From Caulobacter zeae (lineage in GTDB: Bacteria; Pseudomonadota; Alphaproteobacteria; Caulobacterales; Caulobacteraceae), in contig NZ_PJRS01000018.1 in assembly GCF_002858925.1 (NCBI RefSeq), positions 62,001-126,000 of the forward strand: DNA of 64,000 nt, given 5' to 3'. The position numbers and the translations under genes were made by a program. The notes beneath the pieces are model-generated. The model worked only from the letters and a program-made list of their open reading frames with translations. It had not been told where the DNA came from and did not search any database. Positions 1 through 64,000 of the stretch are shown here, piece after piece (within the stretch, counting starts at the first letter, position 1; the number at the start of each line of letters is the position of its first letter).

Positions 1-159
1 GTCGTGCAGATTGTTGGCCTCGCCGGCGAACACCACGACGCCTTCGGCGTTCACATAGAGGTAGTTGCCGGCGATCGTGGTGCGCGGGTCGCGATCCTCG
101 GCCAGCTTGTAGCGATAGACGGCGCCCGAAGCGCCTTTCAGGTCGATATAGGGTTTCAC
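1..159 (-). CDS. Unknown protein, N-terminal fragment cut by window edge
   Basis: On the minus strand a GTG start at 159 is preceded by a GCGAGG ribosome site and opens a frame of 53 codons that runs off the left edge. The visible protein begins with a short charged stretch (KPYIDLKGASGAVYRY) and has a beta-rich look with the segment GNYLYVNAEG. I do not recognise the family from this fragment. It is separated from the ABC transporter operon by about 60 bases and points the same way, so it could be the last gene of that transcription unit. The frame is supported by the ribosome site and by codon use like its neighbours, but the function is unknown. Confidence 0.55.
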   Translation of the reverse strand, partial: MKPYIDLKGASGAVYRYKLAEDRDPRTTIAGNYLYVNAEGVVVFAGEANNLHD

Positions 160-222
160 GAATCCTCGCCTCTAGACACACGCGGCGTAGCCCGGGAGGG
201 GTGCGGGGCGCCAGAGGCTAAA

Positions 223-963
223 TTATGGCTGCAAGCTTCGCAATTTGCTGAGAAACCTTTGTGTTCGCTCTTCGCGGGGTTCGGCGAACAGGATCGCCGA
301 CGGGCCTTCCTCCAGGATCGCGCCCTCATCCATGAAGATCGTTCGGTCGGCGACCTCGCGGGCGAAGTCCATCTGGTGGGTGACGATGACCATGGTCCGC
401 TTCTCGGCCGCCAGGTCGCGAATGACCGCCAGCACCTCGCCCACGAGCTCTGGATCGAGCGCCGAGGTCGGTTCGTCGAACAAAATGACCTCCGGATCCA
501 TGGCCAGGGCCCGGGCGATGGCGCAGCGCTGCTGCTGGCCGCCGGAGAGGGCGCCCGGATAGGCGTCGGCCCGATGGGCCAGGCCCACCTTGGTCAGCAG
601 CGCCAGGGCCTGTTCCCGGGCCTTGGCGGGCGGATCGCCGCGCACGACAATCGGCGCCTCGGCGACGTTCTCGACCGCGGTCTTGTGCGGGAAGAGATTG
701 AAGTTCTGGAACACGAACCCGACCCGCCCCTTCAGGGCGCGGGCCAGGGGGACCTTGCCGCCGGACGCGACGCCGGCGATCGACAGGGTTCCGCCGTTCA
801 GCGTCTCCAGGCCCGCCAGGCAGCGCAGCAGGGTGCTCTTGCCCGAGCCGCTGGGGCCGATGACGGCCACCACCTCGCCGGGCGCCACCGCCAGGTCGAC
901 GCCGTTCAGCACGGCCGTGTCGCCGAAGCGCTTGGACAGGCCCTTGGCCTCGATGGCGCTCAT
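223..963 (-). CDS. Polar amino-acid ABC transporter, ATP-binding subunit (GlnQ/HisP type)
   Basis: ATPase of 246 residues that powers uptake of a polar amino acid through the permease encoded just upstream. Walker A GPSGSGKST at about 36-44, Q-loop Q86, signature LSGGQQQR at 139-146, Walker B with catalytic Glu (ILFDEP) near 160-165, switch His near 196. Length and the double-Q signature fit the amino-acid (PAAT) class. The ATG start overlaps the permease stop by four bases, so translation is probably coupled. Only one permease gene is present, so the permease is presumably a homodimer. Substrate cannot be read from the ATPase; glutamine, glutamate, histidine or cystine are all possible. Confidence 0.9.
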   Translation of the reverse strand: MSAIEAKGLSKRFGDTAVLNGVDLAVAPGEVVAVIGPSGSGKSTLLRCLAGLETLNGGTLSIAGVASGGKVPLARALKGRVGFVFQNFNLFPHKTAVENVAEAPIVVRGDPPAKAREQALALLTKVGLAHRADAYPGALSGGQQQRCAIARALAMDPEVILFDEPTSALDPELVGEVLAVIRDLAAEKRTMVIVTHQMDFAREVADRTIFMDEGAILEEGPSAILFAEPREERTQRFLSKLRSLQP

Positions 964-1613
964 CGGCGGGCCTCCGCGCGGCGTTCCAGCCACCCCTGGC
1001 CCAGCGCCAGCAGGCTGGAGACGATCCAGTAGATGGCCGCGGCGCTGAGATACATGGCGAAGATCTCGTACGTCCGGGCGGTGATCAGCTGGGCCTGGCG
1101 GAACAGTTCGGGCACCTGGATGGTCGCGGCCAGCGAGGTGTCCTTCACCAGGCTGATGAAGCTGTTGGACAGCGGCGCCACGGCGGTGCGGGCGGCCTGG
1201 GGCAGGATGATCCGGCGCATGGCCTGGCTCGGCGACAGCCCCAGAACTGCGGCCGCCTCCCGTTGGCCCTTGTCGACGGCGGCGATGGCGCTGCGCAGGA
1301 TCTCGCCGGCGTATGCGGCCACGTTCAGGGAAAAGCCGATACCGGCCGCCGCCAGCGGCGGCAGCTCGACGCCGAACTGGGGCAGGCCGTAATAGATCAG
1401 GAACAGCTGCACCAGGAGCGGCGTGCCCCGGAACGCCGAGACATAGATCGCCGCCGGCCAGCGAAGGAACGGCGAGCGTGACAGCCGCATCAGCGCCAGG
1501 CCAAAGCCGAGCACGAGGCCAAGGCCCATGCCGATCAGGCTGAGCAGCACGGTATAGCCCGCGCCTTTCAGCAGCAGCGGAACCGACTGGGCTATGAGTT
1601 CGGCGGCGTCCAT
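960..1613 (-). CDS. Polar amino-acid ABC transporter, permease (HisM/GlnP type)
   Basis: Inner-membrane permease of 217 residues. It has several hydrophobic helices beginning with LLKGAGYTVLLSLIGMGLG, and the cytoplasmic coupling segment around EAAAVLGLSPSQAMRRIILPQA (about 138-160) matches the EAA loop consensus of the amino-acid subfamily. Length is normal for this single-permease class. It lies between the binding-protein gene (three bases upstream) and the ATPase gene (four-base overlap), giving the standard order binding protein, permease, ATPase. Confidence 0.9.
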   Translation of the reverse strand: MDAAELIAQSVPLLLKGAGYTVLLSLIGMGLGLVLGFGLALMRLSRSPFLRWPAAIYVSAFRGTPLLVQLFLIYYGLPQFGVELPPLAAAGIGFSLNVAAYAGEILRSAIAAVDKGQREAAAVLGLSPSQAMRRIILPQAARTAVAPLSNSFISLVKDTSLAATIQVPELFRQAQLITARTYEIFAMYLSAAAIYWIVSSLLALGQGWLERRAEARR

Positions 1614-1616
1614 CGG

Positions 1617-2414
1617 CTAGTGGGTCACGTCCAGGCCGAACCACTTCTGCGAAATGGCGGCCAGGCGTCCGTCGGCCCGCAGGGCGTCGATGGCCTCGTC
1701 GATCAGGACCTTCAGGGCCGGGTCGCGCTTCATCACCACGCCCTGGCTCTGCTGGGCGAAGGGCGGGCCGGCCGCGACCAGGTCCGGCGCGGTCTTCAGG
1801 AAGTCGGCGGCCACCAGACGGTCGTTCAGCACCGCGTCGATGCGGCCGGCCCGCAGGTCCTGGTACTTGGTCGGGTCGTCGTCGTAGGTGCGGACCTCGG
1901 CCTTGGGCTGGTTCTGGCGCAGCCACTGCTCGTAATGGGTGCCCAAGCCCACGCCGACCTTCTTGCCGGCGAGGTCGGCGGGGCCGGTGATGCCAGCCTT
2001 GCCCTTGGGTACGATGATCAGGATGCCCGAGACCGTATAGGGCTTGGAGAAGTCGTACTTGGCCGCCCGTTCGGGCGTGATGGTGATCTGGTTGATGACG
2101 ACATCGGTGCGGCCCGATTCCAGCGCGCCCAGCAGGCCCGCGAACGGGGCGGCGACGAACTGCGGCTTCACCTTCATCTGGTCGGCCAGGGCCTTGCCGA
2201 ACTCGACGTCGAAGCCGGTCAGCTGGCCGTCCGGGCCTTGGAAGTTGAACGGCGGGTAGGTGCCTTCCAGGCCGATCCGCAGGGTCTTGGTCGCCTCCAC
2301 GCGGGCCGCGCCGCTCTGGCCGCCGGCTGACTCCTTGCCGCCGCAGCCGGCCAGGGCCAGCGCGCTCCCGGCCCCGAGGCCGAGCAGGATGTCACGGCGA
2401 GCGGGGAATCGCAT
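1617..2414 (-). CDS. Amino-acid ABC transporter substrate-binding lipoprotein
   Basis: Periplasmic binding protein of the SBP_bac_3 family, 265 residues from the ATG at 2414, which has GAGG six bases upstream. The N-terminus reads MRFPARRDILLGLGAG followed by a lipobox (LAGC, Cys24). The twin arginine before a hydrophobic stretch suggests Tat export and then lipid anchoring. The body has the family pattern: LRIGLEGTYPPFNF, LTGFDVEFGKALA, DVVINQITITPERA, and a second domain with KKVGVGLGTHYEQWL. An upstream ATG at 2438 or 2501 would lengthen the protein before the signal and looks less likely. First gene of the importer operon, divergent from the M48 peptidase gene. Confidence 0.85.
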   Translation of the reverse strand: MRFPARRDILLGLGAGSALALAGCGGKESAGGQSGAARVEATKTLRIGLEGTYPPFNFQGPDGQLTGFDVEFGKALADQMKVKPQFVAAPFAGLLGALESGRTDVVINQITITPERAAKYDFSKPYTVSGILIIVPKGKAGITGPADLAGKKVGVGLGTHYEQWLRQNQPKAEVRTYDDDPTKYQDLRAGRIDAVLNDRLVAADFLKTAPDLVAAGPPFAQQSQGVVMKRDPALKVLIDEAIDALRADGRLAAISQKWFGLDVTH

Positions 2415-2584
2415 GGCGGGCCTCGAAGCAAAGGTCATCGGTCCAGTTCTATACCGCTGCGCCGGCGCCGCCAGGGGCAAGGCGGCTGCATGGGCGTTCA
2501 AGCACGACCTGACGGCGATTTAACCTGACGTGGTCCGTTCGCTCTGGCTTGCTGCCGACTGTTTGCTTTTCGGGGGAAGCGCGG

Positions 2585-4078
2585 ATGGCCCACACCTTCG
2601 ATCCGGCCGCGGCCACGGCGGCCTATCTGGCGCAGATTTCGCCAGAGGCGCACGCCAAGGCGGTCGCCTATACGCACGGCGGCCACTGGCTGCTGTTATG
2701 GGGCGCGCTGGTCGCCTTGCTGGTCGCGTTCCTGATCGTACGCAGCGGCGTGCTCGTCGTGCTGAGGCGCAGGTTCGAGGGACGGCGAAACCGCCCGCTG
2801 CTGGTCAGCTACTGGATCGGCGGACTCTACATCGTCTTCGACGCCGTGCTGTCGCTGCCCTGGAGCATCTACAGCGACTGGTGGCGGCCCAGGCAGTACG
2901 GCCTGACCAGCCAGAGCTTCATCGGCTGGTTGACGGAAAGCACGATCTTGCTGGTTCTCACCGGCCTGATCGGCGGTCTGTTCTTCGCCTTCCTATACGC
3001 CCTGATCCGCAAGGCGCCGCGCACCTGGTGGCTGTGGGGCGGCGGACTGACCGCGGTCTTCATCGCCATCGGCATGCTGCTCGGGCCGCCTTACATCGAG
3101 CCGATCTTCAACAAATACACGCCCGCGCCGGCCGGACCGGTCCGTGACGAGGTCGTCGCCATGGCGCGTCAGGTCGGCGTGCCGTCGGACAAAATCTTCA
3201 TCTACGACGGCTCCAAGCAGTCAAACGCCTATACCGCCAACGTCTCGGGCCTGTTCGGCTCGGCTCGCGTGGCGATGAGCGACACCATGTTCAAGAAGGG
3301 CGCGGACATCGCCGAGGTGCGCGGGGTGGTCGGGCACGAGATAGGCCACTACGCCCATCAGCACGCCTTGTGGATCGTGGGCGTGACGAGCCTGCTGGCG
3401 ATCCTGGCCTTCTTCCTCGTCGACCGGCTGTTCGCGCCGGCGTGCCGCCTGATGGGCGGCGAGGGGATCAGGGGGCTGTCCGATCCAGCCGGCCTGCCGG
3501 TGCTGAGCGCGGTGCTGGCCGTGCTGCTGCTTCTGGCGACGCCGGTGACCAACAGCCTGATCCGCATCATCGAGAGCGACGCCGACCGCTACAGCCTGGT
3601 CCACTTCGACGAGCCGGACGGCCTGGCCAAGGCGTTGATTAAGACGGTCGAGTATCGCGCGCCTATGCCCGGGAGGCTGGAGGAGGTCATGTTCTACGAC
3701 CATCCGGCTGTCGGTCGCCGCATCCGGCGAGCCATGGAATGGAAGGCTGCGCATCCCAAGCCCGTTTCGCAGGCGGCGCCTGACGCCGTGGCCAAGGCGG
3801 CTTTCGCCGACCGTATCGTGGTCTTTCCGAACCTGCCGGTCGGGATGGACGGCATCGCGCTGAAGGCCGACGGGACGTGGTTCGAGCGGCACGACTTCGG
3901 CTGGTCGAAGGGGCGCTACGCCGTCGCCGGCGGAAAGCTGTGTCTGGACGAGGAGCGCGGGTCGCGCCGCTGCTACGCCATCGGCCGGACGCGCGACGGC
4001 TGGACGCTGGCCCAGGGCGCCGGCGCGCCCGTGGCCGTGGCGCTGGAGCGCATGCGAGCCTCGGCCTCGCCCGGATAA
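2585..4078 (+). CDS. Membrane M48 metallopeptidase (CAAX protease / Ste24 type) with C-terminal extension
   Basis: Integral-membrane zinc endopeptidase of 497 residues. Start ATG at 2585 follows GGGGAAG. Several hydrophobic helices occupy the first 190 residues, then the zinc motif HEIGH at 251-255 and the third ligand region ESDAD with Glu330. This is the M48A (Ste24-like) arrangement, with active-site helices at the membrane. Beyond the usual domain end (about residue 400) there is an extra 90 or so residues (KAAFADRIVVFPNLPVGMDG onward) that are soluble, contain two Cys and look beta-rich; I do not know their role. Bacteria lack classical prenylated CAAX substrates, so membrane-protein quality control is the usual guess. 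Monocistronic, closed by a hairpin shared with the next gene. Confidence 0.85.
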   Translation: MAHTFDPAAATAAYLAQISPEAHAKAVAYTHGGHWLLLWGALVALLVAFLIVRSGVLVVLRRRFEGRRNRPLLVSYWIGGLYIVFDAVLSLPWSIYSDWWRPRQYGLTSQSFIGWLTESTILLVLTGLIGGLFFAFLYALIRKAPRTWWLWGGGLTAVFIAIGMLLGPPYIEPIFNKYTPAPAGPVRDEVVAMARQVGVPSDKIFIYDGSKQSNAYTANVSGLFGSARVAMSDTMFKKGADIAEVRGVVGHEIGHYAHQHALWIVGVTSLLAILAFFLVDRLFAPACRLMGGEGIRGLSDPAGLPVLSAVLAVLLLLATPVTNSLIRIIESDADRYSLVHFDEPDGLAKALIKTVEYRAPMPGRLEEVMFYDHPAVGRRIRRAMEWKAAHPKPVSQAAPDAVAKAAFADRIVVFPNLPVGMDGIALKADGTWFERHDFGWSKGRYAVAGGKLCLDEERGSRRCYAIGRTRDGWTLAQGAGAPVAVALERMRASASPG

Positions 4079-4082
4079 GGGA

Positions 4083-4111
4083 CGAAGGCCATCCATCGGG
4101 GATGGCCTTCG
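4083..4111. terminator. Convergent hairpin between M48 peptidase and ketosynthase genes
   Basis: Perfect 12-bp inverted arms (CGAAGGCCATCC at 4083-4094 and its complement at 4100-4111) with a short loop, placed between two converging genes. There is no long T-run, so it may act as a two-way terminator or 3' end stabiliser. Confidence 0.6.
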
Positions 4112-4127
4112 ATCGGGCGGCTCGCGG

Positions 4128-5243
4128 CTAGCGCTTCCTGACGAACACCGTGCCGGCCGAATAGCCGGCGCCGAAGCTGCAGATCAGGCCCGTGTCGCCG
4201 GGGGCGAAATCGTCGTTGGCGCTGTGGAAGGCGATGATCGAGCCGGCCGAGCTGGTGTTGGCGTACTCGTCGAGGATGATGACGTTCTCGCCGGCCTCGG
4301 GATCGCGGCCCAGCACCTTGCGGGCGATCAGGTCGTTCATGTTGATGTTGGCCTGGTGCAGCCACAGGCGCTTGAGGGCCGTGGCGTCCAGGCCGATGTC
4401 GCCGGCGTGCTCGACGATCATCTCGCTGACCATCGGCACCACCTCGCGGAACACCTTGCGGCCTTCCTGCACGAACAGCTTGTCCCTGGCGCCCACGCCT
4501 TCCGGGGCGGCGTTGTTCAGGAAGCCGAAGTTGTTGCGGATGTTGTTCGAGAACTGGGTCTTCAGGCGCGTGCCGAGGATCTCCCAGCCGCCCGTCGCCT
4601 GCGAGGCCTCTTCCAGGATCACGGCCGTGGCCACGTCGCCGAAGATGAAGTGGCTGTCGCGGTCCTTGAAGTTCAGGTGGCCCGAGCAGATCTCAGGATT
4701 GACCATCAGCACGGCCTTGGCGCTGCCGGTGGCGATGAAGTCGGCGGCGGTCTTGATGCCGAAGGTGGCAGACGAGCAGGCGACATTCATGTCGAAGGCG
4801 AAGCCCTCGATGCCCAGCGCTTGCTGCACCTCGATGGCCATGGCCGGATAGGCGCGCTGCATGTTCGAGGCCGCGCAGATCACCGCGCCGATCTCGCTGA
4901 CCGGCTTGCCCCAGGCGTCGATGGCCGCTTGTGCGGCCTTAACGGCCATCTCGGCCAGGATCGAGATCTGGTCGTTGGGTCGCTCGGGCAGGTTCGGACG
5001 CATGACCTCGGGGTCGATGATGCTGTCCTTGTTCATCACGTAGCGGGCCTTGATGCCCGAAGCTTTCTCGATGAACTCCGGCGAGGAGGGGGCGAGGGCC
5101 GTGACCTCGCCGGCGGCGATGGCCTCGGCGTTGGCGGCGTTGAAGCGTTCGACATAGGCGTTGAAGGCGTCGACCAGTTCTACGTTCGAGATGCTGAACG
5201 GCGGGGTGTAGAGCCCCGTGGCGGCGATGACGGCTTGATGCAA
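4128..5243 (-). CDS. Beta-ketoacyl-ACP synthase III-like enzyme (FabH family)
   Basis: Condensing enzyme of 371 residues, longer than typical FabH (about 320). Thiolase-fold catalytic residues are visible: Cys156 in NVACSSATFG, His296 in LWLHQANIN and Asn329 in YANTSSAGS, the Cys-His-Asn triad of KAS III. The extra length lies near residues 25-90 (an acidic insertion with NAYVERF and NKDSIIDPEVMRPNLPE). The cognate primer (acetyl-CoA or a longer acyl-CoA) cannot be read. The only sensible start is TTG at 5243; there is no ATG in this frame upstream of conserved sequence, and a strong GC-rich hairpin sits just before it. No other fatty-acid gene is adjacent, so it probably initiates or salvages acyl chains rather than belonging to the main fab operon. 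Confidence 0.85.
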   Translation of the reverse strand: MHQAVIAATGLYTPPFSISNVELVDAFNAYVERFNAANAEAIAAGEVTALAPSSPEFIEKASGIKARYVMNKDSIIDPEVMRPNLPERPNDQISILAEMAVKAAQAAIDAWGKPVSEIGAVICAASNMQRAYPAMAIEVQQALGIEGFAFDMNVACSSATFGIKTAADFIATGSAKAVLMVNPEICSGHLNFKDRDSHFIFGDVATAVILEEASQATGGWEILGTRLKTQFSNNIRNNFGFLNNAAPEGVGARDKLFVQEGRKVFREVVPMVSEMIVEHAGDIGLDATALKRLWLHQANINMNDLIARKVLGRDPEAGENVIILDEYANTSSAGSIIAFHSANDDFAPGDTGLICSFGAGYSAGTVFVRKR

Positions 5244-5552
5244 GGCGGCGGTCCCGATGGGCCGGCGCGCGACATGGGCGCGCCGATCTGATCACTGTTT
5301 GGACGCGATCAATAGCACGCCCCGCGCCGCCGTCACCTGCCAAGCGGGCGTGTCCTGCCTGCATCGGTTGCGGCTATTCGACCTGCCGCAGCGGAACTTT
5401 CGGCAGGCGGCCATAATCACCGGTCCAAATGTCGGAAACGTCACGCAATGGCCCCAAACAGGTCAGGGTGCGGTCAAATACGGGCCTCGTTGCCCCAATA
5501 CCCAAAGGAGGCTGAGGGAGCACAAGAAATCCCAGTACCAGGAGTAAAAATA
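5244..5552. other. Divergent intergenic region (309 bases)
   Basis: Lies between the leftward ketosynthase gene and the rightward outer-membrane protein gene, so it must hold both promoters. Besides the inverted repeat at 5263-5285 and the GGAG ribosome site at 5541-5544 I see no confident promoter boxes and no convincing gene. Confidence 0.5.
5263..5285 (-). promoter_or_regulatory. GC-rich inverted repeat in the leader of the ketosynthase gene
   Basis: Arms CGGCGCGC (5263-5270) and GCGCGCCG (5278-5285) with a 7-nt loop, about 20 nt upstream of the TTG start. In the minus-strand mRNA this would fold into a stable stem next to the initiation region. It may restrain translation or be a protein site; no function is shown. 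Confidence 0.35.
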
Positions 5553-6089
5553 ATGAAGGTTCTCATGTCTGCGGCCGTGGCCGCCATGTCGGTCGCTGCT
5601 GTTCCGGTCCTGGCCCATGCTCAATCGAGCTCGCCGGAGATCTACGGCAATCTCGGTTACAACAGCTCGCGCGCCGAAGGCGCCGACACGGGCGCCATCC
5701 AGGGCCGCCTGGGCGCGAAGCTGACCCCGCACTTCGGCGTCGAGGGCGAACTGTCCGGCGGCGTGAAGGACGACAACATCGACCGCGCCGGCGTCCGCTC
5801 CAGTATCGAGCAGACCCACTCGGCCGCGGTCTATGGCGTCGGCTTCCTGCCGGTGACCCCGAACATCGACCTGATCGGTCGCGTCGGCTACGGCAACACG
5901 CAGTTCAAGCAGAAGCTGGCCGGCGTGGAGAACAAGTTCGACGCCGACAGCGTCAACTATGGCGTCGGCGCCCAGTACAAGTTCGACGACAAGAACGGCG
6001 TGCGCGTCGACTACACGCGTCAGCAGTTCCGCGACAACGACGCCGATGACGCCAACGTCGTGTCGGTGGGCTACGCCCGCAAGTTCTAA
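5553..6089 (+). CDS. Small outer-membrane beta-barrel protein (OmpA/OmpW-like porin family)
   Basis: Precursor of 178 residues. ATG at 5553 has GGAG eight bases upstream. A clear Sec signal peptide ends at AHA (residues 21-23), then the chain alternates polar and hydrophobic residues in strand-like runs (PEIYGNLGYNSS, HFGVEGELSGG, VRVDYTRQQF, VVSVGYARKF) and ends in a C-terminal Phe, the signal recognised by the BAM complex. Aromatic-ended strands and glycine-rich turns fit an eight-stranded barrel of the outer-membrane beta-barrel domain family. Function is probably structural or protective. Followed by a strong terminator. Confidence 0.85.
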   Translation: MKVLMSAAVAAMSVAAVPVLAHAQSSSPEIYGNLGYNSSRAEGADTGAIQGRLGAKLTPHFGVEGELSGGVKDDNIDRAGVRSSIEQTHSAAVYGVGFLPVTPNIDLIGRVGYGNTQFKQKLAGVENKFDADSVNYGVGAQYKFDDKNGVRVDYTRQQFRDNDADDANVVSVGYARKF

Positions 6090-6106
6090 GGGCTTGCCGC
6101 AAAGAA

Positions 6107-6143
6107 AAAGCGCGCCGCTCTCCCTGCGAGGGCGGCGCGCTTT
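6107..6143. terminator. Rho-independent terminator, outer-membrane protein / DUF805
   Basis: Perfect 12-bp stem (AAAGCGCGCCGC at 6107-6118, complement at 6132-6143) between two converging genes. Flanking A and T runs let it work in both directions. Confidence 0.85.
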
Positions 6144-6162
6144 GGCTTGCCTCGTCGAAGCC

Positions 6163-6570
6163 TCAGGCGAAGGTTTCGGCGGCGTCCGTGTGGGTCTGCT
6201 TCGGGTCCGGGCCGAACTTGTTCGGGCCCGTCGTGCCGGGCAGGATGTAGAAGACCAGCAGCACGATCGCGCCGATCAGCGGGATCAGGCCGATCAGGAT
6301 CCACCAGGCCGAACGGTCGGTGTCGTGCAGGCGGCGGAACGAGACCGCGAGGCTGGGAATGAACATCGCCAGCGAGAAGGCCAGGCTGACCAGGCCCAGG
6401 GCGTCGAAGCTGCCGCTCTCCAGGCTTTGAGGGCCGCTGACGATCAGCCGCAGGATCGTGATGGCGATGCTGACGGCGAAGGTGAACAGCGCGAAGAGCC
6501 AGTATTCCGAACGGCGAGCCCGGCCGGAGAACTGCGCATATTTGCGCAGCGGTTCGAACATCAAAGACAT
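6163..6570 (-). CDS. DUF805 family inner-membrane protein
   Basis: Protein of 135 residues with the DUF805 signature: GRARRSEYW near residue 16-24 followed by a long hydrophobic helix, and SFRRLHDTDRSAWW near 81-95 followed by further helices (ILIGLIPLIGAIVLLVFYILP). Four membrane segments are predicted by eye. The family is common in bacteria and its biochemical role is unknown. Start ATG at 6570 follows a GGGAAACGGG stretch. The Pro/Lys/Asp tail after the last helix is cytoplasmic or periplasmic and short. Converges with the outer-membrane protein gene across a shared terminator. Confidence 0.85.
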   Translation of the reverse strand: MSLMFEPLRKYAQFSGRARRSEYWLFALFTFAVSIAITILRLIVSGPQSLESGSFDALGLVSLAFSLAMFIPSLAVSFRRLHDTDRSAWWILIGLIPLIGAIVLLVFYILPGTTGPNKFGPDPKQTHTDAAETFA

Positions 6571-6707
6571 ACCCGTTTCCCTTACCCCGCGTGATGCGTG
6601 CGATTCGCAACTTGAGCGGCGAATCCAGTCGCGTAAACCCCCGTTCTGCCGCTTGACGTGATCGCTGGTCGGCCAGACCTTCGACCAACACGGGGGAGGA
6701 GGCGGCG

Positions 6708-7094
6708 ATGAACAACGCGCTGCTCATACAATTGCTGGGCTCGGCGCTGGCCGTGGCCCTGCTGGTGGGGCTGTCGGCCTGGGCGAGGATCGCCCGGCCG
6801 TCGCCGCCGCTGGACGAGGTCGCGGCGCGGGCTCTGCTGGCCGAAGAGTTCCCGGATCACCGTGCCGAGGCGGTCTGGATCGCCGGCGACGCCGCCGCCG
6901 TTGTGGCTCGCGCGGGAGACCTGGCGCTGGTGCTCTGGCGCAAGGGCGACGGCTACGTGGCCCGCTCTGCGGCCTGGCGCGACGTCGTGGCGGCCAGTCC
7001 GGCCGATGGGCGCGTGCGCCTGGCGGCCGTCGACGGCGCGCCGCGTCTTCGCCTGGGCGAGCGCCCCTGGCCGCCCCTGGAGGCCGCCGCATGA
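6708..7094 (+). CDS. Hypothetical membrane-anchored protein
   Basis: 128 residues, start ATG at 6708 after GGGGGAGGAGG, an unusually strong ribosome site. One N-terminal transmembrane helix (ALLIQLLGSALAVALLVGLSAW, in two halves) is followed by a soluble, Ala/Arg/Val-rich domain of about 100 residues. No family recognised. Its stop overlaps the start of the fatty-acid-hydroxylase-type gene by four bases, which implies translational coupling and suggests it assists that membrane enzyme. Confidence 0.7.
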   Translation: MNNALLIQLLGSALAVALLVGLSAWARIARPSPPLDEVAARALLAEEFPDHRAEAVWIAGDAAAVVARAGDLALVLWRKGDGYVARSAAWRDVVAASPADGRVRLAAVDGAPRLRLGERPWPPLEAAA

Positions 7095-8062
7095 AACCCG
7101 CCTTCGATCCTGTCCAACTCGCCATCCCGTTCTTCGTGATCGCGATCGTGCTGGAGGTCCTGCTCGCCCGTTTCGGCAAGGCCAGGGCCAATTACGAGCC
7201 GCGCGACGCGGCGACCTCGCTGCTGATGGGACTAGGCAGCACGATCGCCGGGCTGCTGACCGGCGGCGCGGTGTTCGCCGCAAGCCTGTGGGTCTACCAG
7301 CATCGGCTGTTCACGATCCCGATGACGGCGATCTGGGCCTGGGTCGTGCTTTTCTTCGCCGAGGACCTGACCTACTACTGGTTCCACCGCCTGAGCCACG
7401 AGCGGCGCTTCTGGTGGGCCAGCCACGTCAACCATCACAGCTCGACCCACTACAATCTGACCACGGCCCTGCGGCAAACCTGGACGGGAGGGGTAGCTGG
7501 GACCTGGCTCTTGTGGCTGCCGCTGTCGTTCCTGGGCTTTCCGCCGGCCATGGTGGCGATCCAGAAGGGGATCAGCCTCGTCTACCAGTTCTGGATCCAT
7601 ACCGAGGCCGTGCGGCGCATGCCGGCCTGGTTCGAGGCGGTATTCAACACGCCCTCGCACCATCGCGTACACCACGCCCGCAACCCGCGCTATCTCGACG
7701 CCAACTACGCGGGGATCCTGATCATCTGGGACCGGATGTTCGGCACCTTCATCGCCGAAGACGACGCCGAGCCCTGTCGATACGGCATCGTGCGGAACCT
7801 GCCGAACTTCAATCTCCTGGCCAACGTCTTCCACGAGTGGATCGGCATCGGGAAGGACCTGGCGGGAAGCCGCTCGCCGCGCGAGGTTATCGGCTATCTC
7901 TTCGGCCCGCCGGGGTGGAGCCCCGACGGGTCAAGAGAGACCTCCCATAAGCTCAAGGCCAAGTGGCGGGTGCGGGAGGAGAGGGCGGCAGCCGAGCTCA
8001 AGGGGGAAATCCCCGCCCTTCGGCAGGCTCAGGGCGAGGATTTACTGCAAGGCCGGAATTAG
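7091..8062 (+). CDS. Fatty-acid hydroxylase / sterol desaturase superfamily protein
   Basis: Integral-membrane di-iron enzyme of 323 residues. The histidine boxes are present and in order: HRLSH at 99-103, HVNHH at 112-116, and HHRVHH at 190-195, with another His near 170. These bind the diiron centre that hydroxylates or desaturates a lipid chain or isoprenoid. Four to five hydrophobic helices surround them. The substrate cannot be inferred; lipid headgroup or carotenoid modification are both possible in this superfamily. The last 15 or so codons (ALRQAQGEDLLQGRN) are not conserved sequence but the translation of a dispersed genomic repeat that has replaced the original 3' end. Confidence 0.85.
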   Translation: MKPAFDPVQLAIPFFVIAIVLEVLLARFGKARANYEPRDAATSLLMGLGSTIAGLLTGGAVFAASLWVYQHRLFTIPMTAIWAWVVLFFAEDLTYYWFHRLSHERRFWWASHVNHHSSTHYNLTTALRQTWTGGVAGTWLLWLPLSFLGFPPAMVAIQKGISLVYQFWIHTEAVRRMPAWFEAVFNTPSHHRVHHARNPRYLDANYAGILIIWDRMFGTFIAEDDAEPCRYGIVRNLPNFNLLANVFHEWIGIGKDLAGSRSPREVIGYLFGPPGWSPDGSRETSHKLKAKWRVREERAAAELKGEIPALRQAQGEDLLQGRN

Positions 8063-8093
8063 CCCTCATCCTGAGCTTGTCGAAGGACGAGGG
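8011..8093. repeat. Dispersed palindromic repeat pair
   Basis: Two related elements. One at 8011-8039 (core CGCCCTTCGGCAGGCTCAGG) lies inside the end of the upstream gene. The second at 8064-8093 carries CTCATCCTGAGCTTGTCG and GAAGGACGAGG. Related copies occur at 15734-15826. The inverted pair could form a stem at the mRNA 3' end between two converging genes. Confidence 0.75.
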
Positions 8094-8107
8094 CTTAATC
8101 CCGGTGT

Positions 8108-9439
8108 CTAATTCGCCTTCGCCAACTCCACCGCATAGACGTGGTTGGCGCCGTGCATGTTGGAGCGGAACACCAGCCACTTGCCGTCGGGCGTGAAGTT
8201 GACGTTGGGCTCCAGGCGGTAGTCGTGGCCGCTCATGTTGACCAGCTTCTCGGCGTCGATGACGCCTGGGCGGATAAGGTGCTCGGCGTCGGGGGCATGG
8301 ATGCCGGCGACGTCCGGAATGCCGCGCGGGTGCATCAGGTACAGCCACTTTCCGTCCGGCGCGTGGGCGACCATCTCGCTGTCGCCGCCGTCGCCGGCGA
8401 ACAGCTTGCCGTCCGGGCTGGTGTTGAAGTGCACCGACCACGCGTTGCGCTGGACGTGGTACCAGGTGCGCTTGCCGGTCGCGATCTCGTAGCCGGCGAC
8501 CCAGAAGTCTTCGCCGCGCGGGGTTTGCAGGTCGTACCAGACGGTCTTGCCGTCGGCGCTGAACCACTCGTGGCCGGCGATCTCCATGTTCATGGTGCGC
8601 GTGTGGATCTTCACCGGCTTGGCGTTCGCCTGGTCGGTGCGCAGCAACCACAGGCGGTCGACCTTGTGCCAGGGACCCTCGTGGCAGAACATCAGGAGGT
8701 TCGGGTCGGTCGGCGAGAACTGCAGGTGGTTCAGCCAGTCGGTGGCCGCGTGCACCACGCGCTTTTCACCGGTGCGGGTGTCGATGACGAACATCTCCAT
8801 GGGGATCTTCGACTCGAGCCGCTCGTTCAGGCGCACCTCCTTGGCCTCGGCGAAGGACAGCGGCTTGCCGTCCGGGCCGTTGGCTGCGTAGTCGGCCTGG
8901 TCGAAGCGGTTGTCGCGCTTGAGCATGCCGTCGGGGCGGGTCTCGATCTCGGGCTTGGTCACGACCACGCCGCCCAGCAGGGTCTCGTCGGCGTTGATCG
9001 TCTGGATGTCGCCGCGGTCGAACCGGGCGACGACGCGGACCTTCTTGCTGTCGATGTCGACGGCCTTGACCACCCGGGTCTGGCCTTCGGTGACGATGTA
9101 GTAGGCCGAGCGCGTCTTGCGGCCGACGAACAGGAACTTGCCGTTCTCCTCGACCAGCGGGGCCAGCTTGCGGTTGGCCAGTTCGACCGTGCTCAGGCCC
9201 TTGGGCGTGGCGATGACCAGCTTGTCGCCCTGGGGCGTGTAGCCGTTGTAGTTGAAGTAGAGGCTGCTCGAGCCCGGCTCGTCCGACAGGCGCACGACGC
9301 GGTGGCCGGTGTCCTTGTCGATCCATTCGCGCGGCGGGGCGGCCGCGGGCGCAGCCGGGGCCTGGGCGAAAGCGCAGGGGGCGAGGGCGGGCAGGGCGAC
9401 GGCGAAGGCGGTCGCCAGGCCGATCAGGACGTTTCTCAT
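8108..9439 (-). CDS. Oligogalacturonate lyase (PL22 family)
   Basis: Beta-propeller lyase of 443 residues that splits unsaturated and saturated oligogalacturonates from pectin by beta-elimination. Family landmarks: NHLQFSPTDPNLLMFCHEGP from about 237 with the catalytic His/Trp region and VDRLW after it, GHEWFSADG at 289-296, and WSVHFNTSPDG further on. These match the Mn-binding His and Gln/His positions of PL22. Unlike the classical cytoplasmic enzyme, this one starts with a clear signal peptide (LIGLATAFAVALPALAPCAFA, cut near residue 25), so it should act in the periplasm. It overlaps the PL11 gene by four bases and is the second gene of the pectin operon. Confidence 0.85.
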   Translation of the reverse strand: MRNVLIGLATAFAVALPALAPCAFAQAPAAPAAAPPREWIDKDTGHRVVRLSDEPGSSSLYFNYNGYTPQGDKLVIATPKGLSTVELANRKLAPLVEENGKFLFVGRKTRSAYYIVTEGQTRVVKAVDIDSKKVRVVARFDRGDIQTINADETLLGGVVVTKPEIETRPDGMLKRDNRFDQADYAANGPDGKPLSFAEAKEVRLNERLESKIPMEMFVIDTRTGEKRVVHAATDWLNHLQFSPTDPNLLMFCHEGPWHKVDRLWLLRTDQANAKPVKIHTRTMNMEIAGHEWFSADGKTVWYDLQTPRGEDFWVAGYEIATGKRTWYHVQRNAWSVHFNTSPDGKLFAGDGGDSEMVAHAPDGKWLYLMHPRGIPDVAGIHAPDAEHLIRPGVIDAEKLVNMSGHDYRLEPNVNFTPDGKWLVFRSNMHGANHVYAVELAKAN

Positions 9440-11400
9440 GGCTTCACCTTCACGGCGACGACGTTCGGACGCGCGGGATTCTTCATGCCGTGCCCCAGGT
9501 AGAAGCTGGTGTGCGGCGGCTGGTTGTAGGCGGTGTTCTGCCAGGCGACGCCGGCGCGATAGACCGGATCGTGCATCAGGCTGACCAGGCGGCGGTCGGT
9601 CGGGTAGGGCGTCACGTAGATGCGCAGGAAGGTATTGTCCTCCGAGCGCAGGATCACCTCCTCGCGCCAGTCGCCCAGGATGTCGGCCGACAGGGTGGGG
9701 GTGGCCTTGGTGCCGTTGTTCGAGGTCATGCCCTCGGCGTTCAGCAGCACCTTGCTCTCACCCTTGAGCCAGTCCCACTTGAAGATCTTGTTGCGGTCGA
9801 GCAGCTCGCGCAGTTCGTCGCCGTCCCACCAGACGCCGAAGTTCATCTGCGGCGGATGCTTGACGCCTTCGATCGGCTTGCCCTTGACGGTGTAGAGCGT
9901 GCTGGAATTGCTGGCCCAGGCTTCGGCGCCCGGGAAGCGGGGATCGATGTCGAAGGCCACGCCGCGGCCGGTGTCGCTCTCGGTGGGGGTGGTCCAGAGA
10001 ACCTCGCCGGTCTTGGCGTCGACCATGGCCGAGCCGATGCCGCCGTTCATCTTCGGGCTCTCGTTGACGCCGAAGCGCTCAAGGCCCGGGCGTTCCGGGT
10101 CCAGGTCGCCCAGGTGCAGGGCGTCGCCGTGATAGAGCTTGGCGGTCCACAGCGGTTTGCCGTCGGCGTCCAGCGCCATCGAGCCGTAGACGATCTCGTC
10201 GCGGCCGTCGCCGTTGACGTCGCCGATCGACAGCTGGTGGTTGCCCTGGCCGCCGAAGCCTTCGGGCACGCCGGGCGCGGCGCTGTCGAACAGCCAGCGC
10301 TGGGTGATCTTGCCGTTGCGGAAGTCCCATGCGCTGACCGTGGTGCGGGCGTAGTAGCCGCGGCCCATGATGATGCTGGGATGCTCGCCGTCCAGATAGG
10401 CCGTGCCCGCCAGGAAGCGGTCGGAGCGGTTGGCGTAGCCGTCGCCCCAGAGCTTGGTCATCTGCTCGGCGCTGGGCGCGTCGGTGTCCGGCGCGCGCGG
10501 GGCCGAGAAGGGAACCGAGTCGAGCGCCGCGCCGGTGCGGCCGTCGAACACGGTCAGGAACTCGGGGCCCTTGAGAATGCGGCCGGTGAGCTTGGCCACC
10601 TTCGTGCCGTCCGGCTTGATCTCGGCGCCGGTCCTGTCATTGGTCGGGCGCTCTTCGGGCCCTTCGCGCCAGTCGGCGTTGGCGTCGCCCAGCACCTTGC
10701 CCGCGCCGTCGACCGTGCCGTCCGAAGTGCGCACGGCGATCTCGGCGCGGCCGTCGCCGTCGAAGTCGAAGACCTGGAACTGGGTGTAGTGAGCGCCGGC
10801 GCGGATGTTGCGACCCAGGTCGATGCGCCACAGGCGCTTGCCGTCCAGGGGGTAGGCGTCCAGCAGCACCGGCCCGGTGTAGCCCGAGAAGGCGTTGTCC
10901 TTGGAGTTGGTCGGATCCCACTTCAGGACGATCTCGTAGCGGCCGTCGCCGTCGAGGTCGCCGACGCTGGCGTCGTTGGCGGTGTATTCGTAGGCCACGC
11001 CGTCTGGCGTCACGCCGCCCTTCGGCTTGTCGAGCGGGATGGTCAGGAAGCCGTCCTTCAGGGCGATGGTCTCGCCCTCGACCGGGCCTTCCTTGCCCTT
11101 GGTCACCGCCTTGAGCGTGTAGCGCGCGCCGGCGACGCCGGCCTTGTCGACGAAGTTGGTGGCGAAGGCGAGCGGCTTGGCGTTCAGCTTCTTGCCGTCG
11201 CGATAGACATTGAAGGCCAGGCCCAGGGCGTCCTCGCCAGTGTAGCGCCAGGCGACCAGCACACCGCCATCTATGGCAGGGGCGGCGACGAGGCCGCGAT
11301 CGAGATGTTCGACCTGGCGCGGGGCGGCGAGAGCGGGCAGGGCCAGCAACGAAGCGGCGGCCGAGGCCAGCATGGCGGCCTTGTGAAGGCGAAGAGGCAT
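9436..11400 (-). CDS. Rhamnogalacturonan lyase (PL11 family)
   Basis: Exported lyase of 654 residues that cleaves the rhamnogalacturonan-I backbone of pectin. Start ATG at 11400 follows GGGGGGAAG; an upstream start would add 33 unlikely residues. A signal peptide runs to ALAAPRQ (about residue 28). A fibronectin-like N-terminal part (VAWRYTGEDALGLAFNVYRDG) leads into an eight-bladed propeller with repeated calcium-type loops: DLDGDGRYEIV, DFDGDGRAEIAVR and DVNGDGRDEIVYGS. This matches YesW/YesX enzymes. First gene of the operon with the PL22 lyase; products would be oligosaccharides for import by TonB and other systems encoded elsewhere. Confidence 0.9.
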   Translation of the reverse strand: MPLRLHKAAMLASAAASLLALPALAAPRQVEHLDRGLVAAPAIDGGVLVAWRYTGEDALGLAFNVYRDGKKLNAKPLAFATNFVDKAGVAGARYTLKAVTKGKEGPVEGETIALKDGFLTIPLDKPKGGVTPDGVAYEYTANDASVGDLDGDGRYEIVLKWDPTNSKDNAFSGYTGPVLLDAYPLDGKRLWRIDLGRNIRAGAHYTQFQVFDFDGDGRAEIAVRTSDGTVDGAGKVLGDANADWREGPEERPTNDRTGAEIKPDGTKVAKLTGRILKGPEFLTVFDGRTGAALDSVPFSAPRAPDTDAPSAEQMTKLWGDGYANRSDRFLAGTAYLDGEHPSIIMGRGYYARTTVSAWDFRNGKITQRWLFDSAAPGVPEGFGGQGNHQLSIGDVNGDGRDEIVYGSMALDADGKPLWTAKLYHGDALHLGDLDPERPGLERFGVNESPKMNGGIGSAMVDAKTGEVLWTTPTESDTGRGVAFDIDPRFPGAEAWASNSSTLYTVKGKPIEGVKHPPQMNFGVWWDGDELRELLDRNKIFKWDWLKGESKVLLNAEGMTSNNGTKATPTLSADILGDWREEVILRSEDNTFLRIYVTPYPTDRRLVSLMHDPVYRAGVAWQNTAYNQPPHTSFYLGHGMKNPARPNVVAVKVKP

Positions 11401-11749
11401 TGGGCTTCCCCCCGAGGGATTATGCGCGTTGTTGGTGCGATCTTCGCATGCCGACCGAAAGTCGCAACAAGTTTCCCATAAATTGCACTGTTGTTTCATA
11501 TTATGAAACTTGTACTTTGCGGGTTGAGTTCGACCTGCGATTTCGCTTCGCGGTTTGGCTTGCGCGGGGCAGGTTGCGGAAGGGACAGTTTTTCTACGGG
11601 GCTCGCCCGAGAAATCTCAATTGACCCCATCGGCGCAGTGGAGATTTAAGCGCACCAACTTGGCGCCGCTTCGACGTCGAGGCGCAGCCCGCGCGTTTGT
11701 TCACTTTGAGGCCGCGAGCCGCAGCCGGAACCAGGACGACGATCAGGAC
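11401..11749. other. Intergenic region (349 bases) between pectin and sulfate-transport operons
   Basis: Two divergent operons meet here. The left half is AT-rich and carries the palindrome at 11493-11509. The right half leads to cysT. An open frame continues upstream of cysT but its sequence is not conserved-looking. I see no RNA element or other gene with confidence. Confidence 0.5.
11493..11509. promoter_or_regulatory. 17-bp perfect palindrome, candidate operator of the pectin operon
   Basis: GTTTCATA-T-TATGAAAC: 8-bp inverted arms around one base, in an AT-rich island about 93 bases upstream of the PL11 start on the minus strand. Its AT-richness contrasts with its surroundings. The TTTCA/TGAAA half sites recall operators of IclR/GntR-type regulators of pectin and uronate catabolism, but no regulator gene is nearby, so the partner is unknown. 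Confidence 0.5.
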
Positions 11750-12619
11750 ATGACCGCCGAATCCCCTGCCGCGCAACGTCCCGCCGTGGCGCGTCGTCCG
11801 CTGTTTCGCCGTCGGTCTGCGATTCCCGGGTTCGGCCTGACCCTGGGCGTCACGCTGTCGATCCTGTCGCTGGTCGTGCTGATCCCGCTGTCGGCCGTGG
11901 CGCTGAAGGCGGCCGAGCTGTCGCCGTCCGAGTTCGTGGCCGCCGCCTTTTCCGAGCGGGCCCTGGCGGCCTATCGCCTGACCTTCGGCGCGGCCCTGGT
12001 CGCCGCCATCGCCAACGGCGTGTTCGGCGTGCTGACCACCTGGGCCCTGGTCCGCTACGAGTTTCCGGGCAAGACCGTCATCAACGCCCTGGTCGACCTG
12101 CCGTTCGCCCTGCCGACGGCGGTGGCCGGCATCGCCCTGGCCACCCTCTACGCGCCCAATGGCTGGATCGGCCAGTTCCTGACGCCGCTGGGGATCAAGG
12201 CCGCCTACAATCCGGTCGGCGTCACCATCGCCCTGATCTTCATCGGCCTGCCGTTCGTGGTCCGCACGATCGAGCCGGTGATGCGCGACCTGTCGGCCGA
12301 CGTCGAGGAGGCTTCGGCCAGTCTGGGCGCGGGCCGTCTGCAGACGATCTGGCGGGTGATCCTGCCGGCGCTGGGCCCGGCCTGGCTGACCGGCTTCGCC
12401 ATGGCTTTCGCCAGAGGGGTGGGCGAATACGGCTCGGTGATCTTCATCGCCGGCAACATGCCCTACAAGTCCGAGATCGCGCCGCTGCTGATCATCATCC
12501 AGCTCGAGCAGTTCCAGTACGCCCAGGCCGCCTCGATCGCGGTGGTCATGCTGGTGGTCTCGTTCGTGATGCTGTTCGTCATCAACGCCATCCAGGCCTT
12601 TTCGCGGAGGTTCGTCTGA
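11750..12619 (+). CDS. cysT: Sulfate/thiosulfate ABC transporter permease CysT
   Basis: Inner-membrane permease of 289 residues (also called CysU). After a charged N-terminus (RRPLFRRRSAIPGFGL) it shows six hydrophobic helices, the phrase FPGKTVINALVDLPFALPTAVAGIALATLY typical of sulfate permeases, and the coupling loop EEASASLGAGRLQTIWRVILPAL (about 185-207). Start ATG at 11750 has only a weak AGGA close by, so the exact start is less sure than the gene. It opens the cysT-cysW-cysA operon. No periplasmic sulfate-binding protein gene (sbp or cysP) is present on either side, so that subunit must be encoded elsewhere. Confidence 0.9.
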   Translation: MTAESPAAQRPAVARRPLFRRRSAIPGFGLTLGVTLSILSLVVLIPLSAVALKAAELSPSEFVAAAFSERALAAYRLTFGAALVAAIANGVFGVLTTWALVRYEFPGKTVINALVDLPFALPTAVAGIALATLYAPNGWIGQFLTPLGIKAAYNPVGVTIALIFIGLPFVVRTIEPVMRDLSADVEEASASLGAGRLQTIWRVILPALGPAWLTGFAMAFARGVGEYGSVIFIAGNMPYKSEIAPLLIIIQLEQFQYAQAASIAVVMLVVSFVMLFVINAIQAFSRRFV

Positions 12620-13461
12620 TGGCGCGCGCCCGTCACCCCACCGAGGATCCGACCTGGGTCAAGGCGCTGGTCATCGGCGTCGTCATGGTCTTCCTGGCGC
12701 TGGTGCTGATCCTGCCGCTGGTGGCCGTGTTCGCCGAGGCCCTGCGCAAGGGCGTGCCGGCGGCCGTTGAAGCCGTGCTGCACGCGGACGCGCTGGCGGC
12801 GGTGAAGCTGACCCTGCTGACGGCGGCCATCGCCGTGCCGTTCAACGCCATATTCGGCCTTTGCGCTTCCTGGGCCGTGGCCAAGCACGACTTCCCGGGC
12901 AAGGCCTTCCTGATCACCCTGATCGACCTGCCGTTCTCGGTGTCGCCGGTGGTCGCCGGCCTGATCTACGTGCTGGTGTTCGGCATGCAGGGCTGGCTGG
13001 GCGAATGGCTGCTCGACAACGACCTGAAGGTCATCTTCGCCGTGCCGGGTATCGTGCTGGCCACGGTGTTCGTGACTTTTCCGTTCGTCGCCCGTGAACT
13101 GATCCCGCTGATGCAGGAGCAGGGCACCAGTGAGGAAGAGGCGGCCATCTCTATGGGCGCCTCGGGTCTCTACACTTTCTGGCGGGTGACCACGCCCAAC
13201 GTACGCTGGGGCCTGCTGTACGGCGTGCTGCTGTGCAACGCCCGCGCCATGGGCGAGTTCGGCGCCGTGTCGGTGGTCAGCGGCCACATCCGCGGCCTGA
13301 CCAACACCATGCCGCTGCATGTCGAGATCCTCTACAACGAGTACGACTTCGTGGGGGCGTTCGCGGTGGCGGCCCTGCTGTGCCTGCTCGCCATCGTCAC
13401 CCTCGTGCTGAAGACCGCCCTCGAAGTCGCCCAACCGGCCGTGCGCCGGGGCGGCCACTAA
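12619..13461 (+). CDS. cysW: Sulfate ABC transporter permease CysW
   Basis: Second permease, 280 residues, partner of CysT in the sulfate channel. Its first base is the last base of the cysT stop codon (TGATG). It has the CysW pattern FPGKAFLITLIDLPFSVSPV and the coupling loop EEAAISMGASGLYTFWRVTTPN near 174-195, and helices ending in LLCLLAIVTLVLKTALE. Together with CysT it forms the heterodimeric transmembrane part driven by CysA. Confidence 0.92.
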   Translation: MARARHPTEDPTWVKALVIGVVMVFLALVLILPLVAVFAEALRKGVPAAVEAVLHADALAAVKLTLLTAAIAVPFNAIFGLCASWAVAKHDFPGKAFLITLIDLPFSVSPVVAGLIYVLVFGMQGWLGEWLLDNDLKVIFAVPGIVLATVFVTFPFVARELIPLMQEQGTSEEEAAISMGASGLYTFWRVTTPNVRWGLLYGVLLCNARAMGEFGAVSVVSGHIRGLTNTMPLHVEILYNEYDFVGAFAVAALLCLLAIVTLVLKTALEVAQPAVRRGGH

Positions 13462-13473
13462 ACGGAACGCCTC

Positions 13474-14493
13474 ATGACCATCTCCATCCGTTCCGTCCAG
13501 AAGCAGTTCGGCCGCTATCCGGCGCTGAACAATGTCGACCTCGAGATCGCCGACGGCGAGCTGCTGGCGCTGCTGGGTCCGTCGGGCTCGGGCAAGACCA
13601 CCTTGCTGCGCGCTATCGCGGGCCTGGAGTTCCCTGACGCGGGCCAAGTGCTGTTCCACGACAAGGACGTCACCTACGCCTCGGCCGCCGCGCGCCGGGT
13701 CGGCTTCGTCTTCCAGCAATACGCGCTGTTCAAGCACATGACCGTCGCCAAGAACATCGCGTTCGGCCTGGACGTGCGGAAGGGCAAGGACAAGCCGCCG
13801 AAGGCCGAGATCGCCAAGCGCGTCGACGAGCTTCTGAAACTGGTCGAGCTGGATGGCCTGGGCGGCCGCTATCCCTCGCAGCTGTCGGGCGGGCAACGTC
13901 AACGGGTGGCCCTGTCGCGCGCCCTGGCCGTGCAGCCCAGCGTGCTGCTGCTCGACGAGCCGTTCGGCGCACTGGACGCCACGGTGCGCAAGTCGCTGCG
14001 CAAGGAGTTGCGCCGCGTGCACGACGCCACCGGCGTGACCACCATCTTCGTGACCCACGACCAGGAAGAGGCCCTGGAACTGGCCGACCGCGTGGCGATC
14101 CTCAACAAGGGCCAGATCGAGCAGATCGGCACCCCGCGCGAGGTGCATGACAATCCGGCCTCGGCCTTCGTCTGCGGCTTTGTCGGCGAATCCAATCGTT
14201 TCGAGGGGAAGGTCGAGGGCGGCAAGTTCATCGCCGGTCCTCTGGTGCTGCCGGCGGCGGGCGTCGCGGACGGCGCGGCTGTGGCCTTCGTGCGGCCGCA
14301 CGACTTCGTGCTGGCCGATGACGGTGTGGAGGCCAAGGTCGAGCGCGTCAACGCCCAGGGCGCGCTAGCGCGGGTCGACGCCGTGCTGGCCGACGGCGCT
14401 CGGATCGAAATCGCCGCCTCGCGCGCCGACGCCGATCGCTTCACTGGCGTGGTGAAGCTGGCCGTCGGCAAGAGCTACGTCTACGCGGCCTGA
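13474..14493 (+). CDS. cysA: Sulfate ABC transporter ATP-binding protein CysA
   Basis: ATPase of 339 residues. Walker [10 protein letters not shown] at 35-43, signature LSGGQRQR at 137-144, Walker B LLLDEP at 158-163, and [14 protein letters not shown] with the switch His. A C-terminal TOBE-like beta domain begins near residue 235 ([20 protein letters not shown]) as in the CysA/MalK class. Twelve bases after cysW, so part of the same operon. It feeds the assimilatory reduction pathway encoded at 57.9-62.1 kb. Confidence 0.92.
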
Positions 14494-14601
14494 GCGCCGC
14501 CCCTTTCCGGCTATTTCGACGAAGATTAAATCGCGGCAATTTCTGGGCGCTCTGATTGAAGGGGCGCCTTACCCTGCCTAGCTATTGAATATCGCCGGTC
14601 C

Positions 14602-14844
14602 ATGAGGGCTGAGGGGATGTTGGGGAAAGCTGTCGCACTTCTTACGATCTGGGTGCTCCTCGCGGTCGTCCTGGTTCGCGTCGTCGTGGGTCCTTTGTGG
14701 GGCTCGGGCACGGACCTGGGACTGATCGCGGCGCCGCTCGCCTTCGCGCTCGGCGCGGCCGGACTGATCTTCCTGGCCTCGCGGTTCATCGCCATCGCGA
14801 CCCGCCCGCCGACCGCTTCGAAACGCGCGCCCAAGGCGCATTGA
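14602..14844 (+). CDS. Small two-helix membrane protein, unknown
   Basis: 80 residues with two hydrophobic helices (VALLTIWVLLAVVLVRVVVG and LGLIAAPLAFALGAAGLIFL) and a basic tail (PPTASKRAPKAH). No family recognised. A GAGGGG stretch lies directly before the second ATG at 14617 and suits a start slightly downstream of the first ATG at 14602, so the exact start is uncertain. It sits ten bases before the SPFH-domain gene and is probably co-transcribed with it. Confidence 0.5.
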   Translation: MRAEGMLGKAVALLTIWVLLAVVLVRVVVGPLWGSGTDLGLIAAPLAFALGAAGLIFLASRFIAIATRPPTASKRAPKAH

Positions 14845-14854
14845 GGGAAAATCC

Positions 14855-15715
14855 ATGTCCATTCATTCGCCGCTGAACTCGCGGGCGATCACGCTCGTCG
14901 TTATAGCCGGCGCCGTGCTGGTGCTCGGCTCGTGCTCGGTGATCTCGCAGGGCACGACGGTCGAGCCGGGCAATGTCGGGGTCAAGATCAGGACCCTGGG
15001 CTCGGGCGCGGGCGTAGCGCCCGAGGCCTTGCCGGCGCGCTGGTACTTCCGGGGGATTGGCGAGAAGATCGTCCAGTTCCCGGTGATCCAGCGCACCTAC
15101 AGCTACACCCGCGACCGTGACGAGCGTGGCAACGAGAACGAGGAGCTGTCGTTCAGCGACAACACCGGCCTTCCGATGACGGCCGACGTGTCGGTGACGT
15201 TGCAGGTCAATCCGGCTTCGGCGCCCATGCTGTACCAGACCTACCGCCTGACCTTCGACCAACTGCTGGATGGCCCGATCCGCAACGACGTGCGTTCGGC
15301 CATCGCCGCCGAGACCGAGCGGGTGTCGGTCGAGACGCTCTACAGCGGCGGTCGCCAGATGGTCGTCCAGAAGGCGCTGGCGCGGGTGTCGGGCAAGTGG
15401 GCCCGCCACGGCGTGAGCGTGTCGCAGATGGATTGGATCGGTTCGATCCGCTACCCGAGCGCCGTGGTTGACCGCATGCAGGAGAAGACCAAGCTGGAAC
15501 AGGAGGCCCTGGCGGCCAAGGCGCTGGAGGCCAAGGAGACGGCGCTCGCCAACGCCGCCATCGCCAAGGCGCGCGGCGAGGCCGAGGCGATCCGCATCAA
15601 GGGCGAGGCGATCCGCGCCAATCCCCAGGTCCTGCAGCAGCAGGCCATCGAGAAGTGGAATGGCGAACTGCCCAAGGTGACCAGCGGCGCGACGCCGTTC
15701 GTGAAGATCGACTAG
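14855..15715 (+). CDS. SPFH/Band 7 (prohibitin-like) membrane protein
   Basis: 286 residues. One N-terminal hydrophobic helix ends in LGSC (24-27), a possible lipobox. The Band 7 domain spans about 33-200 (VEPGNVGVKIRTLGSG, FRGIGEKIVQFPVIQRTYSY, GLPMTADVSVTLQVNP, VRSAIAAETERVSVETLYSG), followed by an alanine/glutamate-rich coiled coil (TKLEQEALAAKALEAKETAL) and the segment ARGEAEAIRIKGEAIRANPQ typical of prohibitins. Such proteins form ring assemblies that scaffold membrane proteases or organise membrane microdomains. No protease gene is adjacent. Confidence 0.85.
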   Translation: MSIHSPLNSRAITLVVIAGAVLVLGSCSVISQGTTVEPGNVGVKIRTLGSGAGVAPEALPARWYFRGIGEKIVQFPVIQRTYSYTRDRDERGNENEELSFSDNTGLPMTADVSVTLQVNPASAPMLYQTYRLTFDQLLDGPIRNDVRSAIAAETERVSVETLYSGGRQMVVQKALARVSGKWARHGVSVSQMDWIGSIRYPSAVVDRMQEKTKLEQEALAAKALEAKETALANAAIAKARGEAEAIRIKGEAIRANPQVLQQQAIEKWNGELPKVTSGATPFVKID

Positions 15716-15733
15716 TTTCTGAGCCCAGTGCGT

Positions 15734-15826
15734 GGTCCTCGCCCTTCGACGGGCTCAGGGTGAGGACCATGCTAGGCGTCGGCGCCTGAAAAACCTCATC
15801 CTGAGCGTGTCGAAGGACGAGGTTTT
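15734..15826. repeat. Dispersed palindromic repeats, two inverted units
   Basis: Unit one at 15734-15768 has outer arms GGTCCTC and GAGGACC around a CGCCCTTCGACGGGCTCAGG core. Unit two at 15790-15826 has arms AAAACCTC and GAGGTTTT around a CATCCTGAGC and GTGTCGAAGGAC core. They are the same family as 8011-8093 and lie between converging genes, so they may also terminate transcription. Confidence 0.75.
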
Positions 15827-15842
15827 CGGCAAGGCGGCTGTC

Positions 15843-16832
15843 CTACTGCTGCTGCTGTTGTTGCTGCTGCTGACGCTGCTGGTCCTGGTGGACGGCGGCG
15901 TCGCCGTTGCGCCGGCGGGCGCCGAACGAGGCAGGCTTGGCCAGGCGCAGGAATTCCGGCTCGGCCAGGGCCGCGCGGGCCCGGCGGACCGTGACGCCGA
16001 CTGCCAGATGGCTCTCGGCGTCGCCCTTGTAGACTCCGCGCGAGGGCGTGACGTCGGCATAGTCGCGACCCACGGCCACGGCCACGTGGCGCTCGCCGGT
16101 CAGGCAGTTGTTGGTCGGGTCGAAACCCACCCAACGCAGGCTCGGCAGGAACACCTCGATCCAGGCGTGTGTGGCGTCGGGATCCGAGCGGTCCCCCGCG
16201 TCACGGTCGGTGAACAGGTAGCCCGACACATAGCGCGCCGGCAGGCCCCAGCTGCGGCAGATGGCCAGCATGATGTGGGCGAAGTCCTGGCAGACGCCGC
16301 TGCCGGCTTCCAGCGCCAGATCGATGGGGCTGTCGGCGTCGGTAAGCCCCGGCTGGTAGCCGAACGACTGGTAGAGCGTCTCGTTCAGGCGCCGCAGGGC
16401 GGTCAGCGGATCCTGGCGGCGCAGGGCCTCCAGGTCGTGCTGGGCGATGAAGGCCGAAAGGCGCTCGGTCGTCTGCACGAAGCCGTGCGGGCGCAGAAAG
16501 TCGAAGCATTCCCCGCGCACGAACTCGCTGCGCAGACGGTCCCATTCGCCGATGTCGAGCTTGTCGGGCAGTTCGGCCGCGTGCTCGGTCTCCACCGCAG
16601 AGCGGGCGATGATGGTCAGACGGTCATGCGGGTGGGGGACGTCGAAGTGATAGACGGCGTTGCCGAAGCTGTCGGGATAGGAGAACAGCTGGGCGGCCGG
16701 CTCGACGTCCAGCTCGAAGCTGACCAGCCGCTGGCGCGCGCCCTTTTGGGGCTGCATCCAAAGCTCCATCAGGCTTTCGCGGACAGGGCGCTCGTAGTGG
16801 TACTGGGTGACGTGGCGGATTTCGAGCAGCAT
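15843..16832 (-). CDS. Transglutaminase-like cysteine peptidase-fold protein with polyglutamine tail
   Basis: 329 residues. N-terminal beta domain (MLLEIRHVTQYHYERPVRES) and transglutaminase core with the triad Cys181 (GSGVCQDFAH), His222 (ATHAWIEVF) and Asp238 (GFDPTNN). This is the bacterial transglutaminase-like family usually found beside circularly permuted ATP-grasp and alpha-E proteins, and predicted to hydrolyse or rearrange amide bonds. The last dozen residues are odd: after a conserved end near residue 310 the chain finishes with QDQQR and nine glutamines, coded by a CAG/CAA run that ends at a TAG one base away from CAG. Third gene of a three-gene operon, two bases after the alpha-E gene. 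Confidence 0.85.
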   Translation of the reverse strand: MLLEIRHVTQYHYERPVRESLMELWMQPQKGARQRLVSFELDVEPAAQLFSYPDSFGNAVYHFDVPHPHDRLTIIARSAVETEHAAELPDKLDIGEWDRLRSEFVRGECFDFLRPHGFVQTTERLSAFIAQHDLEALRRQDPLTALRRLNETLYQSFGYQPGLTDADSPIDLALEAGSGVCQDFAHIMLAICRSWGLPARYVSGYLFTDRDAGDRSDPDATHAWIEVFLPSLRWVGFDPTNNCLTGERHVAVAVGRDYADVTPSRGVYKGDAESHLAVGVTVRRARAALAEPEFLRLAKPASFGARRRNGDAAVHQDQQRQQQQQQQQQ

Positions 16833-16834
16833 GG

Positions 16835-17776
16835 TCAGGCCGGCAGTCTGAGTTCGAGGGGGTAGGAGACGAAGGTCTCGTAGATGGCTTCGTGGATGCG
16901 GGCGCACTCGTTGACCACGGTGGTCAGCAGCGCTCCGGCGCCGATGGTCTCCAGTTCGTCGACATCGGCGTATTGCAGGCGCGCCTTCAGCTTGCCGGCC
17001 AGGCGCTCGGGGGCCGCACGACCGGCGGCCTCGACGTGGCGGGCCAGCGCCGTCAGGTGCTCCTCGATGCGCGAGGTGGCGAAGCGGATCGAGCGCGGGA
17101 AGTCCTCGTCGAAGACCAGGAACTCCAGGATGTGCCGAGGCTCGATCTCGGCGGTGTAGACGCGCAGGTACGGTTCCAGGGCGCAGGCCATGCGCAGCAG
17201 GCTGACCAGCGCCAGATGGTCGTGGATCTCGCGGCTGGGGGCCTGGGCGAAGCACACCTCCAGCAGGCTGGAGACCAGCTGCGCGCGCTCCAGGTACATG
17301 CCCAGCATCATGAAGCGCCAGCTTTCGCCGTGGCTCATGGTGGCGTCGGCCGCGCCTTTGAACAGGTGAACGTCGGCGATGACGTCGTGCAGGTACGACA
17401 CCGAGTTGTCGGCGAACTCGGCCTCGGCCCCAGGATCGGTGACCCGCAGGTAGAGGACGTTCAGCCGTTCCCAGGTTTCGGTGGTGATCTGGTCGCGCAC
17501 CTGGCGGGCGTTCTCGCGGGCCATGGTCAGGGACGAGACCACCGAGTTGGGGTCCGAGCGATCCAGCACCAGCGCGCGGGCGGCCTCGAAGGGAGAGACC
17601 TTGCCGGCCCCGTCGTCGCCGACGGCCGACAGGGCTATCCACACCGCCTGCATGCCGGAATCGGTCTGGTCCAGCGTGGCGTTCAGCATCACGCTCGACA
17701 GGCGCGACAGGTGTTCGGCGCGCTCGATATAGCGGCCCAGCCAGTAGAGGCTGTCGGCGACCCGAGCCAGCATCAT
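16835..17776 (-). CDS. Alpha-E domain protein (DUF403)
   Basis: 313 residues, almost all helical. The opening MMLARVADSLYWLGRYIERAEHLSRL is the hallmark of the alpha-E family, and WERLNVLYLRV, SHGESWRFMMLGMYLERAQ and GLGEAHL-type helices (in reverse sense GSGESWRF) follow. These proteins accompany ATP-grasp and transglutaminase partners in a predicted peptide-bond forming or protein-modifying system whose substrate has never been defined. Start ATG at 17776 overlaps the ATP-grasp stop by four bases; a second ATG follows immediately. Confidence 0.85.
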   Translation of the reverse strand: MMLARVADSLYWLGRYIERAEHLSRLSSVMLNATLDQTDSGMQAVWIALSAVGDDGAGKVSPFEAARALVLDRSDPNSVVSSLTMARENARQVRDQITTETWERLNVLYLRVTDPGAEAEFADNSVSYLHDVIADVHLFKGAADATMSHGESWRFMMLGMYLERAQLVSSLLEVCFAQAPSREIHDHLALVSLLRMACALEPYLRVYTAEIEPRHILEFLVFDEDFPRSIRFATSRIEEHLTALARHVEAAGRAAPERLAGKLKARLQYADVDELETIGAGALLTTVVNECARIHEAIYETFVSYPLELRLPA

Positions 17777-19254
17777 TGCGGGCCTCCCTTGCCGTGGCCA
17801 TTGCCGTTGTGGTGACCGTTCTCCTCGGCCAGCACCCAGGTGTCCTTGGAGCCGCCGCCCTGGCTGGAGTTCACGACCAGCGAGCCGCGCTTGAGCGCCA
17901 CTCGGGTGAGGGCGCCGGGCGTGACGATGGTCTTCTCGCCGCACAGGATGAACGGGCGCAGGTCGACGTGGCGCGGTTCGATGCGGCCGTCCACGAGGCA
18001 GGGGGCGGTCGACAGCTGGATGGTCGGCTGGGCGATGTAGTTGGCGGGGTCCGCCTTCAGGGCGTCGGCGAAGTCGGCGCGTTCCTGGGCGCTTGCGTGA
18101 GGGCCGACCAGCATGCCGTAGCCGCCGGAGGCGCCGACGGCCTTGACCACCAGCTTGTCGAGATTGTCGAGCACGTGGCTGAGCTGGCTCTTCTCGCGGC
18201 AGAGATAGGTCTCGATGTTGGGCAGGATCGTGTCTTCGCCCAGGTAGTAGCGGATGATGTCCGGCACGAAGGCGTAGACGGCCTTGTCGTCGGCCACGCC
18301 GGTGCCCGGGGCGTTGCAGATCACCACGTTGCCGGCGCGATAGGCGTTGAACAGGCCCGCGGCCCCCAGCGACGAATCCCGGCGGAAGGTGAGGGGGTCG
18401 ATGAAGTCGTCGTCGACCCGGCGATAGATCACGTCCACCCGGCGCAGGCCGGTGGTGGTGCGCATGTAGACCATGTTGTCGTGGACAACGAGGTCACGGC
18501 CCTCGACCAGCGGCACGCCCATCAGGCGGGCCAGATAGGCGTGCTCGTAATAGGCGCTGTTGTAGACGCCGGGGGTCAGCACCACGACCTGCGGGTCCGA
18601 CCGCCAGTCGGCGCTCATGCTCTTGAGCGTGGCCAGCAGCAGGTCGGGATAGCGTTCGACCGGCCGCACCCCGGCCTCGCGATAGGTGCCCGGGAAGGTG
18701 CGCTTGGCCGCATCGCGGTTGGCCAGCATGTAGGAGACGCCCGAGGGGACGCGCAGGTTGTCCTCGAGCACGGCGAACTCGCCGTCCTGGCCGCGGATCA
18801 GGTCGCTGCCGCAGACATTGGCGTACGACTTGTGCGGCACGTAGAGGTTCTGCATCTCGCGCCGGTAAGAGGGCGCGCCCAGCACCAGCTCGCGCGGCAC
18901 CACGCCGTCCATCAGGATCTTCTGCTCGCCGTAGATGTCGGCGAGGAACATGTTCAGCGCCTGCAGGCGCTGGGTCAGGCCCGATTCGATGCGGGCCCAC
19001 TCGGCGGCCGGGATGATTCTCGGAAAAAGGTCGGTGGGGATGATCCGCTCGGTGGCGCTGCCCGCGCCGTAGACCGTGAAGGTGATGCCTTGCAGCAGGA
19101 ACGAGCGCTCCAGCGTCTTCTGCCGGTCGGCCAGGGCCGAGGCGCCCAGGGTCGCCATCCGCGACTGCAATGGGGCGTAGTGGGCCCGCACGTCGCCGCC
19201 GGCGGCGAACATCTCGTCGTAAGCTATGCCTGGCAGATAGGCCGCGCCCGTCAT
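17773..19254 (-). CDS. Circularly permuted ATP-grasp protein (DUF404/DUF407)
   Basis: About 493 residues from the ATG at 19254 (MTGAAYLPGIAYDEMFAAGG). An in-frame GTG at 19311 or ATG at 19422 would extend it, and none has a good ribosome site, so the start is uncertain. The conserved family text is clear: GITFTVYG, RIIPTDLFPRIIPAAEW, IYGEQKILMDG, LEDNLRVPSGVSYMLANRDA, VVLTPGVYNSAYYEHAYLAR, GASGGYGMLVG and the tail VVNSSQGGGSKDTWVL. ATP-grasp enzymes join an amine or thiol to an acyl phosphate, so this is likely the ligase of the three-gene system with the alpha-E and transglutaminase proteins downstream. Confidence 0.85.
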   Translation of the reverse strand: MTGAAYLPGIAYDEMFAAGGDVRAHYAPLQSRMATLGASALADRQKTLERSFLLQGITFTVYGAGSATERIIPTDLFPRIIPAAEWARIESGLTQRLQALNMFLADIYGEQKILMDGVVPRELVLGAPSYRREMQNLYVPHKSYANVCGSDLIRGQDGEFAVLEDNLRVPSGVSYMLANRDAAKRTFPGTYREAGVRPVERYPDLLLATLKSMSADWRSDPQVVVLTPGVYNSAYYEHAYLARLMGVPLVEGRDLVVHDNMVYMRTTTGLRRVDVIYRRVDDDFIDPLTFRRDSSLGAAGLFNAYRAGNVVICNAPGTGVADDKAVYAFVPDIIRYYLGEDTILPNIETYLCREKSQLSHVLDNLDKLVVKAVGASGGYGMLVGPHASAQERADFADALKADPANYIAQPTIQLSTAPCLVDGRIEPRHVDLRPFILCGEKTIVTPGALTRVALKRGSLVVNSSQGGGSKDTWVLAEENGHHNGNGHGKGGPQ

Positions 19255-19543
19255 CGGCAGGGTTGGGGCCTCGTCCAGGCTCTGTAATTTTGCCGCCACG
19301 CCGGTGTCCACGTTGATTGTCCGTCTCTTGGACCCGCGCCGAAGCGGCGCTGGTCGATGGAAACCTAGAACGCCTCGAAAAGGTTCGCGGCGGATTTCGA
19401 CCCTCGCCGCGCGGTTGCGCATGACTGCCTAGCATTTGGGCGCCGATTGCCGGGCCTGAGAAGTCGAGATCGTTCGCTCCCGCAGCATTTCGTCGGGTGA
19501 CAGCCGTGAAGCGCCCGACTACACGAGGTCGTGGGGGCGCTCC

Positions 19544-21343
19544 GTGCGGGGACTTGGCTTGGTGCGTAAGACGACAGTTCTGGGCTTGGCGGCCGCCATC
19601 GCGGCCGTGGCGGCTCAGGCTAAAGCGGACGAACCATCGGCGACCATCACCGGCGTCGAGGATCGCGCCCTGCGCGAAGCCATTCAGCGCGCCCTGACCC
19701 AATCCGACGGTCCGCCGGCCAGCCGTTCCGAGGCGCGCCGCCGCGCCCGCGACGCCGCCGACGACGCCGTGGCCGTGCTGCGCGCCGAGGGCTACTACGC
19801 CTATGTCGTCGATCCGGACGTCACCGAGACCGACCCGCCGCGCGGCACGGTGAAGGTTACGCCCGGCCAGTTGTTCGTCATCGCCGATCCGCGCATCGAC
19901 TGGTCGGGCGCGCCGCCCGACGAGGGCGTCCGCGAGCGCGCCTTCTCGGTGCTGGGCCTCACCGAGGGAGCCGCCGGCCGCGCTGCCGAGATTCTCGGCG
20001 CCGAAGGCCGCGCGGTCGCGCAGGTGCAGAAGCTGGGATACGCCGACGCAGCCGCCGATCCGCGCCAGGTGATCGTCGACCACGCCGACCATACGGTCCG
20101 CCCGACCTTCGTCATCGCCGCTGGCGACCTGGTGAAGGTCGACGGCGTCGATCTGTCGACCAAGGGCCGCACGCGTATCGAGTGGCTCCAGCGCCTGGCC
20201 CCTTGGAAGGAAGGCGACGTCTACGACCCCGAGGACATCGCCGAACTTGAGCGTCGCCTGCGTGACACCGGCGTCTACGACACGGTTTCCGTGGCCCTGG
20301 CGCCCAAGGACAAGGCCACGCCCGAAGGGCTTCGCCCGATCCAGGTCACCCTGTCCGATCGCGCCTCGCGGACCCTGGAACTCGGGGCCGGCTACTCGAC
20401 CAGCGAAGGCCCGGGCGTCGACGCCAAGTGGATCCGCTACAACCGCCTGCGTCGCGCCGACACCACGACGATCACCACCCGCGTCGCCAAGCTGGAGAAG
20501 AGCCTGGAGGGCTCGGTGGCGCTGCCGCACTGGGGGCGCCCGCAGCAGACGCTGAAGCTGACCAGCCGCGTGTTCGCCGACACCACCGACGCCTACGACG
20601 AAACCGGCGCCACATTGAGCGCGGACCTGACACGACGCCTGCAGACGACGCGCTACCGTACCTACGGGCTCTCGGTCGACCTGTCGCAGACCCAGGAACG
20701 GACAACCGCCAACGGCCTGCCGGTGGGCCAGCGGCTGAACCTCGCCACCTTCACGGCGCTGGGCGCCTATGCCTGGGACTATTCGGACAACATCCTGGAT
20801 CCGCGGCGTGGCTGGCGGGTGGAGGCGCGGGCCGAGCCCACCGCCATCACCGGCGAGACCAGCCTGGTCTACATCCGCACCCAGGCCCAGGGCTCGGCCT
20901 ACATCCCGTTCGGCAAGGAGGCCGACACCGTGCTGGCGGGGCGGCTGAAGCTTGGCGCCATGCTGGGCGGCACCATGCCCGAGGTGCCGGCGTCGCGGCG
21001 CTTCTATTCGGGGGGCGGTGGTTCGGTGCGCGGCTATTCCTACCAGGCCATCGGCCCGCGCCTGTCGGACAACACGCCGCAAGGCGGCCTCTCGCTGTTC
21101 GAGGGCTCCATCGAGCTGCGCCACCGCTTCACCCAGCAGTGGGGCGGGGTGGTGTTCATCGACGCCGGCGCGGTGGGGACCGAGCCGACCCCCAACACCC
21201 GCGACTTCAGCGTCGGCGCCGGCTTCGGCGTCCGCTACGACCTCGGCTTCGGGCCGATCCGCGCCGACATCGCCTTCCCGCTCGAGAAGCGCGAGGGCGA
21301 CTCGGCATTCCAGATCTATCTCAGCATCGGGCAGAGCTTTTGA
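19544..21343 (+). CDS. tamA: TamA, outer-membrane Omp85 translocation and assembly module
   Basis: 599 residues from a GTG at 19544 preceded by GGGGG; a second GTG at 19562 is possible. Signal peptide (TTVLGLAAAIAAVAAQAKA), then POTRA-like domains to about 280 and a C-terminal Omp85 barrel with the phrase YSGGGGSVRGYSYQAIGPR (the family RGY motif) near 490 and a final Phe. TamA inserts autotransporters and other outer-membrane proteins together with TamB, encoded immediately downstream with a four-base overlap. Confidence 0.9.
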   Translation: MRGLGLVRKTTVLGLAAAIAAVAAQAKADEPSATITGVEDRALREAIQRALTQSDGPPASRSEARRRARDAADDAVAVLRAEGYYAYVVDPDVTETDPPRGTVKVTPGQLFVIADPRIDWSGAPPDEGVRERAFSVLGLTEGAAGRAAEILGAEGRAVAQVQKLGYADAAADPRQVIVDHADHTVRPTFVIAAGDLVKVDGVDLSTKGRTRIEWLQRLAPWKEGDVYDPEDIAELERRLRDTGVYDTVSVALAPKDKATPEGLRPIQVTLSDRASRTLELGAGYSTSEGPGVDAKWIRYNRLRRADTTTITTRVAKLEKSLEGSVALPHWGRPQQTLKLTSRVFADTTDAYDETGATLSADLTRRLQTTRYRTYGLSVDLSQTQERTTANGLPVGQRLNLATFTALGAYAWDYSDNILDPRRGWRVEARAEPTAITGETSLVYIRTQAQGSAYIPFGKEADTVLAGRLKLGAMLGGTMPEVPASRRFYSGGGGSVRGYSYQAIGPRLSDNTPQGGLSLFEGSIELRHRFTQQWGGVVFIDAGAVGTEPTPNTRDFSVGAGFGVRYDLGFGPIRADIAFPLEKREGDSAFQIYLSIGQSF

Positions 21344-24300
21344 CCGACGCCGCGCCGCCGCCAGAACCTGTCGAGCAAGTCGCCGAAGCCGCGGCCAAGG
21401 TCGCGCGTCGCGTCGGCGGGCCCGGCTTGCTGATCATCATCGCGGTCACCCTGGTGGCCATCGTCGCGCTCGTCCTCGGCGTCGTGCGCTACGGCGTCAT
21501 CACGCCCCAGGGCCGGGCCTTCCTCGAAGCCCGGACCAGCGGCCTGAAGCTGGGGCGGATCGGCACGCTGAAGATCGAAGGCCTGTCCGGCGACATCTGG
21601 CGCGACTTCGGCGTCCGCCGGCTGACGATCTCGGACGAGAAGGGCGTCTGGCTGGAGGGCGCGGACCTGCGTGTCGTCTGGAAGCCGCGTGAGCTTTGGT
21701 GGCGGCGCTTCCATGCCGAAAGCATCGAGGCGCGGCAGGTGACGCTGGTGCGCCGCCCGACCTTGGGTCCGAAGGGCAAGTCTGGCGCCGCGCCGATCTC
21801 GGCCGATCTCGACGCCTTCAAGCTGCGCCTGGTCACCCGGCCGGCGTTCAGCAACGTCGCCGGCGATTTCGACCTGTCGGGCGCCTACGAAATGGCGCGG
21901 ATGGGCGGCCAGGCCGGACGGCTGTCGGCGGCCAGCCGGTTGCATCCTGGCGACCATCTCGACCTTGTCTTCGACCTAGGTCGCGACAAGACCATGCTGC
22001 TGACCGCGGTGGGCCGTGAGGCCAAGGGCGGCGCCCTGGCAGGGAGCCTGGGCCTGCCGGGCGACCGTCCCTTCATGCTCGACGCCAAGGCCAATGGCAC
22101 GACCGAAGTCGGCGCCTTCACCGTCAAGGCCCAGAGCGGCCAGGACGTGCCGCTTCGCGCCGGCGGCGCCTGGAACGCCCAGGGCGGTTCGGCCAGCGGC
22201 CATGTCGATCTCTCGGCCTCCACCCACACCGATCTCTACGAGCGCATGTTCGGCGCGGCGGTCGACGTCGATGTCGTCGGCCGCAAGGCTGGGACGCTGA
22301 CCGACCTGTCGCTGAAGCTCCGCGCGCCCAACCTGTCGCTGGACGCCCGGGGACCGGCCGACCTGACCAAGCGCAGGACAGCGCCCGAGGGCGTGACCTT
22401 TTCGGCGGCGGTGAAGGATCTCTCCAAGATCACGCCGATTCCGAAGATGGGCGCGGCGAAGGCGCAGGGGATCTTCAAGGTCGGCGACGGCGGTTTCTCG
22501 GTCGAGGGGCCGGGCGACGTGGCCAATCTGGAGCTGTTCGGCTACCGCCTGGCGCGGGCCAAGGGACCGGTTTTCGTCGGCTGGAACAAGGGCGAGCTGA
22601 CCATTCGCGCCTCGGCGACGGGCGAGGGCGGGGCGGGCGAGGGCCTGCTGGCGCCGTTGGGCCGGTCGCCGAAGGCCGACTTCGAGGGCGCGCGCCTGAA
22701 GGACGGCCGCTTCCTGATCAAGCGCGCCAAGATCGTCGCGCCCAACATCGTCGTCGAGGGCGAGGGGCAGCGCGGCCTGCTGGGCGGCCTGTCGTTCGAC
22801 GGCACGGCCAAGGTGGCGTCCCTGGCGCCCATCCGTCCTGGCATGAAGGGTTCGGCCACGGTCAAGTGGTCGGCGAGCCAGGCTCGCGACAAGCCCTGGA
22901 ACTTCAACGCCGAAGCGCGGGGCGCGGGCTTCGCCAGCGGCCTGGCCGAACTGGACCGCCTGCTCGGCGCCGCGCCGCGGGTCTCGGCTCGCGCGGCCTG
23001 GGACAACGGCAAGCTCTCGGTGGCGGACGGCAAGCTGGACGGCGCGGCCGCCCATGCGAAGGCGTCCGGGGTCATGAACCCCGGCGGCGCCTTGGCCTTC
23101 AAGCTCGGCTGGTCGGCCGAAGGGCCGTTCGGTGCGGGTCCTGTCGAGGTCAGCGGCAAGGCCTCCGGGACCGGGGCGATCACCGGCACGCTGACCGCGC
23201 CGCGGGCCGATCTCCATGCGGCCTTCGACAGCATCGACCTGCCGCGCCTGCCGCTGAAGGACGCCAAGCTGGCGGTGACCTTCGCCAAGCGCGCCGACGG
23301 CGCCGACGGCGCGGCCGCCCTGGAGGCGACCAGCCAGTACGGACCGGCGCGCGGCAAGACCGCGTTCAGCTTCGCGCCTGGCGGGCTGGAGCTTTCCGAC
23401 CTCGACATCGACGCCGGCGGGCTGAAAGCCGGCGGCGCCGCCTCGCTGCGTGACGGTCGGCCGGCTACGGCCGACTTGACCGTGGCCGTCAGTCCGGGCG
23501 CCTTCCTGGCTCAGGGCTCGGTGCGCGGTTCGGTGAAGATCGTCGACGCCGCTGGCGGGCCGACGGCCACGCTGGACCTGGCCGCCCAGGACATCACGGG
23601 CGGCGCCTGGAAGGTCCGCAACGCCGCCATCAAGGCCTCGGGACCGATGAGCCGCCTGCCGCTGAGGCTCGATGCGCGCGGCGAGGGACCTTCGGGTCGC
23701 TGGCGGCTGGGCGGCAGCGGGGTGCTGGCGCAACAGGCCGACGACTATCTCCTGACCCTCGACGCTCAGGGCCGGATGGCCCGCACGGAGGTGTCCACCC
23801 GCGAAGCCGCCCAGATCCGCTTTGGCGGTCCGCGCACGTCTGGCCGCCTGCGCCTGAATGTCGGCGACGGCCGGGCCGATCTCGACCTCGACGTCGGCGG
23901 GGAACAGGCCAATCTGCGCGCCGACCTGGTCGGGGTCAGCCTGACCGCGCTCAATCCGGACCTGACCGGTCGCATCGACGCTCGCGTCTCAATGCGCGGC
24001 CAGGGCGAGGCGCTGGACGGCGAGCTCGACGCCAACCTGTCGGGCGCCCGCGAGCGCGGGGCCAAGGCCGAGCAGTCGCTGGACGCCACCATCCACGGCG
24101 ACCTGCGCGACAGGGTCATGACCATCCGGGCCAACGGCAGCAACCCGCAGGGCCTGAAGGCCGAGGCCGACCTGACCCTGCCGACCGAAGCCTCGGCCAA
24201 GCCCTTCCGCTTGGCGATCGATCGCCGTCGGGCGGTTCAGGGCCGGTTCTTAGCCCAGGGCGAGATCAAGCCGCTGTGGGACCTGTTGATCGGTCCCGAG

Positions 24301-25512
24301 CGCGGGCTGTCGGGCAAGATCGACGCCGAGGGCACGCTGGCCGGCACCCTGGCCGATCCGCGCCTCGTTGGCCGCGCCTCGCTGGCGGGCGGTCGCTTCG
24401 AGGACGGCCAGACCGGCCTGCGCCTGCAGGACGTGGCGATCACCGCCAACCTGGCAGACAACGCCATCGACGTTAGCCAGGCCCTGGCCGGCGACGGCCG
24501 TGGCGGCACGGCCTCGGGCGCGGGTCGGATCAGCCTGGCGCGCGACGGCGTCGGCAGCTTCCGCCTGGACATGAAGAACTTCCAGGTCATCGACAACGAA
24601 CTGGCCAAGGCCCAGGCCACCGGCCAGACGACGATCAACCGCGCCGCCGACGGCAAGGTGAAGCTGTCGGGCGCCCTGACCATCGACCGCGCCGATGTCT
24701 CGGCCCAGTCCAAGACCCCGGCCGGCGTCGTCTCCATGGACGTGATCGAGCGCAACCGGCCGCAGGACCTGGTCCAAGGCGTCGAGGTGCAGGCCCGCAA
24801 GCCCAATTCGGGCATGGCGCTGGACGTCACCCTCAAGGCCCCGCGCCGGATCTTCGTGAAGGGCAGGGGCCTGGACGTCGAGCTGTCGCTGGACGCCCAT
24901 GTCGGCGGCACCACGGCCAGCCCCGTGCTGGACGGCGTGGCCCGCGTGGTGCGCGGCGAGTACGACTTCGCCGGCAAGCGGTTCGAGTTCGACGACGACG
25001 GCGTCGTGCGCCTGGCCACCCAGCTGGAACGCATCCGCCTCGATCTGACCGCCACCCGCGAGGATGACGCCCTGACCGCGATCATCCAGGTGAAGGGCAC
25101 GGCGGCCAAGCCGGAGATCACGCTGACTTCGAAACCCGAATTGCCGCAAGACGAAGTGCTGTCGCAGGTGCTGTTCGGATCGTCGGCCGCCCAGCTGTCG
25201 CCGATCGAGGCCGCGCAACTGGCCTCGGCCCTGGCCTCGCTGGCCGGCGGCGGCGGCTTCGACGTGATCGGCAACCTGCGTAGCTTCGCGCGGCTGGACC
25301 GCCTGGCCTTCGCCGAGAGCAGCACCGGCATGACCGTGGCTGGCGGCAAGTACGTCACCGACGACGTCTATGTGGAGATCATCGGCGGCGGCAGGGAAGG
25401 ACCCGCGGCCCAGGTCGAATGGCGCATCCGCCGGGCGCTTTCGCTTGTCTCGCGCCTGGGCGGCGACGGCGACGCCAAGCTGTCGGTGAAATGGCGAAAG
25501 GACTATAAGTAG
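21340..25512 (+). CDS. tamB: TamB, inner-membrane-anchored translocation module / lipid-transport protein
   Basis: 1390 residues. The start is TTG at 21340 inside the tamA stop (TTGA), because no other start lies between the tamA end and the membrane helix. N-terminal helix GGPGLLIIIAVTLVAIVALVLG is at about 30-50, followed by more than a thousand residues of repetitive beta structure rich in Gly, Ala and Asp. The C-terminal DUF490/TamB domain shows DEVLSQVLFGSSAAQLSPIE and ends TDDVYVEIIGGG. TamB spans the periplasm and cooperates with TamA; AsmA-like members move phospholipids between membranes. Confidence 0.88.
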   Translation: MTDAAPPPEPVEQVAEAAAKVARRVGGPGLLIIIAVTLVAIVALVLGVVRYGVITPQGRAFLEARTSGLKLGRIGTLKIEGLSGDIWRDFGVRRLTISDEKGVWLEGADLRVVWKPRELWWRRFHAESIEARQVTLVRRPTLGPKGKSGAAPISADLDAFKLRLVTRPAFSNVAGDFDLSGAYEMARMGGQAGRLSAASRLHPGDHLDLVFDLGRDKTMLLTAVGREAKGGALAGSLGLPGDRPFMLDAKANGTTEVGAFTVKAQSGQDVPLRAGGAWNAQGGSASGHVDLSASTHTDLYERMFGAAVDVDVVGRKAGTLTDLSLKLRAPNLSLDARGPADLTKRRTAPEGVTFSAAVKDLSKITPIPKMGAAKAQGIFKVGDGGFSVEGPGDVANLELFGYRLARAKGPVFVGWNKGELTIRASATGEGGAGEGLLAPLGRSPKADFEGARLKDGRFLIKRAKIVAPNIVVEGEGQRGLLGGLSFDGTAKVASLAPIRPGMKGSATVKWSASQARDKPWNFNAEARGAGFASGLAELDRLLGAAPRVSARAAWDNGKLSVADGKLDGAAAHAKASGVMNPGGALAFKLGWSAEGPFGAGPVEVSGKASGTGAITGTLTAPRADLHAAFDSIDLPRLPLKDAKLAVTFAKRADGADGAAALEATSQYGPARGKTAFSFAPGGLELSDLDIDAGGLKAGGAASLRDGRPATADLTVAVSPGAFLAQGSVRGSVKIVDAAGGPTATLDLAAQDITGGAWKVRNAAIKASGPMSRLPLRLDARGEGPSGRWRLGGSGVLAQQADDYLLTLDAQGRMARTEVSTREAAQIRFGGPRTSGRLRLNVGDGRADLDLDVGGEQANLRADLVGVSLTALNPDLTGRIDARVSMRGQGEALDGELDANLSGARERGAKAEQSLDATIHGDLRDRVMTIRANGSNPQGLKAEADLTLPTEASAKPFRLAIDRRRAVQGRFLAQGEIKPLWDLLIGPERGLSGKIDAEGTLAGTLADPRLVGRASLAGGRFEDGQTGLRLQDVAITANLADNAIDVSQALAGDGRGGTASGAGRISLARDGVGSFRLDMKNFQVIDNELAKAQATGQTTINRAADGKVKLSGALTIDRADVSAQSKTPAGVVSMDVIERNRPQDLVQGVEVQARKPNSGMALDVTLKAPRRIFVKGRGLDVELSLDAHVGGTTASPVLDGVARVVRGEYDFAGKRFEFDDDGVVRLATQLERIRLDLTATREDDALTAIIQVKGTAAKPEITLTSKPELPQDEVLSQVLFGSSAAQLSPIEAAQLASALASLAGGGGFDVIGNLRSFARLDRLAFAESSTGMTVAGGKYVTDDVYVEIIGGGREGPAAQVEWRIRRALSLVSRLGGDGDAKLSVKWRKDYK

Positions 25513-25515
25513 ACC

Positions 25516-25551
25516 GCGCCAGGGTCAGGTGTAGGCGGCTGACCCTGGCGC
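25516..25551 (+). terminator. Terminator hairpin after tamB
   Basis: Perfect 13-bp arms (GCGCCAGGGTCAG at 25516-25528 and complement at 25539-25551) four bases past the tamB stop, loop GTGTAGGCGG. No T-run follows, so termination may need Rho. Confidence 0.7.
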
Positions 25552-25697
25552 GCTCTCGACATCGGACCTGGAGTCCTGTCGATTTGATAGGCTCCAGCGC
25601 AAGGCTTTTGCGTCGGCGCGCGGTTTCCTCGCCAAAGGAAACAACGTTTTGCCCGCGCTCCCTGGACTAGGCTTTGGCCAAGGGAGACAGCGAATCC

Positions 25698-26957
25698 ATG
25701 CGGATCGACGACGAAGATCGGGCTGTCCTGGGGAGTTTGGCCGCTGACGGGCCCCGGATGATCGACCGGGCCGTCGCCTGGTGCGCCATCAACTCGGGCA
25801 GCCGCCACATCGCGGGCCTGGAACGGCAGAGGCAGGTTCTGGTCGAGGCCTTCTCGGCCCTGCCGTCCGCGCCGGCCGAGGTTCCGCTGACCGCCTCGCC
25901 GGAGATCGCCGCCGATGGCCGGCAGGTCGAGCAGTCGCATCCGCCGGCCATCGCCGTCGTCGTGCGGCCCGAGGCGCCGGTGCAGGTCGTGCTGACCGGC
26001 CACTACGACACCGTCTATCCCGAGACCTCCGGCTTCCAGACCGTCAGCACCCGGCCGGACGGCGCGCTGCATGGTCCCGGCATCGCCGACATGAAGGGCG
26101 GTCTTTCGGTGATGCTCGGCGCGCTGGAGGCGTTCGAACGCCACCCCAAGGCCGGCAATCTCGGCTATCGCGTGCTGATCTCGCCTGATGAAGAGATCGG
26201 CTCGATCGCTTCGGCGCCGGTCCTGGCCGATTTCGCGCGCCTGGGACATGTGGGCCTGACCTACGAGCCGGCCCTGGCCGACGGCGCCCTGGCCAGCGTG
26301 CGCAAGGGCTCGGGCAACTTCCACGTCGTTGTCCATGGTCGCGCCGCCCACGCCGGCCGCGACTTCGCCTCGGGCCGTAACGCGGTGATGGAGGCCGCGC
26401 GGCTGGCCCAGGCCCTGCATGGACTGAACGGTCGGCGCGAGGGCGTCACCCTCAACGTCGCCAAGATCGACGGCGGCTCGCCGTTGAACATGGTGCCGGA
26501 CGTGGCGGTGCTGCGGTTCAACGTCCGCTTTCCCTCGGCCGCCGACGCCGCCTGGCTGGAGGGCGAGATCGCCGCCATCGTGGCTGCCACCACGGACGAC
26601 GGCCTGCACGCCCACCTGCACGGCCGCATCACGCGCGGCGCCAAGCCGTTCAACGCCGCCCAGGAGAAGCTGTTCGGCGCGGTCAAGGAGATCGGGGCGC
26701 TGCTGGGCCAGGACATCGCCTGGAAGCCGTCGGGCGGGGTCTGTGAGGGCAACAATCTTTTCGCCTCGGGCCTGCCCAATATCGACAGCCTGGGCGTGCG
26801 CGGCGGCGACATCCACAGCGAGGCCGAACACGCCTGGCCGGCGAGCTTCGTCGAGCGCGCCCAGCTGTCGGCCCTGACCCTGATGAAGCTCGCGAGCGGC
26901 GAGATTGACGCCCACGCCATCCGCGCGGCCATGGCCGCCATGCCGGAGACCCTCTGA
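25698..26957 (+). CDS. M20-family zinc hydrolase at the head of the ast operon
   Basis: 419 residues from ATG at 25698. M20/ArgE-type landmarks: His102 and Asp104 in GHYDTVYP, bridging Asp131 in GIADMKGG, catalytic Glu165-Glu166 in SPDEEIGS, Glu190 in TYEP, and a C-terminal metal His in EAEHAW. The lid domain lies between about 200 and 320. M20 enzymes cleave N-acyl amino acids (succinyl-diaminopimelate, acetylornithine, carboxypeptidase G2 substrates). Its stop touches the start of astA, so it belongs to the arginine succinyltransferase operon, where the expected last enzyme is succinylglutamate desuccinylase. It may fill that role instead of the usual AstE, which is a different (M14-like) family; this is inference. 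Confidence 0.8.
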   Translation: MRIDDEDRAVLGSLAADGPRMIDRAVAWCAINSGSRHIAGLERQRQVLVEAFSALPSAPAEVPLTASPEIAADGRQVEQSHPPAIAVVVRPEAPVQVVLTGHYDTVYPETSGFQTVSTRPDGALHGPGIADMKGGLSVMLGALEAFERHPKAGNLGYRVLISPDEEIGSIASAPVLADFARLGHVGLTYEPALADGALASVRKGSGNFHVVVHGRAAHAGRDFASGRNAVMEAARLAQALHGLNGRREGVTLNVAKIDGGSPLNMVPDVAVLRFNVRFPSAADAAWLEGEIAAIVAATTDDGLHAHLHGRITRGAKPFNAAQEKLFGAVKEIGALLGQDIAWKPSGGVCEGNNLFASGLPNIDSLGVRGGDIHSEAEHAWPASFVERAQLSALTLMKLASGEIDAHAIRAAMAAMPETL

Positions 26958-27962
26958 ATGCTCGTCGTGCGTCCCGCCGGATCGGCGGATTTCGACTCCC
27001 TGATGGAACTGGCCGTGCTGTCGGGGCGGGGCTTCACCAGCCTGCCCGAGGACGAGCCGACCCTGCGTGAACGGTTGGCTTTGTCGGAAGCCAGCTTCCA
27101 GGCCGGCGTCGCGCCGCTGGAGGCCTGGTACACCCTGATGCTGGAAGACCTGGAAACCGGGGTCGTCGACGGCGTCGCGGGGGTCAAGGCGGCGGTCGGC
27201 ATCAAGCGGCCGTTCTTCTCGTTCCGCGTCGTGACCCTGGCCCAGTCGTCGCCGGTGCTGGAGATGCGCTTCGACCACAAGGCCCTGGTACTGGTGAACG
27301 AGTGCGCCGGCTGGTCGGAGGTCGGCTCGCTGTTCCTGCGGCCCGAGAAGCGCAAGGGCGGGGCCGGGCGACTTCTGGCCCAGTCGCGCTACATGCTGAT
27401 CGGCATCGAGCCGCAGCGTTTCTCAGAAATGGTGCTGGCCGAGCTGCGCGGCTGGTTCGACGAGTACGGCAGCTGTCCGTTCTGGGAGCACGCGGCCAGC
27501 AAGTTCTTCCGGCTGGAGTTCGACCAGGCCGACCTGATGAGCGCCTCGACCAACGGCCAGTTCATCCTCGACCTGGCGCCCCGCCACCCGATCTATACCG
27601 AGCTTCTGGCCCCGGCCGCGCGCGACGTAATCGGCAAGGTCCATCGTGACGGCGAGGCCGCGCGAGCGATGCTGGAGCGCGAAGGGTTCCGCTACCAGGG
27701 GCTGGTTGACCTGTTCGACGCCGGCCCCACCGTGGCCGCGCCGCGGGACGACATCCGCACGGTGCGCGACGCCAGGCGCCTGCGCGTGAAGATCGGTGAG
27801 GACGCCTTCGGCGAAGAGGCCCTGATTTCGACAACCGAGGTCTCGCGGTTCCGCGCCGTGCGGGCGGCGGTGCTGATCGACGGCGAGGCGGCGATCCTGG
27901 ATCGCGCGACGGCCGATGCGCTCGGCGTCGGCGAAGGCGACAGCGTGCGGGTGAAGGCATGA
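26958..27962 (+). CDS. astA: Arginine N-succinyltransferase
   Basis: 334 residues, GNAT-like fold, first committed step of the AST pathway: succinyl-CoA plus arginine gives N2-succinylarginine. Recognisable family sequence: RPAGSADFDSLMELAVLSG at the start, LYTLMLEDLETG-type strand, ELRGWFDEYGSCPFWEHAASKFF, and FILDLAPRHPIY near 195-206. The ATG follows the M20 stop with no gap, and the stop overlaps astD by four bases. Arginine is converted to glutamate, which lets the cell use it as a nitrogen source. Confidence 0.92.
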   Translation: MLVVRPAGSADFDSLMELAVLSGRGFTSLPEDEPTLRERLALSEASFQAGVAPLEAWYTLMLEDLETGVVDGVAGVKAAVGIKRPFFSFRVVTLAQSSPVLEMRFDHKALVLVNECAGWSEVGSLFLRPEKRKGGAGRLLAQSRYMLIGIEPQRFSEMVLAELRGWFDEYGSCPFWEHAASKFFRLEFDQADLMSASTNGQFILDLAPRHPIYTELLAPAARDVIGKVHRDGEAARAMLEREGFRYQGLVDLFDAGPTVAAPRDDIRTVRDARRLRVKIGEDAFGEEALISTTEVSRFRAVRAAVLIDGEAAILDRATADALGVGEGDSVRVKA

Positions 27963-29407
27963 GCGGCGTGTTCATCGACGGCGTCTGGAAGAGCGGGCAG
28001 GGGCCCGAGGCCGTTTCCACTGATCCCGCCACCGGCGAAGCGGTCTGGCGCGAGGCGACCGCCTCGACCTCGGATGTCGAGGCGGCCGTCACGGCCGCGC
28101 GCAGGGCTTTCCATCCGTGGGCCGACCTGCCGCGCGAGGCGCGGATCGCCATCCTGCGCCGCTACAAGGCGGTGCTGGTCGAGCGCTCGGCGACGTATGC
28201 CGAGGCTCTGAGCCGCGAGACCGGCAAGGCGCTGTGGGAGACCAAGGCCGAGCTGGCCTCGATGGCCGGCAAGGTCGACGCCTCGATCAAGGCCTATGAC
28301 GAGCGCACCGGCGTCGCCGAAAACGCCATGCCCTTCGGCCGCGCGGTGCTGCGGCACCGGCCGCATGGCGTGATGGCGGTTCTGGGACCGTTCAACTTCC
28401 CCGGCCACCTGCCCAACGGCCACATCGTGCCGGCCCTGCTGGCGGGCGACACCGTGGTCTTCAAGCCCTCGGAAGAGACCCCCCTGGCCGGCCAGCTGCT
28501 GGTCGAGGCTCTGGAGGCGGCCGGTGTTCCGGCCGGTGTCGTCAACCTGGTGCAGGGCGGGCGCGAGGTCGGCCAGGCCCTGATCGACCAGGAAATCGAT
28601 GGGCTGCTGTTCACCGGCTCGGCCCAGGCGGGAACCTTCTTCCGCCGCCATTTCGCCGATCGGCCTGACGTGATCCTGGCCCTGGAGCTGGGCGGCAGCA
28701 ATCCGCTGGTCGCCTGGCAGGCCGGGGATCCTGGCGCCGTCGCGGCCCTGGTGACCCAGTCGGCCTTCATCACCACCGGCCAGCGCTGTTCCTGCGCTCG
28801 CCGCCTGATCGTGCCCGACGGGCCTGAGGGCCAGGCGATCATCGACGCCGTGCTAGACCTCGTGCCGCGCCTGTCGATTGGTCCGTGGAACGGCGAAGAG
28901 CCGTTCATGGGGCCGCTGATCTCCGAACGCGCCGCCGGCCATGCCCTGGCCGCCGCCGGACGTATCGAGGGCAAGCGCCTGCTGGAACCCGGCCGCGTCG
29001 AGGGGCTGTCGGGCGCGTTCGTGTCGCCCGGCCTGATCGACGTCACCGGCGTCGACGTGCCCGACGAGGAGATCTTCGCCCCGATCCTGCAGGTGCGCCG
29101 CGTGGCTTCCTTCGATGAGGCGCTCGTCGCGGCCAACGCCACCCGCTACGGCCTGTCGGCGGGCTTGGTCAGCGAAAACCCGGCGCTGTGGGATCGCTTC
29201 CTGGCGCGCATCCGGGCCGGGGTGGTGAACCTCAACCGCCCGACCACCGGCGCGGCGGGGACCATGCCGTTCGGCGGTCTGGGCGCTTCGGGCAACCATC
29301 GACCCAGCGCCTACTACGCCGCCGACTACTGCGCCTATCCGGTGGCCAGCTTCGAGGCTGGGGCGGTGCTCGACACGACGGACGACATCAAGGGTCTTCG
29401 TTCGTGA
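27959..29407 (+). CDS. astD: Succinylglutamate-semialdehyde dehydrogenase
   Basis: 482 residues of the aldehyde dehydrogenase superfamily. It oxidises N-succinylglutamate semialdehyde with NAD to N-succinylglutamate, the fourth AST step. Catalytic Cys277 (GQRCSCARRL) and general-base Glu243 (LELGGSNP) are in place, with the cofactor region GPFNFPGHLPNGH near 140-153. The GQRCSCARR context is typical of AstD. It is coupled to astA and astB by four-base overlaps. Confidence 0.92.
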   Translation: MSGVFIDGVWKSGQGPEAVSTDPATGEAVWREATASTSDVEAAVTAARRAFHPWADLPREARIAILRRYKAVLVERSATYAEALSRETGKALWETKAELASMAGKVDASIKAYDERTGVAENAMPFGRAVLRHRPHGVMAVLGPFNFPGHLPNGHIVPALLAGDTVVFKPSEETPLAGQLLVEALEAAGVPAGVVNLVQGGREVGQALIDQEIDGLLFTGSAQAGTFFRRHFADRPDVILALELGGSNPLVAWQAGDPGAVAALVTQSAFITTGQRCSCARRLIVPDGPEGQAIIDAVLDLVPRLSIGPWNGEEPFMGPLISERAAGHALAAAGRIEGKRLLEPGRVEGLSGAFVSPGLIDVTGVDVPDEEIFAPILQVRRVASFDEALVAANATRYGLSAGLVSENPALWDRFLARIRAGVVNLNRPTTGAAGTMPFGGLGASGNHRPSAYYAADYCAYPVASFEAGAVLDTTDDIKGLRS

Positions 29408-30741
29408 AGGCCGTCGAGGCCAATTGCGACGGCCTGGTCGGCCCGACCCACTCCTATGTCGGCCTGTCGCCCGGCAACATCGCCAGCCAGGTCAACGCCG
29501 GGCAGGTGTCGGACCCCCGCGCGGCCGTGCTGGAGGGGCTGGCCAAGATGCGGCGCCTGGCTGACTGGGGCGCGCCCCAGTTCGTGCTGCCGCCGCATGA
29601 GCGGCCGGCCGTGGGCTTCCTGAGGTCCATCGGGTTCGCGGGCTCCGACGCCGCCGTCATCGATAGCGCCTGGAAGACCGCGCCGGCCCTGGCCGCCGCC
29701 GCCTGCTCGGCCTCGCCGATGTGGGCCGCCAACGCCGCCACCGTCACGCCCAGCGCCGACGCCGCCGATGGCCGCGTGCACTTCACCCCCGCCAACCTGC
29801 TGACCAATTTGCATCGCAGCCTGGAGGGGCCGCAGACCACGCGGGCCCTGCGCCGGTTGTTCCCGGACGAGTCTCGCTTCGCCGTGCACGACCCTCTGCC
29901 AGGCCAGCCGCACTTCGCCGACGAGGGCGCGGCCAACCACGTACGGCTCTGCGCCGAGCACGGCGCGCCCGGGGTAAATCTCTTCGTGTGGGGCCGCGAG
30001 GCCTGGGAGCACTGGAGCGGCGCCTATCCGGCCCGCCAGACCCGCGAGGCCTTCGAGGCGATCCGGCGTCGCCACGCCGCCGCCCGCGCCGTCTTCCCCC
30101 GCCAGGGCCGTCGCGCCATCGCTGGCGGGGCCTTCCACAACGACGTGGTGTGCGTGGGCACGCGTGAGACCCTGTTCTTCCACGAGGCGGCCTTCGAGGA
30201 TCGCGCCGGCATGGAAGCCGAGGTCCGCCGCGCCGCCGAGGGCCTGTTCGAGCCGGTGTTCGTCGAGGTCTCCGAAGGCGAGCTGCCGATCGAAGACCTG
30301 GTGAAGAGCTACCTCTTCAACTCGCAGCTTCTCGTCCTGCCTGGCGAGGACCGGCTGGTTCTGCTGGCCCCGGGCGAGACCCGCGACAACCCCCGCGCCC
30401 GCGCCGTGGCCGAGGGGCTGGTGGCCTCCAACGGCCCGATCGGTCGCGTCGAATACGCCGACGTCCGCCAGAGCATGCGCAACGGCGGCGGGCCGGCCTG
30501 CCTGCGGCTGCGGGTGGTGCTGACCGACGACGAGCTGGCCGCCGCCAATCCCGCCCAGCGCTTCGATGCGGCCCTGCACGACCGGCTCGCCGACTGGGGA
30601 ACGCGGCGCTACCGCGATAGCCTGGCGCCGGCCGATCTGGCCGATCCAGCCCTGCTGGTCGAAAGCCGCGAGGCGTTGGACGAACTGACGGCCATTCTCG
30701 ACCTGGGCGGCGGCTTCTATCCGTTCCAGAGGGACGGATGA
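29404..30741 (+). CDS. astB: N-succinylarginine dihydrolase
   Basis: 445 residues from GTG at 29404, inside the astD stop (GTGA). It hydrolyses N2-succinylarginine to succinylornithine, two ammonia and carbon dioxide. The pentein-fold catalytic residues are visible: His245 in GAFHNDVVCVG and nucleophile Cys366 in GGGPACLRLRV, with the opening CDGLVGPTHSYVGLSPGNIAS typical of AstB. The order astA-astD-astB differs from enterobacterial astCADBE; astC and astE are not here. Confidence 0.92.
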   Translation: MKAVEANCDGLVGPTHSYVGLSPGNIASQVNAGQVSDPRAAVLEGLAKMRRLADWGAPQFVLPPHERPAVGFLRSIGFAGSDAAVIDSAWKTAPALAAAACSASPMWAANAATVTPSADAADGRVHFTPANLLTNLHRSLEGPQTTRALRRLFPDESRFAVHDPLPGQPHFADEGAANHVRLCAEHGAPGVNLFVWGREAWEHWSGAYPARQTREAFEAIRRRHAAARAVFPRQGRRAIAGGAFHNDVVCVGTRETLFFHEAAFEDRAGMEAEVRRAAEGLFEPVFVEVSEGELPIEDLVKSYLFNSQLLVLPGEDRLVLLAPGETRDNPRARAVAEGLVASNGPIGRVEYADVRQSMRNGGGPACLRLRVVLTDDELAAANPAQRFDAALHDRLADWGTRRYRDSLAPADLADPALLVESREALDELTAILDLGGGFYPFQRDG

Positions 30742-31271
30742 GCCTCGCGATCAGGCCGACCACGATGGAGGACGCGGCGGCTGTCGCCGCCGTCCATCGC
30801 GCCACGGCGGCGATCCCGGGCGGTATCGCGCGGCGGCCGGACGAGATCACCGACGCCTACATCGCCCGGATCCTAGGCGAAGCGCTGGCCGACGGCGTGG
30901 GCCTGGTGGCGGTCGCCGAAGGCGGCGTCGTTATCGGCGAGATCCACGCCGTGCGCATACCGGTGCGGTTGTTCTCGCACGTACTTTCGGACCTGACGGT
31001 GGCCGTGCATCCCGACTGGCGAGGCAGGGGCGTCGGCTCGGCCCTGTTCCAGGCGCTGTTCGCCGCCGCGCGGGCCATGGATCCGGCAATCGTACGGGTG
31101 GAGCTCAACGCCGGCGCAGGCAATGCGGGCGCGCTGCGTCTCTACGAGCGGCTGGGGTTCCGGGTCGAGGGACGGCTGGAGAGGCGCGGGCGGTTCCCCG
31201 ACGGGACGTTCGAGGACGACATCGCGATGGGGCTGATCCTCAGTCCCTCCCCCTTAAGGGGGAGGGTCTAG
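30738..31271 (+). CDS. GNAT-family acetyltransferase
   Basis: 177 residues, N-acetyltransferase fold with the acetyl-CoA loop WRGRGVGSALF at about 94-104 and the closing motif NAGALRLYERLGFRVEGR near 130-147. Its start overlaps the astB stop by four bases, so it is the last gene of the ast operon. The acceptor is unknown; an amino-acid derivative or a protein amine are possible. The final residues (SPSPLRGRV) are read from a 22-bp palindrome and are unlikely to be original coding sequence. Confidence 0.8.
   Translation: MSLAIRPTTMEDAAAVAAVHRATAAIPGGIARRPDEITDAYIARILGEALADGVGLVAVAEGGVVIGEIHAVRIPVRLFSHVLSDLTVAVHPDWRGRGVGSALFQALFAAARAMDPAIVRVELNAGAGNAGALRLYERLGFRVEGRLERRGRFPDGTFEDDIAMGLILSPSPLRGRV
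31245..31266. terminator. 22-bp perfect palindrome at end of ast operon
   Basis: CCCTCCCCCTT followed at once by its complement AAGGGGGAGGG. It covers the 3' end of the acetyltransferase gene and lies just before the stop of the converging deacetylase-type gene, so it may end transcription from both sides. Probably a dispersed repeat that inserted into the coding end. Confidence 0.5.
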
Positions 31272-32167
31272 CCCGCGATCTCGCTGGCCATCATCGCCTT
31301 CACGCCCATCTCCCCCAGCCCCGCCAGCAACCGCCGCAGCGCCGAGATCCTGAACGGTTGTCCCGTCACATAAGGCGTCAAGGTGAAGCCCAGCACCCGG
31401 CCGCCGAACCGATTGGCGTCCTGCGTCAGGTAGTCGGCGGCCTCCAGCACCTGGATCGCCCATTCGTCTTCGCTCTGACGGCGGTCGATCATCAGCGCGC
31501 GGTCGTCGAGTTCGTTGGACAGGGGCAGGCCGATCACCTCGCCGGCGTTGGTCTTCATCGCCACGGGAACCTCGTCCTGCTCCCAGTCGAGGCAGATCTC
31601 GAAGCCGGCGGCGCGGATCAGGTCCAGCGTGGCGAACGACTGCTGCCGGGCCGGGCTCAGCCAGGCGCGAGGCCTCAGCCCCACCGCGTCGAACCGCGCC
31701 CGCACTTCGGCCACCCAGGCGGCTTCCGTCTCGCGATCAAGGCCGCCCCAGTGGATGTGGGTGGTCGACAGGCCATAGGCGGCGATCTCGTGGCCGTCTG
31801 CGAGGATCGCCTCGACCAGCGGCTTCAGCCGCGTGAGCTGGTCGGCGTTGATCGGGAAGGTCGCCTTCATCCCAGCCGCCTTCAAGGCTTCGAGGATGCG
31901 ATAGACGCCCACGCGGTTGCCATAGTCGCGCGTCGTGTAGTGGCGCAGGTCCGGATAGGGCGTGACCATGGCGCCGGGATGCTTGAACGGCTTGCCCGGC
32001 GGATTGAGCGGATGGTGCTCGATCGGCACGACGATCATCGCCGTCACCGCCGCGCCGCCAGGAAGGGCGATCGACGCGCGCTCTGTCGAGGGCCGCCAGG
32101 CGTAGCGGTCCTGGTCCATGCCGTAGGACCGATGTGGATAGATCAGGTGCTCGTCAGGTAGCGGCAT
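31268..32167 (-). CDS. PuuE-like polysaccharide-deacetylase superfamily hydrolase (copy A)
   Basis: 299 residues from ATG at 32167 (MPLPDEHLIYPHRSYGMDQD). It shares the family pattern of allantoinase/cyclic-imide hydrolase type NodB-fold proteins: RDYGNRVGVYRILEALKAAGMKATFPINADQL (about 90-123), GHEIAAYGLSTTHIHWGG, RPRAWLSPARQQSFATLDLI and NELDD. It is not a chitin deacetylase: there is no signal peptide, so it is cytoplasmic. Its start lies 14 bases inside the end of copy B, so the two are translationally coupled. The actual bond cleaved is unknown; ring-opening of a cyclic amide or imide is the likely chemistry. Confidence 0.75.
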   Translation of the reverse strand: MPLPDEHLIYPHRSYGMDQDRYAWRPSTERASIALPGGAAVTAMIVVPIEHHPLNPPGKPFKHPGAMVTPYPDLRHYTTRDYGNRVGVYRILEALKAAGMKATFPINADQLTRLKPLVEAILADGHEIAAYGLSTTHIHWGGLDRETEAAWVAEVRARFDAVGLRPRAWLSPARQQSFATLDLIRAAGFEICLDWEQDEVPVAMKTNAGEVIGLPLSNELDDRALMIDRRQSEDEWAIQVLEAADYLTQDANRFGGRVLGFTLTPYVTGQPFRISALRRLLAGLGEMGVKAMMASEIAG

Positions 32168-33098
32168 TGGCAAACCCCGTTCCCGGCGTGGCCAGGCCGC
32201 GCGCGGCGATGTCGGCGACGGTCTGGTCGAAGTAGTTTTCGCGATAGTGCTGCGCGATCTCGCGGGCCGTGGTGATCCACACCTCGTCGTGGCCGGCGAT
32301 GTGGCGCAGGGCGTCCTCAAACGGCCGGATGCGGTGCGGCTGGCTGACCAGGTAAGCGTGCAGCGGGATGCACATCACCGTGCCCGACTTCTCGCCCTCT
32401 TCCAGCAGCTGGTCGAAGTGGCGCTTGAGCACGTCGGCATAGCGCCAGGGGCTCATCGACAGCGCGCCGTAGGTGATGACGTCGTTGACCTCCAGCGAAT
32501 AGGGCATCGAGATCAGCTTGCCCGCTTTGGTCTTCACCGGCTGAGGCTGGTCGTCCTGGAAGAGGTCGCAGGTGTACCAGAAGTCGTTTTCGGCCAGCAG
32601 GTCGAAGGTCTTCTCGGTGTGGGTCAGGGCCGGCGCCAGGTAACCGCGGATGCGCTGGCCGGTGGCGGCCTCGACCGAGCGGATCGAATCCTCGATCACC
32701 GCCCGCTCCTGGGCCTCGTCCATGCCGTAGGAGAAGCGGGTGTTGTAGATGCCGTGGCTGAAGAACTCCCAGTTCCGCGCCACGCAGGCCTCGATGATCT
32801 CCGGGTGGTGGTCCAAGAGGCCCACCGACAGCGAGATCGAGCCGCGCATGCCGTACTTGTCGAGCAGCTCCATCAGTCGCCAGTGGCCGACCCGGTTGCC
32901 CCAGTCGCGCTGCGAGTAGCCCACGACGTCCGGCGAGGGCTTGGGCCAGCCGGGGCGCTGCGGGTTCTTGGGCGGATCGAACTCGTAGTATTCGATGTTC
33001 GGCGCGATCCAGAAGGCCAGCTTCTTGCCGCCCGGCCAGACGATCTTCGGGCGGTCCTTGTAGGGCCAGTGGTCGTAGAGGTTGGGATCGGCCTGCAT
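32154..33098 (-). CDS. PuuE-like polysaccharide-deacetylase superfamily hydrolase (copy B)
   Basis: 314 residues from ATG at 33098, with GGAG six bases upstream; the GTG at 33110 inside the previous stop is an alternative. Sequence includes DPNLYDHWPYKDRPKIVWPG, RDWGNRVGHWRLMELLDKYG, EFFSHGIYNTRFSYGMDEAQ, RIRGYLAPALTHTEKTFDLL and SLEVNDV. These correspond to the PuuE-type (metal-dependence uncertain) branch of the superfamily. No export signal. Together with copy A it could form a hetero-oligomer or handle successive ring openings. Confidence 0.75.
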   Translation of the reverse strand: MQADPNLYDHWPYKDRPKIVWPGGKKLAFWIAPNIEYYEFDPPKNPQRPGWPKPSPDVVGYSQRDWGNRVGHWRLMELLDKYGMRGSISLSVGLLDHHPEIIEACVARNWEFFSHGIYNTRFSYGMDEAQERAVIEDSIRSVEAATGQRIRGYLAPALTHTEKTFDLLAENDFWYTCDLFQDDQPQPVKTKAGKLISMPYSLEVNDVITYGALSMSPWRYADVLKRHFDQLLEEGEKSGTVMCIPLHAYLVSQPHRIRPFEDALRHIAGHDEVWITTAREIAQHYRENYFDQTVADIAARGLATPGTGFANAAT

Positions 33099-33110
33099 CT
33101 GACGCTCCAC

Positions 33111-33971
33111 TCAGCCGGCGGCGTAGGCCGCGCCGGTCGCCGCCATATCAGCAAGGCCGATGCGCTCGTTCACACCGCCCATGTCGATCATCCGCTCTGC
33201 GAACGGACGGGTGGCGCCATTGGCCTTCAGGCTGGCCAGGAAGGCCTCGGCGGTCGGCACCAGGGCGCGCACCAGGGCCCCGGGCGAGATCACCAGCTTG
33301 AAGCCGATGCGGCCCAGTTCGTTGACGTCCAGCAGCGGGGTCTTGCCGCCCTCGACCATGTTGGCCAGCAGCGGAACCCGCCCGGCGAAGGCGTGGGCGA
33401 TGGCGCTCATCTCGCCGATGGTGCGCGGGGCCTCGACGAACAGCACGTCGGCGCCGGCCTCGACATAGGCGTGGGCGCGGTCGAGGGCGGCCTCGAAGCC
33501 TTCCACCCCGATGGCGTCGGTGCGGGCGATGATCAAGGTCTGGTCGCTGGCGCGGGCGTCGAGCGCCGCGCGGATCTTGCCGGCCATCTCGGCGGTCGAA
33601 ACCAGGCTCTTGTCGGCCAGGTGACCGCACTTCTTGGGGAAGGTCTGGTCTTCCAGCTGGATCGCGCTGGCGCCCATCCGCTCGAAGATCCGCACGGTGC
33701 GCTGCACGTTGACGGCGTTGCCAAAGCCCGTGTCGCCGTCGACGATCAGCGGCAGGTTCACGCGCTCGGCCACGCGACCCACGACGTCGGCCACGTGGTC
33801 GAACGACACCAGGCCGATGTCGGGCCGGCCAAGCTGGGTGTAGGCGATCGAGGCGCCCGAGAGGTAGATCGCCTCGAAGCCGGCCTGCTCGATCAGCAAG
33901 GCCGAGAGGGCGTCATAGGCGCCGGGGGCCAGCAGCGGCGTGTCTTGGGCGAGGCGGTCGCGCAGGCTCAT
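33111..33971 (-). CDS. Isocitrate-lyase/PEP-mutase family carbon-carbon lyase
   Basis: 286 residues, cytoplasmic TIM-barrel lyase. Family marks: Asp78 in DGDTGFGN, QLEDQ with Glu107, and the lyase loop PKKCGHL at 112-118 (catalytic Cys115), plus RTDAIGVEGFE. The Cys in K-x-C-G-H marks true lyases such as methylisocitrate lyase and 2,3-dimethylmalate lyase rather than PEP mutase. Its start overlaps the LeuD-like gene by four bases. In this setting the best candidate reaction is cleavage of an alkylated malate to pyruvate (or a 2-oxo acid) plus a short acid. Confidence 0.8.
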   Translation of the reverse strand: MSLRDRLAQDTPLLAPGAYDALSALLIEQAGFEAIYLSGASIAYTQLGRPDIGLVSFDHVADVVGRVAERVNLPLIVDGDTGFGNAVNVQRTVRIFERMGASAIQLEDQTFPKKCGHLADKSLVSTAEMAGKIRAALDARASDQTLIIARTDAIGVEGFEAALDRAHAYVEAGADVLFVEAPRTIGEMSAIAHAFAGRVPLLANMVEGGKTPLLDVNELGRIGFKLVISPGALVRALVPTAEAFLASLKANGATRPFAERMIDMGGVNERIGLADMAATGAAYAAG

Positions 33972-34456
33972 GCGGCGGCTCCTTTCAGGCGTCGTTTCAG
34001 GTGGGTGATAAGGCCGCCATCGTCGATCATCGCCATCAGGTGCGGCGGTATCGGCGTGAGGGTATAGGTCTTGCCCGTGGTGATGTTCTCGAGACGTCCG
34101 GCGACCGGATCCAACTGGATCCGATCGCCGTCGCTCACCTCGCCGACCTGGGGAAACACGAAGGCCGGCAAGCCGAGGTTGATGGCGTTGCGGTAGAAGA
34201 TGCGAGCGAACGAGGTCGCCAGCACCGCGGAGACGCCAAGAAGTCGTAGGGAGACGGCCGCCTGCTCGCGCGAGGAGCCGAGGCCGAAATTGGCGCCGGC
34301 GAACACGACGTCGCCGGGCTGGACGGTAGACGCGAAGTCCGGCGCGATGGCCCGCAGGCAATGCTGCGCGAGCTCCGCCGGCGGCAGCTTCATCAGGTTG
34401 CCGGGAGCCAGCAGGTCGGTGTCGACAGCGTCGCCGAAGACGAAGGCGCGGGACAT
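33968..34456 (-). CDS. LeuD-type hydro-lyase small subunit
   Basis: 162 residues, swivel domain of the aconitase superfamily small subunit. The substrate-binding loop GLGSSREQA at 58-66 and the strand VLATSFARIFYRNAINLGLP near 79-98 are typical. It pairs with the LeuC-type large subunit directly upstream. The partner lyase downstream makes the alternatives homoaconitase or leucine biosynthesis less likely and fits a dimethylmaleate-hydratase-like (DmdB) role. Confidence 0.82.
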   Translation of the reverse strand: MSRAFVFGDAVDTDLLAPGNLMKLPPAELAQHCLRAIAPDFASTVQPGDVVFAGANFGLGSSREQAAVSLRLLGVSAVLATSFARIFYRNAINLGLPAFVFPQVGEVSDGDRIQLDPVAGRLENITTGKTYTLTPIPPHLMAMIDDGGLITHLKRRLKGAAA

Positions 34457-35739
34457 CAGGCGGCTCCCGTCAGGAAGGGGCGGGGATCGACGATGTGGCC
34501 GGCCGCGGCCGCGGCGGCCACGGCGTAGGGCGAGCCGAGATAGACGTTGGCCCCCGCATGGCCCATGCGGCCCTGGAAGTTGCGATTGGTCGACGAGATG
34601 CAGGTCTCGCCCTCGGCGAGGATCCCGGCGCCCATGCCGGCGCAGGCCCCGCAGCCCGACGGCATCAGCACCGCGCCGGCCGCCAGCAGGGTCTCCATCA
34701 CGCCTTCGCGCGCCGCCAGCTCCGCCGTGCGGGCCGAACCCGGCGCCACCAGCAGCCGCACGCCGGGCGCCACGCGGCGGCCTTTCAGCACGTCGGCCGC
34801 CATGCGCAGGTCCTCGATCTTGGCTCCGACGCAGGCGCCGATATAGGCTTGGTCGATACGGACCTCGCCAAACTCGGTCGCGTCGCGGGTGTTGGCCGGC
34901 GAGTGCGGGGCGGCGATCTGCGGGACCAGATCGGCGGCGTCGAAACGGTGCACGGTGGCGTAGATCGCATCCGCGTCTGAATGCAGGGCAAGGGCCCCCG
35001 CCTCATCTTCGACCGGTGCGCCGCGCGCTGCGAGATAGGCGAAGGTCACGGCGTCCGGCGCCACGACGCCGGTCTCGGCGCCCAGTTCGGCGGCCATGTT
35101 GGCCAGCACCATGCGCTCGGCCATCGGCATGGCCTCCACGAGCGGGCCGGCGAATTCCACCGCCTTGAAGGCGTTGTCCATGCCCAGTTCCCGGCACAGG
35201 AACAGCATGACGTCCTTGGCCGTGACACCCGGCTGGAAGGCGCCGGTCCACTCCACGCGGATCGTCTCGGGCACGGCCAGCCAGGTTTCGCCGGTGGCGG
35301 CGATGGCGGCCATGTCGGTGGCACCGTAGCCGGCTGCATAGGCGCCGAAGGCGCCGGCCGTGGGCGTGTGGCTGTCGCCGCCGGCGATGAAAGCGCCCGG
35401 GCGGATCAGGCCGTGCTCGGGCAGCACCAGGTGACAGATGCCGACCATGTCGAAGAAATTGGAAACGCCGTAATCGCGGGCGAAGTCACGGGTGGTCTTC
35501 AGGATCGCCGCCGATTCCGCATCGACGGCCGGTACGTAGTGGTCGGAGACGATGGCCACCTTGGCCGGGTCCCACAGGCCCACGCCCAGTTCTTCCAGCA
35601 GCGGACGCCAGCGGCGCGGGCCGCTGCTGTCGTGCGCGAAGGCCAGATCCACCTTGGCCGTCACGAGGTGGCCGGCGCGTAACGCCGGCAGGCCCGCAGC
35701 CTTGGCGATCACCTTCTCGACGAGAGTTCGTCCAACCAA
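34456..35739 (-). CDS. LeuC-type hydro-lyase large subunit with [4Fe-4S] site
   Basis: 427 residues. Cluster ligands Cys303 (YIGACVGAK), Cys363 and Cys366 (PSGCGACAG) are in place, with GGDSHTPTAGAFGAYAAG near 120-137. Length and motifs fit the homoaconitase/isopropylmalate isomerase/2,3-dimethylmaleate hydratase group. Start is TTG at 35739 with GGGAGG eight bases upstream, first gene of the leftward operon C and divergent from gcdH. Its stop shares one base with the start of the small-subunit gene. Confidence 0.82.
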   Translation of the reverse strand: MVGRTLVEKVIAKAAGLPALRAGHLVTAKVDLAFAHDSSGPRRWRPLLEELGVGLWDPAKVAIVSDHYVPAVDAESAAILKTTRDFARDYGVSNFFDMVGICHLVLPEHGLIRPGAFIAGGDSHTPTAGAFGAYAAGYGATDMAAIAATGETWLAVPETIRVEWTGAFQPGVTAKDVMLFLCRELGMDNAFKAVEFAGPLVEAMPMAERMVLANMAAELGAETGVVAPDAVTFAYLAARGAPVEDEAGALALHSDADAIYATVHRFDAADLVPQIAAPHSPANTRDATEFGEVRIDQAYIGACVGAKIEDLRMAADVLKGRRVAPGVRLLVAPGSARTAELAAREGVMETLLAAGAVLMPSGCGACAGMGAGILAEGETCISSTNRNFQGRMGHAGANVYLGSPYAVAAAAAAGHIVDPRPFLTGAA

Positions 35740-35862
35740 CCTAATCGCCTCCCGGTCAAATCCAGCGCCGACCGGGGTAGGCGCGGGGCCCCCGGCTAGA
35801 AAGGCGGAAGTTCAGATCAATTGCTGTGCGGTCATTTCCGGCCGCCGGAGGACTTGCCTTCC

Positions 35863-37053
35863 ATGCCCCTCGACGCCGCTCCTCAAACCGCCGGTTTTGA
35901 CTGGAAAGACCCGCTCGCCCTCGACGCCCGCCTGACCGAGGACGAGCGCCTGATCCGCGACGCCGCCCGTGCCTATGCTCAGGAACAACTTCTGCCGCGC
36001 GTCGTCTCGGCCTATGCCGACGGCCGGTTCGACCGCGAGATCATGAAGGAAATGGGCGAGCTTGGCCTGCTGGGCTCGACCCTGCCGGAAGAGTACGGCG
36101 GCGCGGCCGTCAGCCACGTGGCCTACGGCCTCATCGCCGCCGAGATCGAAGCCGTCGATAGCGGCTATCGCTCGGCCATGAGCGTCCAGTCGTCGCTGGT
36201 GATGTATCCGATCTACGCCTTCGGCTCGGAAGAACAGAAGCGTGAGTGGCTGCCGGGCATGGCCCGCGGCGAACTGATCGGCTGTTTTGGTCTGACAGAG
36301 GCCGACGGGGGGTCGGATCCGGGCTCGATGCGCACCGTGGCCCGCAAGGTCGACGGCGGCTACGTGCTCAACGGCGCCAAGATGTGGATCACCAACAGCC
36401 CGATCTCCGACGTGGCCCTGGTCTGGGCCAAGCTCGACGGCGAGATCCGCGGCTTCCTGGTCGAGCGCGGGACCGAGGGCTTCACCACCCCCAAGATCGA
36501 CGACAAGCTCAGCTTGCGCGCCTCGATCACCGGCGAGATCGTGCTGCAGGACGTGCGGGTGCCGGAAGACGCCATCCTGCCGAACGTGAAGGGCCTGCGC
36601 GGTCCGTTCTCTTGTCTCAACAAGGCTCGCTACGGCATCGCCTGGGGCGCGATGGGCGCGGCGCGCTTCTGCCTGGAGACCAGCGCGACCTATGTCGCCG
36701 ACCGCGTCGTCTTCGGCCGTCCGCTGGCCGCCCGCCAGCTGATCCAGAAGAAGCTGGCCGACATGCAGACCGAAATCGCGCTGGGCTTCGAAGGCGCCCT
36801 GGCGCTTGGCCGTCGCCTCGACGCCGGCGACTGGGTTCCGGAAGCCATCAGCCTGATGAAGCGCAACAACTGCGGCAAGGCCCTGGTCATCGCCCGCGAG
36901 GCCCGCGACATCCACGGCGGAGCCGGCATCTCCGGCGCCAGCCACGTCATGCGCCACGCCGCCAACCTCGAGACGGTCAACACCTACGAAGGCGCGGCCG
37001 ACGTCCACGCCCTGATCCTGGGCCGGGCGATCACCGGCCTGGCGGCCTTCTGA
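35863..37053 (+). CDS. gcdH: Glutaryl-CoA dehydrogenase
   Basis: 396 residues, FAD enzyme that oxidises and decarboxylates glutaryl-CoA to crotonyl-CoA. Glu96 and Arg103 ([17 protein letters not shown]) correspond to the residues that hold the distal carboxylate, and the catalytic base is Glu376 in [28 protein letters not shown] and KRNNCGKAL complete the signature. Start ATG at 35863 has GGAGG eleven bases upstream. It lies opposite the LeuC-type gene across a 120-base shared promoter region and is followed by an unknown gene. The carboxylate pocket means the substrate is a dicarboxylic acyl-CoA. Confidence 0.88.
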
Positions 37054-37064
37054 GGAGCGGGGCG

Positions 37065-37787
37065 ATGAAGCACCACACCATCCGCGGCAAGATCCTCTAC
37101 ACCTCGCGCAAGCCTGGTCGCGAAGGGCAGGAGCGGGGCCGCGAGCACTTCGCCATGACCCGACACACCGACGGCAAGGTGACGATCCGCGCCCAGTGCG
37201 AGATCGACGAGCCCGATCCCACCGTCCTGCGCGACGCCATCTATTCGCTGGACGAGCACGGCCGGCCGATGGACCTGCACCTGCGCCTGACGGTCGGCGA
37301 CCGGTTCATGGGTTCGGGCTGGTTCCGGTTCACCGAGGACTTCATCGAGTGCGAAAGCTACGGCCCGTCGATCGGCCGCCTGTCACAGAAGATGCCGACC
37401 AATGGCTTCTTCGACGGTTTCGGCACCCACCCGATCATCGGCGACGCCTATATCTGCAAGGTGATGGACGTCGCCAAGGGGCCGCACAAGCGCAAGCTTC
37501 GCATCTTCCTGCCGTCCGTCGACCACCGGGGCGCCACCCCGCCGCAGATCGTCGAGAGCAGCATCACGCTGGAATATGTCGGCGAGGAAGAGACCACGAC
37601 CCCGGCCGGAACCTTCGCCTGCCGACGCTTCCGCTTCCTCGGCGAGGACGGCGGCATGGTCAGCAAGGACGGCGAGCACCCGACCTACGACATGTGGGTC
37701 ACAGCCGACGAACACTCGCTGTTCGTCAAGGGCGGTGTCGGGGGCTACATGCAGACCTGGTACGAGCTGGTGGAGTTGGAGCGGTAG
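37065..37787 (+). CDS. Hypothetical protein downstream of gcdH
   Basis: 240 residues, start ATG at 37065 after GAGGAGCGG, eleven bases past the gcdH stop, so probably one operon. The sequence alternates charged and beta-prone stretches (KVTIRAQCEIDEP, GRPMDLHLRLTVGDRFMGSG, SSITLEYVGEEETTTPAGTF) with no signal peptide or membrane helix. The PAGTFACRRFRF turn loosely recalls beta-sandwich domains such as DUF3108; I do not assign a function. Confidence 0.75.
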   Translation: MKHHTIRGKILYTSRKPGREGQERGREHFAMTRHTDGKVTIRAQCEIDEPDPTVLRDAIYSLDEHGRPMDLHLRLTVGDRFMGSGWFRFTEDFIECESYGPSIGRLSQKMPTNGFFDGFGTHPIIGDAYICKVMDVAKGPHKRKLRIFLPSVDHRGATPPQIVESSITLEYVGEEETTTPAGTFACRRFRFLGEDGGMVSKDGEHPTYDMWVTADEHSLFVKGGVGGYMQTWYELVELER

Positions 37788-37804
37788 GGGGCTGGAAACC
37801 AAAT

Positions 37805-37825
37805 CCCTCTCTCGATGAGAGAGGG
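37805..37825. terminator. Hairpin between the gcdH unit and the crotonase operon
   Basis: Arms CCCTCTCTC (37805-37813) and GAGAGAGGG (37817-37825) with a GAT loop, located between two converging genes. A likely two-way terminator or dispersed repeat. Confidence 0.6.
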
Positions 37826-37837
37826 GCGAAGGAGGGC

Positions 37838-38620
37838 TCACCGCTCGGGAAACACGGCTTTCCGCTTCTCTAGGAAAGCCGTGCGCCCCTCGATGAAGTC
37901 CGGCCCCGAAACCGACGCCACGAAGGCCGCGCGGGTCGTCGCGTCGTCCTCGACGGCGCCGGCCAGGATCGCCCGGATCGTCGCCTTGATCGCCCGGACC
38001 GTCACCTGGGACGCCGCCGCGATCTCGGCCGCCTTGGCGATCGCGGCCGCCGGAACATCGACTTCCACCGCGTCGATCAGACCAAGCCGCAGCGCTTCTT
38101 CGGCGCCCAGCAGCCGCCCCGTGAACAGGATGTCCTTGGCCGCCGAGGCGCCGACGGCGTCGACGAGGCGCTTGGTGTCTTCCAGGCTGTAGGTCAGGCC
38201 GAGCTTGGCGGGCGTAATGGCCAGGCGGGCGTCCGAAGCGGCAATCCGCAGGTCGCAGGCCAGGGCGACAGCTAGGCCGCCCCCGACACAGGCGCCCTCG
38301 ATGGCGGCCAGCACCGGCTTTTCCAGTCCCGCGATCGCACCGATCCCAGCGGCGATGGCGGCGTTGTAGTCGGCGGCGCTTTGCGGGGTCGCATAGACCG
38401 CCTCGAACTCGCCGATGTCGGCTCCGGCGGCGAAATGTCCGCCGCGCCCAGTCACGATCAGGACCTTGGCGTCCGAGGCGGCGAAGGCGGCGCAAGCGTC
38501 GGGCAAGGCGCGCCAAACGGCCAGAGAGATCGCATTGCGCTTGGCCGGACGGTCGAACGTCAGGGTGGCGATGTCGCCCTTGAGGGCCAGGGTCAGTGCG
38601 CCGTCGGCGAAGGCTGTCAT
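37838..38620 (-). CDS. Crotonase-fold enzyme with altered catalytic glutamates
   Basis: 260 residues of the enoyl-CoA hydratase/isomerase family. The oxyanion loops FAAGADIGEF (63-72) and IEGACVGGGLAVALACDLRI (108-126) are well formed. The two glutamates that make enoyl-CoA hydratases work are missing: the PE position is Ala138 (TPAKLGL) and the second is Asp163 (AAKDIL). It is therefore more likely an isomerase, decarboxylase or thioester hydrolase than a hydratase. Last gene of operon B; its start overlaps the amidase stop by four bases. Confidence 0.8.
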   Translation of the reverse strand: MTAFADGALTLALKGDIATLTFDRPAKRNAISLAVWRALPDACAAFAASDAKVLIVTGRGGHFAAGADIGEFEAVYATPQSAADYNAAIAAGIGAIAGLEKPVLAAIEGACVGGGLAVALACDLRIAASDARLAITPAKLGLTYSLEDTKRLVDAVGASAAKDILFTGRLLGAEEALRLGLIDAVEVDVPAAAIAKAAEIAAASQVTVRAIKATIRAILAGAVEDDATTRAAFVASVSGPDFIEGRTAFLEKRKAVFPER

Positions 38621-39948
38621 CGGAAGGCCTCGGGAACGGTCGGCGGCGACAGGGTTTCGCTCAGGCGCTTGGCCAGGGCCTGGGTAGGGCCGTCGGTCAT
38701 ACCGATCACCTGCAGCGATAGCGGCAAGCCATCGGCCTCGCCGCTGGGCAGGGCGAAGGCCGGTGCGCCCAGCACGTTGCCCAGCGCCGTCAGGTCGGCC
38801 TGGCCCGCCGGAACGGCTGCGCCGAAGGCGAAGGCCTGTTGAGGCGTGGTCGGCGTAAGAAATCCGGCATATGTATTTGTCGACGCGTGGATTTTTCGCT
38901 TCGTTTCATCAATCAGGCGATAGGCCTCGGCCAGCTTGGCGGGCGTCTGTCGTGCGCCCCAGGCCAGCAGCGAGCGCAGCTCCCGCGTGAAGCCTTCGGG
39001 ATCCAGAGCCAGGGCGCGGCGGTGCTCGTTCCCGCCTTCGACCTCGCTGATCAGCAGGCCCGCCCGGCGCAGGGCGCCCAGGTCCAGGTCGTCGATCCGC
39101 ACCCGCTCGAGCCGCCAGCCCGCGGCAGTCATACCGTCCAGCGTTCGGGCGAAGCCCTCGGCCACCGCCGGTTCCAGCGTGGCCAGGCCGTCGAGATCGA
39201 GCACGGCCAGCGCCCGCTGGTCCGGCGCGGCGGTGTTCGCGACGCCGCAGGCCTGGGCGACCAGCGCCGCGTCTTCGACCGAGCGCGCGTGGACGCCGAC
39301 GTGATCCAGCGTCCAGGACAGGGCCGTGACGCCGTCGGTCGGGATCGCGCCCAGCGCCGGCTTGTAGCCCACGACACCGCAGTAGGATGACGGCAGCCGC
39401 ACGCTGCCCATGGTGTCGGTGCCCAGCGCAGCGGCGCACAGCCCCGCCGCCACGGCCGCCGCCGAGCCGCCCGACGATCCGCCGGGGGTGAAGCCGGCCC
39501 GGTGCGGGTTCTCGCAGCGGCCCAGGAAGGCGTTGTCGTTGGTCGCGCCCAGCGCGGCCTCGTGCATGTTCAGCGTGCCCAGGATCACCGCGCCGGCGGC
39601 CCGCAGTCGGGCCACGCAGGCGGCGTCGGCCGGCGCGATGTTGCGGGCGTAGGCCTTGATCCCGGCGGTATGGGCCAGGCCCTCGACGGCGATGTTGGCC
39701 TTCACCGCGATCGGCGCGCCGTCGATCGGCGACAGCGGCTGGCCCGCGGTCCAGCGTCTGGCGCTGGCCCGGGCCTCGGCGCGGGCGCCGGCCGCATCGA
39801 GTTCGACCACGGCGTTGATGGCCGGGTTCAGCCGCTCGATCCGGGCCAGGTAGGCTTCGGTCACGTCGACCGGGCTGGCGCCGGCCGCATAGAGGGCCGG
39901 CAGGCCCGCCACGCCCGCCGCGACGATGGGGTCGGAAAAGCCCGCCAC
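38617..39948 (-). CDS. Amidase signature family amidohydrolase
   Basis: 443 residues. Catalytic triad Lys83 (VKANI), cis-Ser in GGSSGGSAAA (about 158-159) and nucleophile Ser182 (TDTMGSVR). It hydrolyses a carboxamide to acid and ammonia. In the operon it follows the ligase gene by a single base and precedes the crotonase. Substrate not given by sequence; in this cluster a half-amide left after ring opening by the PuuE-like enzymes is attractive. Confidence 0.85.
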   Translation of the reverse strand: MAGFSDPIVAAGVAGLPALYAAGASPVDVTEAYLARIERLNPAINAVVELDAAGARAEARASARRWTAGQPLSPIDGAPIAVKANIAVEGLAHTAGIKAYARNIAPADAACVARLRAAGAVILGTLNMHEAALGATNDNAFLGRCENPHRAGFTPGGSSGGSAAAVAAGLCAAALGTDTMGSVRLPSSYCGVVGYKPALGAIPTDGVTALSWTLDHVGVHARSVEDAALVAQACGVANTAAPDQRALAVLDLDGLATLEPAVAEGFARTLDGMTAAGWRLERVRIDDLDLGALRRAGLLISEVEGGNEHRRALALDPEGFTRELRSLLAWGARQTPAKLAEAYRLIDETKRKIHASTNTYAGFLTPTTPQQAFAFGAAVPAGQADLTALGNVLGAPAFALPSGEADGLPLSLQVIGMTDGPTQALAKRLSETLSPPTVPEAFR

Positions 39949-39949
39949 C

Positions 39950-41347
39950 TCAGTAGCGCTCGTCGATCAGGCGGATCGGCTTCTGGCGCACGTCGATCTG
40001 GGTGAGGCCCGCCGTTGCGCCCTTGGGGGCCAGCTCGACCTCGACCTCGATGCCGATCTTGCGCTTGAGGACTTCGCCGTAGAAGGCGGCGATATCGCGC
40101 CATTCGGCCGTGTCGGCCGTGGTCTCTGCGGTGACGGCGAAGCTGTCGCGGCCCGTCGCATCGCGGCGCGCGCGGCAGATGAACTCGCCCGCGAAGGCCG
40201 GCGCGTGCTCCAGCATCGCTCCCACGCCCTGCGGGAAGATGTTGATCCCGCGGATCTTGACCATGTTGTCCGAGCGCCCGAGGAAGCCCTCGACCCGCTG
40301 GAACACCACGTCGATCGAAGACGGCCTGGGGATCGCCCGGGTCACGTCGTGGGTGTTGAAGCGGATCAGCGGATAGAGGTCGTCCTTGAAGAGGCACGTG
40401 ACGACCATGTCCCCCAGTTCGCCTGGGGCGACGGCCGCGCCGGTGTCTATGTCGCAGATCTCCAGGTAGTGGGCGTCCTCGTGCACGTAGAGGCCGTCCC
40501 GGTCGGGGCCTTCGCCGGCGATCAGGCCGGTGTCGCCCACGCCGTACCAGTCGAAGCACTTGGCGCCGCCCCAGGCCTTCTCCATCGCCGCCCGGTCCTC
40601 GCGGCCCAGGTGCGCCGAGATCAGCCGCACGGGGATGTCGCGGCCAGGCTCGATGCCCATCTCGACGGCCGTGTCGGCCAGCTTCTTCAGGTAGTCGCCG
40701 AAGCCCACCAATACGGTGGCGCCGAAGCGTTTCATCACCTCGACCTGCTGGGCCGAGCGGGTCTCGACCCCGGTGCCGGCCGACAGGAAGACGGCGCTGG
40801 TCCAGCGGGTGACCGCCTCGCGCACATAGTGGCCGCCGTTGATCATGCCGTGGCCGTAGACTGAGTGGACCACGTCGTCTGGAGCCAGCCCCTGAAACTG
40901 GTAGTTGCGGGCCAGCAGCAGGTTCTGCACCTCGCGGCTCTTGGGCCCGAACAGCAGCACCTGGGGCGACCCCGTGGTGCCCGAGGTGGTGTGCAGCATC
41001 ACCGGCGGACGCTGGCCGTCCGGATAGCCCTCGAAGCCGGCGAAGTCGCCAAAGGGCGGATTGCGCTCCAGCGAGGCCATGATGTCGGATTTGTCGAAGC
41101 TGGGCAGGCGCGACAGGTCATCCAGCGAGCGGATGTCGCCGGGCTGGATCCCGGCCTCGCCCCACAGGCGCTGGTAGAAGGGCGTCTTCCAGGCGCGGTC
41201 GACGCAGCGCAGGAAAAGGCGGTTCTGCCGCGCGCGCAGCTCGTCGCGGCTGGTGGTGGTGGCGAAGCGCGTGAAGGCCTCGCCGATCGGATGGTCGGCG
41301 ACGATGGCCGGGTAGTCGAGCGACTGCCAGTAGGTCTGGTGGGACAT
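39950..41347 (-). CDS. Phenylacetate-CoA ligase-like acyl-CoA synthetase
   Basis: 465 residues of the adenylate-forming (ANL) superfamily, PaaK-like branch. P-loop TSGTTGSP at 121-128, DWYGVGDTG adenylate region, LIRFNTHDVT and NMVKIRGINIFPQGV at the hinge. The protein activates an acid with ATP and CoA. Start ATG at 41347 has AAGG six bases upstream. It is 17 bases after the MmgE/PrpD gene and followed at once by the amidase, so it is in operon B. Confidence 0.8.
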   Translation of the reverse strand: MSHQTYWQSLDYPAIVADHPIGEAFTRFATTTSRDELRARQNRLFLRCVDRAWKTPFYQRLWGEAGIQPGDIRSLDDLSRLPSFDKSDIMASLERNPPFGDFAGFEGYPDGQRPPVMLHTTSGTTGSPQVLLFGPKSREVQNLLLARNYQFQGLAPDDVVHSVYGHGMINGGHYVREAVTRWTSAVFLSAGTGVETRSAQQVEVMKRFGATVLVGFGDYLKKLADTAVEMGIEPGRDIPVRLISAHLGREDRAAMEKAWGGAKCFDWYGVGDTGLIAGEGPDRDGLYVHEDAHYLEICDIDTGAAVAPGELGDMVVTCLFKDDLYPLIRFNTHDVTRAIPRPSSIDVVFQRVEGFLGRSDNMVKIRGINIFPQGVGAMLEHAPAFAGEFICRARRDATGRDSFAVTAETTADTAEWRDIAAFYGEVLKRKIGIEVEVELAPKGATAGLTQIDVRQKPIRLIDERY

Positions 41348-41364
41348 GGATAACCTTGGGGAGC

Positions 41365-42723
41365 TCAGCCGCCGCTGGCGAGGAGGAAGGCCTCGCGGGC
41401 GTCGGCCAGGGTGTCGAAGCGGTCGAAGAGGTCGGTCAGCTGGGCGTGGACGGCCTCCATACCGACGAAGGCCAAGCACGAGCGGGCCTTGTCCAGGTGC
41501 TCGTCGCGGCTCATCGGGAAGTCGGGCGAGCCGAGCTGGGACGTGACGTCGAGCACGATCTCGCGGCCGTCTTTCAGGCGGGCGACGGCGCGGGCCGGCA
41601 CGAACGCGGCGGGATCGGGATTGCCGTCGCTCTCGACGACGATGCGGGCGGCCAGGGCCAGCACGTCCGGCTCGTTCAGGCGCTCACTGGTGTAGTCGTC
41701 CAAGCCGACGCGGCCGCGGGTCAGCATGACGGCGGCCAGATAGGGCAGGCACAGGCGGGCGTAGGCGGTGTCCATCTCCGGCTTGGCGACGCGCCCCACC
41801 AGATGGCGGATCAGCGGTGGGGCCGAATAGGTCAGGCTGTCGAGATCGCCGGGACCCACGCCATGCTCGTTAGCCAAGGTGCGCACCGCCACCAGTCCGC
41901 CGTGGCAGGCGCGTCCGGTGGGGAAGGGCTTGCAGGCGACCTCGGCGATGCGGCGGCGGTCCTTCAGATCGGCCAGCACGGGCGCGAGGTCGAACCCGGC
42001 CTCGAACAGCGGCAGGTAGCCGAACGGTCCCTCCAGCCAGTCGCGTGGCCCGGGCAGGCCGGCCTGCGCGACGTCGATCGCCTGCAAGGCTGAGCGGGCG
42101 GCGGCGGCGACCTGGACGGGCAGGGCGGGCTTGCCTTCGGTGTGGGCCTGCATCGTGCCGCTGCTGAAAGCCAGGGCATAGCCCATGGCGTCCATCGCCG
42201 TCTCGCGCGGCAGGCGCTTGAGCCGAGCCAGGGCCGCCGTCGCCCCGAATACTCCCGCGGTCGCCGGCCGGAAGAAGCGCAAGGGCGTCGTTGCAGCGAC
42301 CCCCAGCGCGATGGCGACGTCCACGCCGGCCACCATGGCCGCCAGCACTTCCTCGCCGCTGTAGGGGGGCGAGCGGTCCAGCTCGGCGATCAGGGCCGGC
42401 ACGATGGTCGGCAGCGGGTGCAGAACGGCCTTCTCGTGGACGGAGTCGTATTCCTGGCCGTGCAGCTGGAAGGCGTTGACGAAGGCCGCCTGGGCCGGCG
42501 GCAGGCGCACGCCCGGGCGGCCGAGAACGAGACCGGTCCCGATGTCTCCTCCCCAGCCGCGCGCGGCCGTTAGAATGGCGTCGGAGTAGGCGGCCCCGGC
42601 GCCGGCCGCGCCCACGGCTACCGCGTCGTGCAGCAGCCGGCGGGCGTCGGCCTGCACGGCGTCGGGCAGGGCGTCCCAGCGCAGGGAAAGGGCGTGGTCG
42701 ACAAGGGCTTGCGCGGCGATCAT
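41365..42723 (-). CDS. MmgE/PrpD family protein
   Basis: 452 residues. The family includes 2-methylcitrate dehydratase, cis-aconitate decarboxylase and iminodisuccinate epimerase, which act on tricarboxylates or dicarboxylates without a metal cluster. Typical text: HGQEYDSVHEKAVLHPLPTI-type region (about 85-104), CKPFPTGRACHGGLVA near 260-275, and the C-terminal LLASGG. First gene of operon B. A dehydratase or epimerase for a branched dicarboxylate fits the surroundings. Confidence 0.8.
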   Translation of the reverse strand: MIAAQALVDHALSLRWDALPDAVQADARRLLHDAVAVGAAGAGAAYSDAILTAARGWGGDIGTGLVLGRPGVRLPPAQAAFVNAFQLHGQEYDSVHEKAVLHPLPTIVPALIAELDRSPPYSGEEVLAAMVAGVDVAIALGVAATTPLRFFRPATAGVFGATAALARLKRLPRETAMDAMGYALAFSSGTMQAHTEGKPALPVQVAAAARSALQAIDVAQAGLPGPRDWLEGPFGYLPLFEAGFDLAPVLADLKDRRRIAEVACKPFPTGRACHGGLVAVRTLANEHGVGPGDLDSLTYSAPPLIRHLVGRVAKPEMDTAYARLCLPYLAAVMLTRGRVGLDDYTSERLNEPDVLALAARIVVESDGNPDPAAFVPARAVARLKDGREIVLDVTSQLGSPDFPMSRDEHLDKARSCLAFVGMEAVHAQLTDLFDRFDTLADAREAFLLASGG

Positions 42724-42866
42724 GCGGCGACGCTAGCAGCGGCGCCCGCCGCTCTTTGGCGCGGCGTTCGGGTTTGCGCGCACAGCGGACAACGGCGCGG
42801 CTGTCCGCCAGTCGAGCAAACGCGAAATCCCCGTCACGCATCGCGTGGACGCGTTCAGCCTTCCGT

Positions 42867-42897
42867 TCGCGGACCTTCCGGGGGGAACGGTCCGCGA
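42867..42897. promoter_or_regulatory. Inverted repeat upstream of operon B and a small ORF
   Basis: Perfect 9-bp arms TCGCGGACC and GGTCCGCGA separated by 13 bases, in the region between the MmgE/PrpD and CaiB/BaiF genes. Could be an operator or an mRNA hairpin; nothing more is visible. Confidence 0.3.
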
Positions 42898-42912
42898 TGC
42901 AGGAGAGCCGCC

Positions 42913-43014
42913 ATGCTGATGCGTGTTCTGTTGTTGCTGACCAGCGCGTTCTTGCTGATGGAGGCCGGGCCGATGCTGCTGGCCCAGATGGAGCGCGAGC
43001 GGACGGGTTCCTGA
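42913..43014 (+). CDS. Possible small membrane protein (33 residues)
   Basis: Open frame of 33 codons starting at ATG 42913 with GGAG six bases upstream. The protein (starting MLMRVLLLLTSAFLLMEAG) is a single hydrophobic helix followed by a charged tail ERERTGS. It stands alone between two leftward operons. No homologue recognised. The ribosome site and hydrophobic character make a real small protein plausible, not certain. Confidence 0.4.
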   Translation: MLMRVLLLLTSAFLLMEAGPMLLAQMERERTGS

Positions 43015-43085
43015 CGTCTTCCTCTTCCAACTTGCTCGTCGTCCTGGCGCTCTGGCTGGGACGACAAGCTTTTGGAAGGGGGAGG

Positions 43086-44195
43086 CTATCGGCCCCGCCA
43101 CCCCGCCGGACCCGCGCCCAGGACAGGCGGAACCGGGTCGATGATCGCCGGTTCATGGCTGAACAGGATCGGCGTGCCGACGATCTCGTTGCCGTCGACG
43201 TCGCGCGACAGCATGCCCCGCGCGGCCATGGCTGGATCCTCGAAGGCTTCTTTCAAGGTGCGCACGGGCGCGAAGCAGACGTCGCGGCCCTCGAACCAGG
43301 CCTCCCATTCGGCCCGCGTCTTGGTGACGAAGGCTTCGCGCAGGAAAGCGCGCAGAGGCTCCTGGCCGGGGCCGGGTTGCAGCTCGGCATAGGGGAGGAG
43401 GTCGAGGCGGTCGAGGCCAGCCAGAAGGTTGCGGGCGAACTTCACCTCGGACCCGCCCAGGCAGATCCACTGGCCATCGGCGCACTCATAGAGGCCGTAC
43501 ATGGCGTTGCCGCCCCACGAGCGCTCGTCTTTCGGAACGTGGGCCTCGCCGGTCGCGAAGATCTTGCCGGTGACGTTGGGCGTCCAGGCCAGCAGGCTGT
43601 CGTACATGGCCACGTCCAGGTAGTCGCCTTGGCCGGTCTTCTCGCGCCGGAGCAGGGCCATCAGCACGCCCGACAGCGCCGTAAGGCTGGCCAGGGCGTC
43701 GGCGACCGGCATGTTCGGCGGGGTCGGCTTGCCGTCGAAGCCTTCGCTCAAGGAAACCATGCCGGCCAGGGCCTGCACCGCGATGTCGTGTGCGGGCCGG
43801 TCGCGATAGGGTCCTGTTTGCCCGAAAGCCGAGATTGCCACATAGACGATGCCCGGATTGCGCGCCTTCACGGCCTCGTAGTCGAAACCCAGCCGCTGGA
43901 TGACGCCGGGCCGGAAGGCCTCGACCACCACGTCGGCCTCGGCGGCCAGGTCGAGCAGTAGGGCGCGGCCCTCGGCCGACTTGAGGTCGACCTGGATGCT
44001 GCGCTTGCCGCGGCTGGTGTTGCGAAACCAGACGCTCGCGCCGTTCTTGCGATAGCCGATCTCGCGGGCCGGATCGCCTTCGCCGGGCGGCTCGATCTTC
44101 AGCACGTCCGCGCCGTGGTCGGCCATCATCAGGGTCAGCATCGGCCCCGGCAGGAAGAACGACAGGTCGAGAACGCGGACGCCTTCCAGCTTCAC
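43086..44195 (-). CDS. CaiB/BaiF family CoA-transferase (copy 1)
   Basis: 369 residues, class III CoA-transferase. Landmarks: nucleophilic Asp137 (RPAHDIAVQALAG), GVRVLDLSFFLPGPM at the start, NTSRGKRSIQVDLKS near 59-72, GNAMYGLYECADGQWICLG and RDVCFAPVRTLKEAF. It moves CoA from an acyl-CoA donor onto a carboxylic acid. Last gene of operon A; its start lies in the stop of copy 2 (four-base overlap). Donor and acceptor are unknown. Confidence 0.85.
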   Translation of the reverse strand: MKLEGVRVLDLSFFLPGPMLTLMMADHGADVLKIEPPGEGDPAREIGYRKNGASVWFRNTSRGKRSIQVDLKSAEGRALLLDLAAEADVVVEAFRPGVIQRLGFDYEAVKARNPGIVYVAISAFGQTGPYRDRPAHDIAVQALAGMVSLSEGFDGKPTPPNMPVADALASLTALSGVLMALLRREKTGQGDYLDVAMYDSLLAWTPNVTGKIFATGEAHVPKDERSWGGNAMYGLYECADGQWICLGGSEVKFARNLLAGLDRLDLLPYAELQPGPGQEPLRAFLREAFVTKTRAEWEAWFEGRDVCFAPVRTLKEAFEDPAMAARGMLSRDVDGNEIVGTPILFSHEPAIIDPVPPVLGAGPAGWRGR

Positions 44196-45358
44196 GAGGC
44201 TGCTCCCCCAATGGAATTCAAGACTTCGTCGGTATGCTCGCCGAGCTTGGGCGCCCGCGCTCCCGGCATCCGTTCACCATCGATCTTCACGGGGCAGGCC
44301 AGCATGGCCAAGCCTTCCGCTCGGTCAGGATGGTCGACGACGTCACGCATGCCGACCTCGGCCACGAACGGATTGTCGAGCGCGTCCATCATTTCCAGGA
44401 TCGGGGCGAAGGGCACCTTGCCGCCTAGAAGAGCAGTCCACTCGGCAGTGGTCCTCGTCCCGAACAGCACGTCCATCGCCTCGCTCAGCGCCGGGCGGTT
44501 GGCGTGGCGGCTGGGGATGTCGGCAAAGCGCGGATCGGCCTTCAGCTCGGCGGCGCCGGCGAGATCGCACAGCGCTTCCCAGAACTTGGGGGTCTGGCAC
44601 ATCACCAGGCCCCAGCCGTCGGCCGTCTTGACCGCCTGGGACGGCGCGATCGACGGGTGGGCGCCGCGCGGCAGGCGCTGGACCTTGTAGCCCTCGTTCA
44701 TCGCCCAGACGGCGGGATAGGAGAGCTGGTGCAGGGCCACGTCGAACAGTGAGACGTCGACGTCGCAGCCTTCGCCGGTCGTACGGGCCGACAGCAGGGC
44801 GCTGACCACGCCGAAGGCCAGCATGGTCCCGGTCATGAAGTCGACCATCGACACGCCCAGCCGCGCAGGCGGTGCGTCCGGCTCGCCGGTCAGGCTCATC
44901 AGCCCGGCCTCGGCCTGCATCAGGTAGTCGTAGCCCGGCCAGCCGGCCCGGCTGTTGCCGCGCCCGTAAGCGGAAAGGTGGCCGCAGACGATGGCAGGAT
45001 TGACGCCCTTCAGGTCGTCGTAGGTAAGACGAAGTTTGCCCGGCTGATCGCCGCGCAGGTTGTCGACCACCATGTCGGCCTGGGCCACCAGGTCCTCGAA
45101 GGCCGCGCGGCCCTCGGGGGTCTTGATATCGAGCGCGATGGACTTCTTCGACCGCGAGAAGGTCTGGAAGAACTGGCTGTCGGCCTGTCCCAGAAAGAAC
45201 GGACCGGTGGCGCGGCTGACGTCGCCGCCCATGGCCGGAGCCTCGATCTTGACGACCTCGGCCCCCAGCTCGGCCATCAACTGGGTGGCGTAGGGGCCGG
45301 CGCCGTATTGTTCGACGGCCAGCACCTTGATCCCCGCCAGGGGGCGACGCACGCGCAT
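44192..45358 (-). CDS. CaiB/BaiF family CoA-transferase (copy 2)
   Basis: 388 residues from ATG at 45358, which shares its A with the stop of the acyl-CoA dehydrogenase. Nucleophilic Asp144 (GYDYLMQAEAGLMSLTG), VLAVEQYGAGPYATQLMAELGAEV-type start, FSRSKKSIALDIKTPEGR. It belongs to the formyl-CoA/succinyl-CoA:dicarboxylate transferase group. Two tandem but dissimilar members may form a heterodimer or act on different dicarboxylates, as seen for some pairs in the family. Confidence 0.85.
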   Translation of the reverse strand: MRVRRPLAGIKVLAVEQYGAGPYATQLMAELGAEVVKIEAPAMGGDVSRATGPFFLGQADSQFFQTFSRSKKSIALDIKTPEGRAAFEDLVAQADMVVDNLRGDQPGKLRLTYDDLKGVNPAIVCGHLSAYGRGNSRAGWPGYDYLMQAEAGLMSLTGEPDAPPARLGVSMVDFMTGTMLAFGVVSALLSARTTGEGCDVDVSLFDVALHQLSYPAVWAMNEGYKVQRLPRGAHPSIAPSQAVKTADGWGLVMCQTPKFWEALCDLAGAAELKADPRFADIPSRHANRPALSEAMDVLFGTRTTAEWTALLGGKVPFAPILEMMDALDNPFVAEVGMRDVVDHPDRAEGLAMLACPVKIDGERMPGARAPKLGEHTDEVLNSIGGAAS

Positions 45359-46539
45359 CAGACCGGGTTCCGGGCCACGAGCTGGCGGGCGATGATGATC
45401 CGCTGCATCTCGTTGGTGCCTTCGCCGATGCACATCAGCGGGGCGTCGCGGAACAGCCGCTCGATCGGATATTCCTTCGAATAGCCGTAGGCGCCGTGGA
45501 TGCGCATGGCCTCCGTGGCCACGTACAGCGCCGTCTCCGACGCATAGTACTTGGCCATGCCGGCTTCCATGTCGACGCGCTCGCCGCGGTCGTAGGCCTT
45601 GGCGGCGTCTTCCACGAGGAGCTCCGAGGCGCGGGTCTTGGCGCCCATCTCGCCCAGCTTCAGCTGGATCGCCTGGTGCTGGGCGATCGGCTTGCCCATG
45701 GTCTTGCGGACCTGGGCGTACTTGACGCTTTCGGCCAGCGCGCGCTTGGCGATGCCGACCGAGCGGGCGGCGACGTTGATGCGGCCGATCTCCAGGCCGC
45801 CGGTGGCCATGACGAAGCCCTGGCCCTCTTCACCGCCGACGAGGCACAGCTCGGCGTCGCAGCGATAGTCCTCGAAGATGAACTCGCCGCTGTCGATGCC
45901 CTTGTAGCCCAGCTTCTCGAGCTTGCGGCCGTTGCTGACGCCGGGGATCGGGGCGCGCGTCTCGGGATCGATCTTGGGGGTGATGAGCATGCTCATTCCC
46001 TTGTGGCGCGGCTGGGCCTCGGGATCGGTCTTCACCAGCAGGGCCGAGACGTGGCCCTCGATGGCGTTGGTGATCCAGGTCTTGGCGCCGTTGACGACGT
46101 AGTCGCCGCCGTCTCGCCTTGCCACCGTGCGGATGCCTTGCAGGTCGGTGCCGGCGTCTGGTTCAGTCAGGCCCAGACACCCACGCAGCTCGCCGCTGGC
46201 GAAGCGGGGCAGCCAGAAGTCCTTCTGCTTCTGCGTGCCGAACTTCTGCACGACCATGGCCATCATCAGGTGCGAGTTGAAGACGCCCGTCAGGCTCATC
46301 CACTCGGCGCTGATCTTGGTGACGATCCGCGAATAGGTCAGAGCCGACAGGCCCAGACCGCCGTACTCCGGATCGATCAGGGCGCCGAACAGGCCCAGTT
46401 CCTTCATGTCCTCGACCAGGGCATGGGGATACTCGTCGTCGTGCTCGAGCTGCATCGCCACGGGGGCGACCTTCTTCTCCAGCCACTTGTCGATGGCGTC
46501 GAGGATGGCGCGTTCGTCGGCTTCCGAGATCTCGCTCAT
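45358..46539 (-). CDS. Acyl-CoA dehydrogenase
   Basis: 393 residues, FAD flavoprotein of the short/branched-chain class. LTEPDAGTDLQGIRT and TWITNAIEG give the flavin-binding region, GLEIGRINVAARSVGIAKRA the helix, and the catalytic base is Glu373 in GEGTNEMQR. It introduces an alpha-beta double bond in an acyl-CoA for the MaoC-type hydratase encoded two bases before it. Substrate is unknown; methylsuccinyl-CoA or another branched acyl-CoA would suit the neighbours. Confidence 0.85.
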   Translation of the reverse strand: MSEISEADERAILDAIDKWLEKKVAPVAMQLEHDDEYPHALVEDMKELGLFGALIDPEYGGLGLSALTYSRIVTKISAEWMSLTGVFNSHLMMAMVVQKFGTQKQKDFWLPRFASGELRGCLGLTEPDAGTDLQGIRTVARRDGGDYVVNGAKTWITNAIEGHVSALLVKTDPEAQPRHKGMSMLITPKIDPETRAPIPGVSNGRKLEKLGYKGIDSGEFIFEDYRCDAELCLVGGEEGQGFVMATGGLEIGRINVAARSVGIAKRALAESVKYAQVRKTMGKPIAQHQAIQLKLGEMGAKTRASELLVEDAAKAYDRGERVDMEAGMAKYYASETALYVATEAMRIHGAYGYSKEYPIERLFRDAPLMCIGEGTNEMQRIIIARQLVARNPV

Positions 46540-46541
46540 CG

Positions 46542-47063
46542 TCAGTAGTTCCCGACCTTGTCCTCGACGGCGTGGCCGCGCGCCGGGATCAGCATGTTGC
46601 GCTTGAAGGTGCAGACGACCGTGCCGTCCTGGTTCTTGCCGGTGGTCAGGATCGTGACGATGCCCTGGCCGGGGCGCGACTTGCTCTCGCGCTTGGCCAG
46701 CACTTCGCTCTCGCCATAGATCGTGTCGCCGGCGAACACCGGCGCGCTGAACTTCACCTCGTCCATGCCGAGGTTGGCGATCGCCTTCTGCGAGACGTCG
46801 GTCACGCTCATGCCGATCAGCAGGGCCAGGGTGTAGGGGCTGACCACCAGGTTCTTCTTGAACTCCGAGGCCTTGGCGAACTCGGCGTCGAAGTGCATGG
46901 GGTGGGTGTTCAGCGTCAGCAGCGTGAACAGGTGGTTGTCGTACTCGGTCACCGTCTTGCCGGGGCGGTGCTCGTAGACGTCGCCGACGATGAAGTCCTC
47001 GAAATAGCGGCCGAAGGTCTCGCGGTAGCGCTGAGGACCGACCTCTTTCCAGTTCTGCGACAT
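46542..47063 (-). CDS. MaoC-type enoyl-CoA hydratase, mesaconyl-CoA-hydratase-like
   Basis: 173 residues, single hot-dog domain. The catalytic region reads TVTEYDNHLFTLLTLNTHPM, followed by HFD, with Asp42 and His57 (R-hydratase dyad). The longer spacing and NTHPMHFD are typical of the branch that hydrates branched acyl-CoAs such as mesaconyl-CoA. It lies between the CitE-type lyase gene (11 bases upstream) and the acyl-CoA dehydrogenase gene (2 bases downstream), in the right order to hydrate the product of one for the other. Confidence 0.8.
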   Translation of the reverse strand: MSQNWKEVGPQRYRETFGRYFEDFIVGDVYEHRPGKTVTEYDNHLFTLLTLNTHPMHFDAEFAKASEFKKNLVVSPYTLALLIGMSVTDVSQKAIANLGMDEVKFSAPVFAGDTIYGESEVLAKRESKSRPGQGIVTILTTGKNQDGTVVCTFKRNMLIPARGHAVEDKVGNY

Positions 47064-47074
47064 GGGGGAGTCTC

Positions 47075-47881
47075 CTAGACTTGCGCGCGGTCGAGCACGC
47101 GCCGTGCGGTGCGGATGACCGGCAGTTCGATCAGCTTGCCGTCCAGCAGGGCGGCGGCCCCGCCGGCGGCGTCGAAGGCCTCGACTACGCGCTGCGCGCG
47201 CTCGATCTCAGCGGGCGAGGGGGTGTAGGCGGCGTTCACCGCGGCCACCTGGGCCGGGTGGATGCAGGACCGGCCGGTGAAGCCCAGGGCCTTGGCCCGC
47301 AGGGTCGAGGCGGTCAGGTCGTCCGGATCGGCGATGTTCAGGTGCGGCACGTCCAGTGAGGCCACGCCCGCCCGGCCGCAGGCGGCGATCAGCGTGCCGC
47401 GGCCCAGCAGCAGGGCGTCCCAGTCCATGGTCGAGCCCAGGTCGGCCGACAGGTCCGCGCCGCCGAACAGCGCGCCGGCCACGCCGGGGGCTGCGCAGAT
47501 CTCGAAGGCGCGGCGCAGACCCTCGGCCGACTCGACCACCGGCCACAGGGGCAGGCCCGGCAGCACTTCGCCGGCGGTCAGCAGGTCTTCGGGAGCAGCC
47601 ACCTTGGGGATCATCAGGAAGTCGGGCCGCGCCTGGCTTTCGGCCAGGGCGACCAGATCCTTCAGGCCCTCCAGCGTGCGCACGCCGTTGATCCGCAGGC
47701 CAACGGCGGCAGTGCGTGGCACGGCGAGGAAGGCGAGGGCGGAAGCGCGTGCTTCGCCTTTGCCGGCCGGCGGCACGGCGTCCTCCATGTCGATGCAGAC
47801 GGCGTCGGCCCCAGCGTCCAGCGCCTTGCCGAAGCGATCCGGGCGCGTCCCGGGCACGAAGAGCAGCGAGCGAAAGGTCAT
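47075..47881 (-). CDS. CitE-type (HpcH/HpaI family) CoA-ester lyase
   Basis: 268 residues from ATG at 47881 (MTFRSLLFVPGTRPDRFGKA); TTG at 47890, inside the previous stop, is an alternative. TIM-barrel lyase that splits malyl-, citramalyl- or 3-hydroxy-3-methylglutaryl-type CoA esters with a divalent metal. Visible: CIDMEDAVPP (metal/substrate Glu and Asp, 32-41), PKVAAPEDL, VESAEGL, GGADLSADLG and SCIHPAQV. Its place beside the MaoC gene fits cleavage of a hydroxyacyl-CoA to acetyl- or propionyl-CoA plus pyruvate or glyoxylate. Confidence 0.85.
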   Translation of the reverse strand: MTFRSLLFVPGTRPDRFGKALDAGADAVCIDMEDAVPPAGKGEARASALAFLAVPRTAAVGLRINGVRTLEGLKDLVALAESQARPDFLMIPKVAAPEDLLTAGEVLPGLPLWPVVESAEGLRRAFEICAAPGVAGALFGGADLSADLGSTMDWDALLLGRGTLIAACGRAGVASLDVPHLNIADPDDLTASTLRAKALGFTGRSCIHPAQVAAVNAAYTPSPAEIERAQRVVEAFDAAGGAAALLDGKLIELPVIRTARRVLDRAQV

Positions 47882-47886
47882 AGGCG

Positions 47887-48771
47887 TCAATCGCCTATCG
47901 GCACGGCCTCAGCGAACGCCTGGGCGATTTTTCTCCGACAGGCGATCCAAACGCCCTCCTGGGCGGTCACGTGGTCGAGGAACTTGCGGAAGGCGCCGAT
48001 GCGGCCCGGGCGGCCGATGATCCGCAGGTGCAGGCCAAGGCTCATCATCCGCGCCCCGACTTCCTGGCTCTCGGCGTGCAACTCGTCGAAGGTGGCCACG
48101 GCGTAGTCCAGCCAGTCCTTGGCGGTCAGCGACGGGGCCAGCCAGAACTTCATGTCGTTGGAGTCCATGGCGTAGGGCAGGATGACCATCGGCTTCGATT
48201 GCCCGTCCGCCGTCTCGACGCGGTCCCAGAAGGGGAAGTCGTCGGAATAATCGTCCATGTGATAGCTGAAGCCCGCCTCGGTGATCAGGCGGCGGGTGTT
48301 GTCGGTGTGCAGGTAGCGCGACAGCCAGCCCGATGGGCGCGTGCCGATCGTCCGCTCGATCGAGTCGGCGGCATTGGTGATGAACTCGCGCTCCTTGGCC
48401 TCGTCCATCCAGAACTGGTGGGTCCAGCGATAGCCGTGGGCGGCCACCTCGTCGCCGCGGGCGCGGATGGCGGCGGCCAGCTCGGGCGCGCGTTCCAGGG
48501 CGAGCGCGGCGGCTGTCCAGGTGGCCTCGATCCCGTGCTGGTCGAGGATCCGCAGGATGCGCGGCGCGCCGGCCTTGATCCCGTAGAGATAGTTGCTCTC
48601 GCTGCCGTGCATCCGCATCGGCTTTTTGGGAACCGCACCCAGCTCGTCGACCGGCTCGGGCCCTTTGTCACCGTCGCGGATGTTGTGCTCGGCGCCTTCC
48701 TCGACATTGACGACGATCGACAGTGCAAGGCGCGAACCGTCCGGCCAGCGGAAGTCGTCAGGTGCGGGCAT
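47887..48771 (-). CDS. PuuE-type allantoinase-like hydrolase (copy C)
   Basis: 294 residues, cytoplasmic NodB-fold enzyme, closest of the three to PuuE allantoinase: FRWPDGSRLALSIVVNVEEG at the start, SESNYLYGIKAGAPRILRIL, VAAHGYRWTHQFWMDEAKER, RPSGWLSRYLHTDNTRRLI, DSYDDDFPFW-type turn (DDYSDDFPFWD) and VILPYAMDSNDMKFW. PuuE hydrolyses the hydantoin ring of allantoin. No allantoicase, ureidoglycolate or urate genes are here, so the substrate is probably another cyclic amide or imide. First gene of operon A. Confidence 0.8.
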   Translation of the reverse strand: MPAPDDFRWPDGSRLALSIVVNVEEGAEHNIRDGDKGPEPVDELGAVPKKPMRMHGSESNYLYGIKAGAPRILRILDQHGIEATWTAAALALERAPELAAAIRARGDEVAAHGYRWTHQFWMDEAKEREFITNAADSIERTIGTRPSGWLSRYLHTDNTRRLITEAGFSYHMDDYSDDFPFWDRVETADGQSKPMVILPYAMDSNDMKFWLAPSLTAKDWLDYAVATFDELHAESQEVGARMMSLGLHLRIIGRPGRIGAFRKFLDHVTAQEGVWIACRRKIAQAFAEAVPIGD

Positions 48772-48892
48772 AGGGCTTTCTCCAGTAGGCGGTCACTTCG
48801 CTCGCGGCGCTCGCGCCTTTCGGTGCGGCGCTCCAGCGTGCGGCCTCCAAATCTTCACGGCGGCATGGGAGCCGCAACGGAGGGAGCGCCCG

Positions 48893-49207
48893 ATGGCCGT
48901 CACGCGGATTGTCGCCCTGTTCAACCTGAAGCCCGGCGTCTCGGTCGCCGACTACGAGGCCTGGGCCAAGGAACGCGACCTGCCGACCGTCAACGGCCTG
49001 AAGTCGATCGACAAGTTCGAGGTCTTCCGGTCGGCCGCCCTGCTCGGGACCGACGCTGCGCCGCCCTACCAGTACGTGGAGATCATCGACGTCGCCGACA
49101 TGGACGCCTTCGGGGCCGATGTCGCGACGGAAACGATGCAGGCGATCGCCGCCGAGTTCCAGGCCCTGGCCGACACCACCTTCATCGTTACCGAGAAGGT
49201 GGGTTGA
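48893..49207 (+). CDS. RedY-like (HapK-type) small protein
   Basis: 104 residues, start ATG at 48893 after GGAGGGAG. A ferredoxin-fold, Dabb/EthD-like dimeric protein by appearance: TRIVALFNLKPGVSVADYEA, KSIDKFEVFRSA, YQYVEIIDVADMDAFGAD. This arrangement is annotated as RedY/HapK-like, a family named from prodigiosin (pyrrole pigment) clusters, though it is widespread in catabolic loci. Divergent from operon A and coupled to the SDR gene that follows. Confidence 0.7.
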   Translation: MAVTRIVALFNLKPGVSVADYEAWAKERDLPTVNGLKSIDKFEVFRSAALLGTDAAPPYQYVEIIDVADMDAFGADVATETMQAIAAEFQALADTTFIVTEKVG

Positions 49208-49209
49208 GC

Positions 49210-50049
49210 ATGGCGGGACGGTTCGAAGGCAAGACGGCGGTCGTCACCGGGTCCGGTCGGCGCGGAGGCCTGGGGGAGGCCATCGCTCGACGCCTGGCGC
49301 AGGAGGGAGCGGCGGTGGTCGTCTCCGACATCGGTCGCTCCGTCGATCCTTCGACACCCGCCGGCATGATCGGCGGGACCGAGGAGATGGAAGCGATCGC
49401 CGCCGATCTGCGCCAGTACGGCGGGTCGGCCAGCATCCGGCCCTGCGACGTGCGTCGCTGGGACGAGGTCCGGGCGCTGGCCGACCATGCCAAGGAAACC
49501 CACGGCTCGCTCGACATCTGGGTCAACAACGCCGGTATCGGCTACATCATGAAGCCGCTGATGGAGGTCCGTCCGGAGGACTGGTCGGCGGTCATCGACG
49601 TCAACCTGACCGGCTGCTTCTACGGCCTAAAGGCCGCGGCCGAGGTGATGATCCCGCAAGGCACGGGCGGCCGCATCGTCAATATCGCCAGCCAGGCGGC
49701 CAAGTCGGGCTTCCCGCACGCCCAGGCCTACACCGCCTCCAAGCACGGCCTGGTGGGCCTGACCCGCTCGGCCGCCATCGAGCTGGGCGCGCACCAGATC
49801 ACCGTCAACAACGTCTGCCCCAACCACGTGACCACGGGCCTAGGCGCCTGGCAGAACGAGTACTTCGCCAAGGTCACCGGCGCGGCCTCGGTCGAGGCCT
49901 ATCTGGCCGCCATGGCCGCCCGCATCCCGCTGGGCCGCCCCGGCAAGCCCGAGGACACCGCCGACGCCGTGGCCTTTCTGTGCTCGGACGAGGCCAAGTA
50001 CATCACTGCCGAGAGCATGAATGTTTCGGGCGGCGAGGAGCCGCACTAG
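49210..50049 (+). CDS. Short-chain dehydrogenase/reductase
   Basis: 279 residues, classical SDR. NAD(P) loop TGSGRRGGLG at 13-22, Asp40 in VVSDIG after the second strand (NAD preference), NNAG at 106-109, catalytic Ser161 and YTASK (Tyr174, Lys178). Start ATG at 49210; a TTG two codons earlier overlaps the previous stop. It oxidises an alcohol or reduces a ketone for the same pathway as operon A, substrate unknown. Converges on the lipoprotein gene with a four-base overlap. Confidence 0.85.
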   Translation: MAGRFEGKTAVVTGSGRRGGLGEAIARRLAQEGAAVVVSDIGRSVDPSTPAGMIGGTEEMEAIAADLRQYGGSASIRPCDVRRWDEVRALADHAKETHGSLDIWVNNAGIGYIMKPLMEVRPEDWSAVIDVNLTGCFYGLKAAAEVMIPQGTGGRIVNIASQAAKSGFPHAQAYTASKHGLVGLTRSAAIELGAHQITVNNVCPNHVTTGLGAWQNEYFAKVTGAASVEAYLAAMAARIPLGRPGKPEDTADAVAFLCSDEAKYITAESMNVSGGEEPH

Positions 50050-50714
50050 GTCTTGGGCGCGACCTTGTAGCGATCGGGGACGACGCTGCGCTGGAGCGAG
50101 GCCTCGTCGAAAATGTCCGGCGCGGGCAGGTCGCCTTCGACCACGGTCTTGAGCACGCTCAGGACGGTCTTGTTGTTCTCGCTCTTGAGCTTGAACGTCG
50201 TGCCGAGGATCACGCCGTTCTGGTCGATGTCGTAGATCCTCACCAGCTCGGCGTCGGCCACGCGGATGCGGTCGACCGGACCGGTCGGGGTCTGCCGCGC
50301 GCCGACATGGGCCTTTTCAAGAAGCTCGTTGTTGCTGTTCACGCCGCAGGCCGAGCGGGCGTATTCCGGCCCTTCGCGAACCTCGCCGCTGGCGATGTTG
50401 AAGATCTTGCCCGTGCCGGCGGCGCAATCGGCCACGATGCGATCGGCCGGGGTCTCCACGCGGTGCTTGTCGCCGCTGTGAAACTCGGCCGACCACTCTA
50501 CTGTCGGGTCTTCATTCGGCCGCTCGACATTCACCCAGGCATAGGCCGCATAGGTGGCTCGCGTCGTGCGTGAGCGTTCCAGCACGGCGTCGACCTTGGG
50601 ATCGGTCACGGGCTTGGCGGGCGGCGTGCAAGCCGCGGCCGTCAGGATCATGCCGGCCGCGAGAGCCAGGCGAGCGGTTGACACGAACAAGCAGGATCCC
50701 CCGGTTGGAAGCAT
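50046..50714 (-). CDS. Putative lipoprotein, unknown function
   Basis: 222 residues. Signal peptide with lipobox (LTAAAC, Cys29), so a membrane-anchored lipoprotein. The mature part (VDAVLERSRTTRATYAAYAWVNVERP, VEWSAEFHSGDKHRVETPADRIVADC) has four or so beta stretches and two Cys pairs possible. No family recognised. Start ATG at 50714 lacks a clear ribosome site; an in-frame GTG downstream is possible. Confidence 0.65.
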   Translation of the reverse strand: MLPTGGSCLFVSTARLALAAGMILTAAACTPPAKPVTDPKVDAVLERSRTTRATYAAYAWVNVERPNEDPTVEWSAEFHSGDKHRVETPADRIVADCAAGTGKIFNIASGEVREGPEYARSACGVNSNNELLEKAHVGARQTPTGPVDRIRVADAELVRIYDIDQNGVILGTTFKLKSENNKTVLSVLKTVVEGDLPAPDIFDEASLQRSVVPDRYKVAPKT

Positions 50715-50874
50715 CGCTTATTTCATGTATCGGCCGCTCCGCTCAAGGTTGCGGCTGAAGGCGCACTGCGCGTGCGCCGGAAAGTTCGGCTGGTGATGAA
50801 ACTCGCCGCCGACCGGAGATGGTGGGCCGCCGACGGCTAGGGTCAACGCTCGTTTTTTCTCCGCGAGCAGCGTC

Positions 50875-51873
50875 ATGAGCAAATCACTGGAAGTCGTCCT
50901 CAAGCGCGTGATCGAGGACGTGCCCGTCGCCGCCGATTTCGAGGTGGTCGAGCGCGTGGCGCCGACCACGGCGCCCGCCGGCCAGCTGCTGGTGCGGGTG
51001 CTGTACCTGTCCCTCGACCCCTATCTCGGCTCGCGGCTGCGCGGCCGGCACATGGGCGAGCCGCGCCCGGCGCCGGGCGAGACCCTGCCGGGCTCGGCCG
51101 TGGCCGAGGTCATCGCCTCGGGCCATCCGGACTTCGCCCCGGGCGACCACGTGATCGGCGAGGCCGGCTGGGCGCAAGTGGGCCTGATGGACGCCAAGTT
51201 CGCCCGCAAGGTCGATCCAGCGCTGGGCGTCTCCAATCACCTGGGCGTGCTGGGCATGCCGGGCCTGACCGCCTGGGCGGGCGTGACCCAACTGGCCAAG
51301 GTCGGCGCCGGCGACGTCTTTACGGTCGATGCGGCCGCCGGCAGCGTCGGCGGCACGGCGGGCCAGATCGCCAGGATCCTTGGCGCCAAGGCGGTCGGCA
51401 TCGCCGGCGGCGCCGACAAGGTGGCCCAGGTGGTCGAGCGCTATGGCTTCGACGCCGCGGTCGACTACCGCAACGAAGGCTGGGCCGACGAACTGAAGAC
51501 CCTGACCGACGGCGGCCCCACCGTCCACTTCGAGAACGTCGGCCTGCCGATCCTCAATCCGGTGTTCGGTCTGCTGAAGACCTACGGCCGCGTGGTGATC
51601 TGCGGCCTGTCGGCTCACTACCACGCCGACGGTCCGCCGCCGCAGTTCGGCCTGGGCCCCATCGTAGGCAAGCGCGCCGCCGTCATGGGCCTGGTGGTCT
51701 ACGACTTCTATCCGCGCTGGAACGAGTGGGTGAAGACAGCCGAGCCCTGGCTGAAGGAAGGCCGCCTGGTGCAGGTCGAGGACCTGGGCGAGGGGCTCAA
51801 GTCTGCGCCGGCCCAGTTCGAGCGCCTGATGAAGGGGGCCAACACCGGCAAGACGCTGGTGAAGGTGGGCTGA
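50875..51873 (+). CDS. NADP-dependent medium-chain oxidoreductase (CurA / leukotriene B4 dehydrogenase type)
   Basis: 332 residues, zinc-free MDR protein. LYLSLDPYLGSRLRGR near 43-58 and PGSAVAEVIASG belong to the double-bond reductase branch; the nucleotide loop is AAAGSVGGTAGQIARILG near 157-174. It reduces alpha,beta-unsaturated ketones or aldehydes with NADPH. Single gene, ATG at 50875, followed by a repeat and terminator. Confidence 0.85.
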   Translation: MSKSLEVVLKRVIEDVPVAADFEVVERVAPTTAPAGQLLVRVLYLSLDPYLGSRLRGRHMGEPRPAPGETLPGSAVAEVIASGHPDFAPGDHVIGEAGWAQVGLMDAKFARKVDPALGVSNHLGVLGMPGLTAWAGVTQLAKVGAGDVFTVDAAAGSVGGTAGQIARILGAKAVGIAGGADKVAQVVERYGFDAAVDYRNEGWADELKTLTDGGPTVHFENVGLPILNPVFGLLKTYGRVVICGLSAHYHADGPPPQFGLGPIVGKRAAVMGLVVYDFYPRWNEWVKTAEPWLKEGRLVQVEDLGEGLKSAPAQFERLMKGANTGKTLVKVG

Positions 51874-51909
51874 GGCTTACCTTCCGCCAACGCTTCAAAT
51901 AACTCGTCA

Positions 51910-51939
51910 TCCCGGAAGCCGCGCAGCGGCTATCCGGGA
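51910..51939. repeat. Dispersed palindromic repeat, second family
   Basis: Nested inverted arms TCCCGGA / TCCGGGA and AGCCGC / GCGGCT with one bulged A, in the 3' region between two converging genes. The surrounding CGTCATCCCGG form is typical of dispersed repeats in such genomes. Only one copy is seen in this window. Confidence 0.6.
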
Positions 51940-51942
51940 CCT

Positions 51943-51971
51943 AGGGGCCGGCGCAGTGCGTCGGCCCCTTT
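51943..51971. terminator. Terminator between the MDR and transporter genes
   Basis: Arms AGGGGCCG (51943-51950) and CGGCCCCT (51962-51969), 11-nt loop, followed by T residues on the plus strand. Confidence 0.7.
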
Positions 51972-51985
51972 GCTTTGGAGCGGTC

Positions 51986-53317
51986 TCAAGCCTTCCCGAA
52001 TTTCGCGTACAGCGCCGCCGCCGCCAGGTTGAACGCCGCCGGGGCGTATGCGAAGGCCATGGCCACGCCGACCAGGGCCGAGCCCGGCTGGGCCGCGCCG
52101 GTCACCGCCAGGGCGCTGGAGAAGCCAAAGGCCGACAGGACGAGGCCGGTCAGCAGGGTGCCGCCAAGGGCGAAGCCGATCTTGTCGGCCCCGGTCCACA
52201 GCGCCGAGAACACGCCGGCCCGGCTTTCGCCATGCTCGGCCTCGTCCTGGGCGATGACGTCCGACAGCAGGCTGTAGCCCATCAGGCTCCAGCCCGAGTT
52301 GAACAAAGCAAACAGCACGACCACGGCGTAGATCGCGCCAAGGGGCGCGCCGGCCATCACGCCCCACAGGGCCTGCACGAGGGCGTGGCCCAGCGCCGCG
52401 GCGATATAGATCCGCTTGCGGCCGAAGGCGGCCGACAGCTTGATCCACAGCGGCTGGGCGGCGATGACCACGGCGCTCATCACCAGCACGATCAGGCCGA
52501 TCTGGGTCAGCGCGTCCTTGCGGCCCATGTTGTAGCTGAGGAAGTAGATCATCGCCGCATAGCCGAGGCCCGAGCCGATAAGCTGCAGCAGGTAGGCGCC
52601 CAGCAGGGGACGGAAGGCCTTGTCGGTCAGGGCGCTGAGAATCGCCTTCAGGCGCAGCGCCGGCTGGGTGGCGGCCTGCACGACGGGGCGTGGCGAGGCC
52701 AGGAAGGCGATCAGCAGGCTGACCGCGCAGACACCGGCCAGCACCAGCGACATCTGCGAATAGGCCGGGCGTCCGCCGCCCCAGGTCTGCACCAGCACCG
52801 GCGCCAGGGCGTTGCCGACCAGCAGGCCGATGGCCGAGAAGCCCATCCGCCAGGCCATGACCACCGTCCGCTCCTTGGGATCGTCCGACAGCTCCGTGCC
52901 GATCGCCAGGTACGGCACCGAAAAGGCGCCGAACACGAGCATGTAGAGGCTGAAGGCGCCGGCCACATAGGCGGCGCTGGCCGTCGGCGAGCCGCCGGGC
53001 ACATGGAACAGCAGAATCAGGGCGACCGGCGCCAGCACCGCTCCGGCCAGCAGCCACAGGCGGCGCGGGATCTTCGCCTTCCAGCGGTCGGAGACCAGCC
53101 CCACGGTCAGGTCCGAGATCAGGCCCCAGAACAGCTTGGGAAAGAAGATCGCCGCGCCCGCCAGCGCGGGCTCCACGCCCAGTGCATTGGTCATGAAGAA
53201 CAGCAGCAGCAGCGAGGGCGCGTCGCGGAACACCTGGCCGGCGATCTGGCCCGCGCCATAGCCGGCGTGGACGAGCAGGGGCAGGCGGTGAGGCGAGGGC
53301 GGTTTGGCGGCGGTCAT
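51986..53317 (-). CDS. MFS transporter, GPH (glycoside-pentoside-hexuronide:cation symporter) type
   Basis: 443 residues with about twelve hydrophobic helices. Beginning GYGAGQIAGQVFRDAPSLLLL, then FPKLFWGLISDLTVGLVSDR at the 2-3 loop and ELSDDPKERTVVMAWRMGFSAIG typical of GPH transporters (MelB/XynP fold). It probably imports a glycoside, uronide or sugar derivative with a cation. It is alone, so the substrate cannot be tied to a pathway; oligosaccharides from pectin breakdown are one option. Confidence 0.8.
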   Translation of the reverse strand: MTAAKPPSPHRLPLLVHAGYGAGQIAGQVFRDAPSLLLLFFMTNALGVEPALAGAAIFFPKLFWGLISDLTVGLVSDRWKAKIPRRLWLLAGAVLAPVALILLFHVPGGSPTASAAYVAGAFSLYMLVFGAFSVPYLAIGTELSDDPKERTVVMAWRMGFSAIGLLVGNALAPVLVQTWGGGRPAYSQMSLVLAGVCAVSLLIAFLASPRPVVQAATQPALRLKAILSALTDKAFRPLLGAYLLQLIGSGLGYAAMIYFLSYNMGRKDALTQIGLIVLVMSAVVIAAQPLWIKLSAAFGRKRIYIAAALGHALVQALWGVMAGAPLGAIYAVVVLFALFNSGWSLMGYSLLSDVIAQDEAEHGESRAGVFSALWTGADKIGFALGGTLLTGLVLSAFGFSSALAVTGAAQPGSALVGVAMAFAYAPAAFNLAAAALYAKFGKA

Positions 53318-53498
53318 GGCGCGGATCCATTGCGAAGGATCAGCGACGCTAGGCGTGAAACGTCACCGCAAGCGGCCGCCCATGACGGCGCCCGACAGTC
53401 GGACAATCGTCGATTGAGATCTAGTGCGGCTGCACGAAGCAACGGCGCCGGCCACTTTCGCGGCCATCCGGCTTCAGATCAACAACTTGAAGAGAGAA

Positions 53499-53574
<76 letters not shown>

Positions 53575-53761
53575 GTTCGCGTTTCGAAGTCGCTTGCGCG
53601 TCCCCAACGGCGAGGCGCGATACATACCCCAAGACGCGGGGAGCGCAATCCAATTTAGACAAGAAGGTGTGGATATATTCGTCGCACCCGGACGAAACGC
53701 AGATACGCGAAAGCGCCTCCCCGTGAGGGGAAGTTCTTATCGGATCAAGTATTGAGGAGAA

Positions 53762-53837
<76 letters not shown>

Positions 53838-53921
53838 ATTCGCGATTCCGAAGCGCTGAAGCGTCCCGGCGGCGAGGCGCGGAACATACGCAATGAATTT
53901 GAGAGCGCAAGGACTTTTTCG

Positions 53922-54260
53922 ATGGCCAGGCGAGATATCAGCGGAGCCGTGGATTTCGCCTACCTGGAAGGGTTCGCGATGGGCGACCAGACGGTCATCG
54001 AAGAGGTGCTGGCGCTGTTTCGCGAACAGGCCGCGCTGTGGACCCCGCTGCTGACCCCGGATCATCCCGGCTGGCGTGACGCGGTCCATACGGTGAAGGG
54101 CGCGGCGCGTGGAATCGGGGCTGTCACGCTCGGCGAGGTGTGCCAGGGGGCCGAGGATGGCGCGGCCAGTCTCCACGAGGTGAAGACGGCGCTCGACCTG
54201 GTGCTGCTGGATATCGCCGCCTATGTCCACGAGCAGGCGCTAAGGTCGTTGCGGGGCTAG
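53922..54260 (+). CDS. Histidine phosphotransfer (Hpt) domain protein
   Basis: 112 residues forming a four-helix Hpt bundle. The phospho-acceptor is His56 in the motif HTVKGAARGIGA, and the helix AVDFAYLEGFAMGDQTVIEEVLALF precedes it. Such stand-alone Hpt proteins relay phosphate between hybrid kinases and response regulators; no kinase is near. Start ATG at 53922, AAGGA upstream. Overlaps the converging AraC gene by four bases. Confidence 0.85.
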   Translation: MARRDISGAVDFAYLEGFAMGDQTVIEEVLALFREQAALWTPLLTPDHPGWRDAVHTVKGAARGIGAVTLGEVCQGAEDGAASLHEVKTALDLVLLDIAAYVHEQALRSLRG

Positions 54261-55075
54261 CCCAGGGCCCGCCCAGGATGGCGCTCGGCCATGTAGCGGC
54301 CGGGCGAGGCGCCCAGCGCCTTGCGGAACATGGTCACGAAGCTGGGCGCGCTTTCGTAGCCCAGGTCGGCGGCGACCTTCTGGATGGACGCGCCGGCGGC
54401 CAGCCATTTGACGGCCAGCACCACGCCCAGCTGTTGTCGCCAACGCCCGAAGCTCATGCCCGTCTCGCGGTCGATCAGCCGCATCAGGGTTCGCTCGCTC
54501 ATGCCTGCCTGCCTGGCCCAGGCGGCCAGGTCCTGTCGCTCGGCGGGCGCGGCCATCATCTGGTCGGCGATCCTGCGCAGGCGGGGATCGCTGGGCATCG
54601 GCAGGTGCAGGTCCTCGACCCGCGCCGCGGCCACTTCGTCGAGCAGCACCGAGACCAGGCGCGAATTGGCCCCGCCTTCCTCGTAGAGGTAGGGCAGGTG
54701 CGCGGCCCGGGCCAGAAGCTCCTTGAGCAGCGGCGTCACCGACACTGCACAGCAGGTTGCGGGCAGGCCTGCGGCGACCGCGGGATCGATGAAGGCGTTG
54801 TAGCCCTCGAGCGCGCCGCTGGCCTTGATCGCGTGCAGCGCCCCGCCGGGGATCCAGATCGCGCTGCGGGGCGGCACGATCCAGAGCCCGCCTTCGACCT
54901 CGCAGCTCAGCGCCCCGCGCTGCACCAGGATGATCTGGCCCTTCTGGTGTCGGTGGAGGTCGAGCTCGATGGCGCCGGCCTCGTCCATCATCGTCCCGAA
55001 CACCACGATCGGGCGGGGAACCTCGTCGGGCTCGACCCAGTCGATTTTCGAAAGCAGCTCGCTCAGGATCGGCAT
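54257..55075 (-). CDS. AraC-family transcriptional regulator
   Basis: 272 residues from ATG at 55075 (MPILSELLSKIDWVEPDE). N-terminal cupin-like sensor (about 25-110, HRHQKGQIILVQRGALSCEV) and C-terminal double helix-turn-helix with LAAWARQAGMSERTLMRLIDRETGMSFGRWRQQL-like text and AADLGYESAPSFVTMFRKALG. Divergent from the flavoreductase gene 135 bases away, so it likely controls that gene. Its signal molecule is unknown. Confidence 0.85.
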   Translation of the reverse strand: MPILSELLSKIDWVEPDEVPRPIVVFGTMMDEAGAIELDLHRHQKGQIILVQRGALSCEVEGGLWIVPPRSAIWIPGGALHAIKASGALEGYNAFIDPAVAAGLPATCCAVSVTPLLKELLARAAHLPYLYEEGGANSRLVSVLLDEVAAARVEDLHLPMPSDPRLRRIADQMMAAPAERQDLAAWARQAGMSERTLMRLIDRETGMSFGRWRQQLGVVLAVKWLAAGASIQKVAADLGYESAPSFVTMFRKALGASPGRYMAERHPGRALG

Positions 55076-55209
55076 GGCGCGGGTTTCGGACGCTTGGCGG
55101 GATTGAATAGTATTCTGGCGATCCTTCGGAATGACGCCATTGCCAGCCCTGGCTAATCGATCGGTCGGAGGAAGTCGAGATCGCTTCGGCTTCACGCATC
55201 CGGAAAGGA

Positions 55210-55953
55210 ATGACGGTGACCGAATTGGCCAGCACGAGAACGGGCAGGGCGCCGGGGCGCTTGAGCCAGGTCCTGGTCCGCTTGCTGATGCGACGCGCCA
55301 GGGTGGTCTCCACCGAGACGTTGGCCGAGCGCTTTTCGCTGGTGACGCTGGAGGGGCCGGAGCTGGCCGGCGCCGCGTGGGCGCCCGGGCAGAAGATCCA
55401 GGTCGCGATGGGCTCGGCCTTCGTCGCCCGCACCTATACGCCGATGTCGTGGGAGGCTTCGGGGCGGACCCGCATCCTGGGCTATGCGCATGGCGAGGGG
55501 CCCGGCGCCGACTGGCTGCGATCGCTGGAGCCCGGTGTCGAGTGCGACGTCTTCGGGCCCCGGGCCTCGCTCGACGTCGAGGGACTCACAGGCCCCCTGG
55601 CCGTCTTCGGCGACGAGACGTCGATGGGGCTGGCCTATGCGCTGGCGATGCAAGACCCTGCCCGGAGCGTCGCCTGCGCCTTTGAAGTTACCGATCTCGA
55701 CGCCGCCGCCCAGGTCGCCGATCGGCTCGGGCTCTCCCGGGCGGCGCTGTTTCGCAAGCGCGCCGACGACGCCCACCTGGAGACGATGACCGATGCGCTC
55801 GCCTCGCTGAGTGGCCTCGGCGCGTCCTTCGTGCTGACGGGGAGGGCGGGCGCCATCCAGCGGATTCGCAATGGCCTCAAGGCGCGCGGCGTCGCGCCGA
55901 GGCGCCTCTTGGCCAAGGCCTATTGGGCGCCCGGCAAGACGGGGCTGGACTGA
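55210..55953 (+). CDS. Siderophore-interacting protein-type FAD/NAD(P)H reductase
   Basis: 247 residues, ViuB-like flavoreductase. The FAD-binding motif RTYTPMSW is at 74-81 and the split barrel precedes it (EGPELAGAAWAPGQKIQVAMG). The reductase half has LTGPLAVFGDETSMGLAYAL. Family members release iron from ferric siderophores by reduction in the cytoplasm. Start ATG at 55210. The AraC regulator opposite suggests iron- or siderophore-linked control, although no receptor gene is adjacent. Confidence 0.75.
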   Translation: MTVTELASTRTGRAPGRLSQVLVRLLMRRARVVSTETLAERFSLVTLEGPELAGAAWAPGQKIQVAMGSAFVARTYTPMSWEASGRTRILGYAHGEGPGADWLRSLEPGVECDVFGPRASLDVEGLTGPLAVFGDETSMGLAYALAMQDPARSVACAFEVTDLDAAAQVADRLGLSRAALFRKRADDAHLETMTDALASLSGLGASFVLTGRAGAIQRIRNGLKARGVAPRRLLAKAYWAPGKTGLD

Positions 55954-56039
55954 TGTCCATCACCTGGCGGAGCGTTGGGCTCTTTGGGGCCGAAGGCGGA
56001 GCGGCGGCGGCCGGCAGGATGGGGCGAACCCGCCCGAAT

Positions 56040-56324
56040 CTACACCGGGTTCGGGATCGACTCCGTCAGGTCCTCGAACGCCCCGACCTCGAGCGAGGCC
56101 GCTTCCTTCCGGGTGAGGATCCGGGTCTCGTACTCGCGACCGACGAACACCCTGATGCCGCGATAGCGCTGGCCGCGAACGGCCGACACCGTTTCGGTGC
56201 GGATCTCGGTGCCGTAGAGGCGGGCGTTCAGGTAGAGCAGCCCCGGTCGCAGGTCGTCATCGCCCTTGGCGGCGGCCTCGGCGGCCATGTCGTCCAGGAG
56301 CTTGTCGATCTCTTCCTTGGTCAC
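56040..56324 (-). CDS. Hypothetical small protein coupled to chorismate mutase
   Basis: 94 residues, GTG start at 56324 inside the stop codon of the chorismate mutase gene (GTGA). Sequence starts VTKEEIDKLLDDMAAEAAAKGDDD and continues with beta segments (LLYLNARLYGTEIRTETVSAV, GIRVFVGREYETRILT). No signal peptide. No family recognised. The overlap shows translational coupling to the mutase. Confidence 0.65.
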   Translation of the reverse strand: MTKEEIDKLLDDMAAEAAAKGDDDLRPGLLYLNARLYGTEIRTETVSAVRGQRYRGIRVFVGREYETRILTRKEAASLEVGAFEDLTESIPNPV

Positions 56325-56656
56325 GCGTCGCCCTTGGTCCGGTCCCAGCTGTCGTACTCGTAGGCGATGCAGCGGTCGATCAGGGTGCGCCAAACCGGTT
56401 CGGCGATGGCTTCCGACAGGCCGGCCTCGCGGGCGGCGGCCTTGACCTTGTCGACCACGTCCTCGATGCGGGCGCGGTCGAACACCTTGGAGCGGTCGGC
56501 CTTGATGCGGGCGGCGGCGTCCATGTAGCCCTGGCGCTCGGTCAGCAGGGCCACCAGGGCCCGGTCCAGAGCGTCCACGCCCTGGCGGACGTCGAGCATG
56601 GTCTGGCAGTCGGCGGGGGCGAGGCGCTCGTCGACGGTAAGAGTCGTCTTGATCAT
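56321..56656 (-). CDS. Chorismate mutase (AroQ type)
   Basis: 111 residues, all-helical AroQ fold that rearranges chorismate to prephenate for phenylalanine and tyrosine synthesis. Typical layout: DVRQGVDALDRALVALLTERQGYMDAAARIK with the first arginine and the K-x-x region, then RIEDVVDKVKAAA. Start ATG at 56656 after AAAGGGG. Stand-alone enzyme without the dehydratase or dehydrogenase domain. The downstream 94-residue gene is coupled to it. Confidence 0.85.
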   Translation of the reverse strand: MIKTTLTVDERLAPADCQTMLDVRQGVDALDRALVALLTERQGYMDAAARIKADRSKVFDRARIEDVVDKVKAAAREAGLSEAIAEPVWRTLIDRCIAYEYDSWDRTKGDA

Positions 56657-56708
56657 GCGCCCCTTTAAGCCGGTTTGGCTGCGCCGTTCCAGCCTAGATG
56701 CCGGCCCC

Positions 56709-57665
56709 CTAGATACCGGCTCCATTGTCGATGGTGAGCAGTGCGGCTTCGTGGGCGACGGCCTCGTCCTTCAGCCAGCTCACGAAGGCTTTCACCTGCG
56801 GCAGGCGGCCCTTGGCCTTGGGGTGGACGACGTAGTAGGCGAAGTCCACCGAGGTCGCGATGTCGAACGGGATCACGAGCCGCCCGGCGTCGAGGTCGGC
56901 CTGGGCCAGGGTGCGCTTGGCCAGGGCGATGCCCCGGCCGTTGACGGCGGCCTCGATCACCAGGCTCGACTGGTTGAAGCGCGGGCCGCGGGCGCCGTCG
57001 ACGCCCTTGATGCCGCGCGCGGCCAGCCACATGGCCCAGTCCGGGCACGAATCGTCAGCGTCGGGCGAGCCGTCGTGCAACAGGATGTGCCGCGCCAGAT
57101 CCTCGGGCGATTCCAGCGGGTTATCGGTCAGAAGTTCAGGGCTGGCGACCGGCACCACGGTCTCGTTCATCAGCCGCGTGACTTCCAGGCCTGGATAGCG
57201 GCCCGAGCCGTAGCGGATGGCGAGATCCACCTCGCCGGCGGCGAAGTCGACGACCTCCATGCCGGCCGACAGCCAGACGTCGACCTGCGGCTGGGCCTGC
57301 TCGAACTTGCCCAGGCGCGGCACCAGCCACTTGGCGGCGAACGACGGGGCGGCCGTCAGGGTCAGGCGGCGGCCGTCGACGGCGGCGGTGAGCAAGGAGG
57401 CGGCCTCGGCCAGGCGGTCGAAGGCCTCGCGCAGTGCGGGCAGTGCGGTCTGGGCCGCATCGGTCAGCAGCAGGCCCTTGGGCGTGCGCTTAAACAGGGC
57501 CGCGCCGACATAGTCCTCGAGATTCTGGATCTGCTGGCTCACCGCGCCAGGCGTCACCGACAGCTCGTCGGCGGCGCGGCTGAAGTTCAGGTGACGCGCC
57601 GCGGCCTCGAAAGCCCGCAGGGCGTTGAGAGGCGGAAGGCGGCGCCGTTCGGTCTGTCGTTCCAT
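56709..57665 (-). CDS. LysR-family transcriptional regulator (GcvA-like)
   Basis: 318 residues. Helix-turn-helix with LPPLNALRAFEAAARHLNFS and VTPGAVSQQIQNLEDYVGAALFKR (about 12-58), then a periplasmic-binding-fold sensor domain (LTLTAAPSFAAKWLVPRLG...). The opening pattern is the GcvA/AmpR subgroup. Start ATG at 57665. It lies divergent from the sulfur assimilation operon, 225 bases away, so it may regulate that operon, but the binding site is not clear. Confidence 0.82.
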   Translation of the reverse strand: MERQTERRRLPPLNALRAFEAAARHLNFSRAADELSVTPGAVSQQIQNLEDYVGAALFKRTPKGLLLTDAAQTALPALREAFDRLAEAASLLTAAVDGRRLTLTAAPSFAAKWLVPRLGKFEQAQPQVDVWLSAGMEVVDFAAGEVDLAIRYGSGRYPGLEVTRLMNETVVPVASPELLTDNPLESPEDLARHILLHDGSPDADDSCPDWAMWLAARGIKGVDGARGPRFNQSSLVIEAAVNGRGIALAKRTLAQADLDAGRLVIPFDIATSVDFAYYVVHPKAKGRLPQVKAFVSWLKDEAVAHEAALLTIDNGAGI

Positions 57666-57890
57666 GAGTTTTACTGAACGCCCCGGCAGAAGTCCTTGTT
57701 TGCGAATTGGCCTGCCCGCGACCAGTTTGCAAGCGTTCGCTGATGGATTGGCCCTTTTCATCGGTGAGCGAGAGGCGGGGCGGACCCTAGGGTTCGCCCC
57801 GCATTTCTTTTGGATCCAGCGGCGGGGCCATGGCGGCTCGCGCCGCTTTCGCACGTCCGTCGGACGCTTTTAGAGGACCTGGGATCGCGC

Positions 57891-58754
57891 ATGGCGTCGC
57901 CCTTTGACCGCAGGATTGGGGATCGCAAGGCTGAACCCCGTCTGGTCGCGCTGCGCGGCGGCGATGGCGTGCGGCCCGCGGTGGGGCGCGTGACGCTGGT
58001 GGGCGCCGGTCCCGGCGATCCTGATCTTCTGACCATCAAGGCGCTGAAGGCCCTGCAAGCCGCCGACGTGCTGGTGCACGACGGCCTGGTCTCGGCCGAG
58101 ATCCTCGACCTGGCGCCCCAGGCCCGCCGCATCGACGTCGCCAAGCGCAAGTCGCGCCACACCCTGCCGCAGGACGACATCAACCAGCTGCTGGTCGCCC
58201 TGGCCCGCGAGGGGCTGGAGGTCGTGCGCCTGAAGGGCGGCGATCCCTTCCTGTTTGGTCGCGGCGGCGAGGAGCTTTCGGCCTGTCGCGAGGCCGGCAT
58301 CGATTGCACCGTGGTGCCTGGCGTCACCGCGGCTCTGGCCGCCAGCGCCGGCGCCGGCGCGCCCCTCACCCATCGCGGCAGCGCCCAGGCGGTCACCTTC
58401 GTCACCGGCCATGCGGCCCACGGCGAGCCTGACCTCGATTGGGCCGCCCTGGCGCGTCCCAACCAGACCGTCGTCGTCTATATGGGCGTCTCGACGGCCG
58501 GCTTCATCGCCGAGCGCCTGACGGCCGCCGGCCGCGCCGGTGCGACGCCGGCGCTGGTCGTCGAGAACGCCAGTCGCGCCGACGAGCGCCGCATCCTGAC
58601 CACCCTGGCCGGCCTTGCGTCCGCCGCCGAGGGCCTGAAGGGCCCGGCGCTGCTGATGGTCGGCGAGGCCATGGCCATGGCCGATGTCAAAGTTCCCGGC
58701 GAGACCGCAACGCTCGCCGCCTTCGAAGTTCAAAACGTGAGTTCGGGCCAATGA
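57891..58754 (+). CDS. Uroporphyrinogen-III C-methyltransferase (siroheme synthesis)
   Basis: 287 residues, SAM-dependent enzyme (CobA/CysG C-terminal type, SUMT) that adds the two methyls that lead to precorrin-2 and siroheme. Typical: VTLVGAGPGDPDLLTIKALK near 34-53, LVHDGLVS, RLKGGDPFLFGRGGEEL and VVPGVTAALAASAGAGAPLTHR. The CysG N-terminal dehydrogenase/ferrochelatase half is not fused, so those steps are elsewhere. It starts the sulfite-reductase operon and supplies the siroheme for that enzyme. Confidence 0.9.
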   Translation: MASPFDRRIGDRKAEPRLVALRGGDGVRPAVGRVTLVGAGPGDPDLLTIKALKALQAADVLVHDGLVSAEILDLAPQARRIDVAKRKSRHTLPQDDINQLLVALAREGLEVVRLKGGDPFLFGRGGEELSACREAGIDCTVVPGVTAALAASAGAGAPLTHRGSAQAVTFVTGHAAHGEPDLDWAALARPNQTVVVYMGVSTAGFIAERLTAAGRAGATPALVVENASRADERRILTTLAGLASAAEGLKGPALLMVGEAMAMADVKVPGETATLAAFEVQNVSSGQ

Positions 58755-59119
58755 AAGCCGTGACCGCCAATCGCCTGATCGACGGGGAGGTCGTCTTCTG
58801 GAAGGACGGCGCGTGGGTGGACGGCTTCGGCGACGCCCAGCTGTTCGACGATGAGCAAGGTGAGCAGGTCGAGGCCGCCGTGGCCGCCGGCAAGGCCGCC
58901 CCGACCGTGATCGTCGATCCCTATCCGATCGACCTGATTACCGTCGAAGGCCTCGGTCTCGCCCCGGTCAGCTATCGCGAGCGCATCCGCGCCCTGGGTC
59001 CGACCAACGAGCTTCTCCACGGCAAGCAGGCCGAGGGCGGAGCCGTCGTCGAGGCCATCCGCCACGCTTCCGGCGCCGCCCGCTCGACGGGCCGTGTCGA
59101 CCTGATCCGCCGCAAGTAG
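58751..59119 (+). CDS. DUF2849 family protein in the sulfur operon
   Basis: 122 residues, overlapping the methyltransferase stop by four bases. Sequence MKAVTANRLIDGEVVFWKDG and the pattern GLAPVSYRERIRALGPTNEL match DUF2849, a protein found in alphaproteobacteria between siroheme methyltransferase and sulfite reductase. Its role is undefined; assembly or electron supply for sulfite reductase is the usual guess. No membrane helix or signal. Confidence 0.8.
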   Translation: MKAVTANRLIDGEVVFWKDGAWVDGFGDAQLFDDEQGEQVEAAVAAGKAAPTVIVDPYPIDLITVEGLGLAPVSYRERIRALGPTNELLHGKQAEGGAVVEAIRHASGAARSTGRVDLIRRK

Positions 59120-59128
59120 GCCGACCCT

Positions 59129-60787
59129 ATGTATCAGTACGACGTCATCGACCGCGAATTCCTGACGGACCGCTCCAACGAGTTCCGCCACCAGGTCACG
59201 CGCCGCCTGGCCGGCGAGCTGACCGAGGACCAGTTCAAGCCGTTGCGCCTGATGAACGGTCTCTACCTGCAGCTTCACGCCTACATGCTGCGGGTCGCCA
59301 TCCCCTACGGCTCGCTCAATTCCCGCCAGGCTCGCCGCCTGGCCTGGGTCGCCCGCACCTACGACAAGGGCTACGGGCACATGACCACGCGTCAGAACAT
59401 CCAGTTCAACTGGATCAAGCTGAAGGACGCGCCGGACATCCTTGACGCCCTGGCCGAGGTCGATCTGCACGCCATCCAGACCAGCGGCAACTGCATCCGC
59501 AACACCACGGCCGACCCCTATGCCGGCGCGACCGCCGAGGAGATCGACGATCCGCGCGTGTGGTCGGAGGTGATCCGCCAGTGGTCGACCTTGCACCCGG
59601 AATTCTCTTACCTGCCGCGCAAGTTCAAGATCGCCATCACCGGCGCCCTGACCGACCGCGCGGCGGTGAAGGTGCACGACATCGGCCTGATCCTGCGCCG
59701 GGCCCGTGACGGCTCGCTGGGCTTCGAGGTGATCGTCGGCGGCGGGCAGGGGCGCACGCCCTATGTCGGCCCGACGATCAAGCAGCACCTGCCAGCGTCC
59801 AGCCTGCTCAGCTACCTGGAAGCCGTGCTGCGCGTCTACAATCGCCACGGCCGCCGCGACAACATCTACAAGGCCCGCATCAAGATCCTGGTCGCCGCCC
59901 TCGGCGCCGACGAGTTCGGCCGTCAGGTCGAGGAAGAGTGGGCCAAGATCGATCAAGGCCGCGCCGACCTGGGCGACCTGGAACTGGCCCGCATCCGCGG
60001 CGCCTTCGCCCAGACCCCATTCGAGGCCCTGCCGGCCCGCTCTGAAGCCTTCGAGGCCGCCAAGGCCGCAAGCCCCGCCCTGGCCCGCTTCGCGCGCAAC
60101 AACGTCAAGGCCCACAAGAAGCCGGGCTACGCCATCGTCGAGGTTTCGCTGAAGGCCGTCGGCCAGACGCCGGGCGACGCCACGGCCGACCAGCTGGACG
60201 TCGCGGCCGATCTGGCCGAGCGCTACAGCCTGGACGACCTGCGCGTGACCCACGCCCAGAACCTGGTTCTGCCGCACGTCAAGCTCGACGACCTGCCCGC
60301 CGTTCACGCGGCGCTGGAGGCGGCGGGTTTGGCGACGCCGAACATCGACCTGATCAGCGACATCATCGCCTGCCCGGGGCTGGATTACTGCGCTCTTGCA
60401 AATGCGCGCGCTATCCCGATCGCCCAGGACATCGCCAAGACCTTCGCCGACCCCGACCGGGCCGAGAAGATCGGCGAGCTGAAGATCAAGATCAGCGGCT
60501 GCATCAACGCCTGCGGCCACCACCACGTGGCCCACATCGGCATCCTGGGCGTCGATAAGAAGGGCGAGGAGTTCTACCAGCTTTCGCTCGGCGGTTCGGG
60601 CGCGGAAGACGCCTCGATCGGCAAGATCCTCGGCCCGGCCCTGGCGGCCGATCGCGTCGCCCCCGCCATCGACACCCTGGTCGACACCTATCTGGCCGCG
60701 CGCCAGGGCGAGGAACGCTTCCTCGACACCTATCGCCGCGTCGGCCTCGAGCCCTTCAAGGAAGCGGTCTATGCCCAAGCTGATTAA
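59129..60787 (+). CDS. cysI: Nitrite/sulfite reductase hemoprotein (CysI type)
   Basis: 552 residues, siroheme/[4Fe-4S] enzyme that reduces sulfite to sulfide with six electrons. Cluster ligands are Cys415 and Cys421 (CPGLDYC) and Cys458 and Cys462 (CINAC), and the two ferredoxin-like halves start with RQNIQFNWIKL and AQNLVLPHV. Length and lack of a partner flavoprotein gene (cysJ) suggest it takes electrons from ferredoxin or another carrier. Ends 17 bases inside the next gene. Confidence 0.9.
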   Translation: MYQYDVIDREFLTDRSNEFRHQVTRRLAGELTEDQFKPLRLMNGLYLQLHAYMLRVAIPYGSLNSRQARRLAWVARTYDKGYGHMTTRQNIQFNWIKLKDAPDILDALAEVDLHAIQTSGNCIRNTTADPYAGATAEEIDDPRVWSEVIRQWSTLHPEFSYLPRKFKIAITGALTDRAAVKVHDIGLILRRARDGSLGFEVIVGGGQGRTPYVGPTIKQHLPASSLLSYLEAVLRVYNRHGRRDNIYKARIKILVAALGADEFGRQVEEEWAKIDQGRADLGDLELARIRGAFAQTPFEALPARSEAFEAAKAASPALARFARNNVKAHKKPGYAIVEVSLKAVGQTPGDATADQLDVAADLAERYSLDDLRVTHAQNLVLPHVKLDDLPAVHAALEAAGLATPNIDLISDIIACPGLDYCALANARAIPIAQDIAKTFADPDRAEKIGELKIKISGCINACGHHHVAHIGILGVDKKGEEFYQLSLGGSGAEDASIGKILGPALAADRVAPAIDTLVDTYLAARQGEERFLDTYRRVGLEPFKEAVYAQAD

Positions 60788-61313
60788 GCTCGCAGGCCCA
60801 ACTGGCGAACAAGCGGCCCAGTGGGCTGAAAACACCTTCGTCCACGTCGCCGACGAGGACGCCATCCCGGAGGCCGGCGACGTCATCCTGTCGCTGGCGC
60901 GCTTCCAGGCCGAGGGCGACACGCTGCTGTCGTCCAACAGCCGCCGCGTGGGCGTGCGCATCGAGCCGGCCGAGGAGGTCGAGGCCCTGGCCTACGACCT
61001 GCCGCGCCTGTCGGTGGTGGCCCTTGCCTTCCCGAAGTACCGCGACGGCCGCGCCTACACCTCCGCCCGGCTGCTGCGTGAACGCCTGAAGTACGAGGGC
61101 GAGGTCCGCGCCGTCGGCGACGTGCTGCAGGAGCAGGCCGGTTTCATGGTCCGCTGCGGCTTCGACGCCTTCGAGCCCAATGACGGCGCGACGCCGGAGG
61201 CCTGGACCAAGGCCGCCAACCGCTTCCGCCATGTCTATCAGCGCGCGGTCGACGCTCGTCCGATCGCCGCCGACGAGCGGGCGCAGGCCCAAGCCAAGGA
61301 AGGCGCGCTCTGA
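60771..61313 (+). CDS. DUF934 family protein in the sulfur operon
   Basis: 180 residues overlapping the reductase by 17 bases. DUF934 members (for example in Rhizobium and Pseudomonas) always accompany sulfite reductase, and the typical text is ALAFPKYRDGRAYTSARLLR followed by GEVRAVGDVLQEQAGFM. Biochemical function unproven; an accessory to sulfite reductase. Confidence 0.85.
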   Translation: MPKLIKLAGPTGEQAAQWAENTFVHVADEDAIPEAGDVILSLARFQAEGDTLLSSNSRRVGVRIEPAEEVEALAYDLPRLSVVALAFPKYRDGRAYTSARLLRERLKYEGEVRAVGDVLQEQAGFMVRCGFDAFEPNDGATPEAWTKAANRFRHVYQRAVDARPIAADERAQAQAKEGAL

Positions 61314-62056
61314 TGGCCTACGACCAGACCGACGCCGCGCCGACCCTGGCGGCGCGGCTGGACGCCGAACTGCGCGACGCCCATCCGCTGGCCATCCTGC
61401 GCAAGGCCTACGAAACCTTCGGCGACAAGCTGGCCCTGGTCAGCTCGTTCGGCGCGGAATCGGCGGTGCTGCTGCACTTGGCCAGCCAGGTTTCCAAGGA
61501 CATTCCGGTGCTGTTCCTCGACACCGGCATGCTGTTCGGCCAGACCCTCGACTACCGCAAGAGCCTGGCCGCCGAGCTTGGCCTGACCGACGTGCGCGAC
61601 CTGCGGCCGGCCTTCGCCGACCTGGCGGTGACCGATCCGCGGTCGGACCTGTGGCGCACCGACACCGACGCCTGCTGCCACATCCGCAAGGTGCTGCCGC
61701 TGGATCGCGCCATTGCGGACTTCTCGGCCTGGTGCACCGGCCGTAAGCGCTTTCACGGCGGCGACCGGCTGCGACTGGCCGTGGTCGAGGACGCCGACGG
61801 CCAGCTGAAGTTCAATCCGCTGGCCAACTGGAGCAAGGCCGAGCTCGACGCCTATGTCGCCGAGCACCAGCTTCCTGCCCACCCGCTGGTCGCACAAGGC
61901 TTTCCGTCGATCGGCTGCTGGCCGTGCACCAAGCCGGTCGACGACCCCAACGCCGACGTCCGCGCCGGCCGCTGGCAGGGCCAGGACAAGACCGAGTGCG
62001 GCATCCACGTCGCTCGCGCGCCGGGCGTCGCCCCGAACGTCGGCGGCGACATCTAG
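61313..62056 (+). CDS. cysH: Adenylylsulfate (APS) reductase
   Basis: 247 residues, thioredoxin-dependent. It has the [4Fe-4S] cysteines Cys121-Cys122 (DACCHIRK) and Cys202/Cys205 (GCWPC) plus catalytic Cys229 (ECGIH). The cluster cysteines identify APS rather than PAPS reductase, so sulfate goes through APS directly to sulfite. One-base overlap with the DUF934 gene. Last gene of the operon. Confidence 0.9.
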   Translation: MAYDQTDAAPTLAARLDAELRDAHPLAILRKAYETFGDKLALVSSFGAESAVLLHLASQVSKDIPVLFLDTGMLFGQTLDYRKSLAAELGLTDVRDLRPAFADLAVTDPRSDLWRTDTDACCHIRKVLPLDRAIADFSAWCTGRKRFHGGDRLRLAVVEDADGQLKFNPLANWSKAELDAYVAEHQLPAHPLVAQGFPSIGCWPCTKPVDDPNADVRAGRWQGQDKTECGIHVARAPGVAPNVGGDI

Positions 62057-62068
62057 TCTCTGGCGGGC

Positions 62069-63499
62069 TCAGTCCTGGGACGAGAACCCCTTGCGGGTCA
62101 TCTTGCCCCAGCCCTGGGCGCCGGTCAGGAACTGCCACGTCCCGCGCAGCCGCCAGAAGTTGTTGATCTGGCGATAGCCGAAGTTCTCCAGGATCGCCGC
62201 GCCCATCAGCACGGCCAGGCTGCGGGCGTTGGGAAAGCGGCGCAGCTCCGTCTCTTCCAGGGCCAGCGCGCCGACGCTGATGACGATGCCGAAACCGAAG
62301 GTCACCGCCAGCAGGGCCCAGAGGTATTCGACGTCGAGCACTCCCAGCAGCCAGAAGGCCGGGATCAGCACGTAGCCGAAGATCTCGATCAGCGGTCCCA
62401 GTACGTCGACCACCAGTATGTGCCCGAAACCGACGACGCCGATCCGCCCATAGCGCGGGTTCAGGATCATGTCGCGATGGCGGAAGAAGGTCTCCAGCGC
62501 TCCGCGATGCCAGCGCGCCCGTTGTCGTGACAGCACGGCCATGGTTTCCGGCGCCTCGGTCCAGCACACGGGTTCGGGCGTGAAGGCCACGCGATACGGC
62601 TTGCGCAGGCGGCGGTAGTGCTTGTGCAGCTTGACCACCAGTTCCATGTCCTCGCCGACGGTGCCGTGGCTGTAGCCGCCGACGTCCAGCACCGCCTGGC
62701 GCCGGAAGAGGCCGAAGGCGCCGGAGATGATGGTCAGGGTCGAGATGCGGCTCCAGGCCAGCCGAGCCATCAGGAAGGCGCGCAGGTACTCGATGGTCTG
62801 CAGGCGGGCCAGCATGTTCCTGGGCACGCCCACCTCGACCACCCGGCCGAACGAGATCTTGCAGCCGTTGGCGATGCGGATGGTGCCGCCCACGGCCACG
62901 GTGCGTTCAGGGTCTTCCACGAAAGGCGCGACGGCGCGCAGCAGGGCGTCGACCTCCAGCAGGCTGTCGGCGTCCATCGAGCAGACGATGGGCGAGCGCG
63001 ACAGGTTGATGGCCGCGTTCAGGGCGTCGGCCTTGCCGCCGTTCTCCTTGTCGACGACCAGCAGGCGCGGCTGGTTGGCGGCGGCGTAGAGGCCGCGGAT
63101 CCTCTGGCAAGGGGCGGCGAGGTCGTAGTGCCGCTCGACCGGGTGCAGCTCGAAGGCGTCTACCAGCACCTGCAACGTCTCGTCCTTGGAGCCGTCGTTG
63201 ACCACCACGACCTCGAAGTGGGGGTACTGCAAGGCCAGCAGCGACCTGACGCTCTCCACGATGGTCAGGGCCTCGTTGTAGGCCGGCGCCATCAGGGTGA
63301 TCGGCGGGGCGGCCTCCGCGTATCGACGCCACAGCAGGGCGGCCTGGTTGACCGGCGGCGCCTGCGAGAGCGCCCGGGCGGCCAGCAGGAGCTGGTAGAG
63401 GTAGAGCGCGTTCTGGGCCAGGCCGGTGGCGATCACGGCCCAGGCGATGGCTTCGGCGAAGCGGACGACGGCGAGGGCGAGGGTTTCCAGTTCGGGCAT
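62069..63499 (-). CDS. Processive family-2 glycosyltransferase, membrane-bound
   Basis: 476 residues. An N-terminal membrane helix, a GT2 catalytic domain with NDGSKDET, DADS near 176, GED near 275 and Q-x-x-R-W in RQRARW, and several C-terminal membrane helices. This layout (catalytic domain between helices) is typical of polysaccharide synthases such as cellulose or N-acetylglucosamine polymer synthases. Its start lies 3 bases after the HEAT-repeat gene, so the two are one operon; the polymer is unknown. Confidence 0.85.
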   Translation of the reverse strand: MPELETLALAVVRFAEAIAWAVIATGLAQNALYLYQLLLAARALSQAPPVNQAALLWRRYAEAAPPITLMAPAYNEALTIVESVRSLLALQYPHFEVVVVNDGSKDETLQVLVDAFELHPVERHYDLAAPCQRIRGLYAAANQPRLLVVDKENGGKADALNAAINLSRSPIVCSMDADSLLEVDALLRAVAPFVEDPERTVAVGGTIRIANGCKISFGRVVEVGVPRNMLARLQTIEYLRAFLMARLAWSRISTLTIISGAFGLFRRQAVLDVGGYSHGTVGEDMELVVKLHKHYRRLRKPYRVAFTPEPVCWTEAPETMAVLSRQRARWHRGALETFFRHRDMILNPRYGRIGVVGFGHILVVDVLGPLIEIFGYVLIPAFWLLGVLDVEYLWALLAVTFGFGIVISVGALALEETELRRFPNARSLAVLMGAAILENFGYRQINNFWRLRGTWQFLTGAQGWGKMTRKGFSSQD

Positions 63500-63502
63500 C
63501 GC

Positions 63503-64000
63503 CTAGGCGCCTTCCGCCAGGGCGCGCTCGGCGGCGCGTTGCGCGATCGGCCGGGCGTCGTCGGCCGCGGCGGCTTCCAGCAGCCCGCGACCGGCCTTGC
63601 CCAGTCTGCCTAGGGCGTCGCCCGCCCGAAAGCGCACCCACCACTCGGGATCGTCGAGCAGGGGAGCGAGCGTCGGGGCCAGGCGGACCAGGCCCGCCGC
63701 GCCGACGGCTTCCGCGGCCGCCGAGCGGACGGTCCAGGTCGGGTCGGCGAGGGCGCCGGCCAAGGTTTCTGCGGCCGCCGGATGCTGAAGGCGGCCAAGA
63801 CCCCGCACGGCGGCCGTACGGACATCCGGATCCGGGTCGGTCGCCGCCGCGGCCAGCGCCGGCACGGCCTCGTAGGCGCCGGAGCGTCCGAGGGCGTCCA
63901 GCAACACGGCCCGCATCAACGGCGTAAGATCCTGTCGGCCAAGGGCGAGAAGTCCTTCCCCGGGCGCGCCGGCAACCGCCTGCCGCATCACCTCGGCGAA
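63503..64000 (-). CDS. HEAT-repeat protein, C-terminal part, cut by window edge
   Basis: The frame enters from the right edge and ends at 63503, 165 residues visible. The sequence consists of HEAT/PBS-lyase-like repeats of about 31 residues (DPDPDVRTAAVRGLGRLQHP, DPTWTVRSAAAEAVGAAG, DPEWWVRFRAGDALGRLGK). These form protein-binding solenoids. Adjacent to a polysaccharide synthase, as commonly seen with scaffold proteins. The true start lies beyond the window; internal GTG or ATG codons near 63990 are not needed. Confidence 0.75.
   Translation of the reverse strand, partial: FAEVMRQAVAGAPGEGLLALGRQDLTPLMRAVLLDALGRSGAYEAVPALAAAATDPDPDVRTAAVRGLGRLQHPAAAETLAGALADPTWTVRSAAAEAVGAAGLVRLAPTLAPLLDDPEWWVRFRAGDALGRLGKAGRGLLEAAAADDARPIAQRAAERALAEGA

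Follow-up and report, generated by a model that had tools for sequence, protein, structure and literature searches.

A gene cluster with predicted catabolic functions occupies positions 31268 to 50049 of the Caulobacter zeae DNA analysed here (the window, 64,000 nucleotides). The enzymes named in an earlier sequence-only reading are present where it placed them, and both their families and their coordinates are confirmed. Its statement that the cluster holds no transporter or regulator also agrees with the family matches across the window. Its inventory was incomplete, having missed the crotonase-family and DUF3108-like genes and overlooked a short open reading frame and a short-chain dehydrogenase (SDR) gene at the right-hand end. 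The genes are as follows.

31268-32137 (start approximate), minus strand: PuuE1, PuuE-fold paralogue, predicted degenerate partner subunit (Pfam PF01522)
32154-33098, minus strand: PuuE2, predicted imide ring-opener (TIGR03212, 123.1 bits, below cut-off)
33111-33971, minus strand: PrpB-like C-C lyase, PEP-mutase/ICL type (PF13714; TIGR02317, 293.9 bits against a cut-off of 354.4)
33968-34456, minus strand: LeuD-type small hydratase subunit (named from reading frame, translation and conserved place)
34456-35739, minus strand: LeuC-type large hydratase subunit, aconitase/isopropylmalate/homoaconitase subfamily (reaches TIGR01343, TIGR02086 and NF001614)
35863-37053, plus strand: glutaryl-CoA dehydrogenase-like acyl-CoA dehydrogenase (PDB chain matches)
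37065-37787, plus strand: DUF3108-like protein of a family recurrent in cluster loci (62% match)
37838-38620, minus strand: atypical member of the crotonase family, predicted CoA-ester substrate (PF00378)
38617-39948, minus strand: amidase-signature amidohydrolase (PF01425, 280 bits)
39950-41347, minus strand: PaaK-like acyl-CoA ligase (TIGR02155, 157.7 bits, below cut-off)
41365-42723, minus strand: MmgE/PrpD-family protein (PF03972 and PF19305)
43086-44195, minus strand: CaiB1, class III CoA-transferase (PF02515, 345 bits)
44192-45358, minus strand: CaiB2, class III CoA-transferase (PF02515, 373 bits; best curated models NF052585 and NF041294, each with a score under its cut-off)
45358-46539, minus strand: acyl-CoA dehydrogenase of the CoA branch (PF00441, PF02771, PF02770)
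46542-47063, minus strand: MaoC hydratase, RipB/Ich-like (NF038241, 235.9 bits against a cut-off of 340)
47075-47890, minus strand: CitE-type lyase, RipC/Ccl-like (NF038242, 226.8 bits against a cut-off of 375)
47887-48771, minus strand: PuuE3, third PuuE-like hydrolase (TIGR03212, 247.2 bits against a cut-off of 424.6)
48893-49207, plus strand: short open reading frame of 104 amino acids
49216-50049 (start approximate), plus strand: SDR (PF13561, 193 bits, in the frame 47971-50049)

None of the three PuuE-type proteins reaches the equivalog cut-off of TIGR03212, the allantoinase PuuE model; PuuE3 is the closest to it, and PuuE1 scores 53.7 bits. An AlphaFold model of PuuE2 (pLDDT 81.9) adopts the PuuE fold, with TM-scores of 0.77 and 0.80 against the PuuE allantoinase 3cl6, and PuuE2 is nearer to allantoinase than to HpPgdA. 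The Glu/His/His columns of PuuE2 are fully conserved (100%, n = 77 sequences), with E36, H115, and H247 invariant in 33 sequences. A PuuE1 homologue is found in 76 of 80 PuuE2 loci; among 75 PuuE1 sequences, the residue at the column of PuuE2 H247 is Thr in 84% and His in 8%. The three proteins had all been read as ring openers; PuuE1 and PuuE2 are better described as a fixed pair in which PuuE1 mostly lacks the His that PuuE2 always keeps. We predict that PuuE1 is a degenerate partner and PuuE2 the catalytic imide ring-opener.

The genes that accompany PuuE2 were surveyed in 299 genomes of the order, 66 with a strong PuuE2 homologue and 233 others. An isochorismatase-type amidase occurs in 66 of the 299, 65 of which belong to the PuuE2-strong set. 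In C. zeae this amidase lies outside the window, on another contig (C17). The homologue from locus L067, 85% identical to the C. zeae copy, matches PF00857 above its cut-off (98.5 bits). The best solved relative of the partner amidase is N-carbamoylsarcosine amidohydrolase, and it also matches 3ot4 and 3uao, which we take to be the maleamate amidohydrolase NicF. Since the amidase that nearly always accompanies PuuE2 is of the isochorismatase type and absent from the window, the amidase-signature enzyme to which the earlier reading gave the half-amide step may act elsewhere. In all 15 of the 80 loci that have the amidase-signature family, the crotonase is present too. Crotonase homologues, found in 18 of the 80 loci, keep E71, K139, Y144, and D148, and the positions that we take to be those of the classical catalytic Glu pair are not Glu. 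The PaaK-like ligase, whose PDB relatives are phenylacetate- and 2-hydroxyisobutyryl-CoA ligases and whose TIGR02155 score is below the cut-off of 646.3 bits, has homologues (63-77%) in 30 of 40 PuuE2-positive genomes (C. zeae included) and in 0 of 40 PuuE2-negative genomes.

Two unrelated types of C-C lyase occur in the PuuE2-strong genomes, 64 of the 66 having at least one: the PrpB type only in 31, the HMG-CoA-lyase type only in 32, both in one, and neither in two. Both types are found within four families and two genera. The PrpB type occurs in 32 of the 66 PuuE2-strong genomes compared with 2 of the 233 others. Among the 80 named loci, all 29 with the window-type LeuC also have the lyase, 29 have a LeuD-type homologue, and none has both hydratase types. 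The sequence-only reading had proposed co-occurrence in other genomes as a check on its pathway, and the counts for LeuC with the lyase and for PuuE2 with the lyase and the ligase bear it out. Other families recur in these loci: the family to which the DUF3108-like protein is matched is present in 14 of 80, and itself matches PF11306 weakly and below its cut-off. Going by names read from the sequences, a GntR-like gene is found in 26 of 80 related loci and an IclR-like gene in 8, two TonB-receptor-like families in 12 and 8, and a sodium:solute-symporter-like gene in 9. Inspection, rather than systematic search, recognised no tetrapyrrole-specific genes near the clusters.

The LeuC-type protein exceeds the cut-off of the subfamily model TIGR01343 (hacA_fam, homoaconitate hydratase family; 460.2 against 385.7 bits) and of the broader TIGR02086 (439 against 410.15) and NF001614 (515.7 against 385). 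It falls below the homoaconitase equivalog HacA_Meth (NF040615; 406.8 against 550) and the 3-isopropylmalate dehydratase equivalogs TIGR02083 (403.1 against 610.65) and TIGR00170 (248.7 against 560.25), missing the LeuC and LEU2 equivalog cut-offs. Two of the models it reaches, TIGR02086 and NF001614, also take in isopropylmalate dehydratases, so family membership does not point to homoaconitate in particular. A separate LeuC-like paralogue (39-47% identity) is encoded in the C. zeae genome. The PrpB-like lyase misses the cut-off of the methylisocitrate lyase PrpB model TIGR02317; its best solved relatives are methylisocitrate lyases (204 bits, compared with 152 for 3fa3, a PDB entry named 2,3-dimethylmalate lyase). 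Its KKCGH aligns with KRCGH of 6t4v and 1o5q, so that K(K/R)CGH, the catalytic motif of ICL/MICL lyases, is kept. A subfamily model covering homoaconitases and a lyase nearest to methylisocitrate lyase together fit methyl-homoaconitate and methyl-homoisocitrate. LeuC/LeuD is accordingly a predicted methyl-homoaconitate hydratase, and the lyase a predicted methyl-homoisocitrate lyase with pyruvate and glutarate as products.

A split of this kind would make the route, with an imide as its source, a one-carbon-longer counterpart to the last steps of the methylcitrate cycle. Both have the same lyase family, hydration before cleavage, and (predicted for the cluster) pyruvate plus a dicarboxylate; however, the methylcitrate cycle uses an AcnD/AcnB hydratase, whereas the cluster has a LeuC/LeuD-type enzyme, a predicted substrate one carbon longer, and a lyase below the PrpB cut-off. 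The nicotinate fermentation of Eubacterium barkeri includes dimethylmaleate hydratase and dimethylmalate lyase, and resembles the cluster in placing a LeuC/LeuD-like hydratase acting on a dialkylmaleate before a lyase of the PEP-mutase/ICL fold. The cluster differs in that its lyase is nearer to methylisocitrate lyase and is linked to an imidase and a glutaryl-CoA dehydrogenase. In the C. zeae lineage, the earlier analogy to the conversion of dimethylmaleate to propionate would give way to pyruvate and glutarate.

The product of 35863-37053, previously called a dehydrogenase, is an acyl-CoA dehydrogenase and, more precisely, glutaryl-CoA dehydrogenase-like: it closely matches the solved proteins of that name 3gnc, 3eom, 3d6b, 1sir, and 1siq (E 1.9e-160 to 5.3e-153). 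Its top PDB match, 4w9u, is named only acyl-CoA dehydrogenase, and the next best homologue in the genome is at 33%. This nature of the gene beside LeuC, and the way it tracks the lyase within the genus, are new beyond the earlier reading. In the genus, it is present in 11 of 12 lyase-positive and 5 of 63 lyase-negative genomes, and a glutarate CoA-transferase-like gene in 11 of 12 and 7 of 63; as the lyase is 94-100% identical to that of the window in 9 of the 12, these associations come from few independent lineages. Across the order, with dehydrogenase presence scored at E 1e-100, lyase and dehydrogenase are not associated (19 of 34 against 128 of 265, p 0.26), nor is the dehydrogenase associated with the HMG-CoA-lyase type (13 of 33). 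Glutarate is therefore not a universal product, the dehydrogenase being missing from 15 of the 34 lyase-positive genomes; the lyase-positive G347 has neither dehydrogenase nor CoA-transferase. In the 19 genomes with both genes, their starts are less than 6 kb apart in 15, and the dehydrogenase still adjoins the lyase in genomes that have PuuE2 at another place (e.g., G173, G227, and G208). In C. zeae the CoA-transferase is on C17, about 1.6 kb from the isochorismatase-type amidase; its best family is succinate-glutarate CoA-transferase NF052585 (530.6 bits, below the cut-off of 750; second best 293.8).

Membership of the CaiB-to-PuuE3 operon in the same system has the weakest support. The operon is whole in only two fetched loci, both Caulobacter (L036 and L037). 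G173 (L152) has CaiB1 and CaiB2 homologues (60%) at a distance of 3.4 kb or more from the block of glutaryl-CoA dehydrogenase, LeuC, LeuD, and lyase. Like RipABC of itaconate degradation, the operon groups CaiB, MaoC, and CitE, and among curated models its MaoC and CitE proteins score best against RipB and RipC; unlike RipABC, it falls short of both cut-offs and has two further genes, one for an acyl-CoA dehydrogenase and one for a PuuE-like hydrolase.

The grouping of this gene set in a Caulobacter-type genome is no mere accident of position, and related bacteria keep many of the genes together. The best reading of their order of action is imide, half-amide, alkylmaleate hydration, and lyase, a predicted sequence of steps well supported by the co-occurrence of amidase, lyase, and CoA ligase with PuuE2. 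The order of steps in the earlier reading thus survives, with changes to the amidase, the product, and the number of ring openers. From the families, conservation, co-occurrence, and linkage observed, we infer substrates, reaction directions, and complex formation as follows. PuuE2, in complex with degenerate PuuE1, would open the imide ring; the isochorismatase-type amidase, possibly helped by the cluster amidase, would free the half-amide nitrogen; LeuC/LeuD would hydrate the alkylmaleate; and the lyase would cleave the alkylmalate, the half with the methyl group becoming pyruvate and the rest a carboxylic acid. With hematinic acid as substrate, this acid would be glutarate, to be activated by the C17 CoA-transferase and oxidised by the glutaryl-CoA dehydrogenase adjoining LeuC. 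The PuuE3-CitE-MaoC-dehydrogenase-CaiB operon may perform the same task by way of CoA esters on a saturated analogue of the succinimide type.

Pyruvate and glutarate as products point to hematinic acid among the tetrapyrrole maleimides. Hematinic acid, which derives from heme and chlorophyll, is the maleimide with a methyl and a propionate substituent, and these two side by side on a maleimide are the pattern of tetrapyrroles. We tentatively favour, at somewhat less than even confidence, a system that degrades 2,3-disubstituted maleimides from oxidised tetrapyrroles (heme, bilins, and chlorophyll). Counting against this reading are the missing order-wide association between lyase and dehydrogenase and the fact that inspection of the cluster surroundings turned up no recognisable tetrapyrrole-specific gene. 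In one study, hematinic acid is present in leaves, where other maleimides were undetected, and its occurrence in lake sediment is cited (PMC7318184).

The same chemistry might serve another alkylmaleimide or alkylsuccinimide of plant, microbial, or man-made origin, a possible if rather unlikely alternative. Any 2,3-substituted maleimide fits the gene content, and the lyase-positive genomes that lack glutaryl-CoA dehydrogenase accord with this; in lineages that have the dehydrogenase, however, pyruvate plus glutarate calls for a methyl/propionate maleimide.

A cyclic ureide of the hydantoin or allantoin type is an improbable substrate of the PuuE enzymes; the isochorismatase-type enzyme would then remove a carbamoyl group, and the hydratase and lyase would act on a different acid. 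Some room is left for this by the nearest solved relative of the amidase and by PuuE2 being closer to allantoinase than to HpPgdA, in addition to the allantoinase scores of PuuE3 and PuuE2. Cluster PuuE proteins have fold and family in common with the allantoinase of purine catabolism. They differ from it in that all three score under its equivalog cut-off, PuuE2 goes with a degenerate partner, and the accompanying genes are others. Against a ureide, besides these scores, the amidase also matches 3ot4/3uao, and a C-C lyase in nearly every PuuE2-strong genome would not be expected with a ring whose product is an amino acid.

More doubtful still is a six-membered imide of the glutarimide type, for which two hydrolyses would give glutarate or hydroxyglutarate, with the CoA-transferase and glutaryl-CoA dehydrogenase downstream. 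The fungal nicotinate cyclic imidase HxnM, related by its authors to HpPgdA and PuuE, acts on 3-hydroxypiperidine-2,6-dione before an amide hydrolase (PMC9304392), and within the genus, genomes with the lyase tend to have the glutarate genes. As predicted for the cluster, HxnM/HxnN and the Pseudomonas putida cyclic imide hydrolase convert an imide to a half-amide, after which nitrogen is freed. In contrast, HxnM/HxnN has a glutarimide substrate, the available text describes no hydratase, lyase, or glutarate step, and the closest structural homologue of HxnM is HpPgdA (PMC9304392), whereas PuuE2 is closer to PuuE. A glutarimide would also leave LeuCD and the lyase unexplained, and the dehydrogenase adjoins this lyase even with PuuE2 elsewhere. 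Three unrelated operons side by side by chance, suggested by the few whole copies of the third operon, is the least probable explanation, as the stretches analysed at most other Caulobacter loci end before that operon (its range is hardly probed), the first two blocks co-occur across the order even when unlinked, and G173 has homologues of CaiB1/CaiB2 close to its lyase block.

The maleimide system could, though this is unlikely, form part of a whole route for heme, bilin, and chlorophyll oxidation end products, including bilirubin-oxidation-end-product amides. Pyrrolone-ylidene acetamides would then enter through the amidase, CoA ligase, and atypical crotonase: the amide would be hydrolysed, the acid converted to a CoA ester, hydrated, and split by retro-aldol reaction to acetyl-CoA and the maleimide. 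The maleimide would pass through the PuuE2/PuuE1 imidase, in which one half of a heteromer would be a pseudo-enzyme, to pyruvate and butyrate- or glutarate-type acids, and the PrpB type and the CoA-transferase plus HMG-CoA-lyase type would be interchangeable ends of one pathway. If the tetrapyrrole maleimide reading is true, these bacteria would turn ring compounds from pigment breakdown, the remains of heme and chlorophyll, into ordinary cell fuel.

The window corresponds to positions 62001-126000 of contig C36 in a host genome of 5.39 Mb, and the nearest named records carrying its PuuE2 gene come from Caulobacter, e.g., C. endophyticus (98%) and C. radicis (97%). Between 31.3 and 50.0 kb, three operon-like blocks on the minus strand are accompanied by plus-strand genes:

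Genes of the cluster, by window position
Block 1, 31268 to about 32137, minus strand: PuuE1, PuuE-like
Block 1, 32154-33098, minus strand: PuuE2, PuuE-like
Block 1, 33111-33971, minus strand: PrpB-like lyase
Block 1, 33968-34456, minus strand: LeuD
Block 1, 34456-35739, minus strand: LeuC
Beside block 1, 35863-37053, divergent: glutaryl-CoA dehydrogenase-like gene, with a DUF3108-like gene
Block 2, 37838-38620, minus strand: crotonase
Block 2, 38617-39948, minus strand: amidase (amidase-signature), then a PaaK-like CoA ligase and MmgE/PrpD
Block 3, minus strand: two CaiB CoA-transferases, acyl-CoA dehydrogenase, MaoC, CitE, and PuuE3 (47887-48771)
Cluster end: short ORF and SDR gene

The sequence-only reading saw a catabolic cluster here, and this observation is confirmed. 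The genes that it listed are correct, although it left the crotonase, the DUF3108-like gene, and the identity of the first dehydrogenase unnamed. A scan for promoters and terminators found sites no more numerous than in shuffles. Directly upstream lie the AST pathway genes AstA, AstD, and AstB (25674-31271; arginine succinyltransferase; assigned by curated families), and next comes a GNAT-like acetyltransferase gene, the end of which shares four bases with the end of PuuE1. Two tRNA-Lys (ctt) genes stand about 3.4 kb to the right of the cluster (53499-53837, minus strand), with about 190 bases between them.

The PuuE2 sequence matches that of PuuE allantoinase (1z7a, 1.6e-28; 3cl6, 3.2e-27), and its AlphaFold model (mean pLDDT 81.9) fits the 3cl6 fold with a TM-score of 0.77/0.80. 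The allantoinase cut-off is missed widely. Allantoin or hydantoin was downgraded as a substrate, as was glutarimide. Relatives of PuuE2 are encoded in 334 stretches of the genome collection, of which 80 were examined; named Caulobacter, Brevundimonas, and Hyphomonas strains carry the gene, and some stretches come from MAGs recorded as Cytophagales, Chitinophagales, or Marinimicrobia. PuuE1 is present in 76 of the 80 named loci, and because this pairing is fixed, a PuuE1-PuuE2 complex is predicted. Conservation was assessed in 77 of the 80 PuuE2 and in 75 PuuE1 sequences, after filtering by identity, coverage, and stop codons. At three columns that PuuE3 shares, all 77 PuuE2 sequences have Glu, His, and His, presumably metal-binding or catalytic residues. 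In PuuE1, the first of these columns is Glu in 97% of sequences, the second is His in 56% and Tyr in 37%, and the third is Thr in 84% and His in 8%; our reading of these sequences is that PuuE1 would be a mostly dead partner subunit of PuuE2. The PuuE2 alignment comprises 33 sequences from an initial 37, with loci L116, L125, L133, and L135 left out and the end of L127 trimmed.

An isochorismatase-type amidohydrolase is found in 68 of the 80 loci, mostly adjoining the PuuE pair. Its nearest solved structure is N-carbamoylsarcosine amidohydrolase (3e-30), and it also matches 3ot4/3uao (6e-24), which we take to be the maleamate amidohydrolase NicF. This partner amidase is absent from the window and is encoded elsewhere in the same genome (contig C17:54568-55242). 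Of the order's 299 genomes, 66 carry a strong PuuE2 match and 66 the partner amidase, with 65 genomes common to both; the strong set retains G207, in which PuuE2 is split, and omits the weak matches in G087, G202, and G251, which count among the 233 others. In G207 (C5:2032-2977), PuuE2 is divided between two overlapping reading frames, and the amidase and an HMGL-type (HMG-CoA-lyase type) lyase are present. Several Hyphomonadaceae-type and similar loci (among them L093, L099, L100, L104, and L107) have further families near the PuuE pair: a nitrilase-family amidase, present in 17 of the 80 loci; an FAD-linked oxidase/aldehyde dehydrogenase family, in 21; and an uncharacterised membrane-protein-like family, in 16, for whose representative Pfam gives no match.

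The PrpB-like lyase, scored at 58% identity or above, is found in 34 of the 299 genomes. Of these, 32 are PuuE2-strong, and the remainder are G251, with its weak PuuE2 match, and G286, a 63% complete genome. Matches below 58% (G161, G102, G155, G001, G057) were not scored as positive. The HMGL-type protein occurs in 33 genomes, all PuuE2-strong. Thus, the 66 PuuE2-strong genomes divide into 31 with the PrpB-like lyase only, 32 with the HMGL-type only, one with both, and two with neither. Both types occur within each of families f1, f3, f4, and f5 and within each of genera g1 and g2 (f2 has the HMGL-type only), so the swap does not set clade against clade. These genome-wide counts cover the lyases, and the hydratases were counted within the 80 named loci. 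There, window-type LeuC is accompanied by the PrpB-like lyase in 29/29 loci, while another LeuC type occurs with the HMGL-type lyase in 16/19 and with CaiB in 13/19; no locus holds both hydratase types, and 30 hold neither within the locus DNA covered. Two unrelated lyases in a single slot are an argument that the opened ring goes on to hydration and C-C cleavage. The window pair is not the ordinary LeuCD of leucine biosynthesis, as it misses the curated LeuC equivalog cut-offs and the genome has a separate LeuC-like paralogue. LeuC scores 460 bits on a homoaconitate-hydratase family model, above its cut-off of 385.7; it also passes broader models that include isopropylmalate dehydratases, and it misses the homoaconitase equivalog. 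The PrpB-like lyase is nearest to methylisocitrate lyase (204 bits, versus 152 for the 2,3-dimethylmalate lyase 3fa3).

Lyases of this family convert a 2-alkylmalate to a 2-oxoacid and a carboxylate. Pyruvate and glutarate as products would require 2-hydroxy-2-methyl-3-(2-carboxyethyl)succinate. Hydration of 2-methyl-3-(2-carboxyethyl)maleate gives this compound, and that maleate is the triacid corresponding to hematinic acid (a methyl/propionate maleimide). Hematinic acid is the maleimide derived from propionate-bearing tetrapyrrole rings. Its triacid is methyl-homoaconitate and the hydrate methyl-homoisocitrate, which fits a hydratase within the homoaconitate family model and a lyase nearest to methylisocitrate lyase. 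With ethyl or vinyl in place of propionate, the lyase would yield pyruvate and butyrate or crotonate, and such rings may explain lineages that have no glutaryl-CoA dehydrogenase.

The product of 35863-37053 resembles glutaryl-CoA dehydrogenase (E at most 5.3e-153 to five PDB sequences so named; its top match, 4w9u, is named just acyl-CoA dehydrogenase), and its closest other homologue in the genome is 33% identical. Across 75 genomes of the genus, this dehydrogenase is present in 11 of 12 with the lyase versus 5 of 63 without it (p 1e-8), and a CoA-transferase in 11 of 12 versus 7 of 63. The CoA-transferase (C17:56813-58048, about 1.6 kb from the partner amidase) best matches succinate-glutarate CoA-transferase, at 530.6 bits below the cut-off of 750. 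In G322 and G330, a stretch of about 6 kb holds CoA-transferase, dehydrogenase, and lyase. Nine of the 12 genus members with the lyase have it at 94-100% identity, and so independent lineages are few. Order-wide, the dehydrogenase is present in 19 of the 34 lyase-positive genomes and missing from 15; in 15 of the 19, the two gene starts are at most 6 kb apart. Of the HMGL-type genomes, only 13 of 33 have the dehydrogenase. No association of lyase and dehydrogenase presence was found across the 299 genomes (p 0.26). The support for the link consists of adjacency and the genus-level pattern. The earlier proposal that dimethylmaleate is turned into propionate and pyruvate survives as a possible second substrate class, and is not the main reading because glutaryl-CoA dehydrogenase and CoA-transferase are linked to the lyase.

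Homologues of the PaaK-like ligase (63-77% identity outside this genome) occur in 30 of 40 PuuE2-strong and 0 of 40 PuuE2-negative genomes, hand-picked from 66 and from 230 without a PuuE2 match, respectively (Fisher p about 1e-13). These homologues are often separated from PuuE2 by tens of kilobases or lie on another contig. The amidase-signature gene is found in 15 of 80 loci, each time with the crotonase. Block 2 belongs with the PuuE2 system. The co-occurrence search proposed in the sequence-only reading gives a strong result for blocks 1 and 2. Membership of block 3 is less well supported than that of block 2: it is whole in just two related loci, both Caulobacter, and most other Caulobacter loci stop before it. 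In G173, homologues of both CaiB genes (60%) are neighbours of the lyase block. Block 3 resembles a methylsuccinate/itaconate-type CoA route, with RipB and RipC as best matches below cut-off, and may treat a saturated analogue.

More speculatively, block 2 might feed maleimides into block 1. Bilirubin oxidation end products (BOX) are pyrrolone-ylidene acetamides. From the BOX amide, the amidase would produce the acid and the ligase its CoA ester, which the crotonase would then hydrate and cleave to acetyl-CoA and a maleimide. The last step is modelled on feruloyl-CoA hydratase-lyase, which hydrates and splits its own substrate likewise. The crotonase is unusual in having no Glu at the two positions presumed, from the motif, to be catalytic, while its E71, K139, Y144, and D148 are kept by all 18 homologues.

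A second related locus of the same genome (C17:54562-79999, L145; also L144, 14563-18049) includes the partner amidase and the glutarate CoA-transferase-like gene. It also encodes another PrpB-like lyase (53-55%), the genome's fourth PuuE-like protein (31%), an MFS transporter, a member of the arylmalonate decarboxylase family, proteins of the FAD monooxygenase type, and an FAD_binding_4 oxidase, and has DUF1330, GST, SDR, and methyltransferase-like genes. This locus may represent a branch upstream of the window pathway or parallel to it. A locus in G171 (L148, 11107-17451) resembles the C17 locus but has its own hydratase, combining PuuE-like, FAD monooxygenase-like, LeuC, LeuD, and PrpB-like lyase (39%) genes with one that we read as arylmalonate-decarboxylase-like.

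The general scheme of imide to half-amide, hydration, and cleavage is likely, with its activities predicted from sequence, and a fungal imidase/amidase pair offers a precedent for the first two steps (PMC9304392). A tetrapyrrole origin of the substrate is our best current guess. As a whole, a catabolic system for tetrapyrrole maleimides is the best explanation, held tentatively and just short of probable; confidence is lowered slightly because the hydratase passes broader subfamily models too. One study puts yearly chlorophyll synthesis and breakdown on a 10^12 kg scale, counts hematinic acid and pyrrole-derived amides among chlorophyll oxidation products, detected hematinic acid but no other maleimides in leaves, and refers to previous reports of maleimides and hematinic acid from senescent leaves and lake sediments (PMC7318184). 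Escherichia coli ChuS releases hematinic acid from heme, according to a title cited in PMC8669743. Among the matches listed in the literature searched (titles and abstract openings), neither bacterial genes degrading hematinic acid or maleimides nor such a whole pathway are described. Conversion of hematinic acid to pyruvate and glutarate is the sharpest testable claim. Even with another substrate, the pathway would be a well-defined unknown, being conserved, spread over several operons, and equipped with two C-C lyases that almost exclude each other; if the tetrapyrrole reading is true, these would be named candidate genes for the last steps of tetrapyrrole mineralisation.
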